A stretch of DNA of 64,000 nt from Acanthamoeba sp. SK_2022b (taxonomy: Eukaryota > Discosea > Longamoebia > Acanthamoebidae). Shown here one piece after another: positions 1 through 64,000 of this stretch (the first letter of the stretch is position 1; each line of letters opens with the position of its first letter). Made by a program: the position numbers and the translations under genes. The notes below the pieces were generated by a model that was not told the DNA's origin, made no database searches, and saw only the letters and a program-made list of their open reading frames with translations. The stretch spans positions 124,001 through 188,000 of the forward strand of contig JANDJZ010000023.1 of the NCBI GenBank assembly GCA_027943245.1. The letters run 5' to 3'.

Positions 1-1677
1 TTCACTTCCTCTCTGGCGTACGCCACTCTGCCATGTCCCCTCTCAACTGTTGCGTGCGCACTCAAGTCTCTTACTATGATGATGATGACGGTGACGATGA
101 TGCAGGGCGAGCGTCGCAGAGTGGCATTGTGCAGACTTCTCATATCCGAACCTGATCTGCTGTTGCTCGACGAGCCCACCAATCACTTGGACGCCGAGTC
201 CGTGGCCTGGCTCGAGCGCTTCCTCTCGGAGTACAAGGGCACTGTCATGGTGCGCTGACTCTCCAACTTGCGTTCTATCCACACTCATCCCCAGCCACTG
301 TACAGGCGGTGACGCATGATCGATATTTTCTCGACAACGTGGCCGGCTGGATTCTCGAACTGGACCGAGGTACAGCGCCGCACCCCGTACACACATACAC
401 ACAGCGTCGTTTGATGGGCCGTGTGATACGTGCAGGTGATTGCTTCGTGTATGAGGGCAACTACTCGACGTGGTTAACTGAGCATCAGAAGCGAATCGAC
501 CTCGAGCAGAAGAAGGACCACGCGCTCTCCAAGCAAATCGAGCAGGAGCTCAAATGGATCCAGCAGACGCCCAAGGCTCGCCAATCGAAGAACAAGGCGC
601 GTGTCAAGGCCTACGAGCAGCTCCTGGAGCAGGCCCGTGTCAAGCCCTTCCAGCCCGGCACCATCCTCATCCCACCCGGCCCGCGTCTTGGTTCGTTATT
701 GTGTTGTGACCTGGTGTGACGTGATGTGCACATCACGCTGGTCGCTCACGCTTAAGGCAGGTCGAATGGTGGCCGAGGCAGAGGGCCTGCGCAAGCAGGT
801 CGATAATCGAGTACTGATTGATGACTTCACCTTCTCCCTCAAGCCTGGCGCCATCGTCGGTACGCAAGAACATGACCTCTAAATATCGCTCGCGATGAGT
901 GGAATTCGGACCTGAGACCTCGCTGTTTCCCACCATGACCAGGCGTGATCGGCCCCAATGGAGCGGGCAAGACAACCCTGCTCAACATTCTCGCTGGTGA
1001 GGACAAGGACTACGGAGGCAACCTGAAGCTCGGCGAGTCAGTGCGTAATCAGATGCCCCGATGGTGGTGTGTAGCGAGAGACCTGATGAAACAAAACCAA
1101 CCAAATGTCGTCAGGTGGTCTCGGGGTACGTGACGCAGCACCGACAGGACTTGACCGAGGGCAACACTATCTACGAGGAGATCTCCGAAGGCGATGACTA
1201 CATCGAGATCTCGCCCAATAACTCCATCCACACGCGCCAATACGTCGCCGCCGTACCTCTGCCGAACCCGCGCTACCGTGTTTGTTGAGCTCACCTCACC
1301 TTCTTCGGTCACGGCAGTTCCGGTTCTGGAACCAGCAGCAGGAGAAGACGGTCGACGTGCTGAGCGGCGGCGAGCGCAACCGTGTACATCTGGCCAAACT
1401 GCTCAAGCGGGGCTGCAACCTGCTGCTCATGGACGAACCTACCAACGACCTCGACGTGCACGTGCTGCGCAACCTCGAGGAGGCCATCGAGGCCTTTGCC
1501 GGCTGCGCGGTGGTGGTGACCCACGATCGGTGGTTCCTCGACCGCGTGTGCACGGACATCATCGCTTTCGAGGGCGATGGCCGCGTGGTCTACTTCGAAG
1601 GCAGCTACGGCGAGTACATGGCCCGACGCGAGAAGCTCAATGGTCCCACCCGACACAAATTCATCAAGCTTAAGTAG
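1..1677 (+). CDS. ABC-F ATPase, EttA-type translation factor (5' partial)
   Basis: Exons 1-17, 106-249, 306-369, 436-690, 761-859, 943-1040, 1115-1252, 1318-1677; the gene continues upstream. Visible in order: signature LSGGERRRV, Walker [13 protein letters not shown] and switch [14 protein letters not shown] of the first ATPase domain; the charged inter-domain linker, including the hallmark IPPGPRLG; second Walker [36 protein letters not shown] and [10 protein letters not shown]. The linker and GPRLG motif are specific to bacterial EttA (YjjK) rather than to eukaryotic GCN20/ABCF1-3. EttA binds the ribosomal E site and gates early elongation according to ATP/ADP level. In a plastid-free amoeba the likely site is the mitochondrion, but the N-terminus that would show targeting is outside the window. 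Both ATPase sites look intact. The family call is firm; the location is inferred. Confidence 0.9.
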
Positions 1678-1819
1678 GTGGGAGAGCACGAGCGTTTGTG
1701 TCATGTTTGCCTGGCTGCGCATTATGTGGAAACAGAAACAGCACTGTGCTTATTAATCTTATAATAAGTGGAAAGAAAAGATACATTCTGTTTGGTGCAG
1801 GTGATTTTTTTTGAGCTTG

Positions 1820-3329
1820 ATGGAAGGAAACAGCAGCGGTGGGGCACAGCTGCGGCAGCGGCCAGGCAAAGACGCCAAGAAGCATAACAAAAACCAAGGT
1901 GGAGGAATACACATTAGACGGGTGGAGAAGGGCAGCGCTGAGAACGCATCGGGCACCACGAACATCAAACATAAACAGAATACGCCACGGTCAAACAGTA
2001 CGCCTGCCGCCACCTCCACCACAGCTCGCATCTACGAGGCACTCGCCATCGTCTGCCTTCTGCTCGCGCTTCTGGTCGGCATCACGGCTTATCTTCATCA
2101 TTACGAGCCGCAACTCGTTCAGCAGCTTGATGCCAACCTCATCAAGGCCAGTGCATACGTCACCCGACTTTTCCAATCCAGCGAGGCGGGTGCTGCACCC
2201 GCAAAGGATCCCGTCAAGAAGGCAAAGCCAGCGTTAAAGATCTTCACCGCGGATGAGCTGCGGCAAAATGACGGCAGCGATCCTAGCAAGCCCATCTTCC
2301 TCAGCATCCTCGGTGCGTGGGTCCCTTGTCGTCTCCCTGAGTGAGCTCCACTCGCCGACTCACTCTGCGGCATAGGCAAGGTTTTTGACGTGACGGACGG
2401 GAAGCGGTTCTACGCAAAGGGCGGCTCCTACTCCTTCTTTGCCGGGCGCGACGCCTCGCGCTCCTACGCCACAGGTGCGTAGAGCTTTTGTCGGCTGCTG
2501 TGCAGCGTTGGGGAGGGGGGAGCGCTGCCTTCTGATTTCTCTGTGGTGATGCTTCCAGGTGCCTTCGAGGAGGAGAACCTCACCGACGCTGTGGATGACC
2601 TCGAACCCGAGCAAGTGGCCGCCATTCAGGAGTGGCAAGATCAGTTCGTAAAGCAGTACACATACCTAGGCAAGCTTATCGGTACAGAAAACTTCTCTTG
2701 CTCTGTGTTGCATGCAGCACGTGTTTGGGCCACACTCACCACGTCCCTCACAGGGAGGTTCTACGACTCGGCCGGAAAGGCTACACCCGCATTAAAGAAG
2801 GTGAGGGAGAAGCTCAAGAAGGCCAAGATAGTGTACGCGCCTCGCTCATTGTCCCTCTCCCGGTGCCGAGGCGCAGTTCTGGCGCTAACGTGTTTTCTGC
2901 TCCTTGGGCCGCGGCACCGCCAGCGTGGATCAGGAGCTCGAGGAGAAGCAGGAGTTCCCCGAGTGTAACTCGCGGTGGACCGAAAAGGACGGCACCACCA
3001 TCTGGTGTTCCGAAGCGAGCGGCGGTACTCCCTCCAACTCTCGACTGCTGCCCCTCACCGCACTCACCCGCGTGACCCAGGCATCGAAAGGTCGTGGAAG
3101 GGCTTCCCTCGCCAGTACAAGAGCACGCGCACGAGGACGCCGAGGTTGAACGGACCCTCGTCATTCTTTCTTTCATTCTTGGCCCTAGAGCCCTCGCTCC
3201 ACTGTCTCACTAACCCCCTCTCACTCAAACACACACAGGTGCGCATGTGTGCGCAAGAAGCTCCTCGATGACCCACGCGTGCGGCCGTACGAGGGCTGTT
3301 CCCGGGACGCCCGGGAGTGCCGCCTCTGA
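1820..3329 (+). CDS. neuferricin-like membrane cytochrome b5-type heme-binding protein (CYB5D2 family)
   Basis: Seven exons: 1820-2312, 2376-2474, 2559-2681, 2754-2832, 2924-3024, 3081-3144, 3239-3329, giving 349 residues. The start is the first ATG of the frame. A polar N-terminus is followed by one membrane segment at about residues 71-92 (IYEALAIVCLLLALLVG). Next comes a cytochrome-b5-like domain of the MAPR/neudesin type: FTADELRQNDGSD, KVFDVTDGKRFYAKGG and YSFFAGRDASRSYATG. The C-terminal half is diagnostic of neuferricin: WQDQFVKQYTYLGKLIGRFY, FPECNSRW, WCSEASGG, RCACVRK and YEGCSRDARECRL. Paired cysteines in that tail suggest a lumenal or extracellular fold. Known relatives bind heme and act in heme or steroid handling; the substrate here is unknown. 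A poly(A) signal AATAAA lies at 3370-3375. Confidence 0.9.
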
Positions 3330-3739
3330 CCACGCGTGCTTGGTGTGGAATGGTTGGAATGCAAATTATAATAAAAACTACTAAAAATTTCGGGAACGCA
3401 CAAACGGTATTTTGGCCAACAGAGCAGACTTGCCGTACGCCGTAATCTAACCGTTTCCTCAGCGTTAGACTTGACTCGTTCTTGCAGAAGGTACGCGTCT
3501 CTAGCGCAACTAGTTTCTATATGTGCGAGCCCTTTTGATCCAATTCAAATCGGGGTTTTGCAATTGAATGGGCCACGTGTCCCGTTCACGTAGCGGACGT
3601 GATACCAGTTCATCACATCATAATTGTGAGCGCCAGTAATCCGGCCTCACCCTCAGCCATTACTTCGCCAAATTTCCCGCTTCACGTTTGTTCAACAATT
3701 TAGCTCATCTCATTTTTTCCAGGCCGAGTGAGAGCGTCG
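3330..3739. other. intergenic region, upstream of the zinc-finger gene
   Basis: Non-coding stretch of 410 bases. It holds the 3' UTR and poly(A) signal of the neuferricin-like gene near its start and an AT-richer presumptive promoter beyond. A good 3' splice site (pyrimidine run then CAG, ending at 3722) lies just before the next ATG, so the next gene may have an intron in its 5' UTR. No conserved ORF is seen. Confidence 0.5.
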
Positions 3740-5097
3740 ATGGAACTCCAACCTAGCACAGTACCAGCTGGATCGGTCGAAGGGGTGGAGAAGCCGGCTG
3801 GAGAGGGGGCTGCCGCTGGGCCAATCTCAGCAGTCCTGGAGGCCACCACACCAACATCGGAGGCGTCTGAGCCAGCGGCGAGTGGTAAGGGCGGGCCCAA
3901 AGGGGCGCAGCCAAGCGAGAGCCACGCCGGCGAGGAGGGCACGAAGGAGGCCCACACGAGCGCGCTCGGCCAAGCCGAGGCGCCGGTTGGGAAAGCCCAA
4001 GCAGAGGGAGAGCACTTGAAAGAGGAGGACACAGCACAACGCACGGACGAAGTGGCGGCCGGCGGCACCACTTCAAAAGAGGAATGCGCCACGGAGCAGT
4101 CCAGCGGGGACACGCAGAGCGAAGCAGTTGAGAAGGGCAAGGCGGCCGAAGCGAGCGCGATGGACACCGAGAGCACGGAGAAGCCCGAGGGCGAGGGCGA
4201 GAAGAGGACGGAAACAGCGGCGCAGGACGGGAAGGACGCAATGGATCAGACAAAGGAGAGCGATGACGCGCCTGCTGACAAGACCAAACACGTCGAGGGA
4301 AAGGAAGAGGAGAAAGGGGAGAAAGAGGAGAAGGAGCGCCAGAAGCAGGAGGAGAAGGGAGAAGGAGACGACAAGATGGAGGGAGAGAAGGACGAGGGAA
4401 AGAAGCAGGAGGCTCTCGAGGAGGAGGAAGAAGAGAAGAAGCTGGAGGCGAAGGAAAAGCGGAAACGCAAGCAGGCCGCACCGCGACAGGCACAGAAGAG
4501 GAAGCGAACAAAGAAGGACGACGAGGCGGAGCAGGCGGATGACAGAAAGGAGCATGAAGAGGACGACGAGCCGTCCGACGGTGATGATGATGATGAGGAG
4601 GAGGAGGACCATGGCGATGACGACTACGGTGCCGGCGAGGCTGACGACGACGACGAGGACCCTGCCGAGGCCAAGAGCAACAAGAAGCGGACAGCGGCGA
4701 CGACAAAGAGGAAGAGCCAGGCCGCGCCCCGGCGAAGTAGCCGAGGGAAGAGGGATGGCGACGAAGGAGACGAGGAACTGGCGGTTGTGAAGAAGGGGAG
4801 GGGACAAAAGAGGAAGGAGGACAAGAGGCGGAGCGAGGAGCGGGAGAGTGATGATAGCAATGACGACGATGACGACGACGAGGACGCAAAGCCCGACCTG
4901 AGCGAGGAATTTGAGAACCTGGCGCGGAATCCCGACATCGAGCTGGGCAAGCGGCGCGTGAAGGCGCCCAAGCGGTTCTGGGACCTCGACGAGTACGAGC
5001 CCATCCCCAAGATGGCTCGGGCCCCGCCCAAGCGGAAGAGCCTCGACAAAGGCACCAACGTCGCTGGTAACGGTAAGGCGCCCTCCTCTGCGTCACG

Positions 5098-5158
<61 letters not shown>

Positions 5159-6792
5159 GTGTCATACATGTCATATTGGACGACCAGCGACTCAAGCGCA
5201 TGAGCTTAGCAGGTGGGGACGCGGAGAAGAGGGAGGCCACGAAGCCGAGCCCGAAATCGGGCCAGGTCGTCTGCGAGGAGTGCGGCAAGAAGTTCGCCAG
5301 CGTTCGCGGCCTGAACGCGCATTCGAGGATACACAAGAAGAAGGTCGCCAGCGATGAGGCCGGTCCAGTCGAGAGGCAGCAACAGCCGAAGAAGACAGAA
5401 ACGAAGGAGGTAGGCAAGGAGACCAGGAAGGTGCCTGCGCCCAAGAAGGGGACGACAAGGCGCGAGCGACGACAGAGCGCCTCGCTCAGCGAGGAGGAGC
5501 TCAGCTTTCTCGACGAGGAGGATGAGGAGGACGAGGGCGAGAACGACGACGAAGAATATCACGACCACGACGCCCCCGCGGGCAAGTCGGCGAGGAGCAC
5601 GCGCAGCAGCACGCGCGGCAGCGTTACTCGGAACGGTGGCGGCGGTCCGCGCTCGCGTGGCAGCACCAACAGCTCAGGAGGCAGCGTTAGCACGCACGCA
5701 AGCGGCAGCAAGAAGCGGAAACAGAACAGCGCGTCCGACGACGACGAGTATCTGCCGCCCGACCTTGCCGACAAGAAGCAGAAGGAAGAGGAGACCGACA
5801 AGAACGTGCGGGAGAAGGAGAGGCTGATCGAGGACGAGCTGCGTCGGCGCGAGGACAGCAGGATGCGCCAGGCCGTCCCTCCACCGTCGTCGAGCTTCCC
5901 CATGACGCACGTCCCCCCACCTGCTTCCGCCACGGCGGCCCTGCCTCCGCCCCTGCCCACCGGCGGCTCGGCAGCCTCGGCGCTCCCCACGTCCGTGCAC
6001 TCGCCGCTGCCCACGCACTCGCCCATCCTGTCCAGCTACGCACAGCCCCTCTCGTCACATCACATCTACGGCTCGCCGCATGCCGGCTCCTCGCCACTTC
6101 CATCCATGTCGGCCTACCCCGGCTCCTACACGCAATACGCGCTCCAGCAGGTGCCACCGTCAGCCTACCCGCCGCAGCTGCGCCACCTGACCCCGTCGCC
6201 GACCTCCCACTCGCCCGTGCTGTCCTCGCCGCAGTTCTCCGCCTACCCGTCGCAGCCCTCCTCGCAGCACCACGCCTCGATGTATGCCTCGTACTCGTCG
6301 CCCGGTCTCACCTCCATGCCCCACTTCTCGAGCTTCTCTCAGCAACAGCAGCAACACCATCAACAAGCGCAGCAGCAACACCTTCTTCAGCAGCAGCAAC
6401 ACCTCCTCCAGCAGCAGCAGCAGCAGCATCGCCTTCAGCAGCAGCAGCAGCAGCAGCATCACTTCCCACCGCCCCACGCCTACGGGTCGCATCACCTTCC
6501 ATCGTTGGCCAGCTACGCGCACCTGCCCCCTCAGGTGAGCAGTGCACCGCTCGATTCACCGGCGCAGAGGCTCATGGACGATGAGCGGCTTAACAGGTGG
6601 CGGGGCAGTCCCTCCAAGGTATCGCCTCCAATCACTGGCCACCACACGCTTGTTGACCCTTCTGACGTGACTGTGCCTCCTCTCCCCGGGACCACCCCAT
6701 CTCCAGACCGAAGAGTAACGACGGCCCGTGGCCGTGAAGACGAGGATAGAAGGAGCTGTAATCTAATTACCATTTTGGTTCCAACGCCGTGA
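3740..6792 (+). CDS. C2H2 zinc-finger, low-complexity nuclear protein
   Basis: Exons 3740-5072 and 5213-6792 give about 970 residues. The ATG at 3740 is the first in frame. The first third is almost wholly Glu/Lys/Asp/Arg with several basic clusters usable as nuclear localisation signals. A less repetitive stretch (KAPKRFWDLDEYEPIPK) ends exon 1. Exon 2 opens with a single C2H2 finger (CEECGKKFASVRGLNAHSRIH-type spacing C-x2-C-x12-H-x3-H, about residues 465-485). Acidic and Ser-rich segments follow, then a Pro/Ser/Tyr-rich region and interrupted Gln tracts. The architecture suggests a transcriptional or chromatin regulator, but one finger alone does not show DNA binding. The last 90 residues could contain a further unrecognised intron (a GTGAGC site lies at 6535). 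No family beyond C2H2 is recognised. Confidence 0.72.
5099..5156. repeat. (TG)29 microsatellite in intron
   Basis: Uninterrupted TG run of 58 bases inside the only intron of the zinc-finger gene (5073-5212), beginning 26 bases after the donor. Confidence 0.97.
6337..6460 (+). repeat. CAG/CAA tract encoding poly-Gln with His
   Basis: Imperfect CAG/CAA/CAC triplets within exon 2 of the zinc-finger gene, translating as Gln runs of up to seven broken by His and Leu. Likely length-polymorphic. Confidence 0.9.
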
Positions 6793-6948
6793 AATCCACA
6801 TATTTCCATTAATTTCTCTCTCTCTCTCTCTCTCTCTCTTACCGCCACAAGCGAAAAACGTGTTGAAGCTTTCCTTGTTTTCCCTTTTGGCCTTCAACAA
6901 ACAAACAGACCCCATTGCGCCGGCACGTGTTAACAAAAGAGTAGCGGC

Positions 6949-8046
6949 ATGGCCGTGGCAGCAGCAAACAAGTTCACAGTAAAAGTCGTTGTTGTCGGCG
7001 ACTGCGGGTACACCCCCCACATCTCCTCCTTTTTGCCCATATTCTGAGCGCGGGGGGTAGGGTGGGCAAGACGGCGCTCGTGCAGCGGTTTGTGTTCAAC
7101 AAGTTTGAGAAGTGCGTTCCTTCCTCACACCACCAAAGGAAAAACGGTCAAGTATAACTCCGACCACAACACCCAAAGGCACGACTCCACCATCGGAGCC
7201 GCGTTCGTGACCAAGGACATCCTCACGGACGGCGGTCTTGTCAAACTCGAGATGTGGGTACGCGACACCCCGTGTCCAAGAGAGAGAGAGAGAGAGCCAG
7301 CAATCGCTCCATGGAACGAATTTAGCTGACGCCATCGCCTGCTGGATCGGGGGACGGGCACGCCGGCACAGGACACGGCGGGGCAAGAGCGATACAGGAG
7401 CCTGAGCCCACTCTATTTCCGGGGAGCTGACGCGTGCCTGATGGTGTACGACATCACATCCAGCCAGTCGTTCGCCGATCTCGAGGGCTGGCTCTCCGAG
7501 TTTCGTACGATGGGTCACATCTCCCTCCCCTCATCAGGTATTTAGCCAAAGAATCTGATGTTCGTTTTGCCTCTCCCTCCCCCCTCTCTCTTTGCAGCTG
7601 GCGCAGCCGTGCCGATGGTGGCGGTGGGCAACAAGCTGGATCTCCAGGCTGCCCGCCAGGTGAGTGTAGCGCCGTGCCGGTTCTTACTGGCTTGGGAGGC
7701 TTGTGCGGTTTCCGCTCACTCGCACGGTCGTAGGTGAGTGCCAGGGATGCGGATGAGTGGTGCGAAAGTGCCGACTGCGTGCACTTGGTGGCTAGCGCAA
7801 AGGACAACACGGGAGTCGATGAGGTCTTTGCGGAGCTGGCCCGCCGGGCAGCTCGATACGTGAGCACCAAGGCTGGGACCGATGCTTCGGGCCGAGGTGC
7901 CATTCGTAACATAGAGTACGTAGCCCCTTTCCATAACCCGCCGACATAGGTTGACCTTCTATCACCTCGGTCTACGCCGAACACGTCTCCTGTGCGCCAG
8001 TGCCTACCACACCGCCAAGGGCCAAGAAGGCGGGTGTTCTTGTTGA
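6949..8046 (+). CDS. Rab-family small GTPase (Rab5/Rab22-like)
   Basis: Exons 6949-7007, 7061-7111, 7179-7257, 7372-7537, 7598-7659, 7734-7915, 8001-8046, giving 214 residues. G1 is GDCGVGKT at residues 17-24. Switch I is DSTIGAAF, the form seen in Rab5/21/22. G3 is WDTAGQERY, G4 GNKLDL and G5 SAK. The last short exon ends GGCSC, a Cys-x-Cys geranylgeranylation site, which confirms the otherwise weak final splice (7916-8000). The protein should cycle between GDP and GTP on early endocytic membranes, by analogy with Rab5-like switch I; the exact subfamily needs a tree. An insertion around residues 115-122 (HISLPSSAGAA) precedes G4. Splice phases all close. Confidence 0.92.
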
Positions 8047-8244
8047 AAGCGAAGCTCCACCACCGACTGGCCACGCGCCGATCTGCAGAACGGATCGGCA
8101 TGGCCAGGCAGCAGAGCTGGTTGGGGCGACACTCTTCGCCACGTGTGGCGTAATTTAGGGCCTTTCTTTTACTATGATACAAGGTACACCAAGTAAGCAT
8201 AGGGACGGTGGGTGAGTCGTGGTAGTGTTGGGTCTGAGGGCAAT

Positions 8245-11200
8245 CTATTCGTGGGCTCCCTCGCTGGCATCGTCGCCCCGCTTCTTGCTTGCCTTCTCCT
8301 TGCTCTTGTTGTTCTTGCCGATCGCCAACCACGAACCACTCCTTCTCTTTGAGACCTCCTCGCCTTCGTCGTTCTCGGCCTTAGCACGCCGCGACTCGCT
8401 CTTCTTGGTCTTTCGCTTGGTCTTCTTCTTTCCGCTGCTGGCATCAGTGTTGTTGGGCTTGGTCGAGACCAAAGATTCCTCCTCCGCAGGGCTCGATGGA
8501 GCTGACGTGGAAGTGAGGTTGGCAAAGAGCTCGGCGAGCTTGCTCTCGCCCAGTGACCTTCGTTTGATGGTCGAGGAGGACATATCGTGCTGTCGCTTCT
8601 CCGTCACGCCGCTGAGCACCCGCGCAAAGCCCAAACAGAGTGCAACCAACTTGGCCGCGCCTATCTCTCTTTCCATCACATCGGCCAGCTTACTGTCTGC
8701 GCCTGTCACGTGTGTGAGCGCCAACCTCCTGAAGAAAGGAGTGACATACCCGCGTCAGCCGGTTGCAGCTTTTTGGCCAGAGCAAGCAGAGCAAAGTCGT
8801 CGGTGTTGTTGAGCAATGCCACTTGCGCCAGTAGGGATTTGTGCTCTTCCGAAAGCACCGCGCTTCCGGAGCCGGCTGCCCCTTCGGAAGAGACGAGTTA
8901 GTACCTTGGAGAGGGCTTGCATGGCGAGAAACGGAAGAAGTTGTACCGGGGGCTTCCAAAGTTGGCCTCGTGGCTCCATGTGCTGGCGGGACTGGCGAAG
9001 CAGTCGAGACCACAGGAAGCGCCGGTGGCGGATGATGCAAGGGTGGCGGTTGGTGCAGGGGTGGAGGTCGCAGCGGGGCCTGTGCCGCGGGCTGGAACGG
9101 CGAATGCAAGCCAGCGGGTGCTGCGGCAAAGGCCGGTGCGACAGGTTGGACTGGGGACACGACTGTAGGCTTGGGTTTCCACTCCTGAACGTAAAGGTGA
9201 GGCAGCCCATTAGCGCCTGTGGTCAGGTAAGAGTGTGTCAGAGGTCGTACCGCGCCTTCGAAGATGTAGCCGTAGTGTTGGATCATGGAACAGGTTGCCA
9301 TCGACTGATGACCGGTGGAGGAGAAGTCTACGGTGTTCGAGCGGTTACGCATAATTGACGGTCCGAACACGATACCCAGATTGTTAGCTGACATCTTGTT
9401 CTTCTCCTGACACAGCATCACTACACCCCCCCAAAAAAACTCCGGGCGTAAGTTGCTGGAGAGTGCCGCTGCTCACGCCAACGCGAGCTGGTGCGCACCC
9501 TTGTGAAGGAAGCCAAAGAGCTCCTTGACCATGCGCTTGTGTTCCTCTGGAAGGCTTGGCACGGCGGCCTTCAGAGCATCAGCGCACATCCGCTCGTCGG
9601 CGATCTCTGCAAGAAGTTAGCGCTCATGCGAGAGGCCTCACGTTGCTCCCCTATGTACAGAGTGGTAGGTTACGTACGGCCAGCGGCGACAAAGTCCTTG
9701 TGGTTCTCGAACGGGATGAGTGGGACGGGGCTCTCGCGGAAGTAGTGTTTCAGGGCGCCGCACACGTCATGAGGAGACGTTGCCCCCTTAAAGTCGATAT
9801 CCTCGGCTACGTGCACAGACGAGGATATAAGGCCAGTACACACACACACACACACTCTCTCTCTCTCTCTCCACCGAGACTGGAGGCTGGTGTACCAGGG
9901 CCACGGAAGCTGTTCCAGATCTGCTTCACCGCCGTGGAGGTTCCCGAGATGCGAAACACGCCTTCCAGATCGAAGAACTCTGCTCAGGATTGCAAGAAAG
10001 ACACCCGATTCTCGTTAAGGTTCAAATACGTGTAGTGCCAGGATGTACCCCGCTGTTGTTGCAGCCATTCTATCGTGCGGCTCACCACGTCGGCGTTGAG
10101 CTCTATGGCAGCATCCTCAACAATTATCGAGCCATCGGGGTGCACCAGAATCTTCTTCGCAAGCAGCTCGTCCTTGTCCGGCCTGCCCAGCGAGGGTCAG
10201 TTCAGCGCCTCCCCCGTCCTGACTGTTGCGGATTGCTATAGATGAAAATAGGGCCAGCATACCTGTTCTTGAAGAAGGAAGTCAAGAGATCTCGCTCCCT
10301 ACCCCAAATCTTGCTCTTTCGCCTGTCTACGTCGTCTTCTTTTGGCGACGGTATCGGGGCCTGAGCCTGAGGCGTGAGCGGTGCCGGCGGGGTGAACAGC
10401 GCAGCCATCGGCATTGGGGCTGTGGAGATAAGGGATCCTGCCGGTGATTGAGGCGCTGAAGCTGTGAGCGCCCTCTCCTTCTTTCGGCGCATGGAGCCAA
10501 AGACGCGGATGGAGCTGCCGCCCTCGGGCTTCTTCTTGGTCGGCCTGCTCTGGGGCTCCTCCTTCTTCGCCTCAGAGGCGGCGGCATGTGCCTCGCTCCC
10601 TGCGCCGAGTGCGGTCTCTTTCTTGCGAAGCTCCAATTGGTCCTGCGCGAATCATGACATCCCTTTAGAGTTTGTGGGGGTGCCTTTGAGTGTCGACGGG
10701 CGAACCCTCTCTTTGATGTTGTGATCCTCGAGACAAGTGTTCTCGGGCATGCGTGCAAGAGAGGGCAGGTAGATGTCGTAGTTATGCACATCGTCCAGTC
10801 TCTTCTTGATACGGGCCCGTAGTGTGTCCGTAGAATCCTTGGTACTAACGCGTAGCATGGTGATGAAGTCGCTGTTCTTGCACAGGAACTTGACTACAAT
10901 GATCGTGCCTGCTGGATCTTAGGCCGCACCATTTCGTCAGCTATGGCAAAACGCTGGTCACTGGGGTTCATACTTACCAAATGGTGGTTCGCTGGAGGGG
11001 TCGGGATTGGTATGGTTGCTGTTTACTTGCGAGTTCTTAACTCGCACAAATGACGCCGTGGATGTTGTTCTGAACCTCTTCCTTAAACCTAATGAAAACA
11101 ATCCGAGAACCATCAGCGGTGGCCCGAGGAGACGAAGATGAAGGGGGCTTACTGTCTGCAGCGTCTTGTTGCGCTTGCGAGATGTTCTGAGCAGCATGCG

Positions 11201-12717
11201 ACGGTTCGGGAGCGGGTGGAGCGAACCGCTTCTTCAGCACCAGTATCTCCTGTTAATTTGTAGAGATATACAAATCATTGTAGGGCTTCAAGCAACAGCA
11301 CAACGGTATGCTGTCGCGGTACCAACTGCTCGAGGTTGTAAGAGCTCACGAGCTTGCTTTCCTCTAGCCACACCCCATCTTTCTCTCGCCACAGGGCATA
11401 GAGAGAGACGTGCTCCAGCGTTATGCCCCTGGAAAGTGACGAGTAAGAATACATTCACGAGGTGGTGAGGAATGAGATAGCAAAGATTTCCTCTTCATAC
11501 TTTCTGTTCATGGCCTGTACGACGCCTCGCACAGTAGTCTCCTTGTGGCAGATCACAGTCTCCACCAGATGTGTGGGCTCCACTTCCACCCGAATCTTGT
11601 TCTGTAAAGATGCGGACGGGTGCTGCTTGTCGAGGATCAGACGGTCCTGTACGGATAAGGCGGGTTTGTTTAGTGGCCAATCTATAAGAGGAGGGGTACT
11701 CCAGAGACTCTGCCGTAGGATACCTCGTTCTTTAACAAGTAGTCGTGAAGGATTCTGTCAGGTCGAAGCAAGACTCCCGTAGCAGGGTTCCAAAAGCTCA
11801 TCGCAAGAAGCTCGTCCTTGAGGAGCTTGCGATGCAAGACCTGGATCGTGGCGCAGAGAGATTGTTATTATTAGTGATCATTTTCCCTTGAAGTAGGCCA
11901 CAAGGTTAGTACCTGCAGGGCTGCGTCAACGGAAGATGTGGCGCGGAACCGCAGCTTGATGGAGGTGTCCAGGGACGGCACATCGATGGTGAGCAGCACC
12001 GAGTTCTTAAGTAACTCTGCCGCCGCTCCGGCAGCATCCGCGGGGTCGGTGTGGGGATCAGAGCCGAAGCCCATAAAGCGAATGGGAGGTGCACCAGACG
12101 GGTGTTGTAGACGGCCAACGTTGGCTGGAGCAGAGGATTCCGGGCCTGGCGGAAGCACGGTGGCTATGGCGGAGAGTTTGCTAGGGTCCAACCTACCGGG
12201 GCGGTTGCCTACCTCTTCAACGTGATGAGGATGTGACGGTTCTGGAAGGCCCGTAGCGCCAGCTGGATTAGATTGAAAGCCGCAGATTCGGGGGGGGGGG
12301 GTGACTGAGGGAGGACAGCATACGAGGGAAGAGCGGAGAGAAGGAGGCGGAGAGACCCTTGATACGATCCTCTAGCTTCACTCCCTCTAGTCCTTCCCAT
12401 TTCGGCGGGGGGTGGTTGGGACCGTAGGAGCTACGCCTCGCTTGCAGCTGCGCCACTTTGTCCTTGAGATGTTGTTGGTTGGGACCAGCTGCTGGGGGGT
12501 CAGCCGGGCTGGGAACGTCGCCTGGTGGGAAATGGGGCCTCTCGGCGCTGCACTTCCTTCTCGCGTTCTGAGCGTCACCATCATGGAGGCTCTCCGTACT
12601 CGCTGACCTGTCACGGTTGGGATGGACCGATTTGGCTTCCTCGGGGCACAGTAGGCCCCCTTGCGTGGACCGTGTCCCGGGGGACGTACTAGCCTGAGGA
12701 GAGCTTTGATGATCCAT
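8245..12717 (-). CDS. RhoGAP protein with three talin-F0-like ubiquitin-fold modules
   Basis: Sixteen exons (high to low): 12324-12717, 11913-12262, 11724-11840, 11501-11646, 11323-11428, 11153-11249, 10978-11088, 10706-10911, 10263-10642, 10049-10182, 9896-9979, 9678-9806, 9499-9606, 8905-9420, 8750-8881, 8245-8702; 1,155 residues. The N-terminus is Pro/Ser-rich. Three modules at about 205-310, 311-385 and 441-520 each end in a talin-F0/FERM-like signature: GVLLRPDRILHDYLLKN, GVWLEESKLVSSYNL and NTCLEDHNIKERDQLELRKK. A RhoGAP domain follows from about residue 665, with arginine finger GVFRISG near 690, FRESPVPLIP and the NKMSANNLGIVFGPSIMR helix. It should stimulate GTP hydrolysis by Rho/Rac GTPases; the F0-like folds commonly bind Ras/Rap GTPases or membrane. 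The tail is Pro-rich, then Lys-rich. Splice phases close throughout. Confidence 0.88.
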
Positions 12718-13039
12718 TGTGTTTCCTCTTTCGATTGGGTCGCTACACTACGTTTGTCCTGTGCCGAGGCGCGCTTTGTATTAAGCGTGGTGGGAGGATG
12801 ACGGCCAGATGTTGAACCTGTGTCTTCTTCGTTCGCCTATCCCTCTCTACAGGGCTTGCAGGTTCTCGTCCGTTAATGGCCCCTCGCACCTCCTGGGCCG
12901 CCAGACGCGAGTTGTGTGTCGGCCTTTTTCTTTGTTGTCTTTGCTGGTTCTCTCACCCCTAAGGCGTGACTATTTTTCAGTTTTTTTCCTAGTTTGGTGA
13001 AGGTTGCCAAAATAGGGAGAGAAGCTGATTTATAATCAA
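12718..13039. other. intergenic: sulfurtransferase 3' end and RhoGAP promoter
   Basis: 322 bases between two genes both read on -. It must carry the 3' UTR of the sulfurtransferase (higher side) and the promoter of the RhoGAP gene (lower side). No ORF with family features and no clear TATA box was seen. Confidence 0.5.
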
Positions 13040-14772
13040 TCAGCGGCCGCCAAAGCCGAGGCCCGGCGTGTAGCCCGTCACGCGCTTGACCACCTTGGGC
13101 GTGTCGTCGGCAATCGCCCACTCGGTCCACGAGCCGTCGTACACGGGGACGCGTGTGTGTCCTAGTTCGTTGAGGGCAAGCGCCAGCACGCTCGCGGTGA
13201 CCCCGCTGCCGCACGAGGTGACGATCTTCCTGTCCAGGTCCACTCCCGCCTGCTCAAAGGTGTACCGCAACTCGGCTTTGCTCTTGAGCATCTGTTTTTC
13301 GAGGGGGAGCGGAGGGAGTGTATGGGTGGGACAGGGTTCGGAGCATGGTCGTTAGGATTTGCGTACGTGCACTGACTCGCCCTGCTCGTTCTGTGTGGTC
13401 AGGAACAGGCTGCCGAAGGGCACGTTCATGCTCTCGGGCACGGAACCACGAGGGATGTCAGCGCGCGGCTCGTCTACTAGACCGTAGAAGCGCTCTCTTG
13501 AGCGAGCATCAATCACCTGTGGGTGAGTGAGTAGCCCATCGCCACCCAGCTTTAGACGTTAAACAGCAAACAAGAGATAGGAAGATGCACCTGCGACTTG
13601 TCACTGTTGGTCTCTGACAAGTTGTCAAGCATATCGTATTTACTCCACACCAGCAAGGGGTCCTTGCGCACGGTGAACTTGGAGGTGCCTTTCTCGGCCT
13701 AGGTTTTGGTTTGGTAAGGGGTGGCACGAAGGGCACGTCAGCAGACCAGAAGTACGTGTGCGTGAGAGGGAGGAACGCACCGCGGCGGTGTTCGAGATCT
13801 GAACGTCCTTTGGCCAGCTCTTCAAACCGCCGGCCAGCACCTTAACGTTGTCGTGCCCAAACACCTGCGCCGACGCGAGGAGGCGGAGGATTGAAAGAGG
13901 AGGATGACTAACAGCACAACAACTCCCCCGCGGCACGTTCAGATCTCTAACACCGCCGCGGTTCGTTCCTCCCTCTCACGCACACGCACTTCTGGGGATG
14001 AGGCGACAACGAACCCTAAAGGTCCACCACACGCGAGCGCTGGCGACGAACTGACCGTCGCTTTCATCGTACACCAAAAGCTGATCGTCGTCGGTGATGC
14101 TGTGTGCGCATCATCACGCCGAAAGAAAGAAAGAAAGAAAGGCAAAGTGAGCGAGAAACATTAGAGATTGCAGCGTGCGGTGACAACGATGTATGTACCC
14201 GAGCTCCTCCATCTTTGCCGCGAACACACCCGTCGTGGGTAACATGTGAGGCAGCCTATCAATCCAGTGAGCTTGCCCGCATAAGAAGAGAATAGTAGCT
14301 TCTTCTAAACGGGTTGGCAAAGAAGGAACAGCGGTGGAACACTATACCACGTTCTCTTGTCCGATATCTCGTCAATGTCAAAGTAAATCGCTCCTAGTGC
14401 CAGAGCAGCATAATGAGACGGCTGATCAGAAGAAGGGGAAAAAAAAAAAAAAAAAAAAAAAAACTGGGTCAAGACAAGTTACCGGGCAGTTTAACATTGT
14501 GTTTCTTCTCTCGTTTGCCCAAGGTCCACGAAGCATCAATCACCTTCACCTTTCTGAAATTCTCTCTCACCCATTCGGAGGAGACGATTGCGGCATCTGC
14601 AAGCAGCCGTTGTTAGAGGCCACCCCACATGCCTGGCTTTGGGGGGGGGGGGGGTTGCAAGGCACGCACGGGTATCCGCCGTGGAGGCGAAGGTCCGCAC
14701 CCGCACCACGGGCCCACGAAGGCACTTGGAGGCTCTGCGTCCGCAAAGTGCCACTACGCCACACCGCCTCAT
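13040..14772 (-). CDS. 3-mercaptopyruvate sulfurtransferase, mitochondrial-type leader
   Basis: Nine exons: 14670-14772, 14483-14596, 14351-14393, 14199-14255, 14015-14099, 13781-13864, 13591-13698, 13373-13516, 13040-13291; 329 residues. The first 35 residues are Arg/Ala/Val-rich and lack acids (MRRCGVVALCGRRASK... VRTFASTA), a typical mitochondrial presequence. Two rhodanese domains follow: VKVIDASW, GAIYFDIDEISDK, LPHMLP, DDQLLVYDES, ARVWWTFRVFGHDNV, then VIDARSRERFYG and YDGSWTEWA. The active loop is CGSGVTAS; the CG(S/T)GVT form marks mercaptopyruvate rather than thiosulfate (CRKGVT) specificity. It transfers sulfane sulfur from 3-mercaptopyruvate to thiol acceptors, linking cysteine breakdown, tRNA thiolation and H2S. 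Intron 2 contains a 25-base A run (T on the sense strand, 14439-14463). Confidence 0.95.
13746..13995. repeat. 60-base inverted duplication around exon 6 of the sulfurtransferase
   Basis: Arm 13746-13805 and the reverse complement of 13936-13995 match at 57 of 60 positions by eye, separated by 130 bases. The first arm covers the last 25 bases of exon 6 plus the donor site and first 35 bases of intron 6. The second arm is an antisense copy lying wholly in intron 5. Confidence 0.93.
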
Positions 14773-15109
14773 CTCGTGCTGCGTATTATGATGCTTTCCT
14801 GTATCACAGGAATTCTTGTATCACAGAAGTTCAGATTCCTAAAAAATTTTCATTTCGGGAAAACTCCTAGGAGTTATGACAGGAATGTTGACTGCGCAGA
14901 CAAATGGGAGTCGTTTGAGCGGATAAAAGTAACAAAATATCCAGATATTTTGGTATTGGTTAGCCGGTTGCGCGCGGGTGGGGACGGGGCGAGGCACAAA
15001 GTGGAGAAGGGAGGGCCGTTTTAGTCTTTTGTTTTACTTACACACGACCAGCACCTACAGCTATCAACTAACACTTGGCGAGAGCAAGGTGGACAAACGG
15101 AGAGCAGTC
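14773..15109. promoter_or_regulatory. divergent promoter region, sulfurtransferase / giant gene
   Basis: 337 bases between the start codons of two divergent genes. It carries three perfect inverted repeats: 14796-14812 (7-base arms TTCCTGT/ACAGGAA around ATC), 14862-14875 (AACTCCTAGGAGTT) and 14933-14952 (9-base arms CAAAATATC/GATATTTTG around CA). The 10-base word TGTATCACAG also occurs twice in direct orientation (14800-14809 and 14817-14826). A weak TATA-like GATAAAAG lies at 14921-14928. That these are binding sites is inferred. Confidence 0.5.
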
Positions 15110-15213
15110 ATGAATTGGGCTTACTTACTGCTCTTCCTAGCCCTCCTTTCCGTAAGTGTCAGCAAAGGCCAAGGGTTCGTCATTCTCCATCCATCTCCGT
15201 CTTCTTCTTCTTC

Positions 15214-15245
<32 letters not shown>

Positions 15246-18200
15246 GGTCTTTTCTGTTGGTCTTCCCATTTCTTGATTTCGTTCATCTTTTTCCTTCTCC
15301 GGGGATTCAGTGTTTCATCATCGGTGGTTAGGTTCTGGTTGAGCGACTAATCAGTAGCTACTCTCCCCCTTTGTTATAGAGCGGAAGTAGTGTTTGAAGC
15401 AGATGGATCAGGAGAACTGCACGGCGACTTCACGGTCGATGGCCAACTCTACGTCAAGGGCAACGACACAGTTTTCGAGGGAGACCTCACAGTGAACGGC
15501 GAGACCACCGCAGCTACTCTGACTGCGGAGGAGGTCTCGACCACCAACCTGGCGGCACAAACCGCCAAAATCGCCGAGCTCGCAGTGGGCGAGAAGGGAT
15601 CTCTGTCGATAGTCGACGAGAGCTTCGTTATCTCTGGCGACTCTATCGTAGTCGACGCTCGCGAACTTCATCTTGGCGACAACCAGACTGAGGTTACCGT
15701 AGCGGGATCGGCTTCCTTCACCAGCCTCAACGCCGAGAGCGCTTCAATCATCGACGCTGAAATCAGCGGCGTGATCGCTGAGGATGTCCAGACCTCGACC
15801 CTCTCGGCCGTCGATGCCTCACTCACAAACGTAACGGCGGGATCGGTTCAAGTCGGCGAGCTCGAGGTCAGCGGAGATGCGCTCATCAACAGTCTTACCG
15901 TCTCCGGTGAGGCTTCGGTCGAGACCCTCGCAGTGACCGGAGGCGCCAGCTTTGCTACGTCGGAGGTGACCTTCGGTACCGCGTCAGGAGCTTTCACCTT
16001 CTCGCGACCGGAGGGCAGCGGACTCGCAACTTCATTAGAGGGTCAGGCCAACGCTGGAGGCGCTGGCGGTGATGTTCACATCACGGCTGGCCCCGGTCTC
16101 ACCGCCGGCGGTGACCTCTACCTCAACGCAGGCGATGGAACCGTTCAAGGAGAAGTCTTCATCGGTCAGACGGCGTCGGTTGTGCACATCGGTGGCGAGG
16201 GATCAACTATCGACATCGCCTCCCATGAGATCAACGTCGAGACTCTTCGCGCCGAGCATGTCGTCGTGACTGAGATCAGCGGTCACTGTTCGGAGAGCAA
16301 CCTGGGCGGAGACATCACGATCGATGGCGGTAATGGCAGCGATGGCCACGGCGCTGTGATCATCGGTGCCTCGAGCAGCGCGGTCGAGGTCGGCCGCGAG
16401 GGCGGTTTCACGAGCATCCACGGAGATGTCTCCGTGAGCGGAAGCACTGGCCTCCAGGATGTCATCATAGCGGGAGACCTCGAGCTGGGATCAAGCAGCT
16501 CGGCCTTCCACGCCTCCAGGCCCGTTCGCACCGACGAAGGACCCGCCTACTCGACGTACATCAGCGCTCAGGATGCCCAGCCCGGTAACAGGGGTGGGGA
16601 CCTCTACATTGACGCCGGTTCTAGTGACAACGGCGAAAACGGTATTGTCAAGATCGCCACCCGTGCTGGTGCGGTAGAAATTGGTCAGACAGACAGCGAC
16701 GTGACCATTCGCGGTCAGCTCACCGTTGAGGGTGGCCCCGTCACCTTCACCACCGTGACAGTGGAGGAGAACCTCGTCGTCGCCGGCTCCGAAATCGTCG
16801 TCGGATCGGGCGACCGCGCCTTCACAATGTCCCGCCCAGACGCGACGACCACTTCGTCTCACAGCACGTCAATCCTCGGTCAGAGCGGAGTCAACGGCGG
16901 CGGCGATCTCGTGCTTGCTGCCGGATACGGTGGTGCTAGCGCTCAAGGCGGCGACGTGCTGATCGATGGCGGTGATGGTGGGGACGCTGGTGCCGTCCGC
17001 ATCGCTAGCCAGCAGGGTGTCGCCCACCTTGGTCGCACCGATGCCGTCACCGTGGTCGAGGGCTCCCTCCACGTCAAGCAGGAGTCGCACTTCGACGACC
17101 TGGTGCAGATCACCGCCCCCCTCATAGTTGACGGAGCAATCCAGTCGGGCGGCCTCAGCGTCTCTGGCAGCGGCCTCTCCGTCGACGGCTCTTCGACCCT
17201 CTCAGGCAACGTCCACGTCAGCGGCATCGTACTCATCAATGGTGACACCGAGATCACCGGAACCCTAGGCGTCCAGTCCGCCGCCTCTTTCGGCGACACA
17301 GTGGACATTGATCTTAACCTCAACGTCGGCGGCGAGCTCGACGTTCATCAGCAGGCTCAATTCTTGAAGGGCGTCGACGTCAGCCTCGATGCCTTCGTTG
17401 GCGGACACCTTACGGTGGACGAGGACGCCGAGGTAAGGGGAGAGATCCTCGTCGGCGGTTCGGCCCACGTCATCGGCGACCTCAGCGTTGGCTCTGCCGC
17501 GTACGTCAACAGCGCTCAGGTTGCCTCCGACCTCTCTGTCGGCGGCGACGCATCAGTCGAAGGCTACCTCTACGCCACCCGCAGTGCCTGGGTCGGCGAG
17601 ACTATCCACGTTGGCGAGAGCGTCTTGGTCAATGGCAAGCTTTCCGTCGACGGAGTTGCAACGCTCTCCAACAACGTCCAGATTGACGGAGACGCTCGCG
17701 TTGGCAAGGACCTGCTCGTCCTCGAGGACGCGGATGTTACCGGTGACCTGACTGTCAGGTCGCAGGTCCGTTTTGGTGACGAACTCCTTGTAGAGAAGTC
17801 TACTAGCCTCGGCGCAGCCCTTCTCGTCGTGGGAGAGACCACCCTCGCCGACTCGCTCGAGGTAGTAGGAGCTACCTACCTCTACGCCGAGACCTCGGTC
17901 AGCGGTGTCCTTTACACCAAGGACGCCCAGGTTGATGGTGATCTGGAAGTGAGCGGCAATCACCTTGTGGAGGGCAATCTCGCCGTAACCGGAGTCTCCT
18001 CGCTGAGCGACAACGTGTTCATCTACGGTTCAGCTCGCGTCAGCGCCAACCTCAATGTCATGGAGGCTGCCACCTTGGGCGCCGAACTGACTGTGCGCGG
18101 CGACGTGCATACCGACGGCGAGCTGCTAGTGGAGAAGGCGACGAGCCTCGGCGAGACGCTGCTCGTCGTGGGCGAGACCACCCTCGAGGCCGACCTGCTC

Positions 18201-21200
18201 GTCGACGCCAACGCTGTCGTCTCGCAGTCGCTGACGGTTGTCAAGACGGCGACTGTCGAGGGAGTCGTGCGCGGTCTTTCAGATGTGCTCGTGGGCGGCG
18301 AGCTCAAGGTGGACGGGTTCACCGAGCTTCGCGACGGCCTCTTCGTCGCCGGTGTTTCCTCGTTCGCCGAGAACGCTACTTTTGACGCCAGCATGGAAGT
18401 GGGAGCGTTGCAAGTGAATGGCGACGCCGAGTTTGGCGGCCTCGTATCAGCCGATGGCGACGTTCGCACCAACGGAAACCTCTTTGTCGAGCTGGCGACC
18501 AGTATCGGCCAGGCTCTGTTCGTAGCTGGTCGTACTACTCTTGAAGCCACTCTCCTCTCGGCTTCCGTTGAGGTCTCCGAGACCCTCACGGTCGCCAAGG
18601 CGGCTACTGTACAGGGTGTCTTGCATGGCGAGAGCGACGTCCTCGTCGGGGCCCAGCTCAGCGTCGCTGGTTCCACTGAACTAGCATCTGGTCTCCATGT
18701 CACGGGTGTATCCACTTTCGCTGACCACGTTACCATCGCGGCCAATGCTGCTGTCGATGGCAGCCTAGAGGTGCGCGAGCAGCTGGCCGTTACCGGATTC
18801 GCATCGGTGCGCGGCAACGTGCAGACCGACGGCGAGCTGTTTGTGGAGAAGGCGACCAGCCTCGGCGAGACCCTTCTCGTCGTGGGCGAGACCACCGTTG
18901 GCGGCGACTTCCTTGCAATGTCCGATGCCACCGTCGAGGGCACTCTCGGCGTTGCCGGTGAGGCCACCTTCTCCGACGACGTTTCGGCTCAGAACGACCT
19001 CTCAGTGGCTCGCGACGTCCACATCGGCCGCGACGCCGAAGTCCTGGGCTCGCTTGACGTTCAGGGCAGCGCCGCTGTTGAGAGCGACCTCGCTGTCTCC
19101 GGCTCGTCTTCGTTGGGCTACACTCACGTTTCGCAGGATCTCTACGTCGTCGGTGACGCGGAAGTTGATGGCGAACTGTCGGTGCGCGGCGACGTGCAGA
19201 CCAACGGCAAGCTGTTTGTGGAGAAGGCGACCAGCCTCGGCGAGACCCTTCTCGTCGTGGGCGAGACCACCGTTGGCGGCGACTTCCTTGCGACGTCCGA
19301 TGCTACCGTCGAGGGCACTCTCAGCGTTGCTGGCAAGGCCACCTTCTCCGACGACGTTTCGGCTCAGAACGACCTCTCGGTGGCTCGCGACGTCCACATC
19401 GGCCGCGACGCCGAAGTCCTGGGCTCGCTTGACGTTCAGGGCAGCGCCGCTGTTGAGAGCGACCTCGCTGTCTCCGGCTCGTCTTCGTTGGGCTACACTC
19501 ACGTTTCGCAGGATCTCTACGTCGTCGGTGACGCGGAAGTTGATGGCGAACTGTCGGTGCGCGGCGACGTGCAGACCAACGGCAAGCTGTTTGTGGAGAA
19601 GGCGACCAGCCTCGGCGAGACCCTTCTCGTCGTGGGCGAAACTACTCTCGAAGAGAACCTTCTTGTTGACGCCGATGCCTACATCACCGGCAAATCTACT
19701 CTCGAGGATGATGTAATCGCTGGCAACGATCTGTCAGTAGCTCGCGACACCCTCATTGGCCGCGACGCATCGATCAAGGGCGACCTCGAGGTCACCCTGG
19801 ACGTTCTGATCGGCGAGACTCTCGACGTGACTGGCAAGACGACTCTGCAGTCGGACCTGGAGGCTCTTGCGGACGTGCACGTTAGCGGTCTTATGTCGGT
19901 TCTTGGTTCGACGTCGGTGCGCGGCGACGTGCACACCGACGGCGAGCTGTTCGTGGAGAAGGCCACCAGCCTTGGCAACCACCTCGTGGTCGTGGGCGAG
20001 ACCACTCTCGGCCGACCTGCTGGTCGACGCCAACGCTGTCGTCTCGCAGTCGCTGACAGTTGTCAAGACAGCAACTGTGAGGGCGTCGTGCGCGGTCTGT
20101 CAGACCGTGGGCGGCGAGCTCAAGGTGGACGGGTTCACCGAGCTTCGCGACGGCCTCTTCGTCGCCGGCCAGTCTTCGTTCGCCGAAAACGTGACGGTTG
20201 GCGCGGGTGCGGAAGTTTATGGCTCCGTGGGCGGCGATCTTGCTGTGGACGGCGATGGCGCATTCAGCTCGTCGACGCCAACGCTGTCGTCTCGCCAGCC
20301 TCGCTGACAGTTGTCAAGACAGCAACTGTTGAGGGCGTCGTGCGCGGTCTGTCAGACGTGTTCGTGGGCGGCGAGCTCAAGGTGGACGGGTTCACCGAGC
20401 TTCGCGACGGCCTCTTCGTCGCCGGCCAGTCTTCGTTCGCCGAAAACGTGACGGTTGGCGCGGGTGCGGAAGTTTATGGCGACGTTGCCGTGGGCGGCGA
20501 TCTTGCTGTGGACGGCGATGGCGCATTCAGCGGACTGGTGTCAGTGCGCGGCGATGTGAGGACTGACGGCGAGCTCTATGTGGAGAAGGCCACCAGCCTC
20601 GGCGCTCAACTCGTGGTCGTGGGCGAGACCACTCTCGAGGACGACCTGCTCGTCGACGCCAACGCTGTCGTCTCGCAGTCGCTGACAGTTGCCAAGACAG
20701 CAACTGTCGAGGGCGTCGTGCGCGGTCTGTCAGACGTGTTCGTGGGCGGCGAGCTCAAGGTGGACGGGTTCACCGAGCTTCGCGACGGCCTCTTCGTCGC
20801 CGGCCAGTCTTCGTTCGCCGAAAACGTGACGGTTGGCGCGGGTGCGGAAGTTTATGGCGACGTTGCCGTGGGCGGCGATCTTGCTGTGGACGGCGATGGC
20901 GCATTCAGCGGACTGGTGTCAGTGCGTGGCGACGTGCATACCGATGGCGAGCTCTATGTGGAGAAGTCCACCAGTCTCGGCCAGACGCTGTTCGTCGTGG
21001 GCGAGACCACTCTGCAGAGCGATGTATATGCTGAGGCTTCCGTCTCTGTCTCCCACGATATCCATGTTGGGCAGAACGCTCAAGTGCAGAAGAACCTCGG
21101 CGTCAGCGGCGAGACCTCCCTCGTGGGTGCCGTGTACGCAGACAGCAACCTCTGGGTTGGTGCCGGGTTATCGGTCGCCGGCGGGGCCGATGTCGCTGGC

Positions 21201-24200
21201 GTGACTTCGCTTCAAGACGACGTGTTTGTGGGCGGCAGCGCTAACATCAAGGCTGATCTTTCGGTACTCGGTTCGACTTCCGTTCGTGGCTACGTACACA
21301 CAGACGGCGAGCTGTTGGTGGAGAAGTCAACCAGCCTCGGCGCTCAACTCGTGGTCGTGGGCGAGACCACTCTCGAGGACGACCTGCTCGTCGACGCCAA
21401 CGCTGTCGTCTCGCAGTCGCTGACAGTTGTCAAGACAGCAACTGTCGAGGGCGTCGTGCGCGGTCTGTCAGACGTGATCGTGGGCGGCGAGCTCAAGGTG
21501 GACGGGTTCACCGAGCTTCGCGACGGCCTCTTCGTCGCCGGCCAGTCTTCGTTCGCCGAAAACGTGACGGTTGGCGCGGGTGCGGAAGTTTATGGCGATG
21601 TTGCCGTGGGCGGCGATCTTGCTGTGGACGGCGATGGCGCATTCAGCGGACTGGTGTCAGTGCGTGGCGACGTGCATACCGATGGCGAGCTCTATGTGGA
21701 GAAGTCCACCAGTCTCGGTCTGGATCTGTTCGTCGTGGGCAAGACCACACTTGCTGATGACCTGCTCGTAGACGCCGACGCTATCGTCACAGGCACATCA
21801 TCGCTCGAGGGCGACGTGTTCGCTGGCAACGATCTGTCAGTCGCACGCGACGCCGTCATCGGGCGCGATGCCAGCATTGGCGGCGATGCGTCGATCGAGG
21901 GCGACCTCGAGGTTTCGCAGGACGCCGTGGTCGAGCAGACGCTCAACGTTGTGGGCGAGACCACTCTCCAGTCAGACCTGCATGTGCTCAGCAACACACA
22001 CGTCCAGGGCTTCGTGTCGGTGCGCGGCGACGTGCACACCGACGGCGAGCTGTTTGTGGAGAAGTCCACCAGCCTCGGCGCTCACCTCGTGGTCGTGGGC
22101 GAGACCACTCTCGAGGACGACCTGCTCGTCGACGCCAACGCCGTCGTCTCGCAGTCGCTGACAGTTGTCAAGACGGCGACTGTAGAAGGTGTCGTGCGCG
22201 GTCTGTCAGACGTGTTCGTGGGCGGCGAGCTCATGGTGGACAAGTTCACCGAGCTTCGCGACGGGCTCTACGTCGACGGTATGTCTTCGTTCGCCGAGGA
22301 CATTGCTGTTGGCGCCAACGTTGAGGTGAGCGGCAACGTTGCCGTGGGCGGCGATCTTGCTGTGGACGGCGATGGCGCATTCGGCGGACTGGTGTCAGTG
22401 CGTGGCGACGTGCATACCGATGGCGAGCTCTATGTGGAGAAGTCCACCAGTCTCGGCCAGACGCTGTTCGTCGTGGGCGAGACCACTCTTGCTGATGACC
22501 TGCTTGTCGACGCCGACTTGCGTGTCACGGGCACGTCATCACTCGAAGGCGACGTGTTCGCTGGCAACGACCTGTCGGTTGCTCGCGACGTCGTCATCGG
22601 GCGCGATGCCAGCATTGGCGGCGATGCGTCGATCGAGGGCGACCTCGAGGTTTCGCAGGACGCCGTGGTCGAGCAGACGCTCAACGTTGTGGGCGAGACC
22701 ACCCTTCAGGCTCACCTGCACGCTCGTGCCGACGCCTACGTTGGTGGCGATCTGTCGGTCGGTGGATTCCATCCGCGGCGACGTGCACACCGACGGCGAT
22801 CTCTGTGGAGAAGTCCACCAGCCTCGGCCAGGACGTGACGGTGGTGGGCGAGACCAGCCTCGGCGCTGGGCGACGTGCAGGGCGAGACCACCATCACAAC
22901 TGTCTTCGTCTGACAGGCACCCTCTACGACCTCTCGGTCGATCGCAACCTTGTGCTGGTGGTTGGGTGACGGAGATCTCTGGCACGGTCCTCGTGGGCGG
23001 CCTCACGTCGCTTCACGGCTCCAAAGCGACCTGCTCGTGAGCGCTGACGCGCTTGTTACAGGTGCGCTGTCGGTGCGCGGCGACGTTCGCACCGACGGCG
23101 AGCTGTTTGTGGAGAAGTCCACCAGCCTCGGCCAGGACGTGACGGTGGTGGGCGAGACCAGCCTCGGCGCTGGGCTCGACGTGCAGGGCGAGACCACCAT
23201 CCACAACTGGCTCTTCGTCGACAACGACGCCCAGGTGACAGGCACCCTGTGGGTGGACTACGACCTCTCGGTCGATCGCAACCTTGTGCTTGGCAACGAC
23301 GCCTCGGTTGCTGGTGATGCGGAGATCTCTGGCACGGTCCTCGTGGGCGGCCTCACGTCGCTTCAGGACAGGCTGGTGGTTGACGGCGAGACGACGCTCC
23401 AAAGCGACCTGCTCGTGAGCGCTGACGCGCTTGTTACGGGCGCGCTGTCGGTGCGCGGCGACGTTCGCACCGATGGCGATCTGTTCGTGGAGAAGTCGAC
23501 CAGCCTCGGCGAGACTCTGCTCGTCGTGGGCGAGACCACTCTCGAGGCCGACCTGCTCGTCGATGCCGACGCTGTCGTCACGGGCACGTCATCTCTCGAG
23601 GGCGACGTGTTCGCTGGCAACGATCTGTCAGTCGCTCGCGATGCTGTGATCGGGCACGATGCGACAGTCGCGGGCGACCTCGAGGTTGGTTCAGACGTTC
23701 TTGTGGGCGAGACTCTGAGCGTTGTGGGCGAGACCACTCTCGAGTCTCTCCTCCACGCTCGTTCCGACGTTGACGTTGGTGGCGATCTGTCGGTCGGCGG
23801 TCAAGCTTCCATCCGCGGCGACGTGCACACCGACGGCGAGCTGTTTGTGGAGAAGTCGACCAGCCTCGGCGAGACTCTGCTCGTCGTGGGCGAGACCACT
23901 CTCTCTGCTGACCTGCTCGTCGAGGCTGATGCTTCGGTTACTGGCTCTATTGCCGTTGGTGACACTGTCACAACGGCTACACTTTCTGTACTCAGCGACG
24001 CGCATGTCGTGGGCACCACCTTCTCGGGCAACCTTCATGTCGAGGACGTCTCTTCACTTTTCGGTGACGTGTACGTCAACGGCGACGCCTATCTCAACCA
24101 GGCTCTCTACGTTGAAGTTCTTGCGTCGGTGCGCGGAAACATCGAGACCGACGGCGAGCTGTTGGTAGAGAAGGCGACGAGCCTCGGCGAAACTCTGCTC

Positions 24201-27200
24201 GTCGTAGGCCAGACCACTCTCTTGGCTGACCTTTACGTTGATGCTGACGCTGTCGTCACGGGCGCTTCGTCGCTCGAGGGCGACGTGTTCGCTGGCAACG
24301 ATCTCTCGGTTGCTCGCGACGCCGTCATCGGCCGCGATGCGACAGTCGAGGGCGACCTCGAGGTTGGTTCGGACGTTCTTGTGGGCGAGGCGTTGAGCGT
24401 TGTGGGCGAGACCACTTTGGAGTCGCACCTGCACGCTCGTTCCGACGCCTATGTTGGTGGCGATCTGTCGGTCGGCGGTTGGGCTTCCATCCGCGGCGAC
24501 GTGCACACCGACGGCGACCTTTTCGTGGAGAAGGCGACCAGCCTCGGCGAGACTCTGCTCGTCGTGGGCGAGACCACCCTCTCCGCTGATCTTCTCGTCG
24601 ACGCCGACGCTGTCGTCACAGGCACATCATCACTCGAAGGCGACGTGTTCGCCGGCAACGATCTGTCAGTCGCTCGCGACGCCGTCATCGGGCGCGATGC
24701 CAGCATTGGCGGCGATGCGTCGATCGAGGGCGACCTCGAGGTTTCGCAGGACGCCGTGGTCGAGCAGACGCTCAACGTTGTGGGCGAGACCACCCTTCAG
24801 GCTCACCTGCACGCTCGTTCCGACGCCTACGTTGGTGGCGATCTGTCGGTCGGCGGTTGGGCTTCCATCCGCGGCGACGTGCACACCGACGGCGAGCTGT
24901 TTGTGGAGAAGTCCACCAGCCTCGGCAAGGACGTGACGGTGGTGGGCGAGACCAGCCTCGGCGCTGGGCTCGACGTGCAGGGCGAGACCACCATCCACAA
25001 CTGGCTCTTCGTCGACAACGACGCCCAGGTGACAGGCACCCTGTGGGTGGACTACGACCTCTCGGTCGATCGCAACCTTGTGCTTGGCAACGACGCCTCG
25101 GTTGCTGGTGATGCGGAGATCTCTGGCACGGTCCTCGTGGGCGGCCTCACGTCGCTTCAGGACAGGCTGGTGGTGGACGGCGAGACGACGCTTCAAAGCG
25201 ACCTGCTCGTGAGCGCTGACGCGCTTGTTACGGGCGCGCTGTCGGTGCGCGGCGACGTTCGCACCGATGGCGATCTGTTTGTGGAGAAGTCGACCAGCCT
25301 CGGCGAGACTCTGCTCGTCGTGGGCGAGACCACCCTCTTGGCGGACTTGCTCGTCGATGCTGATGCTGTCGTCACGGGCATGTCATCTCTCGAGGGCGAC
25401 GTGTTCGCTGGCAACGATCTGTCCGTTGCTCGCGATGCTGTGATCGGGCGCGATGCGACTGTCGAGGGCGACCTCGAGGTTGGTTCGGACGTTCTTGTGG
25501 GCGCGACGCTGAGCGTTGTGGGCGAGACCACTCTTGAGTCTCTCCTCCATGCTCGTTCCGACGTCGCCGTTGGTGGCGATCTGTCGGTCAGCGGTTGGGC
25601 TTCCATCCGCGGCGACGTGCACACCGACGGCGATCTCTTCGTGGAGAAGTCGACCAGCCTCGGCGAGACTCTGCTCGTCGTGGGCGAGACCACCCTCTTG
25701 GCGGACTTGCTCATCGATGCCGACGCTGTCGTCACAGGCACGTCATCTCTCGAGGGCGACGTGTTCGCCGGCAACGATCTGTCAGTCGCTCGCGACGTCG
25801 TCATCGGGCGCGATGCCAGCATTGGCGGCGATGCGTCGATCGAGGGCGACCTCGAGGTTTCGCAGGACGCCGTGGTCGAGCAGACGCTCAACGTTGTGGG
25901 CGAGACCACCCTTCACTCAATCCTGCATGCTCTTTCCGACGCCTACGTGAGCGCTGATCTGTCGGTCGGCGGTTGGGCTTCCATCCGCGGCGACGTGCAC
26001 ACCGACGGCGAGCTGTTCGTGGAGAAGGCGACCAGCCTCGGCGCTACTCTGCTCGTCGTGGGCGAGACCACTCTCGAGGCCGACCTGCTGGTCGATGCCA
26101 ACGCTGTCGTCACAGGCACGTCATCGCTCGAGGGCGACGTGTTCGCTGGCAACGATCTGTCAGTCGCTCGCGATGCTGTGATCGGCCGCGATGCATCGAT
26201 CGAGGGCAACCTCGAGGTTGGTTCAGACGTTCTTGTGGGCGAGACGCTGAGCGTCGTGGGCGAGACCACTCTCGAATCACACCTCCACGCTCGCTCCGAC
26301 GTATATGTCGGTGCTGATCTTTCAGTCGGCGGTTCGGCTTCCATCCGCGGCGACGTGCACACCGACGGCGATCTCTTTGTGGAGAAGTCCACCAGCCTCG
26401 GCGAGACTCTACTCGTCATTGGCGAGACCACCCTCTCCGCTGATCTGCTCGTCGATGCTGACGCTGTCGTTACGGGCGCATCATCTCTCGAAGGCGACGT
26501 GTTTGCAGGAAACGACCTGTCAGTCGCTCGCGACGTCGTCATCGGGCGCGATGCCAGCATTGGCGGCGATGCGTCGATCGAGGGCGACCTCGAGGTTTCG
26601 CAGGACGCCGTGGTCGAGCAGACGCTCAACGTTGTGGGCGAGACCACCCTTCAGGCTCACCTGCACGCTCGTGCCGACGCCTACGTTGGTGGCGATCTGT
26701 CGGTCGGCGGTTGGGCTTCCATCCGCGGCGACGTTCACACCGACGGCGAGCTGTTTGTGGAGAAGTCCACCAGCCTCGGCAAGGACGTGACGGTGGTGGG
26801 CGAGACCAGCCTCGGCGCTGGGCTCGACGTGCAGGGCGAGACCACCATCCACAACTGGCTCTTCGTCGACAACGACGCCCAGGTGACAGGCACCCTGTGG
26901 GTGGACTACGACCTCTCGGTCGATCGCAACCTTGTGCTTGGCAACGACGCCTCGGTTGCTGGTGATGCGGAGATCTCTGGCACGGTCCTCGTGGGCGGCC
27001 TCACGTCGCTTCAGGACAGGCTGGTGGTTGACGGCGAGACGACGCTCCAAAGCGACCTGCTCGTGAGCGCTGACGCGCTTGTTACGGGCGCGCTGTCGGT
27101 GCGCGGCGACGTCAACACCGATGGCGATCTGTTTGTGGAGAAGTCGACCAGCCTCGGCGAGACTCTGCTCGTCGTGGGCGAGACCACCCTCTTGGCGGAC

Positions 27201-30200
27201 TTGCTCGTCGATGCCGACGCTGTCGTCACGGGCACGTCATCTCTCGAGGGCGACGTGTTCGCTGGCAACGATCTGTCCGTTGCTCGCGATGCTGTGATCG
27301 GACACGATGCGACAGTCGCGGGCGACCTCGAGGTTGGTTCGGACGTTCTTGTTGGTGCCATGTTGAGTGTTATGGGCGCGACCACTCTTCAGTCGCACCT
27401 GCACGCCCGCTCAGACGCCTATGTTGGTGGCGATCTGTCGGTCGGCGGTTGGGCTTCCATCCGCGGCGACGTGCACACCGACGGCGATCTCTTCGTGGAG
27501 AAGGCGACCAGCCTCGGCGAGACTCTGCTCGTCATTGGCGAGACCACCCTCTCCGCTGATCTGCTCGTCGATGCTGACGCTGTCGTTACGGGCGCATCAT
27601 CTCTCGAAGGCGACGTGTTTGCAGGAAACGACCTGTCAGTCGCTCGCGACGTCATCATCGGGCGCGATGCCAGCATTGGCGGCGATGCGTCGATCGAGGG
27701 CGACCTCGAGGTTTCGCAGGACGCTGTGGTCGAGCAGACGCTCAACGTTGTGGGCGAGACCACCCTTCAGGCTCACCTGCACGCTCGTGCCGACGCCTAC
27801 GTTGGTGGCGATCTGTCGGTCGGCGGTTGGACTTCCATCCGCGGCGACGTGCACACCGATGGCGAGCTTTTCGTGGAGAAGGCGACCAGCCTCGGCGAGA
27901 CTCTACTCGTCGTGGGCGAGACCACTCTCGAGGCCGACCTGCTTGTCGATGCCAACGCTGTCATCACAGGCACGTCATCGCTCGAGGGTGACGTGTTCGC
28001 CGGCAACGATCTGTCAGTCGCTCGCGATGCTGTGATCGGGCACGATGCGACAGTCGCGGGCGACCTCGAGGTTGGTTCAGACGTTCTTGTGGGCGAGACG
28101 CTGAGCGTTATCGGCGAGACCACTCTGGAATCTCTCCTCCACGCTCGTTCCGACGTCGACGTTGGTGGCGATCTGTCGGTCGGCGGTTGGGCTTCCATCC
28201 GCGGCGACGTGCACACCGACGGCGAGCTATTTGTTGCCAAGGCGACAAGCCTCGGCGAGACTCTGCTCGTCGTGGGTGAGACCACTCTCGAGGCCGACCT
28301 TCTCGTCGATGCCGACGCTGTCGTCACAGGCACATCATCTCTCGAGGGCGACGTGTTCGCAGGCCACGATCTGTCAGTCGCTCGCGACGCCGTCATCGGG
28401 CACGATGCGACGGTCGAGGGCGACCTCGAGGTTGGTTCGGCCGTTCTTGTGGGCGCGACGCTGAGCGTCGTGGGCGAGACCACTCTGGAGTCTCTCCTCC
28501 ACGCTCGTGCCGACGTCGACGTTGGTGGCGATCTGTCGGTCGGCGGTTGGGCTTCCATCCGCGGCGACGTGCACACCGACGGCGAGCTGTTCGTGGAGAA
28601 GGCGACCAGCCTCGGCGAGACTCTGCTCGTCGTGGGCGAGACCACTCTCGAGGCCGACCTGCTGGTCGATGCCGACGCTGTCGTCACGGGCACGTCATCG
28701 CTCGAGGGCGACGTGTTCGCTGGCAACGATCTGTCCGTCGCTCGCGACGCCGTCATCGGGCACGATGCGACAGTCGAGGGCGACCTCGAGGTTGGTTCGG
28801 ACGTTCTCGTGGGCGAGGTTCTTAGCGTTATCGGCGAGACCACTCTCGAATCACACCTGCACGCTCGCGCTGACGCCTATGTTGGCGCGGATCTGTCGGT
28901 CGGCGGTTGGGCGTCCATCCGCGGCGACGTTCACACCGATGGCGAGCTGTTCGTGGAGAAGGCGACCAGCCTTGGCGAGACTCTGCTCGTCGTGGGCGAG
29001 ACCACTCTCGAGGCCGACCTGCTCGTCAACGCTGATGCTGTTGTCACGGGCACGTCATCTCTCGAGGGCGACGTGTTCGCTGGCAACGATCTGTCAGTCG
29101 CTCGCGATGCTGTGATCGGACACGATGCGACAGTCGCGGGCGACCTCGAGGTTGGTTCAGACGTTCTTGTGGGCGAGACGCTGAGCGTCATGGGCGAGAC
29201 CACTCTGGAGTCTCTCCTCCACGCTCGTGCCGACGTCGACGTTGGTGGCGATCTGTCGGTCAGCGGTTGGGCTTCCATCCGCGGCGACGTGCACACCGAC
29301 GGCGAGCTGTTTGTGGAGAAGTCCACCAGCCTCGGCGAGACTCTGCTCGTCGTGGGCGAGACCAGCCTCGGCGCTGGGCTCGACGTGCAGGGCGAGACCA
29401 CCATCCACAACTGGCTCTTCGTCGACAACGACGCCCAGGTGACAGGCACGCTGTGGGTGGACTACGACCTCTCGGTGGATCGCAACCTTGTGCTTGGCAA
29501 CGACGCCTCGGTTGCTGGTGATGCGGAGATCTCTGGCACGGTCCTCGTGGGCGGCCTCACGTCGCTTCAGGACAGGCTGGTGGTGGACGGCGAGACGACG
29601 CTCCAAAGCGACCTGCTCGTGAGCGCTGACGCGCTTGTTACGGGCGCGCTGTCGGTGCGCGGCGACGTTCGCACCGATGGCGATCTGTTTGTGGAGAAGT
29701 CGACGAGCCTCGGCGAGACTCTGCTCGTCGTGGGCGAGACCACTCTCGAGGCCGACCTGCTGGTCGATGCCGACGCTGTCGTCACGGGCACGTCATCTCT
29801 CGAGGGCGACGTGTTCGCTGGCAACGATCTGTCAGTCGCTCGCGATGCTGTGATCGGGCGCGATGCGACAGTCGCGGGCGACCTCGAGGTTGGTTCAGAC
29901 GTTCTTGTGGGCGAGATGCTGAGCGTTATCGGCGGGACCACTCTCGAATCACACCTGCACGCTCGCGCTGACGCCTATGTTGGTGGCGATCTGTCGGTCG
30001 GCGGTTGGGCGTCCATCCGCGGCGACCTGGAGACCGACGGCGAGCTATTTGTTGCCAAGGCGACAAGCCTCGGCGAGACTCTGCTCGTCGTGGGCGAGAC
30101 CACCCTCTTGGCGGACTTGCTCGTCGATGCCGACGCTGTTGTCACGGGCACGTCATCGCTCGAGGGCGACGTCTTTGCAGGTAACGATCTGTCAGTCGCT

Positions 30201-33200
30201 CGCGATGCTGTGATCGGACACGATGCGACAGTCGCGGGCGACCTCGAGGTTGGTTCAGACGTTCTTGTGGGCGCGACGCTGAGCGTTGTGGGCGAGACCA
30301 CTCTTGAGTCTCTCCTCCACGCTCGTGCCGACGTCGACGTTGGTGGCGATCTGTCGGTCGGCGGTTGGGCTTCCATCCGCGGCGACGTGCACACCGACGG
30401 CGAGCTGTTCGTGGAGAAGGCGACCAGCCTCGGCGAGACTCTGCTCGTCGTGGGCGAGACCACTCTCGAGGCCGACCTGCTGGTCGATGCCGACGCTGTC
30501 GTCACGGGCACGTCATCGCTCGAGGGCGACGTGTTCGCCGGCAACGATCTGTCAGTCGCTCGCGACGTCGTCATCGGGCGCGATGCCAGCATTGGCGGCG
30601 ATGCGTCGATCGAGGGCGACCTCGAGGTTTCGCAGGACGCTGTGGTCGAGCAGACGCTCAACGTTGTGGGCGAGACCACCCTTCACTCAATCCTGCATGC
30701 TCTTTCCGACGCCTACGTGAGCGCTGATCTGTCGGTCGGCGGTTGGACTTCCATCCGCGGCGACGTGCACACCGATGGCGAGCTGTTCGTGGAGAAGTCG
30801 ACCAGCCTCGGCGAGACTCTACTCGTCGTGGGCGAGACCACTCTCGAGGCCGACCTGCTGGTCGATGCCAACGCTGTCGTCACAGGCACGTCATCTCTCG
30901 AGGGCGACGTGTTCGCTGGCAACGATCTGTCAGTCGCTCGCGACGCCGTCATCGGCCGCGATGCATCGATCGAGGGCAACCTCGAGGTTTCGTCAGACGT
31001 TCTTGTGGGCGAGACGCTGAGCGTCGTGGGCGAGACCACTCTCGAATCACACCTCCACGCTCGCTCCGACGTATATGTCGGTGCTGATCTTTCAGTCGGC
31101 GGTTCGGCTTCCATCCGCGGCGACGTGCACACCGACGGCGATCTCTTTGTGGAGAAGTCCACCAGCCTCGGCGAGACTCTGCTCGTCGTGGGCGAGACCA
31201 CCCTCTTCGCTGATCTTCTCGTCGACGCCGACGCTGTCGTCACAGGCACATCATCACTCGAAGGCGACGTGTTCGCTGGCAACGATCTGTCAGTCGCTCG
31301 CGACGCCGTCATCGGGCGCGATGCCAGCATTGGCGGCGATGCGTCGATCGAGGGCAACCTCGAGGTTTCGCAGACGCCTGGTCGAGCAGACGCTCAACGT
31401 TGTGGGCGAGACCACCCTTCGAATCACACCTGCACGCTCGTGCCGACGCCTACGTTGGTGGCGATCTGTCGGTCGGCGGTTGGACTTCCATCCGCGGCGA
31501 CGTGCACACCGACGGCGATCTCTTCGTGGAGAAGTCCACCAGCCTCGGCCAGGACGTGACGGTGGTGGGCGAGACCAGCCTCGGCGCTGGGCTCGACGTG
31601 CAGGGCGAGACCACCATCCACAACTGGCTCTTCGTCGACAGCGACGCCCAGGTGACAGGCACCCTGTGGGTGGACTACGACCTCTCGGTGGATCGCAACC
31701 TTGTGCTTGGCAACGACGCTTCGGTTGCTGGTGATGCTGAGATCTCTGGCACGGTCCTCGTGGGCGGCCTCACGTCGCTTCAGGACAGGCTGGTGGTGGA
31801 CGGCGCGACGACGCTCCAAAGCGACCTGCTCGTGAGCGCTGACGCGCTTGTTACGGGCGCGCTGTCGGTGCGCGGCGACGTTCGCACCGATGGCGATCTG
31901 TTTGTGGAGAAGTCGACGAGCCTCGGCGAGACTCTGCTCGTCGTGGGCGAGACCACTCTCGAGGCCGACCTGCTGGTCGATGCCGACGCTGTCGTCACGG
32001 GCACGTCATCTCTCGAGGGCGACGTGTTCGCTGGCAACGATCTGTCAGTCGCTCGCGACGCCGTCATCGGCCGCGATGCGTCGATCGAGGGCAACCTCGA
32101 GGTTTCGTCAGACGTTCTTGTGGGCGATACGCTGCGCGTTGTGGGCGAGACTACTCTGGAGTCTCTCCTCCATGCTCGTTCCGACGTCGACGTTGGTGGC
32201 GATCTGTCGGTCGGCGGTTGGGCTTCCATCCGCGGCGACGTGCACACCGACGGCGATCTCTTCGTGGAGAAGTCCACCAGCCTCGGCCAGGACGTGACGG
32301 TGGTGGGCGAGACCAGCCTCGGCGCTGGGCTCGACGTGCAGGGCGAGACCACCATCCACAACTGGCTCTTCGTCGACAGCGACGCCCAGGTGACAGGCAC
32401 CCTGTGGGTGGACTACGACCTCTCGGTGGATCGCAACCTTGTGCTTGGCAACGACGCCTCGGTTGCTGGTGATGCTGAGATCTCTGGCACGGTCCTCGTG
32501 GGCGGCCTCACGTCGCTTCAGGACAGGCTGGTGGTTGACGGCGAGACGACGCTCCAAAGCGACCTGCTCGTGAGCGCTGACGCGCTTGTTACAGGTGCGC
32601 TGTCGGTGCGCGGCGACGTCAACACCGATGGCGATCTGTTCGTGGAGAAGGCGACGAGCCTCGGCGAGACTCTCCTTGTTATTGGCGCTACCACGATTGG
32701 TGGCGACTTCCTTGCTCAGTCTGATGCCCAGATTGCCGGTGTTCTTTACGTTTCTGGCGCGTCAACTCTCGCTGGTGATGTTTCAGCGGGCAACGACCTC
32801 TCTGTTTCTCGCGATACCTACGTTGGCCGCAACCTCGAAGTCACTGGTAATACGCTTGTTGACGGTAACCTGGCTGTCACTGGTACCTCTTCGCTCAGCG
32901 ACAACGTTTGGATCTACGGCAACACTCGCATTGAGCAGCAACTGCACGTCGAGGAAGATGCTCGCGTTACTGGACTACTTTCCGTGCGTAGCGATATCAG
33001 GACCGACGGTGAGCTCTATGTGGAGAAGTCCACGAGCCTCGGTATGGATCTGTTCGTCGTGGGCGAGACCACTCTCGAGGCAAACCTCCTTGTTGACGCC
33101 GACGCTGTCGTCACGGGCACGTCATCTCTCGAGGGCGACGTGTTCGCTGGCAACGATCTGTCAGTCGCTCGCGACACCGTCATCGGCCGCAATGCTCTAG

Positions 33201-36200
33201 TCGAGGGCGACCTCGAGGTTGCTTTGAACGTTCTTGTGGGCGAGACGCTGAGCGTTGTGGGCGAGACCACTTTGGAGTCGCACCTGCACGCTCTCTCCGA
33301 CGCCTTCGTGGGTGGCGATCTTTCGGTTGACGGCCAAGCTTCCATCCGCGGCGACGTGCACACCGACGGCGATCTGTTCGTGGAGAAGTCCACCAGCCTC
33401 GGCGAGACTTTGCTCGTCGTGGGCGAGACCACTCTCGAGGCCGACCTTCTCGTCGACGCCGACGCCGCCATCACTGGCTCGCTGAGCGTCACGGGCAAGT
33501 CGACTCTCGACGACGACGTGTTCACTGGCAACGACCTGTCAGTCGCTCGCGACGCCGTCATCGGCCGCGATGCGACAGTCGAGGGCGGCCTAGAGGTTGC
33601 TTTGAACGTTCTTGTGGGCGAGACGCTGAGCGTTGTGGGCGAGACCACTCTCGAGTCTCACCTGCACGCTCGCTCCGACGCCTATATTGGTTTAGATCTG
33701 TCGGTTGGCGGTTCGGCTTCCATCCGCGGCGACGTGCACACCGATGGCGATCTCTTCGTGGAGAAGTCTACCAGCCTCGGTCTGGATCTGTTCGTCGTGG
33801 GCGAGACCACTCTCGAGGCCGACCTGCTCGTCAATGCCGATGCTGTCGTCACAGGCACGTCATCGCTCGAGGGCGACGTGTTCGCTGGCAACGATCTGTC
33901 AGTCGCTCGCGACACCGTCATCGGCCGCGATGCATCGATCAAGGGCAACCTCGAGGTTTCGTCAGACGTTCTTGTGGGCGATACGCTGAGCGTCATGGGC
34001 GAGACCACTTTGGAGTCTCACCTGCACGCCCTCTCCGACGCCTTCGTGGGTGGCGATCTTTCGATTGGCGGTCAGGCTTCCATCCGTGGCGACGTGCACA
34101 CCGACGGCGATCTCTTTGTGGAGAAGTCCACGAGCCTCGGTCTGGATCTGTTCGTCGTGGGCGAGACCATTCTCGAGGCCGACCTGCTCGTCAATGCCGA
34201 TGCTGTCGTCACGGGCCTGTCCTCGCTCGAGGGCGACGTGTTCGCCGGCAACGACCTGTCAGTCGCTCGCGACACCGTCATCGGCCGCAATGCTCTAGTC
34301 GAGGGCGACCTCGAGGTTTCGTCAGACGTTCTTGTGGGCGAGACGCTGAGCGTTGTGGGCGAGACCACTTTGGAGTCTCACCTGCACGCCCTCTCCGACG
34401 CCTTCGTGGGTGGCGCTCTTTCGGTTGACGGTCAGGCTTCCATCCGCGGCGACGTGCACACCGACGGCGATCTGTTCGTGGAGAAGGCCACCAGCCTCGG
34501 CGAGACTTTGCTCGTCGTGGGCGAGACCACTCTCGAGGACGACCTTCTCGTCGACGCCGACGCCGCCATCACTGGCTCGCTGAGCGTCACGGGCAAGTCG
34601 ACTCTCAACGACGACGTGTTCGCTGGCAACGATCTGTCAGTCGCTCGCGACACCGTCATCGGCCGCGACGCATCGATCAAGGGCGACCTCGAGGTTACCC
34701 TGGACGTTCTGATCGGCGAGACTCTCAACGTGGCTGGCAAGACGACTCTGCAGTCGGACCTGGAGGCTCTTGCGGACGTGCATGTGAGCGGTCTTCTGTC
34801 GGTTCTTGGTTCGACGTCAGTGCGCGGCGACGTACACACCGACGGCGATCTGTTCGTGGAGAAGGCCACCAGCCTTGGCGCGACTCTGTTTGTTGTTGGC
34901 GAAACCTCGATCGATGACAGCCTCGTCGTCTCGGGCACCGCCGCGATCCAGGATTCCCTCTCAGTTGGCCATAACGCCGTAGTTGCCGATGACTTCAGTG
35001 TCGGTGGTGACACATCACTCGACGGCAACACCTTCATCGGCGCCAGCGCTTCCGTTCACGACGATCTCGAGGTTGGTGGCAACGTACTTGTCGCTGGTAA
35101 CCTTGCTGTTACTGGCGTTTCCTCGCTCAGCGACGACCTCTACGTCTATGGGGACACCTACATATCGGACAACTTGCACGTTGACGACAATGCTTCCATC
35201 AGAGGTGACGTATCCGTTCGTGGCGCAGTGCGTACTGATGGCGACCTGTTCGTGGAAAAGGCGACCAGCCTTGGCAACACGCTCGTCCTTGTGGGATCGG
35301 CCTCTCTCGAAGATTCGCTCGACGTAATCGGAGAAGCCAACCTGCACGCGTCTCTTACTGTCGACCAGGACACCGAGATTGGACAGACCCTTACCGTGGG
35401 TGGTGTTTCGTCTCTGCGCGGCTCAGTCTTCGCAGGCAAGCATGTCACCGTTGCCGCAAATGCTAATGTTGGCGGTGACCTACAAGTCACCGGAGACGTT
35501 CTGATAGACACCAACCTCTCCGTCAACGGCGTCTCCTCTCTCAATGAGGACGTGTTCGTCGGCGGTAGCACCTTGATCGATGGCTCACTCAACGTGGGCG
35601 GTCGCGCCGACGTGTCAGGGGATGTGTCAGTGCGCGGTGACGTGCAAACGGATGGCGAGCTCTATGTGGAGAAGTCCACCAGCCTCGGCCAGACGCTCCT
35701 TGTTGTGGGCAAGACCTCTCTCGAGGACGACCTGCTCGTCGATGCCGACGCTCACGTTACGGGCAAGTCGACTCTCGACGACGACGTGTTCGCTGGCAAC
35801 GACCTGTCAGTCGCTCGCGACACCGTCATCGGCCGCGACGCAGCGATCAAGGGAGACCTCGAGGTTGCCTTCAACGCTCTTGTAGGCAAGACTCTCAGCG
35901 TGGCTGGCGAGACGACTCTGCAGTCGGACCTGCAGGCTCTTGCGGACGTGCACGTGAGCGGTCTGCTGTCAGTGCGTGGATCTACGTCAGTGCGCGGCGA
36001 CATGCACACCGACGGCGATCTGTTCGTGGAGAAGGCCACCAGCCTAGGCGACCACCTCGTTGTTGTGGGCGAGACCACTCTAGAGGCTGACCTGCTCGTC
36101 GACGCCAACGCTGTCGTTACGGGCACGTCATCGCTCGAGGGCGACGTGTTCGCTGGCAACGACCTGTCAGTCGCTCGCGACGCCGTCATCGGCCGCGATG

Positions 36201-39200
36201 CATCGATCAAGGGCAACCTCGAGGTTTCGTCAGACGTTCTTGTGGGCGAGACGCTGAGCGTTGTGGGCGAGACCACTCTCGAGTCTCACCTGCACGCCCT
36301 CTCCGACGCCTTCGTGGGTGGCGATCTTTCGGTTGGCGGTCAGGCTTCCATCCGCGGCGACGTGCACACCGACGGCGATCTGTTTGTGGAGAAGTCCACG
36401 AGCCTCGGTCTGGATCTGTTCGTCGTGGGCGAGACCACTCTCGAGGCCGACCTGCTCGTCAATGCCGATGCTGTCGTCACAGGCACATCATCGCTCGAGG
36501 GCAACGTGTTCGCTGGCAACGATCTGTCAGTCGCTCGCGACACCGTCATCGGCCGCGATGCATCGATCAAGGGCAACCTCGAGGTTTCATCAGACGTTCT
36601 TGTGGGCGAGATGCTGAGCGTTGTGGGCGAGACCACTCTCGAGTCTCACCTGCACGCCCTTTCCAACGCCTTCGTGGGTGGCGATCTTTCGATTGGCGGT
36701 CAGGCTTCCATCCGCGGCGACGTGCACACCGACGGCGATCTGTTCGTGGAGAAGTCCACGAGCCTCGGTCTGGATCTGTTCGTCGTGGGCAAGACCACCC
36801 TCGAGGCCGACCTGCTCGTCAATGCCGATGCTGTCGTCACGGGCCTGTCCTCGCTCGAGGGCGACGTGTTCGCCGGCAACGATCTGTCAGTCGCTCGCGA
36901 CACCGTCATCGGCCGCAATGCTCTGGTAGAGGGCAACCTCGAGGTTTCGTCAGACGTTCTCGTGGGCGAGACACTGAGCGTTGTGGGCGAGACCACTTTG
37001 GAGTCTCACCTGCACGCCCTCTCCGACGCCTTCGTGGGTGGCGATCTTTCGGTTGACGGTCAGGCTTCCATCCGCGGCGACGTGCACACCGACGGCGATC
37101 TGTTCGTGGAGAAGTCCACCAGCCTCGGCGACCACCTCGTGGTCGTGGGCGAGACCACCCTCGAGGACGACCTGCTCGTCGACGCCGACGCCGCCATCAC
37201 TGGCTCGCTGAGCGTCACGGGCAAGTCGACTCTCGACGACGACGTGTTCGCCGGCAACGACCTGTCAGTCGCTCGCGACACCGTCATCGGCCGCGACGCA
37301 TCGGTCAAGGGCGACCTCGAGGTTGCCTTGAACGCACTCGTCGGTGAGACTCTCAACGTGGCTGGCGAGACGACTCTGCAGTCGGATCTGCAGGCTCTTG
37401 CGGACGTGTACGTGAGTGGTCTTCTGTCGGTTCTTGGCTCGACGTCAGTGCGCGGCGACATGCACACCGACGGCGATCTGTTCGTGGAGAAGGCCACCAG
37501 CCTCGGCGGCCACCTCGTGGTCGTGGGCGAGACCACTCTCGAGGCCGATCTGCTCGTCGACGCCAACGCTGTCGTCGCGCAGTCATTGACAGTTGTCAAG
37601 ACGGCGACCGTCGAGGGCGTCGTGCGCGGTCTGTCAGACGTGCTCGTGGGCGGCGAGCTCAAGGTGGACAAGTTCACCGAGCTTCGCGACGGCCTCTACG
37701 TCGACGGCCTGTCTTCGTTCGCCGAGGACATGGCCGTGGGCGCCAACGTTGAGGTGAGCGGCAACGTTGCCGTGGGCGGCGATCTTGCTGTGGACGGCGA
37801 TGGCGCATTCGGCGGACTGGTGTCAGTGCGCGGCGACGTGAGGACCGACGGCGATCTGTTCGTGGAGAAGTCCACCAGCCTCGGTCTGGATCTGTTCGTC
37901 GTGGGCGAGACCACTCTCGAGGCCGATCTGCTCGTCGATGCCGATGCTGTCGTCACAGGCACGTCATCGCTCGAGGGCGACGTGTTCGCTGGCAACGATC
38001 TGTCAGTCGCTCGCGACACCGTCATCGGCCGCGATGCATCGATCAAGGGCAACCTCGAGGTTTCGTCAGACGTTCTTGTGGGCGAGACGCTGAGCGTTGT
38101 GGGCGAGACCACTTTGGCGTCCCACCTGCACGCCCTCTCCGACGCCTTCGTGGGAGGCGATCTTTCGGTTGACGGTCAGGCTTCCATCCGCGGCGACGTG
38201 CACACCGACGGCGATCTGTTCGTGGAGAAGTCCACGAGCCTCGGTCTGGATCTGTTCGTCGTGGGCGAGACCATTCTCGAGGCCGATCTGCTCGTCAATG
38301 CCGATGCTGTCGTCACAGGCACATCATCTCTCGAGGGCAACGTGTTCGCTGGCAACGATCTGTCAGTCGCTCGCGACACCGTCATCGGCCGCAATGCTCT
38401 GGTAGAGGGCAACCTCGAGGTTTCGTCAGACGTTCTCGTGGGCGAGATGCTGAGCGTTGTGGGCGAGACCACTTTGGAGTCTCACCTGCACGCCCTCTCC
38501 GACGCCTTCGTGGGTGGCGATCTTTCGGTTGACGGTCAGGCTTCCATCCGCGGCGACGTGCACACCGACGGCGATCTGTTCGTGGAGAAGTCCACCAGCC
38601 TCGGCGACCACCTCGTGGTCGTGGGCGAGACCACTCTCGAGGACGACCTGCTCGTCGACGCCGACGCCGCCATCACTGGCTCGCTGAGCGTCACGGGCAA
38701 GTCGACTCTCGACGACGACGTGTTCGCCGGCAACGACCTGTCAGTCGCTCGCGACACCGTCATCGGCCGCGACGCATCGGTCAAGGGCGACCTCGAGGTT
38801 GCCTTGAACGCACTCGTCGGCGAGACTCTCAACGTGGCTGGCGAGACGACTCTGCAGTCAGACCTGGAGGCTCTGGCGGACGTGCATGTGAGCGGTCTTC
38901 TGTCGGTTCTTGGCTCGACGTCGGTGCGCGGCGACGTACACACCGACGGCGATCTGTTCGTGGAGAAGGCCACCAGCCTCGGCGGCCACCTCGTGGTCGT
39001 GGGCGAGACCACTCTCGAGGACGACCTGCTCGTCGATGCCAACGCCGTCGTCTCGCAGTCGCTGACGGTTGTCAAGACGGCGACCGTCGAGGGCGTCGTG
39101 CGCGGTCTGTCAGACGTGCTCGTGGGCGGCGAGCTCAAGGTGGACAAGTTCACCGAGCTTCGCGACGGGCTCTACGTCGACGGCCTGTCTTCGTTCGCCG

Positions 39201-42200
39201 AGGACATGGCCGTGGGCGCCAACGTTGAGGTGAGCGGCAACGTTGCCGTGGGCGGCGATCTTGCTGTGGACGGCGATGGCGCATTCGGCGGACTGGTGTC
39301 AGTGCGCGGCGACGTGAGGACCGACGGCGATCTGTTCGTGGAGAAGTCCACGAGCCTCGGTCTGGATCTGTTCGTCGTGGGCGAGACCACTCTCGAGGCC
39401 GACCTGCTCGTCAATGCCGATGCTGTCGTCACAGGCACGTCATCGCTCGAGGGCGACGTGTTCGCTGGCAACGATCTGTCAGTCGCTCGCGACGCCGTCA
39501 TCGGCCGCGATGCATCAATCGAGGGCAACCTCGAGGTTTCGTCAGACGTTCTTGTGGGCGATACGCTGAGCGTTGTTGGCGAGACCACTCTCGAGTCTCA
39601 CCTGCACGCCCTCTCCGACGCCTACATTGGTTTCGATCTTTCGGTTGGCGGTTCGGCTTCCATCCGCGGCGACGTGCACACCGACGGCGATCTGTTTGTG
39701 GAGAAGTCCACCAGCCTCGGCGAAACTCTGCTTGTCGTGGGCGAGACCACCCTCGAGGCCGACCTGCTCGTCAATGCCGATGCTGTCGTCACAGGCACAT
39801 CATCGCTCGAGGGCAACGTGTTCGCTGGCAACGATCTGTCAGTCGCTCGCGACACCGTCATCGGCCGCGATGCATCGATCAAGGGCAACCTCGAGGTTTC
39901 ATCAGACGTTCTTGTGGGCGAGATGCTGAGCGTTGTGGGCGAGACCACTCTCGAGTCTCACCTGCACGCCCTTTCCAACGCCTTCGTGGGTGGCGATCTT
40001 TCGATTGGCGGTCAGGCTTCCATCCGCGGCGACGTGCACACCGACGGCGATCTGTTCGTGGAGAAGTCCACCAGCCTCGGTCTGGATCTGTTCGTCGTGG
40101 GCGAGACCACTCTCGAGGCCGACCTGCTTGTCAATGCCGATGCTGTCGTCACGGGCCTGTCCTCGCTCGAGGGCGACGTGTTCGCTGGCAACGATCTGTC
40201 AGTCGCTCGCGACACCGTCATCGGCCGCAATGCATTGGTCGAGGGCAACCTCGAGGTTTCGTCAGACGTTCTTGTGGGCGATACGCTGAGCGTTGTGGGC
40301 GAGACCACTTTGGAGTCTCACCTGCACGCCCTCTCCGACGCCTTCGTGGGTGGCGATCTTTCGGTTGACGGTCAGGCTTCCATCCGCGGCGACGTGCACA
40401 CCGACGGCGATCTGTTCGTGGAGAAGTCCACCAGCCTCGGCGACCACCTCGTGGTCGTGGGCGAGACCACTCTCGAGGACGACCTGCTCGTCGACGCCGA
40501 CGCCGCCATCACTGGCTCGCTGAGCGTCACGGGCAAGTCGACTCTCGACGACGACGTGTTCGCCGGCAACGACCTGTCAGTCGCTCGCGACACCGTCATC
40601 GGCCGCGACGCATCGGTCAAGGGCGACCTCGAGGTTGCCTTGAACGCACTCGTCGGCGAGACTCTCAACGTGGCTGGCGAGACGACTCTGCAGTCAGACC
40701 TGGAGGCTCTTGCGGACGTGCATGTGAGCGGTCTTCTGTCGGTGCTTGGCTCTACGTCAGTGCGCGGCGACATGCACACCGACGGCGATCTGTTCGTGGA
40801 GAAGGCCACCAGCCTCGGCGGCCACCTCGTGGTCGTGGGCGAGACCACTCTCGAGGCCGATCTGCTCGTCGACGCCAACGCTGTCGTCTCGCAGTCATTG
40901 ACAGTTGTCAAGACGGCGACCGTCGAGGGCGTCGTGCGCGGTCTGTCAGACGTGCTCGTGGGCGGCGAGCTCAAGGTGGACAAGTTCACCGAGCTTCGCG
41001 ACGGCCTCTACGTCGACGGCCTGTCTTCGTTCGCCGAGGACATGGCCGTGGGCGCCAACGTTGAGGTGAGCGGCAACGTTGCCGTGGGCGGCGATCTTGC
41101 TGTGGACGGCGATGGCGCATTCGGCGGACTGGTGTCAGTGCGCGGCGACGTGAGGACCGACGGCGATCTGTTCGTGGAGAAGTCCACGAGCCTCGGTCTG
41201 GATCTGTTCGTCGTGGGCGAGACCACTCTCGAGGCCGACCTGCTCGTCAATGCCGATGCTGTCGTCACAGGCACGTCATCGCTCGAGGGCAACGTGTTCG
41301 CTGGCAACGATCTGTCAGTCGCTCGCGACGCCGTCATCGGCCGCAATGCTCTAGTCGAGGGCGACCTCGAGGTTTCGTCAGACGTTCTTGTGGGCGATAC
41401 GCTGAGCGTTGTTGGCGAGACCACTCTCGAGTCTCACCTGCACGCCCTCTCCGACGCCTACATTGGTTTCGATCTTTCGGTTGGCGGTTCGGCTTCCATC
41501 CGCGGCGACGTGCACACCGACGGCGATCTGTTTGTGGAGAAGTCCACCAGCCTCGGCGAAACTCTGCTTGTCGTGGGCGAGACCACCCTCGAGGCCGACC
41601 TGCTCGTCAATGCCGATGCTGTCGTCACAGGCACATCATCGCTCGAGGGCAACGTGTTCGCTGGCAACGATCTGTCAGTCGCTCGCGACACCGTCATCGG
41701 CCGCGATGCATCGATCAAGGGCAACCTCGAGGTTTCATCAGACGTTCTTGTGGGCGAGATGCTGAGCGTTGTGGGCGAGACCACTCTCGAGTCTCACCTG
41801 CACGCCCTTTCCAACGCCTTCGTGGGTGGCGATCTTTCGATTGGCGGTCAGGCTTCCATCCGCGGCGACGTGCACACCGACGGCGATCTGTTCGTGGAGA
41901 AGTCCACGAGCCTCGGTCTGGATCTGTTCGTCGTGGGCAAGACCACCCTCGAGGCCGACCTGCTCGTCAATGCCGATGCTGTCGTCACGGGCCTGTCCTC
42001 GCTCGAGGGCGACGTGTTCGCCGGCAACGATCTGTCAGTCGCTCGCGACACCGTCATCGGCCGCAATGCTCTGGTAGAGGGCAACCTCGAGGTTTCGTCA
42101 GACGTTCTCGTGGGCGAGACACTGAGCGTTGTGGGCGAGACCACTTTGGAGTCTCACCTGCACGCCCTCTCCGACGCCTTCGTGGGTGGCGATCTTTCGG

Positions 42201-45200
42201 TTGACGGTCAGGCTTCCATCCGCGGCGACGTGCACACCGACGGCGATCTGTTCGTGGAGAAGTCCACCAGCCTCGGCGACCACCTCGTGGTCGTGGGCGA
42301 GACCACTCTCGAGGACGACCTTCTCGTCGACGCCAACGCTGTCATCTCGCAGTCGCTGACAGTTGTCAAGACGGCAACTGTCGAAGGTGTCGTGCGCGGT
42401 CTGTCAGACGTGCTCGTGGGCGGCGAGCTCAAGGTGGACAAGTTCACCGAGCTTCGCGACGGCCTCTACGTCGACGGCCTGTCTTCGTTCGCCGAGGACA
42501 TGACCGTGGGCGCCAACGTTGATATTACCGGCAACGTGAACATTGGTGAAGACCTTGAGGTCGGCCAGGATGCGTCCATCATCGGCGATCTCTCCGTACG
42601 CGGTGACGTTAACACCGATGGCGATCTGTTCGTGGAGAAGAGCACGAGCCTCGGCAATGACCTCACGGTTGTGGGCGAGACCAGCCTTAACGCTGGCCTC
42701 GATGTGCTGGGCGCCACCTACCTCCATGATTCGCTCAGTGTTGACTCCGACGCGCGCATCACAGGCACTCTTTCAGTAGAGTCGGACCTCACGGTCGACA
42801 AGGATGTGGTCGTGTATGGCGACCTCTCTGTGGATGGCGCCACCTCTTTGTCATCGACTCTCGACGTCTTTGGCGTGGCCTCATTCGCCACCGACGTGAC
42901 CGTGGCTGCTGACGCTCTTGTGGAGGGCAGCCTCGTGGTCAACGTCAACGCTGATGTCATCGGCGACATTTCCGTTCACGGCGACGTCAACACGGATGGC
43001 GAGCTATTCGTGGAGAAGAGCACGAGCCTCGGCAACACGCTCTACGTGCACGCTGGCACCGACCTCGGCTCCACTCTTGAAGTGGCAGGCGCGAGCAGCT
43101 TCCAGGGCTACGTCTTCGTCAACAACGAAGCCTCCATCTCTGGCACCGTGTGGGCTGGCTGGGACATGTCGGTCGATCGCGACGTCATCGTCGGCAGGAA
43201 CACCCACCTCCTTGGCGACCTGGCCGTCAGCGGCAAGGCGCAGGTGGACGGCAAGTCATCGGTCAAGGGCGAGCTCGTCGTGGACGACAAGGTCACCTTC
43301 CAAGACGATCTCGATGTCTATGGCGAGGTGTCGGTGCGCGGCGACGTCAACACCGACGGCGATCTGTTCGTGGAGAAGTCCACCAGCCTCGGCGATCACC
43401 TCACGGTCGTGGGCGAGACGAGCTTGGGCTCAGGCCTCGACGTGCTTGGCGAGACCAGCATCCACAACTGGTTCTTCGTCGACAACGACGCCCAGGTGAC
43501 GGGCACCCTGTGGGTGGACTACGACCTCTCAGTCGGTCGCAACCTCGTGCTCGAGAACGACGCCTCGGTCGGCGGCGACGTCGAGATCAGCGGCTACGCC
43601 CTCGTGAGCGGCCTGGCATCGCTCGAGGACCGACTTGTGGTCGACGGCGAGACGACCCTCGCGAGCGACCTGTTCGCGCGGGCCGACGTCTTGGTGGATG
43701 GCGAGCTGTCGGTGAACGGCGACGTGCAGATCGACAGCGCGCTGTTTGTCGAGGATGCCACGAGCCTCGGCGACGACCTCACGGTCGTGGGCGAGACCAG
43801 CCTCAACGCCGGTCTCGACGTGCTGGGCGCCACCTATCTCCACGCCTCCCTCAGCGTCGACGCTGATATGCGCGTTTTGGGCACTCTGTCGGTTGGAACT
43901 GATCTCACCGTTGACCACAACGCCCATGTGTCTGGTACCCTTTCAGTCACTGGTGCTACTGTTCTGGCATCAACTTTCGAAGTTGCTGGACACGCTGCGT
44001 TCGCTTCGGGGGTTGCATCGTTCATTGCCGACGTGACCATGGAAGCGGATGCGCATGTTGATGGCAGTCTCGTGGTCAACGCCAATGCCAACGTTCATGG
44101 CGAAGTGTCCGTGCGCGGCGACGTCAACACGGATGGCGAGCTGTTCGTGGAGAAGAGCACGAGCCTCGGCAACACGCTCTACGTGCACGCTGGCACCGAC
44201 CTCGGCTCCACTCTTGAAGTGGCAGGCGCGAGCAGCTTCCAGGGCTACGTCTTCGTCAACAACGAAGCCTCCATCTCTGGCACCGTGTGGGCCGGCTGGG
44301 ACATGTCGGTCGACCGCGACGTCATCGTCGGCAGGAACACCCACCTCCTTGGCGACCTGGCCGTCAGCGGCAAGTCACAGGTGGACGGCAAGTCATCGGT
44401 CAAGGGCGAGCTCGTCGTGGACGACATGGTCACCTTCCAAGACGATCTCGATGTCTATGGCGAGGTGTCGGTGCGCGGCGACATCAACACCGACGGCGAT
44501 CTGTTCGTAGAGAAGAGCTCGAGCCTCGGCGCCAACCTCACGGTCGTGGGCGAGACGAGCTTGGGCTCAGGCCTCGACGTGCAGGGCGAGACCAGCATCC
44601 ACAACTGGTTCTTCGTCGACAACGATGCCCAGGTGACGGGCACCCTGTGGGTGGACTACGACCTCTCAGTCGGTCGCAACCTCGTGCTCGAGAACGACGC
44701 CTCGGTCGGCGGCGACGTCGAGATCAGCGGCTACGCCCTCGTGAGCGGCCTGGCATCGCTCGAGGACCGACTTGTGGTCGACGGCGAGACGACCCTCGCG
44801 AGCGACCTGTTCGCGCGGGCCGACGTCTTGGTGGATGGCGAGCTGTCGGTGAACGGCGACGTGCAGATCGACAGCGCGCTGTTTGTCGAGGATGCCACGA
44901 GCCTCGGCGACGACCTCACGGTCGTTGGCGAGACCAGCCTCAATGGCGACCTCGACGTGCTGGGCGCCACCTACCTCCATGCTTCGCTCAGCGTCGATGC
45001 CGACGCGCTCATCACAGGCACTCTGTCGGTCGAGTCGGACCTCACGGTCGACGAGGACGCGGTCGTGTCTGGCGACCTCTCTGTGGACGGCGCCACCTCT
45101 TTGTCATCGACTCTCGACGTCTTTGGCGTGGCCTCATTCGCCGCCGATGTGACCGTGGCTGCTGACGCTCTTGTGGAGGGCAGCCTCGTGGTCAACGTCA

Positions 45201-48200
45201 ACGCTGATGTCATCGGCGACATTTCCGTTCACGGCGACGTCAACACGGATGGCGAGCTGTTCGTGGAGAAGAGCACGAGCCTCGGCAACACGCTCTACGT
45301 GCACGCTGGCACCGACCTCGGTTCCACTCTTGAAGTGGCAGGCGCGAGCAGCTTCCAGGGCTACGTCTTCGTCAACAACGAAGCCTCCATCTCTGGCACC
45401 GTGTGGGCCGGCTGGGACATGTCGGTCGACCGCGACGTCATCGTCGGCAGGAACACCCACCTCCTTGGCGACCTGGCCGTCAGCGGCAAGGCGCAGGTGG
45501 ACGGCAAGTCATCGGTCAAGGGCGAGCTCGTCGTGGACGACAAGGTCACCTTCCAAGACGATCTCGATGTCTATGGCGAGGTGTCGGTGCGCGGCGACGT
45601 CAACACCGACGGCGATCTGTTCGTGGAGAAGAGCTCGAGCCTCGGCGCCGACCTCACGGTCGTGGGCGAGACCAGCCTCAGGGGCCGCCTCGACGTGCTT
45701 GGCGAGACCACCATCCACAACTACCTCTCCGTCACCAACGACGCCGCCGTGACAGGCACCCTCTGGGCCGACTTCGACCTCTCGGTCGGCCGCGATCTCA
45801 TCGTCGAGAGCAACGTGTGGACCAAGGGCACCCTCCAGGTCGACCAGCAGACCTCCCTCAGGTCGGACCTCGTGGTCGACGGCAGCAGCACGCTCGCCGG
45901 CGATCTGCTGGCTCAGGCCGATGCGCTCATCAGCGGCGAGCTGTCGGTGCGCGGCAACGTGCGCACCGACGGCGATCTGTTCGTGGAGAAGACCACCAGC
46001 CTCGGCGACGACCTCACGGTCGTTGGAGAGACCAGCCTCACTGGCGGCCTCGACGTGCTGGGCGCCACCTATCTCCATGCTTCGCTCAGTGTTGACGCCG
46101 ACGCGCTCGTCACAGGCACTCTGTCGGTCGAGTCGGACCTCACGGTCGACGAGGACGCGTTCGTGTCTGGCGACCTCTCTGTGGATGGCGCCACCTCTCT
46201 GTCATCGACTCTCGACGTCTTTGGCGTGGCCTCATTCGCCACCGACGTGACCGTGGCTGCTGACGCTCTTGTGGAGGGCAGCCTCGTGGTCAGCACCGAC
46301 GCTGACGTTCTGGGAGACGTTTCCGTTCACGGCGACATCAACACTGATGGCGAGCTGTTCGTGGAAAAGAGCACGAGCCTCGGCGACGACCTCACGGTCG
46401 TTGGCGAGACCAGCCTCAACGCCGGTCTCGACGTGCTGGGCGCCACCTATCTCCATGCTTCGCTCAGTGTTGACGCCGACGCGCTCATCACAGGCACTCT
46501 GTCGGTCGAGTCGGATCTCACGGTCGACGATGACGCGTTCGTGTCTGGCGACCTCTCTGTGGACGGCGCCACCTCTCTGTCATCGACTCTCGACGTCTTT
46601 GGCGTGGCCTCATTCGCCACCGACGTGACCGTGGCTGCTGACGCTCTTGTGGAGGGCAGCCTCGTGGTCAACGTCAACGCTGATGTCATCGGCGACATTT
46701 CCGTTCACGGCGACATCAACACGGATGGCGAGCTGTTCGTGGAGAAGAGCACGAGCCTCGGCAACACGCTCTACGTGCACGCTGGCACCGACCTCGGTTC
46801 CACTCTTGAAGTGGCAGGCGCGAGCAGCTTCCAGGGCTACGTCTTCGTCAACAACGAAGCCTCCATCTCTGGCACCGTGTGGGCTGGCTGGGACATGTCG
46901 GTCGACCGCGACGTCATCGTCGGCAGGAACACCCACCTCCTTGGCGACCTGGCCGTCAGCGGCAAGTCACAGGTGGACGGCAAGTCATCGGTCAAGGGCG
47001 AGCTCGTCGTGGACGACAAGGTCACCTTCCAAGACGATCTCGATGTCTATGGCGAGGTGTCGGTGCGCGGCGACATCAACACCGACGGCGATCTGTTCGT
47101 GGAGAAGACCACCAGCCTCGGCGCCAACCTCACGGTCGTGGGCGAGACGAGCTTGGGCTCAGGCCTCGACGTGCTTGGCGAGACCAGCATCCACAACTGG
47201 TTCTTCGTCGACAACGACGCCCAGGTGACGGGCACCCTGTGGGTGGACTACGACCTCTCAGTCGGTCGCAACCTCGTGCTCGAGAATGACGCCTCGGTCG
47301 GCGGCGACGTCGAGATCAGCGGCTACGCCCTCGTGAGCGGCCTGGCATCGCTCGAGGACCGACTTGTGGTCGACGGCGAGACGACCCTCGCGAGCGACCT
47401 GTTCGCGCGGGCCGACGTCTTGGTGGATGGCGAGCTGTCGGTGAACGGCGACGTGCAGATCGACAGCGCGCTGTTTGTCGAGGATGCCACGAGCCTCGGC
47501 GACGACCTCACGGTCGTGGGCGAGACCAGCCTCTCTGGCGGCCTCGACGTGCTGGGCGCCACCTATCTCCATGCTTCGCTCAGCGTCGACGCCGACGCGC
47601 TCGTCACAGGCACTCTGTCGGTCGAGTCGGATCTCACGGTCGACGAGGACGCGGTCGTGTCTGGCGACCTCTCTGTGGACGGCGCCACCTCTCTGTCATC
47701 GACTCTCGACGTCTTTGGCGTGGCCTCATTCGCCACCGACGTGACCATGGCTGCTGACGCTCTTGTGGAGGGCAGCCTCGTGGTCAACACCGACGCTGAC
47801 GTTCTGGGAGACGTTTCCGTTCACGGCGACATCAACACTGATGGCGAGCTGTTCGTGGAAAAGAGCACGAGCCTCGGCGACGACCTCACGGTCGTTGGCG
47901 AGACCAGCCTCAACGCCGGTCTCGACGTGCTGGGCGCCACCTATCTCCATGCTTCGCTCAGCGTCGACGCCGACGCGCTCATCACAGGCACTCTGTCGGT
48001 CGAGTCGGATCTCACGGTCGACGATGACGCGTTCGTGTCTGGCGACCTCTCTGTGGACGGCGCCACCTCTCTGTCATCGACTCTCGACGTCTTTGGCGTG
48101 GCCTCATTCGCCGCCGATGTGACCGTGGCTGCTGACGCTCTTGTGGAGGGCAGCCTCGTGGTCAACGTCAACGCTGATGTAGTCGGCGACGTTTCCGTTC

Positions 48201-51200
48201 ACGGCGACGTCAACACGAATGGCGATCTCTACGTGGAGAAGAGCACGAGCCTCGGCGACGACCTCACGGTCGTTGGCGAGACCAGCCTCAATGGCGACCT
48301 CGACGTGCTGGGCGCCACCTATCTCCATGCTTCGCTCAGCGTCGACGCCGACGCGCTCATCACAGGCACTCTGTCGGTCGAGTCGGATCTCACGGTCGAC
48401 GAGGACGCGTTCGTGTCTGGTGACCTCTCTGTGGATGGCGCCACCTCTCTGTCATCGACTCTCGACGTCTTTGGCGTGGCCTCATTCGCCGCCGACGTGA
48501 CCGTGGCTGCTGACGCTCTTGTGGAGGGCAGCCTCGTGGTCAACGTCAACGCTGATGTCATCGGCGACATTTCCGTTCACGGCGACGTCAACACGGATGG
48601 CGAGCTGTTCGTGGAGAAGAGCACGAGCCTCGGCAACACGCTCTACGTGCACGCTGGCACCGACCTCGGCTCCACTCTTGAAGTGGCAGGCGCGAGCAGC
48701 TTCCAGGGCTACGTCTTCGTCAACAACGAAGCCTCCATCTCTGGCACCGTGTGGGCCGGCTGGGACATGTCGGTCGACCGCGACGTCATCGTCGGCAGGA
48801 ACACCCACCTCCTTGGCGACCTGGCCGTCAGCGGCAAGGCGCAGGTGGACGGCAAGTCATCGGTCAAGGGCGAGCTCGTCGTGGACGACAAGGTCACCTT
48901 CCAAGACGATCTCGATGTCTACGGCGAGGTGTCGGTGCGCGGCGACGTCAACACCGACGGCGATCTGTTCGTGGAGAAGACCACCAGCCTCGGCGCCAAC
49001 CTCACGGTCGTGGGCGAGACGAGCTTGGGCTCAGGCCTCGACGTGCAGGGCGAGACCAGCATCCACAACTGGTTCTTCGTCGACAACGACGCCCAGGTGA
49101 CGGGCACCCTGTGGGTGGACTACGACCTCTCAGTCGGTCGCAACCTCGTGCTCGAGAACGACGCCTCGGTCGGCGGCGACGTCGAGATCAGCGGCTACGC
49201 CCTCGTGAGCGGCCTGGCATCGCTCGAGGACCGACTTGTGGTCGACGGCGAGACGACCCTCGCGAGCGACCTGTTCGCGAGGGCCGACGTCTTGGTGGAT
49301 GGCGAGCTATCGGTGAACGGCAACGTGCAGATCGACAGCGCGCTGTTTGTCGAGGACGCCGCGAGCCTCGGCGACGACCTCACGGTCGTGGGCGAGACCA
49401 GCCTCAACGCCGGTCTCGACGTGCTGGGCGCCACCTATCTCCATGCTTCGCTCAGTGTTGACGCCGACGCGCTCATCACAGGCACTCTGTCGGTCGAGTC
49501 GGATCTCACGGTCGACGATGACGCGTTCGTGTCTGGCGACCTCTCTGTGGACGGCGCCACCTCTCTGTCATCGACTCTCGACGTCTTTGGCGTGGCCTCA
49601 TTCGCCACCGACGTGACCGTGGCTGCTGACGCTCTTGTGGAGGGCAGCCTCGTGGTCAGCACCGATGCTGACGTTCTGGGAGACGTTTCCGTTCACGGCG
49701 ACGTCAACACTGATGGCGATCTCTACGTGGAAAAGAGCACGAGCCTCGGCGACGACCTCACGGTCGTTGGCGAGACCAGCCTCAACGGCGGTCTCGACGT
49801 GCTGGGCGCCACCTATCTCCATGCTTCGCTCAGCGTCGACGCCGACGCGCTCATCACAGGCACTCTGTCGGTCGAGTCGGATCTCACGGTCGACGATGAC
49901 GCGTTCGTGTCTGGCGACCTCTCTGTGGACGGCGCCACCTCTTTGTCATCGACTCTCGACGTCTTTGGCGTGGCCTCATTCGCCGCCGATGTGACCGTGG
50001 CTGCTGACGCTCTTGTGGAGGGCAGCCTCGTGGTCAACACCGACGCTGACGTTCTGGGAGACGTTTCCGTTCACGGCGACGTCAACACGAATGGCGATCT
50101 CTACGTGGAGAAGAGCACGAGCCTCGGCGACGACCTCACGGTCGTGGGCGAGACCAGCCTCAGCGGCCGCCTCGAAGTGCAGGGCGAGACCACCATCCAC
50201 AACTACCTCTCCGTCACCAACGACGCAGCCGTGACAGGCACCCTCTGGGCCGACTTCGACCTCTCGGTCGGCCGTGACCTCATCGTCGAGAGCAACGTGT
50301 GGACCAAGGGCACCCTCCAGGTCGACCAGCAGGCCTCCCTCAGGTCGGACCTCGTGGTCGACGGCAGCAGCACGCTCGCCGGCGATCTGCTGGCTCAGGC
50401 CGATGCGCTCATCAGCGGCGAGCTGTCGGTGCGCGGTAACGTGCACACCGATGGCGATCTGTTCGTGGAGAAGACCACCAGCCTCGGCAGCAACGTAACC
50501 GTGGTGGGCGAGACCAGCCTCGGCGGCAAGCTCGACGTTCTGGGCCAGACCAGCATCCATGACTTCTTCTTCGTTGATAATGATGCTCAGATCACTGGCA
50601 CCGTCTTCATCGATTTCGATCTTTCCATCGACCGCTTCCTGCGCGTCGAAAGCGACTCCGAGCTCGTTGGCAAGCTGCACGTCGGTGATAACGTTATTAT
50701 TGACGGCCTCACCTCGCTAAACGGCCTCGACGTTACTGGCCAGACCACTCTCAGCGACGACCTCTTCGTCGTTGGTGCTGGCTCCATTGGCGGTCTGCTG
50801 ACGGTTAGAGGCAACCTTGGTACCGATGGCAACCTGTTGGTTGAGAACGACTCGCGTATCGGCGGCCTCCTCTCCGTCGTCGGCGACGCCGAGCTTGACA
50901 GCGACCTTTCCGTCGGCGGTAGTGTCGATGTTATTGGCGATCTTGTCGTATCTCAGACCCTGCTTGTCACCCTCGATGCTACCCTCAAGGGCGACGTGGC
51001 CATTGATCAGGACCTCTCCGTGGGCGGCGGTTTGAGCGTCACCCTTCTCGCCAGGTTCCTCGACGAGCTCTCGGTCTCAGGAACTACCTCCCTCGAGGCC
51101 GATGTCTACGCTCACCGTCTGCACGTCCGCGACACCCTTTCCGTCGGGGGCGTCGCCGTCATCCAGGGAACCTTCTCCGTTGACGACACCGCCACCATCG

Positions 51201-52714
51201 ATGGCACTGTGAGCATCGGCAACGCCCTGTCCGTTCACCACAAGGTTGTATTCGAGAACACTCTCGAAGTAGCCGGTCAGGTGAACTTCAGCCACGACCT
51301 CTCAGTGAGCGGCGACGTTCACCTGGACGTAGACCTCTCGGTAGATGGCCAGGCCACCATTGGCGGCAAGCTGAGCGTTGCGGGCCTTACCACCCTGCTC
51401 GGCGAGCTGTCCGTCAAGCAAAACGCCGAGTTCCTGGCCAGCGCTGCCATCTTCGGTGACCTCGACGTCGGTCAGCTTGCCCGCTTCGTCGGTGACGTGC
51501 ATCTCACCAGCGATCTCAGCGTCGATGGCGCGACCACTCTTGCCGTCCTCAGCGTCAGCGGTCTCTCCGAGTTCAGCGACGATGTCGAGATCTCGGCCGA
51601 TCTTAGCGTGAGCGGCGACCTCACTGTGGGCGGTGCTTTGTCCCTAAGCATGCTCACTGTGGGCTCCGACGCCACTATCGGCGACAACCTGTTTGTGCAG
51701 GACTACGCCACCATAGGAATCGACCTGGAGGTCTACGGTGCGGTCTCGGTGGGCTCGGACCTCGAGGTCACCGGTTCCACTACGCTCGCCTTCGTTGAGG
51801 CCAACACCCTCAGCGTAAGCCATAACCTCATCGCCAACAAGGATCTCTTCGTCACCAAAGATGTTGCCGTCTCTGGTTCCGTCACCGTGGCCGGTGGCCT
51901 CAACGTCATCCAAGACGTCACCGTCATTGGCACCCTCACCGCCGACTACGTCCGCGCTGTCAACGGCCTCCACGCCCTTGGCACCACCCAACTTGGCGGC
52001 ACCGACATCTCCGGTTATCTCAGCGTGGCTGGCGATGTGAGCCTCGATTCCACGCTCTACGTCTCCGATAGCCTCACCGTGGCCGGCGAGTTGGTTCTCC
52101 TCGACTCACTCTCGCTGGCCCAGGACCTCACCGTCTCCGGCGTGACCGCCCTTGACGATGTTGTTGTCGCTGGTGAGCTCTCCCTAGAGGGCCGTCTCGA
52201 GCTGGCCAAGAAGCCGCTCTCATTCCCTTATCCTGGCGTGGTTGCCGGCGTGCCTGTCAACCTGCTCGACACCGTCACCGCCCATCCTTCGTCGCCTCTT
52301 AGCTACTACCTGCACACCTTCGCTGATTCGGGTGCCGCCAGCACAGATTACTTTGCCCTCTCTCTCCCCGGTGGAGCGTTCTACCAGCTCGAGCCGCTCG
52401 ACCTCGATCTCCCCATGGTTTCGCGCATCGAGACGACTAACTACCAGGTGGGAGACATCATCATGCTCAAGGGTTCCAGCAAAGACAAGATCATCGCCTT
52501 CTGGGACTTCGAGGACCTGGTGAACGTCGTCGGCTCCGGTCCCAACGGCAACTTGTACAACGGCAGGGACATGTCGACGGCCACCCTCAACTTCTACACC
52601 GAGTACCTCTACTCGGACGACATCTTCATCTACATGTATTCGCCTCGCACTCGCGTCGGTGTCGCCGGTTCTGCGATACAGACCATTCCCATCGAGTGGG
52701 TGAAGCTCAACTAA
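15110..52714 (+). CDS. giant secreted hexapeptide-repeat beta-solenoid protein
   Basis: Exon 1 (15110-15174) encodes a signal peptide, MNWAYLLLFLALLSVSVSKG. Intron 15175-15379 is followed by one 37,335-base exon to the stop at 52714, about 12,400 residues if the three frame breaks are repaired. Nearly all of it follows a six-residue period of the form D-x-x-(V/L/I)-x-(G/x), for example DLSVGG, DASIEG, DLLVDA. This resembles left-handed beta-helix hexapeptides (I-G-x-N/D-A/V-x); a bactofilin-like helix is the alternative. Composition is Asp/Glu/Gly/Val/Ser-rich, strongly acidic, poor in Lys/Pro, with only one in-frame Cys found (near 16286). N-terminal GGD-rich modules and a non-repetitive C-terminal domain cap the rod. 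There is no C-terminal membrane segment, so it is probably released or incorporated into wall or matrix. Function is unknown; adhesion, cyst wall or surface coat are guesses. Confidence 0.85.
15175..15379 (+). other. only intron of the giant gene, with TTG/TTC repeats
   Basis: 205-base intron between signal-peptide exon and repeat exon. Donor GTTCGT leaves phase 2; acceptor TATAG at 15379 restores the frame (...KGQG-AEVVFEAD). A stronger-looking GTAAGT at 15152 gives the wrong phase with this acceptor. A TTC then TTG triplet run spans about 15198-15246. Confidence 0.75.
15985..17060 (+). repeat. N-terminal GGD-rich modules of the giant protein
   Basis: Three diverged copies of a roughly 70-80 residue module begin near 15985, 16494 and 16810, with a shorter copy at about 16285-16420. 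Each full copy opens with an (F/H)-x-x-(S)RP motif (FTFSRPEG, FHASRPVR, FTMSRPDA). A (S/T)-x-I-x-(G/A)Q-like turn, GGD(L/V)xLxxG(x)G segments and a closing hexad such as VEIGQTDSDV follow. The modules are spliced into the hexad rod at a spacing that keeps the frame. No named domain is recognised. Confidence 0.7.
18090..22755 (+). repeat. repeat block A (LTVVKTATVEG type)
   Basis: Alternating hexad units anchored by VRGDVHTDGELFVEK-like segments, with a distinctive long unit containing SQSLTVVKTATVEGVVRG, GGELKVDGFTELRDG and SSFAENVTVG. Near-identical copies sit around 20640-20960, 21370-21690 and 22100-22410. Two consecutive 360-base copies (18829-19188 and 19189-19548) are almost identical. 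Confidence 0.85.
19990..20330 (+). other. frame-break zone 1 in the giant gene
   Basis: Compared with the intact copy at 20620-20960, this stretch lacks AG after CTCG at about 20010. It carries further small losses (CTGTGAGG for CTGTCGAGG near 20078, GACCGTGGGCG near 20104, GGCTCCGTGGG near 20220) and a fused junction at about 20268-20300. Between about 20010 and 20270 the peptide in the main frame is nonsense rich in Arg and Cys, while the expected hexads are readable in another frame. The net effect restores the original frame. Confidence 0.85.
22755..23040 (+). other. frame-break zone 2 in the giant gene (stop at 22836-22838)
   Basis: Aligned by eye with the intact copy at 24843-25211, this stretch is 81 bases shorter overall, spread over at least seven separate losses. 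Examples are CGGTGGATTCC for CGGCGGTTGGGCTTCC, ATCTCTGTGG for ATCTCTTCGTGG and GGGCGACG for GGGCTCGACG. The total is divisible by three, so the same frame resumes, but a stop falls at 22836-22838. Confidence 0.88.
23040..31365 (+). repeat. repeat block B (360-base units plus TIHNWLFVDNDAQ units)
   Basis: Mostly 120-residue (20-hexad) units: SIRGDVHTDGELFVEK, TSLGETLLVVGETT, DLLVDADAVVTGTSSLEG, DVFAGNDLSVARDAVIG and DLEVGSDVLVGETLSV. These are punctuated by a second unit, GLDVQGETTIHNWLFVDN followed by DLSVDRNLVLGNDASVAG, at about 23160, 24960, 26820 and 29370. Copies differ at scattered third positions and by alternation of a few hexads. Confidence 0.9.
31365..31430 (+). other. frame-break zone 3 in the giant gene (frame change)
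   Basis: Where intact copies read CAGGACGCCGTGGTCG this one reads CAGACGCCTGGTCG (two bases fewer). About 40 bases later CCCTTCGAATCACAC looks like a hybrid of CCCTTCAGG and CTCTCGAATCACAC with one base extra. The net change of -1 moves the open frame; the upstream frame reaches a stop at 31559 and the downstream frame runs unbroken to 52714. Confidence 0.9.
31440..35640 (+). repeat. repeat block C, mixed and partly unique hexads
   Basis: Units of blocks B and D interleaved with less repetitive hexads (32680-33000 and 34900-35640). Strict 360-base spacing is visible for the VHTDGDLFVEK segment at about 33735, 34095 and 34455. Confidence 0.85.
35640..42560 (+). repeat. higher-order repeat array, 1,476- and 1,836-base super-units
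   Basis: A super-unit contains three or four 360-base units, one FNALVGKTLSV/ALNALVGETLNV unit and one LTVVKTATVEG unit. Equivalent points at 37060 and 38536 are 1,476 apart; 38536, 40372 and 42208 are 1,836 apart. The two spacings differ by exactly one 360-base unit, and 39588-41424 repeats almost base for base in the next copy. Confidence 0.9.
42560..50500 (+). repeat. repeat block D (ATYLHASLSVDAD / AGTDLGSTLEVAG units)
   Basis: New unit families: LDVLGATYLHASLSVDAD with SLSSTLDVFGVASFA; LYVHAGTDLGSTLEVAG with GTVWAGWDMSVDRDVIVG; TSIHNWFFVDNDAQ with SVGRNLVLENDAS; and GTLWADFDLSVGRDLIVE (45710-45950 and 50200-50440). Equivalent points at 44245, 45361, 46837 and 48709 are 1,116, 1,476 and 1,872 bases apart, all multiples of 18. 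One exception, a 21-base insertion, lies near 43990-44030. Confidence 0.9.
50500..52195 (+). other. degenerate hexad zone near the C-terminus
   Basis: Hexad period persists (DLSVGG, DLTVGG, NLFVQD) but no stretch is near-identical to another, and VRGD anchors are sparse. This is the pattern expected at the edge of an expanding tandem array, where units diverge without being homogenised. Confidence 0.8.
52195..52711 (+). other. C-terminal non-repetitive domain of the giant protein
   Basis: About 170 residues with no hexad period, rich in Tyr, Phe and Pro: starts near ELAKKPLSFPYPGVVAG, continues through SYYLHTFADSG, ALSLPGGAFYQLEPL, NYQVGDIIMLKGSS and DDIFIYMYSPRTRVG, ends IPIEWVKLN. It looks like a compact beta-rich cap. 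No Cys and no membrane or GPI signal are visible. No family was recognised. Confidence 0.7.
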
Positions 52715-52922
52715 GCGTGCGGACGGCCTCAACCCATCTCATCTTCGGGTCCTGTTCTCGACCCATCTCTCAACCCTCTTCTTCCTGTTAAACTCTCTTT
52801 AAAGAGAGTTCTTTAAAGAAAAAAGTAAGCCCAATAAAATAGATAATAAATTAATAATAATACATAGACCTTCGGAGTGAAGCACGCCCATTTCTGTAGT
52901 CTTGTTTGTACAGGCTCAACAG
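52715..52922. terminator. convergent 3' region with palindrome and poly(A) signal
   Basis: Between the stop codons of the giant gene (+) and the ABCD gene (-). A perfect 20-base palindrome, AACTCTCTTTAAAGAGAGTT, lies at 52791-52810 and is followed by AATAAA at 52833-52838 on +. The palindrome could fold in either transcript. Confidence 0.65.
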
Positions 52923-53346
52923 CTAGTAGGTGTAGTTGTTCTTGAACGCCTCCTCCTTCTTTTGGTCGATCTGTTGCCAGTCCCACGTCCCATCGCCGTG
53001 CAGCTGCAGCAGGTAGTCGTGGAACCGCCACAGAACTCGCCGCCTGTGGCTCACCGTTATACAGGAGATTCCCCTGTTTGTTTGTTTGTTTTGTTTGTTT
53101 CAAACAGAAAAAAGCAGGAGTTAGCGACACAACACACGCTCCACCACACCCCAGCGAACCGTTGCTTCATCTCGTGATAAATAAACGATTCTACTTCGGA
53201 CGACACCGCCGAGGTGCACTCATCCATGACGGCCAAGCGCGGATTGTGATAGAGCAGCCTGCGCAACCAGCCCCCTCACGGCCAAGCGAGGTGCGGTGAG
53301 ACGGGCTTGCGGAAGGGAGGAGAGAAAGGGCGAAACGTGTGTGTGT

Positions 53347-53401
<55 letters not shown>

Positions 53402-56296
53402 ACGTGTGAGAGGACACGTTACCGCGCGAGGACAAGGCGCTGCTTCTCGCCACCAGAGAGGGCCTCGTTCCAGTCCGAGACCTTGTCCCACCCCTCGCGC
53501 TGAACGAGGTAGTAAAGGTTGAGGCTGTGCATGATGTTCTCCAGCTGTTCCATCGAGGTACCTGGCGACGTCGTCACCAATGCCACGGCGCGTGTAAACA
53601 TTCGCACTCTGCAGCCTGTCCTCGGCATGCGAGATTGGAGAGGGGCAGCGCCGTGTTGATTGGGGGGGGGCTCGTTACCATTGGCCTCGTAGTCCAGGGG
53701 CGAGTGAGGGTAGATGACCTGGTCCCGGAGCGATCCGTAGGACAGGTAGGGCTGCTGCGGGATATACAGGATCTCCTCGGCCGCCAGGCGCGTGATACGA
53801 CCCCGCTCCAAGGGCCACAGCCCGCAGAGCACTCGGAACAGGCTGCTCTTGCCCGATCCTGACACAACATGAGGGCGGCACGTGCGAGAGTGAGCGACCG
53901 CCACCGGGACGAAAATGGGAAGGCGCTAGACGCAGGGCACCATTGGGGCCGTAGATTAGGAGGTTCTTGCCGTAGGGAAGCTCAAACGTGAGGCCTGTGA
54001 GCAAGAGAGGGGAGGGAGAGAGAGGTGAGACGAGCGCTTGGATCGGGTCCAGCCCAGGGTTCGTGGGTCGTCGAACCTTCGACGAGCACAAGGCCGTCGG
54101 GAGTGACGATCGATACGTCCTCCAGCTTGGTGTGGTCGCCTTCCTCGTACTCTCCTCTGAGAGCGGTGGACTGCTCCTCCTCGACCTCCCGCGGGCCACG
54201 AACGGTCGCGACCGCCGCCGGCTTGAGCGAGGCCGCCCCCTTGTCCTGCAGCGTCTCCAGCAGCGCCAATAGGTCCCACACTCTCCCCGTGTAGCCCGCC
54301 AGCAGGTTGATCTCCTTGTGCAGCATCACCAATCGCCCAATCGCTCTGCCAAAGTGTGTGTGAGAGAGAAGAGAAGAGAAGAGAAGAGAAGAGAAGAGAA
54401 GAGAAGAGAAGAGAAGAGAAGAGAGAGCGCGCCAGGGTTCCCCTCTCCTCGCCGCATAATTAGGGGGGGGGAGCAGCACGCTTACCGTGCCAGGTTGATG
54501 AGGATCTGGGTGTTGCGCACGTAGTCGCCCGTCACGGACGCCGCGATCTCCGATTGGAGCGAGTCGGCCTCCCGGAACGGCAGTTCGCCCATCTGCGACC
54601 AGCCTGCCCACCAGGAGAGCGCCACGGTCACGATCGGTCAGGCTCGACCCGAGCCCTGCAGAGTAGACAACGAGAAGATGGAGGGAGGGAAGGGCCCTTA
54701 CCGGCTAGCCGGGTGTTGTACGTCCCGCCAAACACGGGGAAGGCTACCACGGAATAGCCTACCATCGTCGCGCCATACTTGACCAACAGCTCGTCCACGA
54801 CTGGTGGAGTGACGGGGCGATGGTCAACACGCGGTCCACTGCATACGGCAGTAGAAATTGGAGGGGGGGCGTGCGGCGTACTCGAAACGACAGCCTGCTT
54901 TCGGAAGATGTTGCCGGCGTGTGCGTAGACCCGGTCGAACGCCGAGTTGATGATCTGCCGCTCTCGGGACGACCCGCGGAGGAACGCCACCTCCTCGCTG
55001 TTTCCGATTAGCCGCGAATGCCGCAGCCGGAAGTCGCCTTCGAGCCGCTGCTGGTGCGCCGTAAGCTGTCGACAGGGAGTGGACAGAGGAGGGAGCCACG
55101 TTACCGCACGCCCGCGAGCCATGAGCCCACACACGCATGCACACACGCACGCACGCACGCACGAGAGAGAGAGAGAGAGAGAATAAGTAAAGGATGAGGC
55201 AAAACCTTGGGAAACGGCGGCATGATCCAGCGCAGGAAGAGCCCGCTTAATATGTAGTAGAGGTACATGAGGAGAGGGCCGCGATACCCTATCACAGCGC
55301 TCAACTGCGCAAGAGGGACCGACCGGCCGTAAGCGGCAGGCCATCAAGACACGTACACGAGGATGGGGCGGTGGGGGAGAGGGCGGTGTGCCTTGGATGT
55401 GAAAAGCGCGAGGTCGGTGACGGGCTTGAAGACGTTGCCGTAGAGATTGGCAAGGTACGACGAGAACCGCTCAATGTCCTGCGCCACCCGCTGGTCGCTG
55501 TATACGTGCAAGTATAATTAATATTAACATTAATAATCTCTTTAATTATTGTTATCATCATAAAATCTTCTTAAATATTATTGGAACTGTTGGGAAGGCA
55601 AGAGGAGTACATGTTGTCGATTGCTTTGCCACCGAAGTTGGCCTTGTAGAAGGCGAGGTCGGAGAGGTACATCTTGTGCACGTGCCGACTCAATCGCCTG
55701 CGGTAGAGGAGGGACAACATCTGGGTGAAGTAGGAAACGCCGGAATTGACTATGACGGTCGGGATGGCCACGATTCCCAGAGCGATGACACCAAAGATGA
55801 ATCGGTCGAGCTTGCGTTGCACGAGGCACTTTGCGTTGTAGCCCATTGCCTCGGCGATCTTGAGACTCAGCAGAGTGCGGGCGAGAAGGAGAAGAGTGAG
55901 GAGAGATGTGACGAGGGACTCGTTCGAATGCAGCGAGGGATAGAGGATCTTGAGGAGGTGCCAGAGCCGCCGAAGGAAAGTGGCATCGACCATGGCAATG
56001 GAGGTGCGAGTGCCATCGGCAGCAAGTCCCTTCCCTCGCTGCAGTGATTTTGAAGATGATCGTTTGGCTTTCTCTCCTATCAGCACAGCCTTCCATTTCT
56101 TCCACAAGTAGATGGCGCTAATTGTCACGACCGAGATGGCCGTCGCCTGCTCCTTGCGGCTCCATAGAGTTCGAAGAGATTCAAAGAGAAGAGGCCCTAT
56201 GACGGGGTAGGTCTTGAGCGATAGAAATGGCGGGTAGCAATGCCTGACTCGCTGTCCCAATTTCTTCATCAGATTTGTGAGGTTGGCCTTCTCCAT
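52923..56296 (-). CDS. peroxisomal-type ABC half transporter, subfamily D
   Basis: Twelve exons: 55611-56296, 55392-55497, 55206-55304, 54882-55065, 54702-54800, 54486-54603, 54077-54345, 53941-53994, 53679-53858, 53423-53561, 53148-53258, 52923-53073; 731 residues. The N-terminal half is the ALD-type membrane domain (IAEAMGYNAKCLVQRKLDRF, HKMYLSDLAFYKANFGG, DQRVAQDIERF) with the EAA-like loop NSEEVAFLRG near residue 320. The ATPase has Walker A GPNGSGKSS (about 533-541), signature LSGGEKQR, Walker B LAVMDECTSAVS and H-loop TVSHR. Relatives dimerise in the peroxisomal membrane and import very-long-chain acyl-CoAs. Exon 2 ends either at a GC donor (55391) or, with 11 extra residues, at a GT donor (55358); both keep phase. 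Confidence 0.93.
53348..53400. repeat. GT microsatellite in ABCD intron
   Basis: Uninterrupted GT run of 53 bases in the ABCD intron 53259-53422; on the transcript it reads as a CA run beginning about 22 bases after the donor. Confidence 0.95.
54366..54425. repeat. pentanucleotide (GAGAA)n in ABCD intron
   Basis: Roughly twelve perfect copies of a five-base unit in intron 54346-54485; on the transcript this is a TTCTC pyrimidine tract upstream of the acceptor. Confidence 0.95.
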
Positions 56297-56480
56297 CTTT
56301 TCTTTCGTTTAGGCTGCAGCCAACCGTGGCCACGTACACGCGCCCAGATGTCTTGTGCCTCCGGCCCGGCCACTGCTGATGTCAATTCGTTGTTGTAGTG
56401 ATGGTTGTTTGTTGTTGTTTTTTGGTCCACGGGAGAACCCAATTTCCCGTTCCACGTTTACCCGTGAAAAGAACAAAGAA
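56297..56480. promoter_or_regulatory. divergent promoter, ABCD / YbaB-like
   Basis: 184 bases between two divergent start codons. GT/TTG-rich in the middle; no TATA box or repeated motif stands out. Confidence 0.5.
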
Positions 56481-57099
56481 ATGATAGCGGCCTACAATAA
56501 TCAGATGATGAACCGCACCGTGTCCTTCTCTAGATATGTGCTCTCAAAGGGCACAGCGAGCCTCACGGGTGGCGTGCTGCGGCGTGGCTTGTCAACGGGG
56601 GACCAAGGTCAGCAACTCGGCAGCGGCATGTTTGATCACCTCCAGGAAATCGAGGTGGTGGGCACCTCTCTCAGCAAATCGGGCGGCATTGTCGAGGTTA
56701 CTGCTCGCGGCGGAGGTGCCTCTCTCCTCCTTTCCCACCTCAACTGGTTCCCTTTGTGCTTGGGCCAAGCTTAACCCAGTTGCAACGATATTATTAGGCA
56801 CCGAAGTGATCAAGACCCAAATTGATCCTATCTTGGCGGGAGATGCCGCCCAACTGAGCAAGCTGCTCACCAAAGCCGCTCAAGATGCTTACGACCAGGT
56901 GCGCTTGCACGCCTCTTGCTCTTTCCCGTTTGTACCCTCTCGCTAGTTTGACGCCCCACAACCACGCCGCGTGGCCCACCAGGTGCAATACGAAGTCAAG
57001 CGGAAGTTGGTGGAGGTGTCAATGCGCGATCGGCGCAAGCAGCAGATGCAGGAGAGGGATCAAATGGCCATTGACCTTGAAGCCTTCAAAGAGAAATAG
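56481..57099 (+). CDS. YbaB/EbfC-like nucleoid-associated protein, probably mitochondrial
   Basis: Exons 56481-56715, 56798-56898, 56983-57099; 150 residues. The leader is basic and hydroxylated with no acids (MMNRTVSFSRYVLSKG... LRRGLSTG), typical of a mitochondrial presequence; either of two nearby ATGs could start it. The body follows YbaB order: IEVVGTSLSKSGGIVEVTARG, then KTQIDPILAG, then an amphipathic helix LSKLLTKAAQDAYDQVQYEV and a charged tail. Bacterial YbaB/EbfC forms dimers that bind and compact DNA; a role on mitochondrial DNA is inferred. The first intron joins GGG exactly where bacterial proteins have the G-A-H turn, which supports the splice. Confidence 0.82.
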
Positions 57100-57185
57100 C
57101 GAACCACACACGCTCCCTCCCGACTCTTCGCCCTGTACACGACACATACACAGTTGCATTGCGCAATCACGTCTCGCCGGCTGGA

Positions 57186-57607
57186 TCACTGGCCGCCCGG
57201 CTTGCGCTTGTTGATGAGGTTATTGATCTTCTGCAGCTCCTGGTTGATCTTGGCCTCCTTGCTCTTCTTGGTGTTCTTCTTGAGATCTTTCTTGCGGCCG
57301 TCGCCCATCTTGACGCCGAACTGGTACGCCGCCCTGGCACACGGACAATCGCCGCAGACGACGGATCAGTGGTGCGATCGCTTGCAGAGTTGGGTAATGG
57401 ACGGAGGAGGGAGGCGGAGAATACTTGGGAGTGGCCTCGAGGGTGTCGTTGAACTTGTTCCAGGCCGCGTCGCTCTCAAAGTGCCACGGCTTGATGCGCT
57501 TGCGTGCCTTGGTGCCCATGTCCATCTTCGAGAGATCATCATCGTCGCTGTCGCCCTCCTCCACCACGGCCGTCGTGAACGAGGACTCGTACGCCCTACA
57601 CCACACG

Positions 57608-57668
<61 letters not shown>

Positions 57669-60446
57669 GGAATTAGTAAGAGAGAAAGAGATCGATGGCC
57701 GAGCAAGCGCATCAGCGCACAGGCCGGGTATGGGAGCACCGAGCAAGCGCATCAGCGCACAGGCCGGGTATGGGAGCGGCAACCACAACCGCAACCATAA
57801 GGAGAACGCGAGGCTATGAGGAAACCACGCACCCAGGATAGCACTCTGTGTAGTTTTCGGACACGAAGCTGGGATCCAGCTCGCGCTTGTCGGTGGTCTT
57901 GCGCTTGAGCACGGTGTCGTCGCGCCGAAACACAGTGGCCATGCCCCGGTCCTTCAGCTCCTGGTCCGACAGCTTCTTGGTGGACACCATCGCCACATCT
58001 GGCACGGCCTTCTTGCCCTCTTCGCCGGCCCCGGCAGTATACTGCTCATCGGTGTTCGGATACGCCCACGCTTCTTCTCCGCCTTCACACGCACGCACAC
58101 AAAACGCGCATGAGCGCCGGGCGTTTGGCGTCGGGAGTCGGCTGGCGGTGTACCTTCTGGATAGGGCTCGGGATAGGGAGCGGCTTCGGGATAGGCGTCG
58201 GGGTAGCCGGGCCCAACCATGACTGGCATCTGTGGACCGAGGCTGGGTTCGTAGTGGTCGGGCGGATAGGCCGCCGGGCCGGTTGCAGCCATTTCGGGGG
58301 GCAGCGCGGGACCGGGTGCAGGGCCGCCCTTCTCGTCGTCGTCTTCGATCTCCATCTCGACCTCGTTGGTGTCATCGGCGCTGCCGGCGGGCGGCGGCTT
58401 GGCGGCATCGGCGGCGCCCTTCTTGATCTTGAGCTTGGGGACGTAGGCTTCCTCCTCTTCCTCCTCGCCGTCGTCCTTCACGTTGCCAAAGTAGGCCTTG
58501 CTTCTGTTCTGCTCGCGATACTTGAGCTCCCGCTCGTGCAGGCTGCCGGCATGCTGTGGCCGCTGCGGCTGCTTGCCCATGAGCTCCCGCAACAGCGCCA
58601 CCTCCTCCTCGTCGCCCTCGAACAGCTTCTCCTCCTGCCTCGGTTCGGCTGTTGTATCCACCGGCTCGCTCTCGACAGCCGCCTCCTGCTTCTTCGCCTC
58701 CATCTCGGCCAGCTTCTTGAGCCTCGCCTTTTCTATCTGCTCGGCGCTGGGCAGGCACACATAGTCGCCCACGTCGGGAAATATTCTGGTTTCACATAAG
58801 GTTGTATAGACCGGTCAGGCGTCAGTCAAACATCCACCCGAACCGCCGCAGGATCGCGAAAGCGCACGTACGAGTCCTCCTCCGAGGCCTTGGGCGGCGC
58901 GTCGTTCTTGCCGGCCGGCTTGATGAACCCGAGTGACAGGAGATCGGTGAGATCGGGCGTGACCTCCTTCTTGGGCCCCATAGGCTCGTTCGCTTCGGTT
59001 TCCGTGCATGCCTCGCGACCCTTGGTGGTCTCGCGACCCTCGTCGACCTCGCCCCCGCGCTCCTTGGCCTTCTTGGCCTTCCTCCTCCTCTCCCGGGGCC
59101 GTAGATAGCTCATGATTTTCGTCACGCGCTTGAGCACATCCTCGTTGATGCTACCGATCACGCGCTCCTCCGCCTTGGGGCAGTCCTCCTTGCTGCGGAG
59201 CAGCGTCGTCGGCAGCTCCGCGCTCAGGTCCGTCATATCGAAAACGAAGGTCGTTCGGCCCTTCATGAAACGGTCCACCGGCCGGACCTTCCCATTCTCT
59301 CTGCCCAACTCCACCCTAGGGGCAGGCAAAACCGCGTTGCCGATCAGCATGGTGAGCAGTTATTCTTCAGCGGGGACCAACCAACCGAGCCCGGGCGGTC
59401 TATACCTGTGCTTGATCATGAAATCGTTTTGCTCAAAGAGGAGATGGTGCACGCTCTGTGCCAGAGGCGTGCGAAACACGGGCTTTGCCGGGGCTGCCTC
59501 CTTGGTCGCCTCTTCCTGCTCGCCCTCTTCGCTGGATATGGTGGCACGCCGTCAGCGTCCGCTCGCCGAATCGAAAAATTAAAATAAAAGGGGTAGGGTT
59601 CCCGTACACTTCCATTCGCTTCTCCTTCGCCAGTTCGCTCCTGATCTTGTGCAGCAGCGAGTAATCGAGACCCTTCACCAAGTGGGTGTGCTCCATGTCT
59701 CCTCCGAGGTACTTGCTCTCTTCGATCTCCTTCTTCCTCATCTCCTCGTTAGACACACTGCACGCCAAACCCGCGCCGATGACGAAGATGACGACGATCG
59801 TCGGTGCCTGCTCTATCCTGTCGCTGCAGCAAAGGGCAAACTGCTCTCTTTGGAGGGGGAAGGAGAGGTGGGACGCACCCTTCCGGTGGAGCCACGGACT
59901 GGAAGCCTGCAGGCCGAAGCTCGGCCCCGGTGTCATAGTCGGGATTGGCGCCCTCTCGTCGCTCCTTGGCGCGGTCTCTGTACTTTTGCTCCTCGGCCTC
60001 CTTTTGCTTTCGCCTGGGCGCGGGTGAGCGACACCGTGGTGCGCACGAATGACGATGGCGCGCAGGGCAGGGAGAGGAGAGAGTGGGAGCGCGTACATCT
60101 TGTGCCGCGCCTTGTTTTCTTTGGCCTTCCTCTCCTTTTCCTTCTGTTGCACATGATCCTCCAAGTCACTGACAGCGCTCGGTTGTCAGAGAGCATGCAG
60201 AAAGGATGCCGCCGCCCCCCCGCAATCGAATGAATGGAAGGTACATGCGGCCAGCAGTTGGCTTGGCAGGGCGACGGAAGCGCCCACGGTCGTCGCCATC
60301 CGTGGATGCTCGAGCAGGAGTGCTCAGCAAGCGCCTAAAATCAGAGTTCGATTTCGGCCCTCTGCAGTAGCATGCATCAGCAAAAGAATCGTTCAACAGT
60401 GGAGAGAGAAGAACAGGAATGCCTACGGAGTGGGAAAGTCGGCCAT
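57186..60446 (-). CDS. splicing factor RED/IK
   Basis: Eleven exons: 60427-60446, 60245-60361, 60097-60168, 59879-60013, 59608-59757, 59406-59531, 58872-59315, 58154-58785, 57833-58082, 57425-57595, 57186-57333; 754 residues. The start sits in a 20-base micro-exon (MADFPTP), chosen because no in-frame ATG exists in exon 2. Diagnostic RED motifs in order: SNSDFRRLLSTP, KYRDRAKERREG, SKYLGGDMEHTHLVKGLDY, LPTTLLRSKEDCP, IMSYLRPRERRRK, FPDVGDYV, YTECYPGAYES and the C-terminal AYQFGVKMGDGRK. RED joins SMU1 in the spliceosomal B complex. A Pro/Tyr-rich insertion (YPDAYPEAAPYPEPYPE) replaces the Arg/Glu/Asp repeats that give the animal protein its name. Confidence 0.93.
57609..57666. repeat. (CA)29 microsatellite in RED intron
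   Basis: Uninterrupted CA run of 58 bases in intron 57596-57832, starting 14 bases after the donor as read on - (TG on the transcript). Confidence 0.97.
57699..57778. repeat. 40-base tandem duplication in RED intron
   Basis: Two adjacent copies of a 40-base unit beginning CCGAGCAAGCGCATCAGCGC, offset exactly 40, nearly identical, in the same intron as the CA run. Confidence 0.93.
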
Positions 60447-60628
60447 GTGCGCGTTGTTGGATGGAGAAAACAGATTTGCAACCACTTTTGAGACATTCCT
60501 TGCCATTTCTTTTTTGCAGCAGAGGAATTTATTGGCTTCGAGCGATAAATAACTGTAGTGTGGTGGGCCCAAAGCGTGGAGCCCTGTGTCCTTCCTTCTC
60601 GAGCGTGCGACGTAGAGGCCTGTTGAGC

Positions 60629-61611
60629 TTACACGACCTTCTTCTGGTGGAAAAAGTTCCTGCAGAGGACAGGCTCAGCATCCCGGACGGGATAGGACAG
60701 CGGGATTGGGGAGAAGCGTACTTGAGGTGCCTCACCTGCCAGAAGGCAGAGCCGATGAGAAGAAGGGTCTGAGCGACGGACCACCACATCACGCGGCTGT
60801 TAGTGGACTCGCTAGTGTCCCGGAAGGCCATCTCGCGTTTCTGCCGAGAAACAACAAAGTAGTGGTGAGCAGCTTGGTCTGAACCCTATCCCATGTCGTG
60901 CGACCAAGGCGCTACGTATATTGTACCTTCTGGTAAAGCTGCTCGCCGATGATCTCATGCACGGCGTCGTTCAGCTGACGCAGGTGAACCTCGATGGCTG
61001 GGCAAGCGAGAGAGAGAGAGAGAGAGAGTGAGATAAAGCAAGGGAACGGGTGAGCCCGAGAGAGATGTCAAAGTGTCATTGTTAAGCTGAACGGTACCGC
61101 TCAAGGACTCGAGACGAGCCACTTCGGCATAGTCCGTTGCGCCCACGCCAGTCTCAATCTCAACTTGCAGCTCCTGGGCGGCACGTATGAGTAATAGAGG
61201 GGACATGTCAAGATTGGATGTGGGGGAGCTTACGAATTCGGCGCCCTGAGCGAACCACTTGCCAGTGTTGGTCTGAAGGCAAATCTTGTGCTCGCCACCA
61301 ACCTGAGCTGTGAAGGCGTAGCGCCCTTCGGCACCAAGCTCCCTTCGGGCGATGAATTCGTTGGAGGGGCCATCGACGGTGACAATCCACCCCTTCTGCT
61401 CTCCCTGATGCTGATTGTAGGGATCGTCTCCCGCCTTCTTCTGCGTGCTTGTGTACTTGACCAGCACCAATGTGTCCTTCGGCACGTCTTCGAGGAAGCA
61501 TTTCCTGCCTCCTTCTTGAACTTCCATAAAGAGGGGCGATCCGATTGTGCCCAGCACCATCATCAATAGCACCACGCCCAAAGACAGCGCGATCAATCCA
61601 GCGGACTTCAT
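60629..61611 (-). CDS. p24/TMED-family cargo receptor (GOLD domain)
   Basis: Exons 61234-61611, 61098-61173, 60927-60997, 60722-60840, 60629-60659; 224 residues. The ATG at 61611 is preferred over an in-frame one at 61716 because a signal peptide ([19 protein letters not shown]) starts there. The GOLD domain has its disulfide pair at Cys38 and Cys111. A coiled-coil stretch ([19 protein letters not shown]) follows, then one membrane segment ([18 protein letters not shown]). The tiny last exon gives the tail [10 protein letters not shown] with the FF and KKxx signals for COPII and COPI. Such proteins cycle between ER and Golgi sorting GPI-anchored and other cargo. The -AATAAA lies at 60528-60533. 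Confidence 0.94.
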
Positions 61612-61774
61612 CTTCCGTATCTTGTGTAGATGTGGCGGTAGGCCTGCTGATTCGCTTGTGCTCTGGTTCTGCTTGTGGAGCCACCTAGCCACGTCAGCAC
61701 GCTGGCGAAATTTCATTCAGATAGCGGTTCGAAGCCCCCATGCGTGGGGGCTTGCAGCAAAGGCGTAGAAGCAG
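61612..61774. promoter_or_regulatory. divergent promoter, p24 / S-formylglutathione hydrolase
   Basis: 163 bases between divergent start codons, so the two genes probably share a bidirectional promoter. A longer p24 reading frame would extend into it (ATG at 61716). No TATA box seen. Confidence 0.5.
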
Positions 61775-63163
61775 ATGGCGCAGCTCAAGCAACTTTCGAC
61801 CGTCAAGTGCTGTGGAGGCCAGGTTCAGCGCTTCGAACACCACAGCGATGTGCTCTCGTGCGAGATGAAATTCTCTGTCTTCCTGCCACACCAAGCGCTG
61901 GAAGGCCAGAAAGTGCCCGTACGCTAACACCTCCAATTCGCCTTTCGACCCCGCGTACTTCAGCCTTAGCTACAGTGGGTGAACAGGTGGTGTACTTCCT
62001 CTCGGGCCTCACTTGCACAGACGAGAACTTCATCACCAAGGCTGGAGCGCAGCGTGCTGCTGCCAAGCACGGCCTCGCTCTCATCTGCCCCGACACCAGC
62101 CCTCGTACTCTTCCCCTTCCTTCAGAATGTGCTCCTACAACACCAAGAAAGCCCCTCCTCATTGTGGTAGTCAGGTGGTGTGGAGATTGAGGGCGCCGAC
62201 GCATCGTGGGACTTTGGCTTTGGCGCGGGCTTCTACGTCAACGCCACTGAGCCCAAGTGGGCCAAGCACTTCCGCATGTACGACTACGTAACAAAGGAGC
62301 TGCCCCAGCTCGTCAACGCCAACCTCCCCGTCGACTCCTCCCGCGTCTCCGTCTTCGGTCACAGCATGGGAGTATGCCACCACCCCATTCACCCACCCGC
62401 ACAGCGGTGTGTTCTGGCCTTGCAATGCTTCACATGTAGTGCTGACCATTGTCGCTACTTAGGGCCACGGAGCTCTCGTTTGTGCGCTCAAGAACCCTGG
62501 CATGTACAAGGTACGCGCATATGCTTGTCCAACGGTGACACTCTGGGCCATGTCATGACTTCGGCTCTCCCGCTCTTCTGGCCAACAGTCGGTGTCCGCC
62601 TTTGCCCCCATCTGCCACCCTTCGGCCTGTCCCTGGGGCGTCAAGGCCTTCACGGGCTACCTCGGCGAGAACAATGACGCCTGGAAGGTACGCGCAGGCA
62701 GTTGATGCCCGCCAGCACGCATTTAGATAATGCGCTCACACGAGCCACCTCTCAGGAGTACGACTCTACCCACCTCGTTAAGAGCTACAGCGGCCCCGCT
62801 CTCGACATCCTCATCGACCAGGTACTCTTTTTTTTCAAGTTTTTTTTGACGATGTTATTTTAAAAATAAATGTTTTGTTGGCGTTTGTCGTGCGTCGGCC
62901 AGGGCTCGGAGGACAAGTTTCTGAAGGAGCAGCTGAAGCCTGAGGACTTTGAAAGAGCAGCCGAAGACACCACCCACAAGGTGCAGGTCCGCATGCAGGA
63001 GGGCTACGACCACAGGTAACACCCCTTCCCGTCTCCCTCTTGTGACTTGACCCTGACCCTCGCGGTCTTTGGACATGTCTTCAACACGCCTACCCTTAGC
63101 TACTACTTCATCTCCACGTTCATTGACGACCACATCGCCCACCACGCCGCTCATCTCCACTGA
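61775..63163 (+). CDS. S-formylglutathione hydrolase (esterase D family)
   Basis: Eight exons: 61775-61918, 61987-62104, 62175-62371, 62463-62510, 62589-62687, 62756-62821, 62903-63015, 63100-63163; 282 residues, the usual family length. Hallmarks: [56 protein letters not shown], the nucleophile motif GHSMGGHGAL with Ser at about 151 (split by an intron after SMG), the [14 protein letters not shown] loop, [11 protein letters not shown] with the catalytic Asp region, and [16 protein letters not shown] with the catalytic His. It hydrolyses S-formylglutathione to formate and glutathione, the last step of glutathione-dependent formaldehyde detoxification in the cytosol. Confidence 0.96.
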
Positions 63164-63440
63164 CTGACCGAACATGCCCGCACGACCCTGGTAGCCAAGG
63201 CCAAGTATTGACACCGCCCCCAAGAGCCCCAATGTCTAGATTCCCTGCTGGCCCACCCCTTGCACGTGCTTGCACGCCCCGAACACCTGCGTTGGGCGTT
63301 TTAAATAATAAATAATATTTCAAAAATTTTGGTTTTGTTGCGTTCGTTGGTTGGGGCCTTGCACAGCCGGCACTCCTCCCCCCTCCCCTCCGCTCGCTCT
63401 TCTCTCGCCGCAGGTGTTTCACGGACATGGTGGTCTTCGT
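63164..63440. terminator. convergent 3' region, hydrolase / RasGEF
   Basis: 277 bases between two stop codons on opposite strands. AATAAA on + at 63307-63312 is the likely poly(A) signal of the hydrolase. No gene seen. Confidence 0.55.
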
Positions 63441-63522
63441 TTACGCGATGTCGGATTTGGCCGCACCTGTCGCGACCACACGCGAAAGAAAGGGGAGAGC
63501 AAGTGAGCGTGGGCACACATAC

Positions 63523-63553
<31 letters not shown>

Positions 63554-64000
63554 TAACCCTTCGGTTCGTAGGCCTTGGATAGGTCAAACATGTCTCTGTC
63601 GTTGTTCTGTGGCAGTTCTCGCAGGAAGGCCGCGATGTGGTCCACGTATTCAAAGTTGTAGGCGATTTGCTGGTATTGTTGAATTTCCTGCACGACGCTC
63701 ATTAGCTGGGCGATTGCAGTTGGGGGGGGGGGGATTTAGAGACACGACATACCGCGATGATGTTGTACATTAGCTCCCACTTGCCAAAGTTGACAAGTCC
63801 GTTGATCTCGTCCGGATTGGCGTCGTCGGAGAAGGTCAGGTCTGTCAAATATACACCACTGGCACCGGCACACATCAAACCGACCGGAGGAGGAGGAGCA
63901 AAGGCAACAACCACACCTCAGTACACGACGGGAGGAGGCCTGCACGAAGATAGGAGCGCGTACAGGAAAGGAATACAGGGAGGGTCCACGCTGTGTAGTG
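63441..64000 (-). CDS. RasGEF (CDC25-homology) protein, C-terminal end only
   Basis: Visible exons 63964-64000 (continues beyond the window), 63753-63858, 63558-63687, 63441-63466. They encode the last about 100 residues: SVDPPCIPFLGVYLTDLTF, then DDANPDEINGLVNFGKW, then EIQQYQQIAYNF and a short tail ending KSDIA. The P-C-(V/I)-P-F-(L)-G-x-Y-L-T-D-L-T-F motif and the following helix are the C-terminal hallmark of Ras guanine-nucleotide exchange domains. It should activate a Ras- or Rap-type GTPase; regulatory domains are outside the window. Confidence 0.9.

What the first reader, a model, noticed from the sequence alone, without database searches (positions are those of the whole stretch)
15110..52714. 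A ~12,400-residue secreted protein built almost wholly of hexapeptides
Seen directly: signal peptide, then about 2,000 consecutive six-residue repeats with V/L/I at one fixed position and D or G flanking, and a unique C-terminal cap. Hexapeptide periodicity of this form is known from left-handed beta-helix enzymes, where coils of 18 residues rise about 0.48 nm. Inference: if one rod forms, some 680 coils would give a fibre around 0.3 micrometre long. I know of no described eukaryotic protein with this design; I could not search.
Basis: partly seen in the sequence, partly recalled or inferred. Interest (0 to 1): 0.88.

Follow-up and report, generated by a model that had tools for sequence, protein, structure and literature searches.

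The report
Giant secreted beta-solenoid protein of Acanthamoeba
An amoeba gene appears to encode an enormous secreted protein, about 12,400 residues, built mainly of six-residue repeats that probably wind into one very long stiff rod; it belongs to an apparently undescribed family with shorter relatives in the amoeba Balamuthia and other eukaryotes.

Summary
The array is real: 11,425 of 12,258 scored residues (about 1,904 hexads) lie in strict hexapeptide register, mostly in 120- or 126-residue units whose copies evolved under purifying selection (median dN/dS 0.30). It is not one clean frame: frame is lost at three places, at least one of which looks like sequence error. The locus is single-copy in an Acanthamoeba genome. 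It is not isolated: its C-terminal cap, without Pfam, NCBIfam or credible PDB match, also ends five other eukaryotic proteins (2,048-4,515 residues), including Balamuthia mandrillaris QOT17_005424. Much of the array's resemblance to bactofilin, hexapeptide and phage families comes from hexad composition, because column-shuffled controls match too. The strongest period is 12, not 6. An AlphaFold2 model (pLDDT 78) superposes at 3.0-3.8 Å on right-handed beta-helices but only at 11.6-12.7 Å on left-handed ones; sequence profiles favour left-handed enzymes, so handedness is open, leaning right. Most likely a secreted, acidic beta-solenoid rod up to about 0.3 micrometre long, an extracellular fibre or tether. 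Secretion, rod continuity and function are inferred; expression of this gene is untested.

The parts
15110..15174 (+). Presumed exon 1: hydrophobic leader (putative signal peptide)
   Evidence: ATG at 15110; leader read directly. Hydropathy 1.45 over 19 residues. P0003 and P0004 have comparable leaders.
15175..15379 (+). Presumed intron; donor weak, acceptor TTATAG after a pyrimidine-rich stretch
   Evidence: One of 82 stop-free combinations; chosen by me.
15380..17093 (+). N-terminal region: imperfect repeats with three modules of the form F..SRP..GQ..GGD
   Evidence: Three module matches in segment A1; also 2, 2 and 3 in P0002, P0003 and P0004, none in 12 other proteins. No Pfam match.
17094..52204 (+). 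Strict hexapeptide array in units mostly of 120 or 126 residues, interrupted by three frame breaks
   Evidence: 11,425 of 12,258 residues in strict register; 33 and 29 of 76 anchor spacings are 120 and 126 residues.
19930..20360 (+). Stretch containing frame break 1
   Evidence: 5 gap openings, 14 gap bases, 11 mismatches to best other copy over 351 columns.
22720..23090 (+). Stretch containing frame break 2; missing bases with few mismatches, suggesting sequence error
   Evidence: 15 gap openings, 81 gap bases, 4 mismatches over 452 columns.
31330..31460 (+). Stretch containing frame break 3
   Evidence: 3 gap openings, 3 gap bases, 4 mismatches over 133 columns.
52196..52711 (+). C-terminal cap domain (VGDII..KG, GN.YNGR, YMYSPR, EWVK motifs)
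   Evidence: Matches the C-termini of P0002, P0003, P0004, P0006, P0007; no Pfam or NCBIfam match.

Best explanation
A giant secreted protein of an Acanthamoeba species. After removal of the leader the hexads wind into a parallel beta-solenoid with about three hexads (18 residues) per coil, giving a stiff, strongly acidic rod of up to about 300 nm. N-terminal modules and a conserved C-terminal cap finish its ends. It works as an extracellular fibre or tether (surface coat, wall fibre or adhesive spacer), and its length changes by tandem amplification of 120/126-residue units. Shown: array, register, single copy, selection on repeat copies, shared cap family. Predicted: solenoid fold. Inferred: secretion, one continuous rod, extracellular role.
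Against: Three frame breaks. No expression evidence for this gene. The leader is judged by eye and is no more hydrophobic than the best array window; P0002 shows no leader. Model confidence is moderate, from an alignment of the array's own copies. Foldseek finds no PDB match at E <= 0.001. The A. castellanii cyst-wall Table 1 as seen lists nothing above 146 kDa. Register slips in places, so the rod may be interrupted.
Confidence: 0.6

Rival explanations
1. [quoted passage not shown] otherwise the same rod.
For: PDB sequence profile ranks LpxD first (1.1e-9); Pfam Hexapep above its cut-off in 2 of 6 pieces (37.6 and 44.4 bits); NCBIfam acyltransferase models match one array piece, none reaching its cut-off. 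By Z alone a left-handed chain (2pig, 18.7) ties with the best right-handed one (19.3).
Against: Superposition on left-handed chains is 11.6-12.7 Å against 3.0-3.8 Å for the best right-handed ones. Column-shuffled sequences give equal Hexapep scores.
Confidence: 0.25
2. The hexad array was acquired from, or shares descent with, structural fibres of phages or giant viruses.
For: 18 viral predicted structures match at E <= 0.001, among them proteins of Pyramimonas orientalis virus, Gaeavirus, Tetraselmis virus 1 and Synechococcus phages; PHROGs matches to 4.5e-56; cap-less database relatives, four of ten with Peptidase_S74. Real sequence scores 29-45 bits above column-shuffled for phrog_36281.
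Against: Column-shuffled sequences match phrog_5070 as well as the real ones (88.7 and 89.8 against 87.0 and 86.6 bits) and phrog_7964 lower in one case, higher in the other. The cap was not confirmed in viral contigs or genome contigs (146 and 87 pattern stretches).
Confidence: 0.12
3. The locus is a decaying gene or a partly misassembled array, so no 12,400-residue protein exists.
For: Three frame breaks; near-identical copies are hard to assemble; relatives are 2,048-4,515 residues.
Against: Segment C alone is 7,104 residues without a stop and ends in the conserved cap; dN/dS 0.30; break 2 has 81 missing bases but only 4 mismatches.
Confidence: 0.2
4. Chains form an intertwined trimeric beta-helix, as in viral fibres, rather than a single-chain solenoid.
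For: Similar hexad text in viral fibre and baseplate families.
Against: The single-chain model is coherent at pLDDT 78. Trimers were not modelled.
Confidence: 0.12

Closest known systems
Balamuthia mandrillaris hypothetical protein QOT17_005424 (P0004, 2,555 aa) and EukProt proteins P0002, P0003, P0006, P0007
   Same: Cap at the C-terminus (29.8-43.7% identity), hexad repeats, F..RP..GQ..GGD modules in P0002-P0004, leaders in P0003 and P0004.
   Different: 2,048-4,515 residues; hexad periodicity weaker (acf 12 of 0.08-0.17 against 0.49-0.51).
Bactofilins (PF04519)
   Same: Pfam model matches array pieces above cut-off; hydrophobic triangular beta-helix design.
   Different: Bactofilins are small, about 110-residue-domain, bacterial cytoskeletal proteins (PMC12448750, one passage); here thousands of residues, an apparent leader and a different cap. 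Much of the match is composition.
Left-handed beta-helix hexapeptide acyltransferases (LpxD, LpxA, GlmU)
   Same: Hexapeptide pattern; nearest PDB sequences by profile.
   Different: No NCBIfam model reaches its cut-off; structural superposition poor; no enzyme domain found by Pfam.
Phage and giant-virus fibre, baseplate and structural proteins with hexad repeats
   Same: Closest predicted-structure matches and PHROGs matches.
   Different: No cap match; some relatives carry Peptidase_S74, which none of six scanned pieces here matched.
Giant1-5 surface proteins of Apilactobacillus kunkeei (PMC12863079, abstract and outline seen)
   Same: Extracellular proteins of 3,000-8,000 residues, with beta-solenoid domains in Giant1-4.
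   Different: Solenoid only at the N-terminal end; bacterial; no sequence comparison was made here.

Membership tests
Cap-sharing eukaryotic hexad-solenoid family (defined here) | C-terminal cap | tested here: met
   Matches P0002, P0003, P0004, P0006, P0007 (E 8.6e-13 to 2.5e-41 against 15 proteins); 27 invariant columns among 4 of the 6 caps aligned.
Cap-sharing eukaryotic hexad-solenoid family (defined here) | N-terminal F..RP..GQ..GGD modules | tested here: met
   3 in the window, 2, 2, 3 in P0002-P0004; 0 in P0006 and P0007, whose N-termini may be incomplete. The pattern was written after seeing the motif.
Cap-sharing eukaryotic hexad-solenoid family (defined here) | Leader peptide | tested here: inconclusive
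   Seen by eye in the window, P0003, P0004; not in P0002, P0006, P0007; no predictor run.
Bactofilin | PF04519 match | tested here: inconclusive
   4 of 6 pieces above cut-off, but of two column-shuffled controls one passes (33.8 bits) and one just fails (26.9 against 27.9); real pieces score 38.7 and 46.3.
Bactofilin | Small protein with a single ~110-residue central domain | tested here: not met
   Hexad array of about 11,425 residues; definition from PMC12448750.
Bactofilin | Head-to-head polymerisation into filaments | not testable with these tools
   Needs biochemistry.
Left-handed beta-helix hexapeptide transferases | Hexapep repeats (PF00132) | tested here: inconclusive
   Above cut-off in 2 of 6 pieces; column-shuffled controls score 27.7 and 27.4 against 27.7 and 24.3 for the real pieces.
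Left-handed beta-helix hexapeptide transferases | Left-handed coil | tested here: inconclusive
   Model superposes far better on right-handed chains, sequence profile favours left-handed ones.
Left-handed beta-helix hexapeptide transferases | Acyltransferase subfamily model above cut-off | tested here: not met
   22 NCBIfam models match one array piece at E <= 0.1, none reaches its cut-off; cap and N-terminal region match none.
Viral fibres with Peptidase_S74 | Peptidase_S74 domain (PF13884) | tested here: not met
   No match in six pieces at E <= 1, including the cap and the last 733 residues before it; not every part of the array was scanned.

The most novel reading that the evidence does not exclude
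A single polypeptide folds into one nearly uninterrupted beta-solenoid of some 600 coils, about 0.3 micrometre long, secreted by an amoeba and closed by a new cap domain: a gene-encoded extracellular rod whose length is set by the copy number of a 120/126-residue unit.
Probability: 0.35. Interest if true: 0.82.

Novelty: new variant of a known kind. Interest (0 to 1): 0.62.

Why it matters
Hexad beta-solenoids are familiar from bacterial enzymes, bactofilins and viral fibres. An apparently undescribed eukaryotic family that uses the design at 2,000-12,000 residues, with its own cap domain, would add a new kind of extracellular fibre protein in Amoebozoa, found here in two genera that include human pathogens (recalled). 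It offers a testable case of how protein length evolves by unit copy number, and a possible surface or wall marker.

Tried and rejected
Bactofilin or phage homology from HMM hits alone: not accepted as evidence of descent, since column-shuffled sequences match the same families. The real pieces do score higher for some (12 bits for Bactofilin, 29-45 bits for phrog_36281), so shared descent is not excluded. Cap in viruses or prokaryotes: no confirmed match. Cap structure: model pLDDT 49.8, too weak to search. An aspartate ladder at position 1 of stacked hexads: D/N there shows no correlation at hexad lag 3 (-0.05 to 0.02). A solved bactofilin did not appear among the rows shown by VIA-align or the profile matches, which tests nothing. 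The cap of P0003 as query found only itself and not P0002, so absence in that search means little. By the length rule of the tool, orthologues over 12,432 residues, between 3,500 and 3,907, and under 1,100 residues lay outside the two window-based protein searches, so other Acanthamoeba orthologues may exist unseen. Paper searches listed no paper whose title or abstract start describes this protein or family; the library holds only open-licence papers. Poor tryptic coverage as the reason for absence from proteomes: 56 distinct 7-30-residue tryptic peptides are predicted from segment C, covering 23% of it, so detection should be possible. Phage tblastn: 10 records, all under 60% identity, best E 1e-10, seven of them annotated as acyltransferases.

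Full report
What is there. On the + strand an ATG at 15110 opens a hydrophobic leader. After a presumed intron (15175-15379, my choice among 82 stop-free splice combinations) the frame enters imperfect repeats and then a strict hexapeptide array that ends in a non-repeat domain and a stop at 52714. The strict register covers 11,425 of 12,258 residues scored, about 1,904 hexads; shuffled sequence gives 2-6%. Higher-order units are 120 or 126 residues: 33 and 29 of 76 anchor spacings.

Not one clean frame. Open stretches are 15351-22838, 22914-31559 and 31214-52714, with an off-frame patch near 19971-20310. Each break was compared with its best other copy in the window. The stretch 22720-23090 shows 15 gap openings and 81 gap bases, all in the broken copy (452 columns, 371 bases), but only 4 mismatches: a pattern of sequence error rather than slow decay. 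The other two have 5 and 3 gap openings. Of 39 random 370-base control pieces, 9 had any gap; two of these had 11 and 33 gap openings, but at 84% and 69% identity, so against divergent copies. Whether the living gene is intact is not shown. Of 934 same-length pairs among 62 units, the 322 with 75-98% identity have median dN/dS 0.30 (interquartile 0.24-0.36), all below 1, so the repeats evolved as protein.

Whose genome. The window lies in a 44.9 Mb, 1,129-contig assembly. Two of its profilins differ at 5 and 6 of 125 positions from solved profilins IA (1prq) and II (1f2k). That these are Acanthamoeba castellanii proteins is recalled; the tool printed only the molecule names. So this is an Acanthamoeba close to, but not the same as, that strain. 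Flanking genes look eukaryotic (ABC_membrane_2, RED_N and EMP24 above cut-off, RhoGAP just below). The cap and the N-terminal region match only this locus, as do all 17 bactofilin-profile matches and all 93 matches of one unit, the counts being lower bounds.

Relatives. Three protein searches were made. Last 705 residues, candidates of 3,907-12,432 residues by the tool's length rule: two hits, P0002 (4,033 aa) and P0003 (4,515 aa), EukProt proteins with Trinity names. Cap of P0003: only itself. Last 361 residues, candidates of 1,100-3,500 residues: 13 hits, the best Balamuthia mandrillaris QOT17_005424 (P0004, E 3e-45). Of these 15 proteins five carry the cap (P0002, P0003, P0004, P0006, P0007); the other ten do not match it, and four of those have Peptidase_S74 among their precomputed domains. 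The N-terminal module occurs in the window, P0002, P0003 and P0004 and in none of the 12 others, two of which (P0006, P0007) do carry the cap. The window, P0003 and P0004 have a leader-like N-terminus; P0002, P0006 and P0007 do not. Balamuthia and Acanthamoeba both belong to Centramoebida. Species behind the EukProt names were not given. The cap has no match in Pfam for the window's own copy (one of four members gave a weak GH3_M hit, E 0.038), none in NCBIfam, and only weak, scattered PDB hits (best E 0.093 alone, 0.72 as a profile). It was not confirmed in viral or prokaryote contigs.

What the array matches, and a control. Four of six pieces match Pfam Bactofilin (best E 4e-23), and array pieces match phage families (best E 4.5e-56). 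I shuffled residues within hexad columns, keeping only the period-6 composition, and tested two such pieces plus one full shuffle. Column-shuffled pieces still score 26.9 and 33.8 bits for Bactofilin (real 38.7 and 46.3), equal or better for Hexapep (27.7 and 27.4; real 27.7 and 24.3), equal for phrog_5070, and 61 and 77 bits for phrog_36281 (real 106 and 106). The full shuffle matches nothing. So a large part of these hits says 'hexad solenoid'; the excess in the real sequence may be the 12-residue alternation or true kinship, and I cannot tell which.

Mechanism. The chain is strongly acidic (D+E 2,063, K+R 480), with no cysteine and 2 prolines in the first 6,930 residues of segment C. No 19-residue hydropathy window in A1, A2 or B exceeds 1.6 and four in C do (maximum 1.70, inside the array), while the leader reaches 1.45; a membrane anchor is not apparent, and secretion rests on the leader and its counterparts in two relatives. 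Its use as surface coat, wall fibre or adhesive spacer is inferred. In the A. castellanii cyst-wall study (PMC6541295, passages) Table 1 as seen lists nothing above 146 kDa; five further secreted proteins are named without masses in the passages seen, and supplements were not read.

Novelty. The solenoid principle is known, and so are giant extracellular proteins with beta-solenoid domains in bacteria (PMC12863079, abstract). The eukaryotic family, its cap and the size of this member appear undescribed within the searches named, which cover open-licence papers only.

Noticed in passing
P0004 residues 1-80 (Balamuthia QOT17_005424): The gene model has 80 residues before a clear leader (MKALLCLALVLLGSLAVLA at 81), so its annotated start may lie too far upstream.
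   Followed up: no
window 15380-52714: About 37 kb of presumed coding sequence without an apparent intron; the open frames are broken only at the three places described.
   Followed up: partly
window 15216-15245: A run of GTT/TTG triplets lies inside the presumed first intron.
   Followed up: no
window 4001-6000: Strong base skew on the + strand (AT skew 0.494, GC skew 0.206) with long overlapping open frames on both strands and a weak C2H2 zinc-finger match (E 0.0013, below cut-off) in 5098-6789.
   Followed up: no
P0011, P0013, P0014, P0015: Proteins of 2,437-2,597 residues from environmental sources combine Bactofilin and Peptidase_S74 in their precomputed domains; a virus-like fibre design without the cap.
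   Followed up: no
P0005 and P0008: Two 3,265-residue proteins share the same N-terminus (MPLSRLENFIKNVEGTILYVNPTDQDATDSIENQGNSLTRPFKTI) and carry Bactofilin-type repeats without the cap.
   Followed up: no
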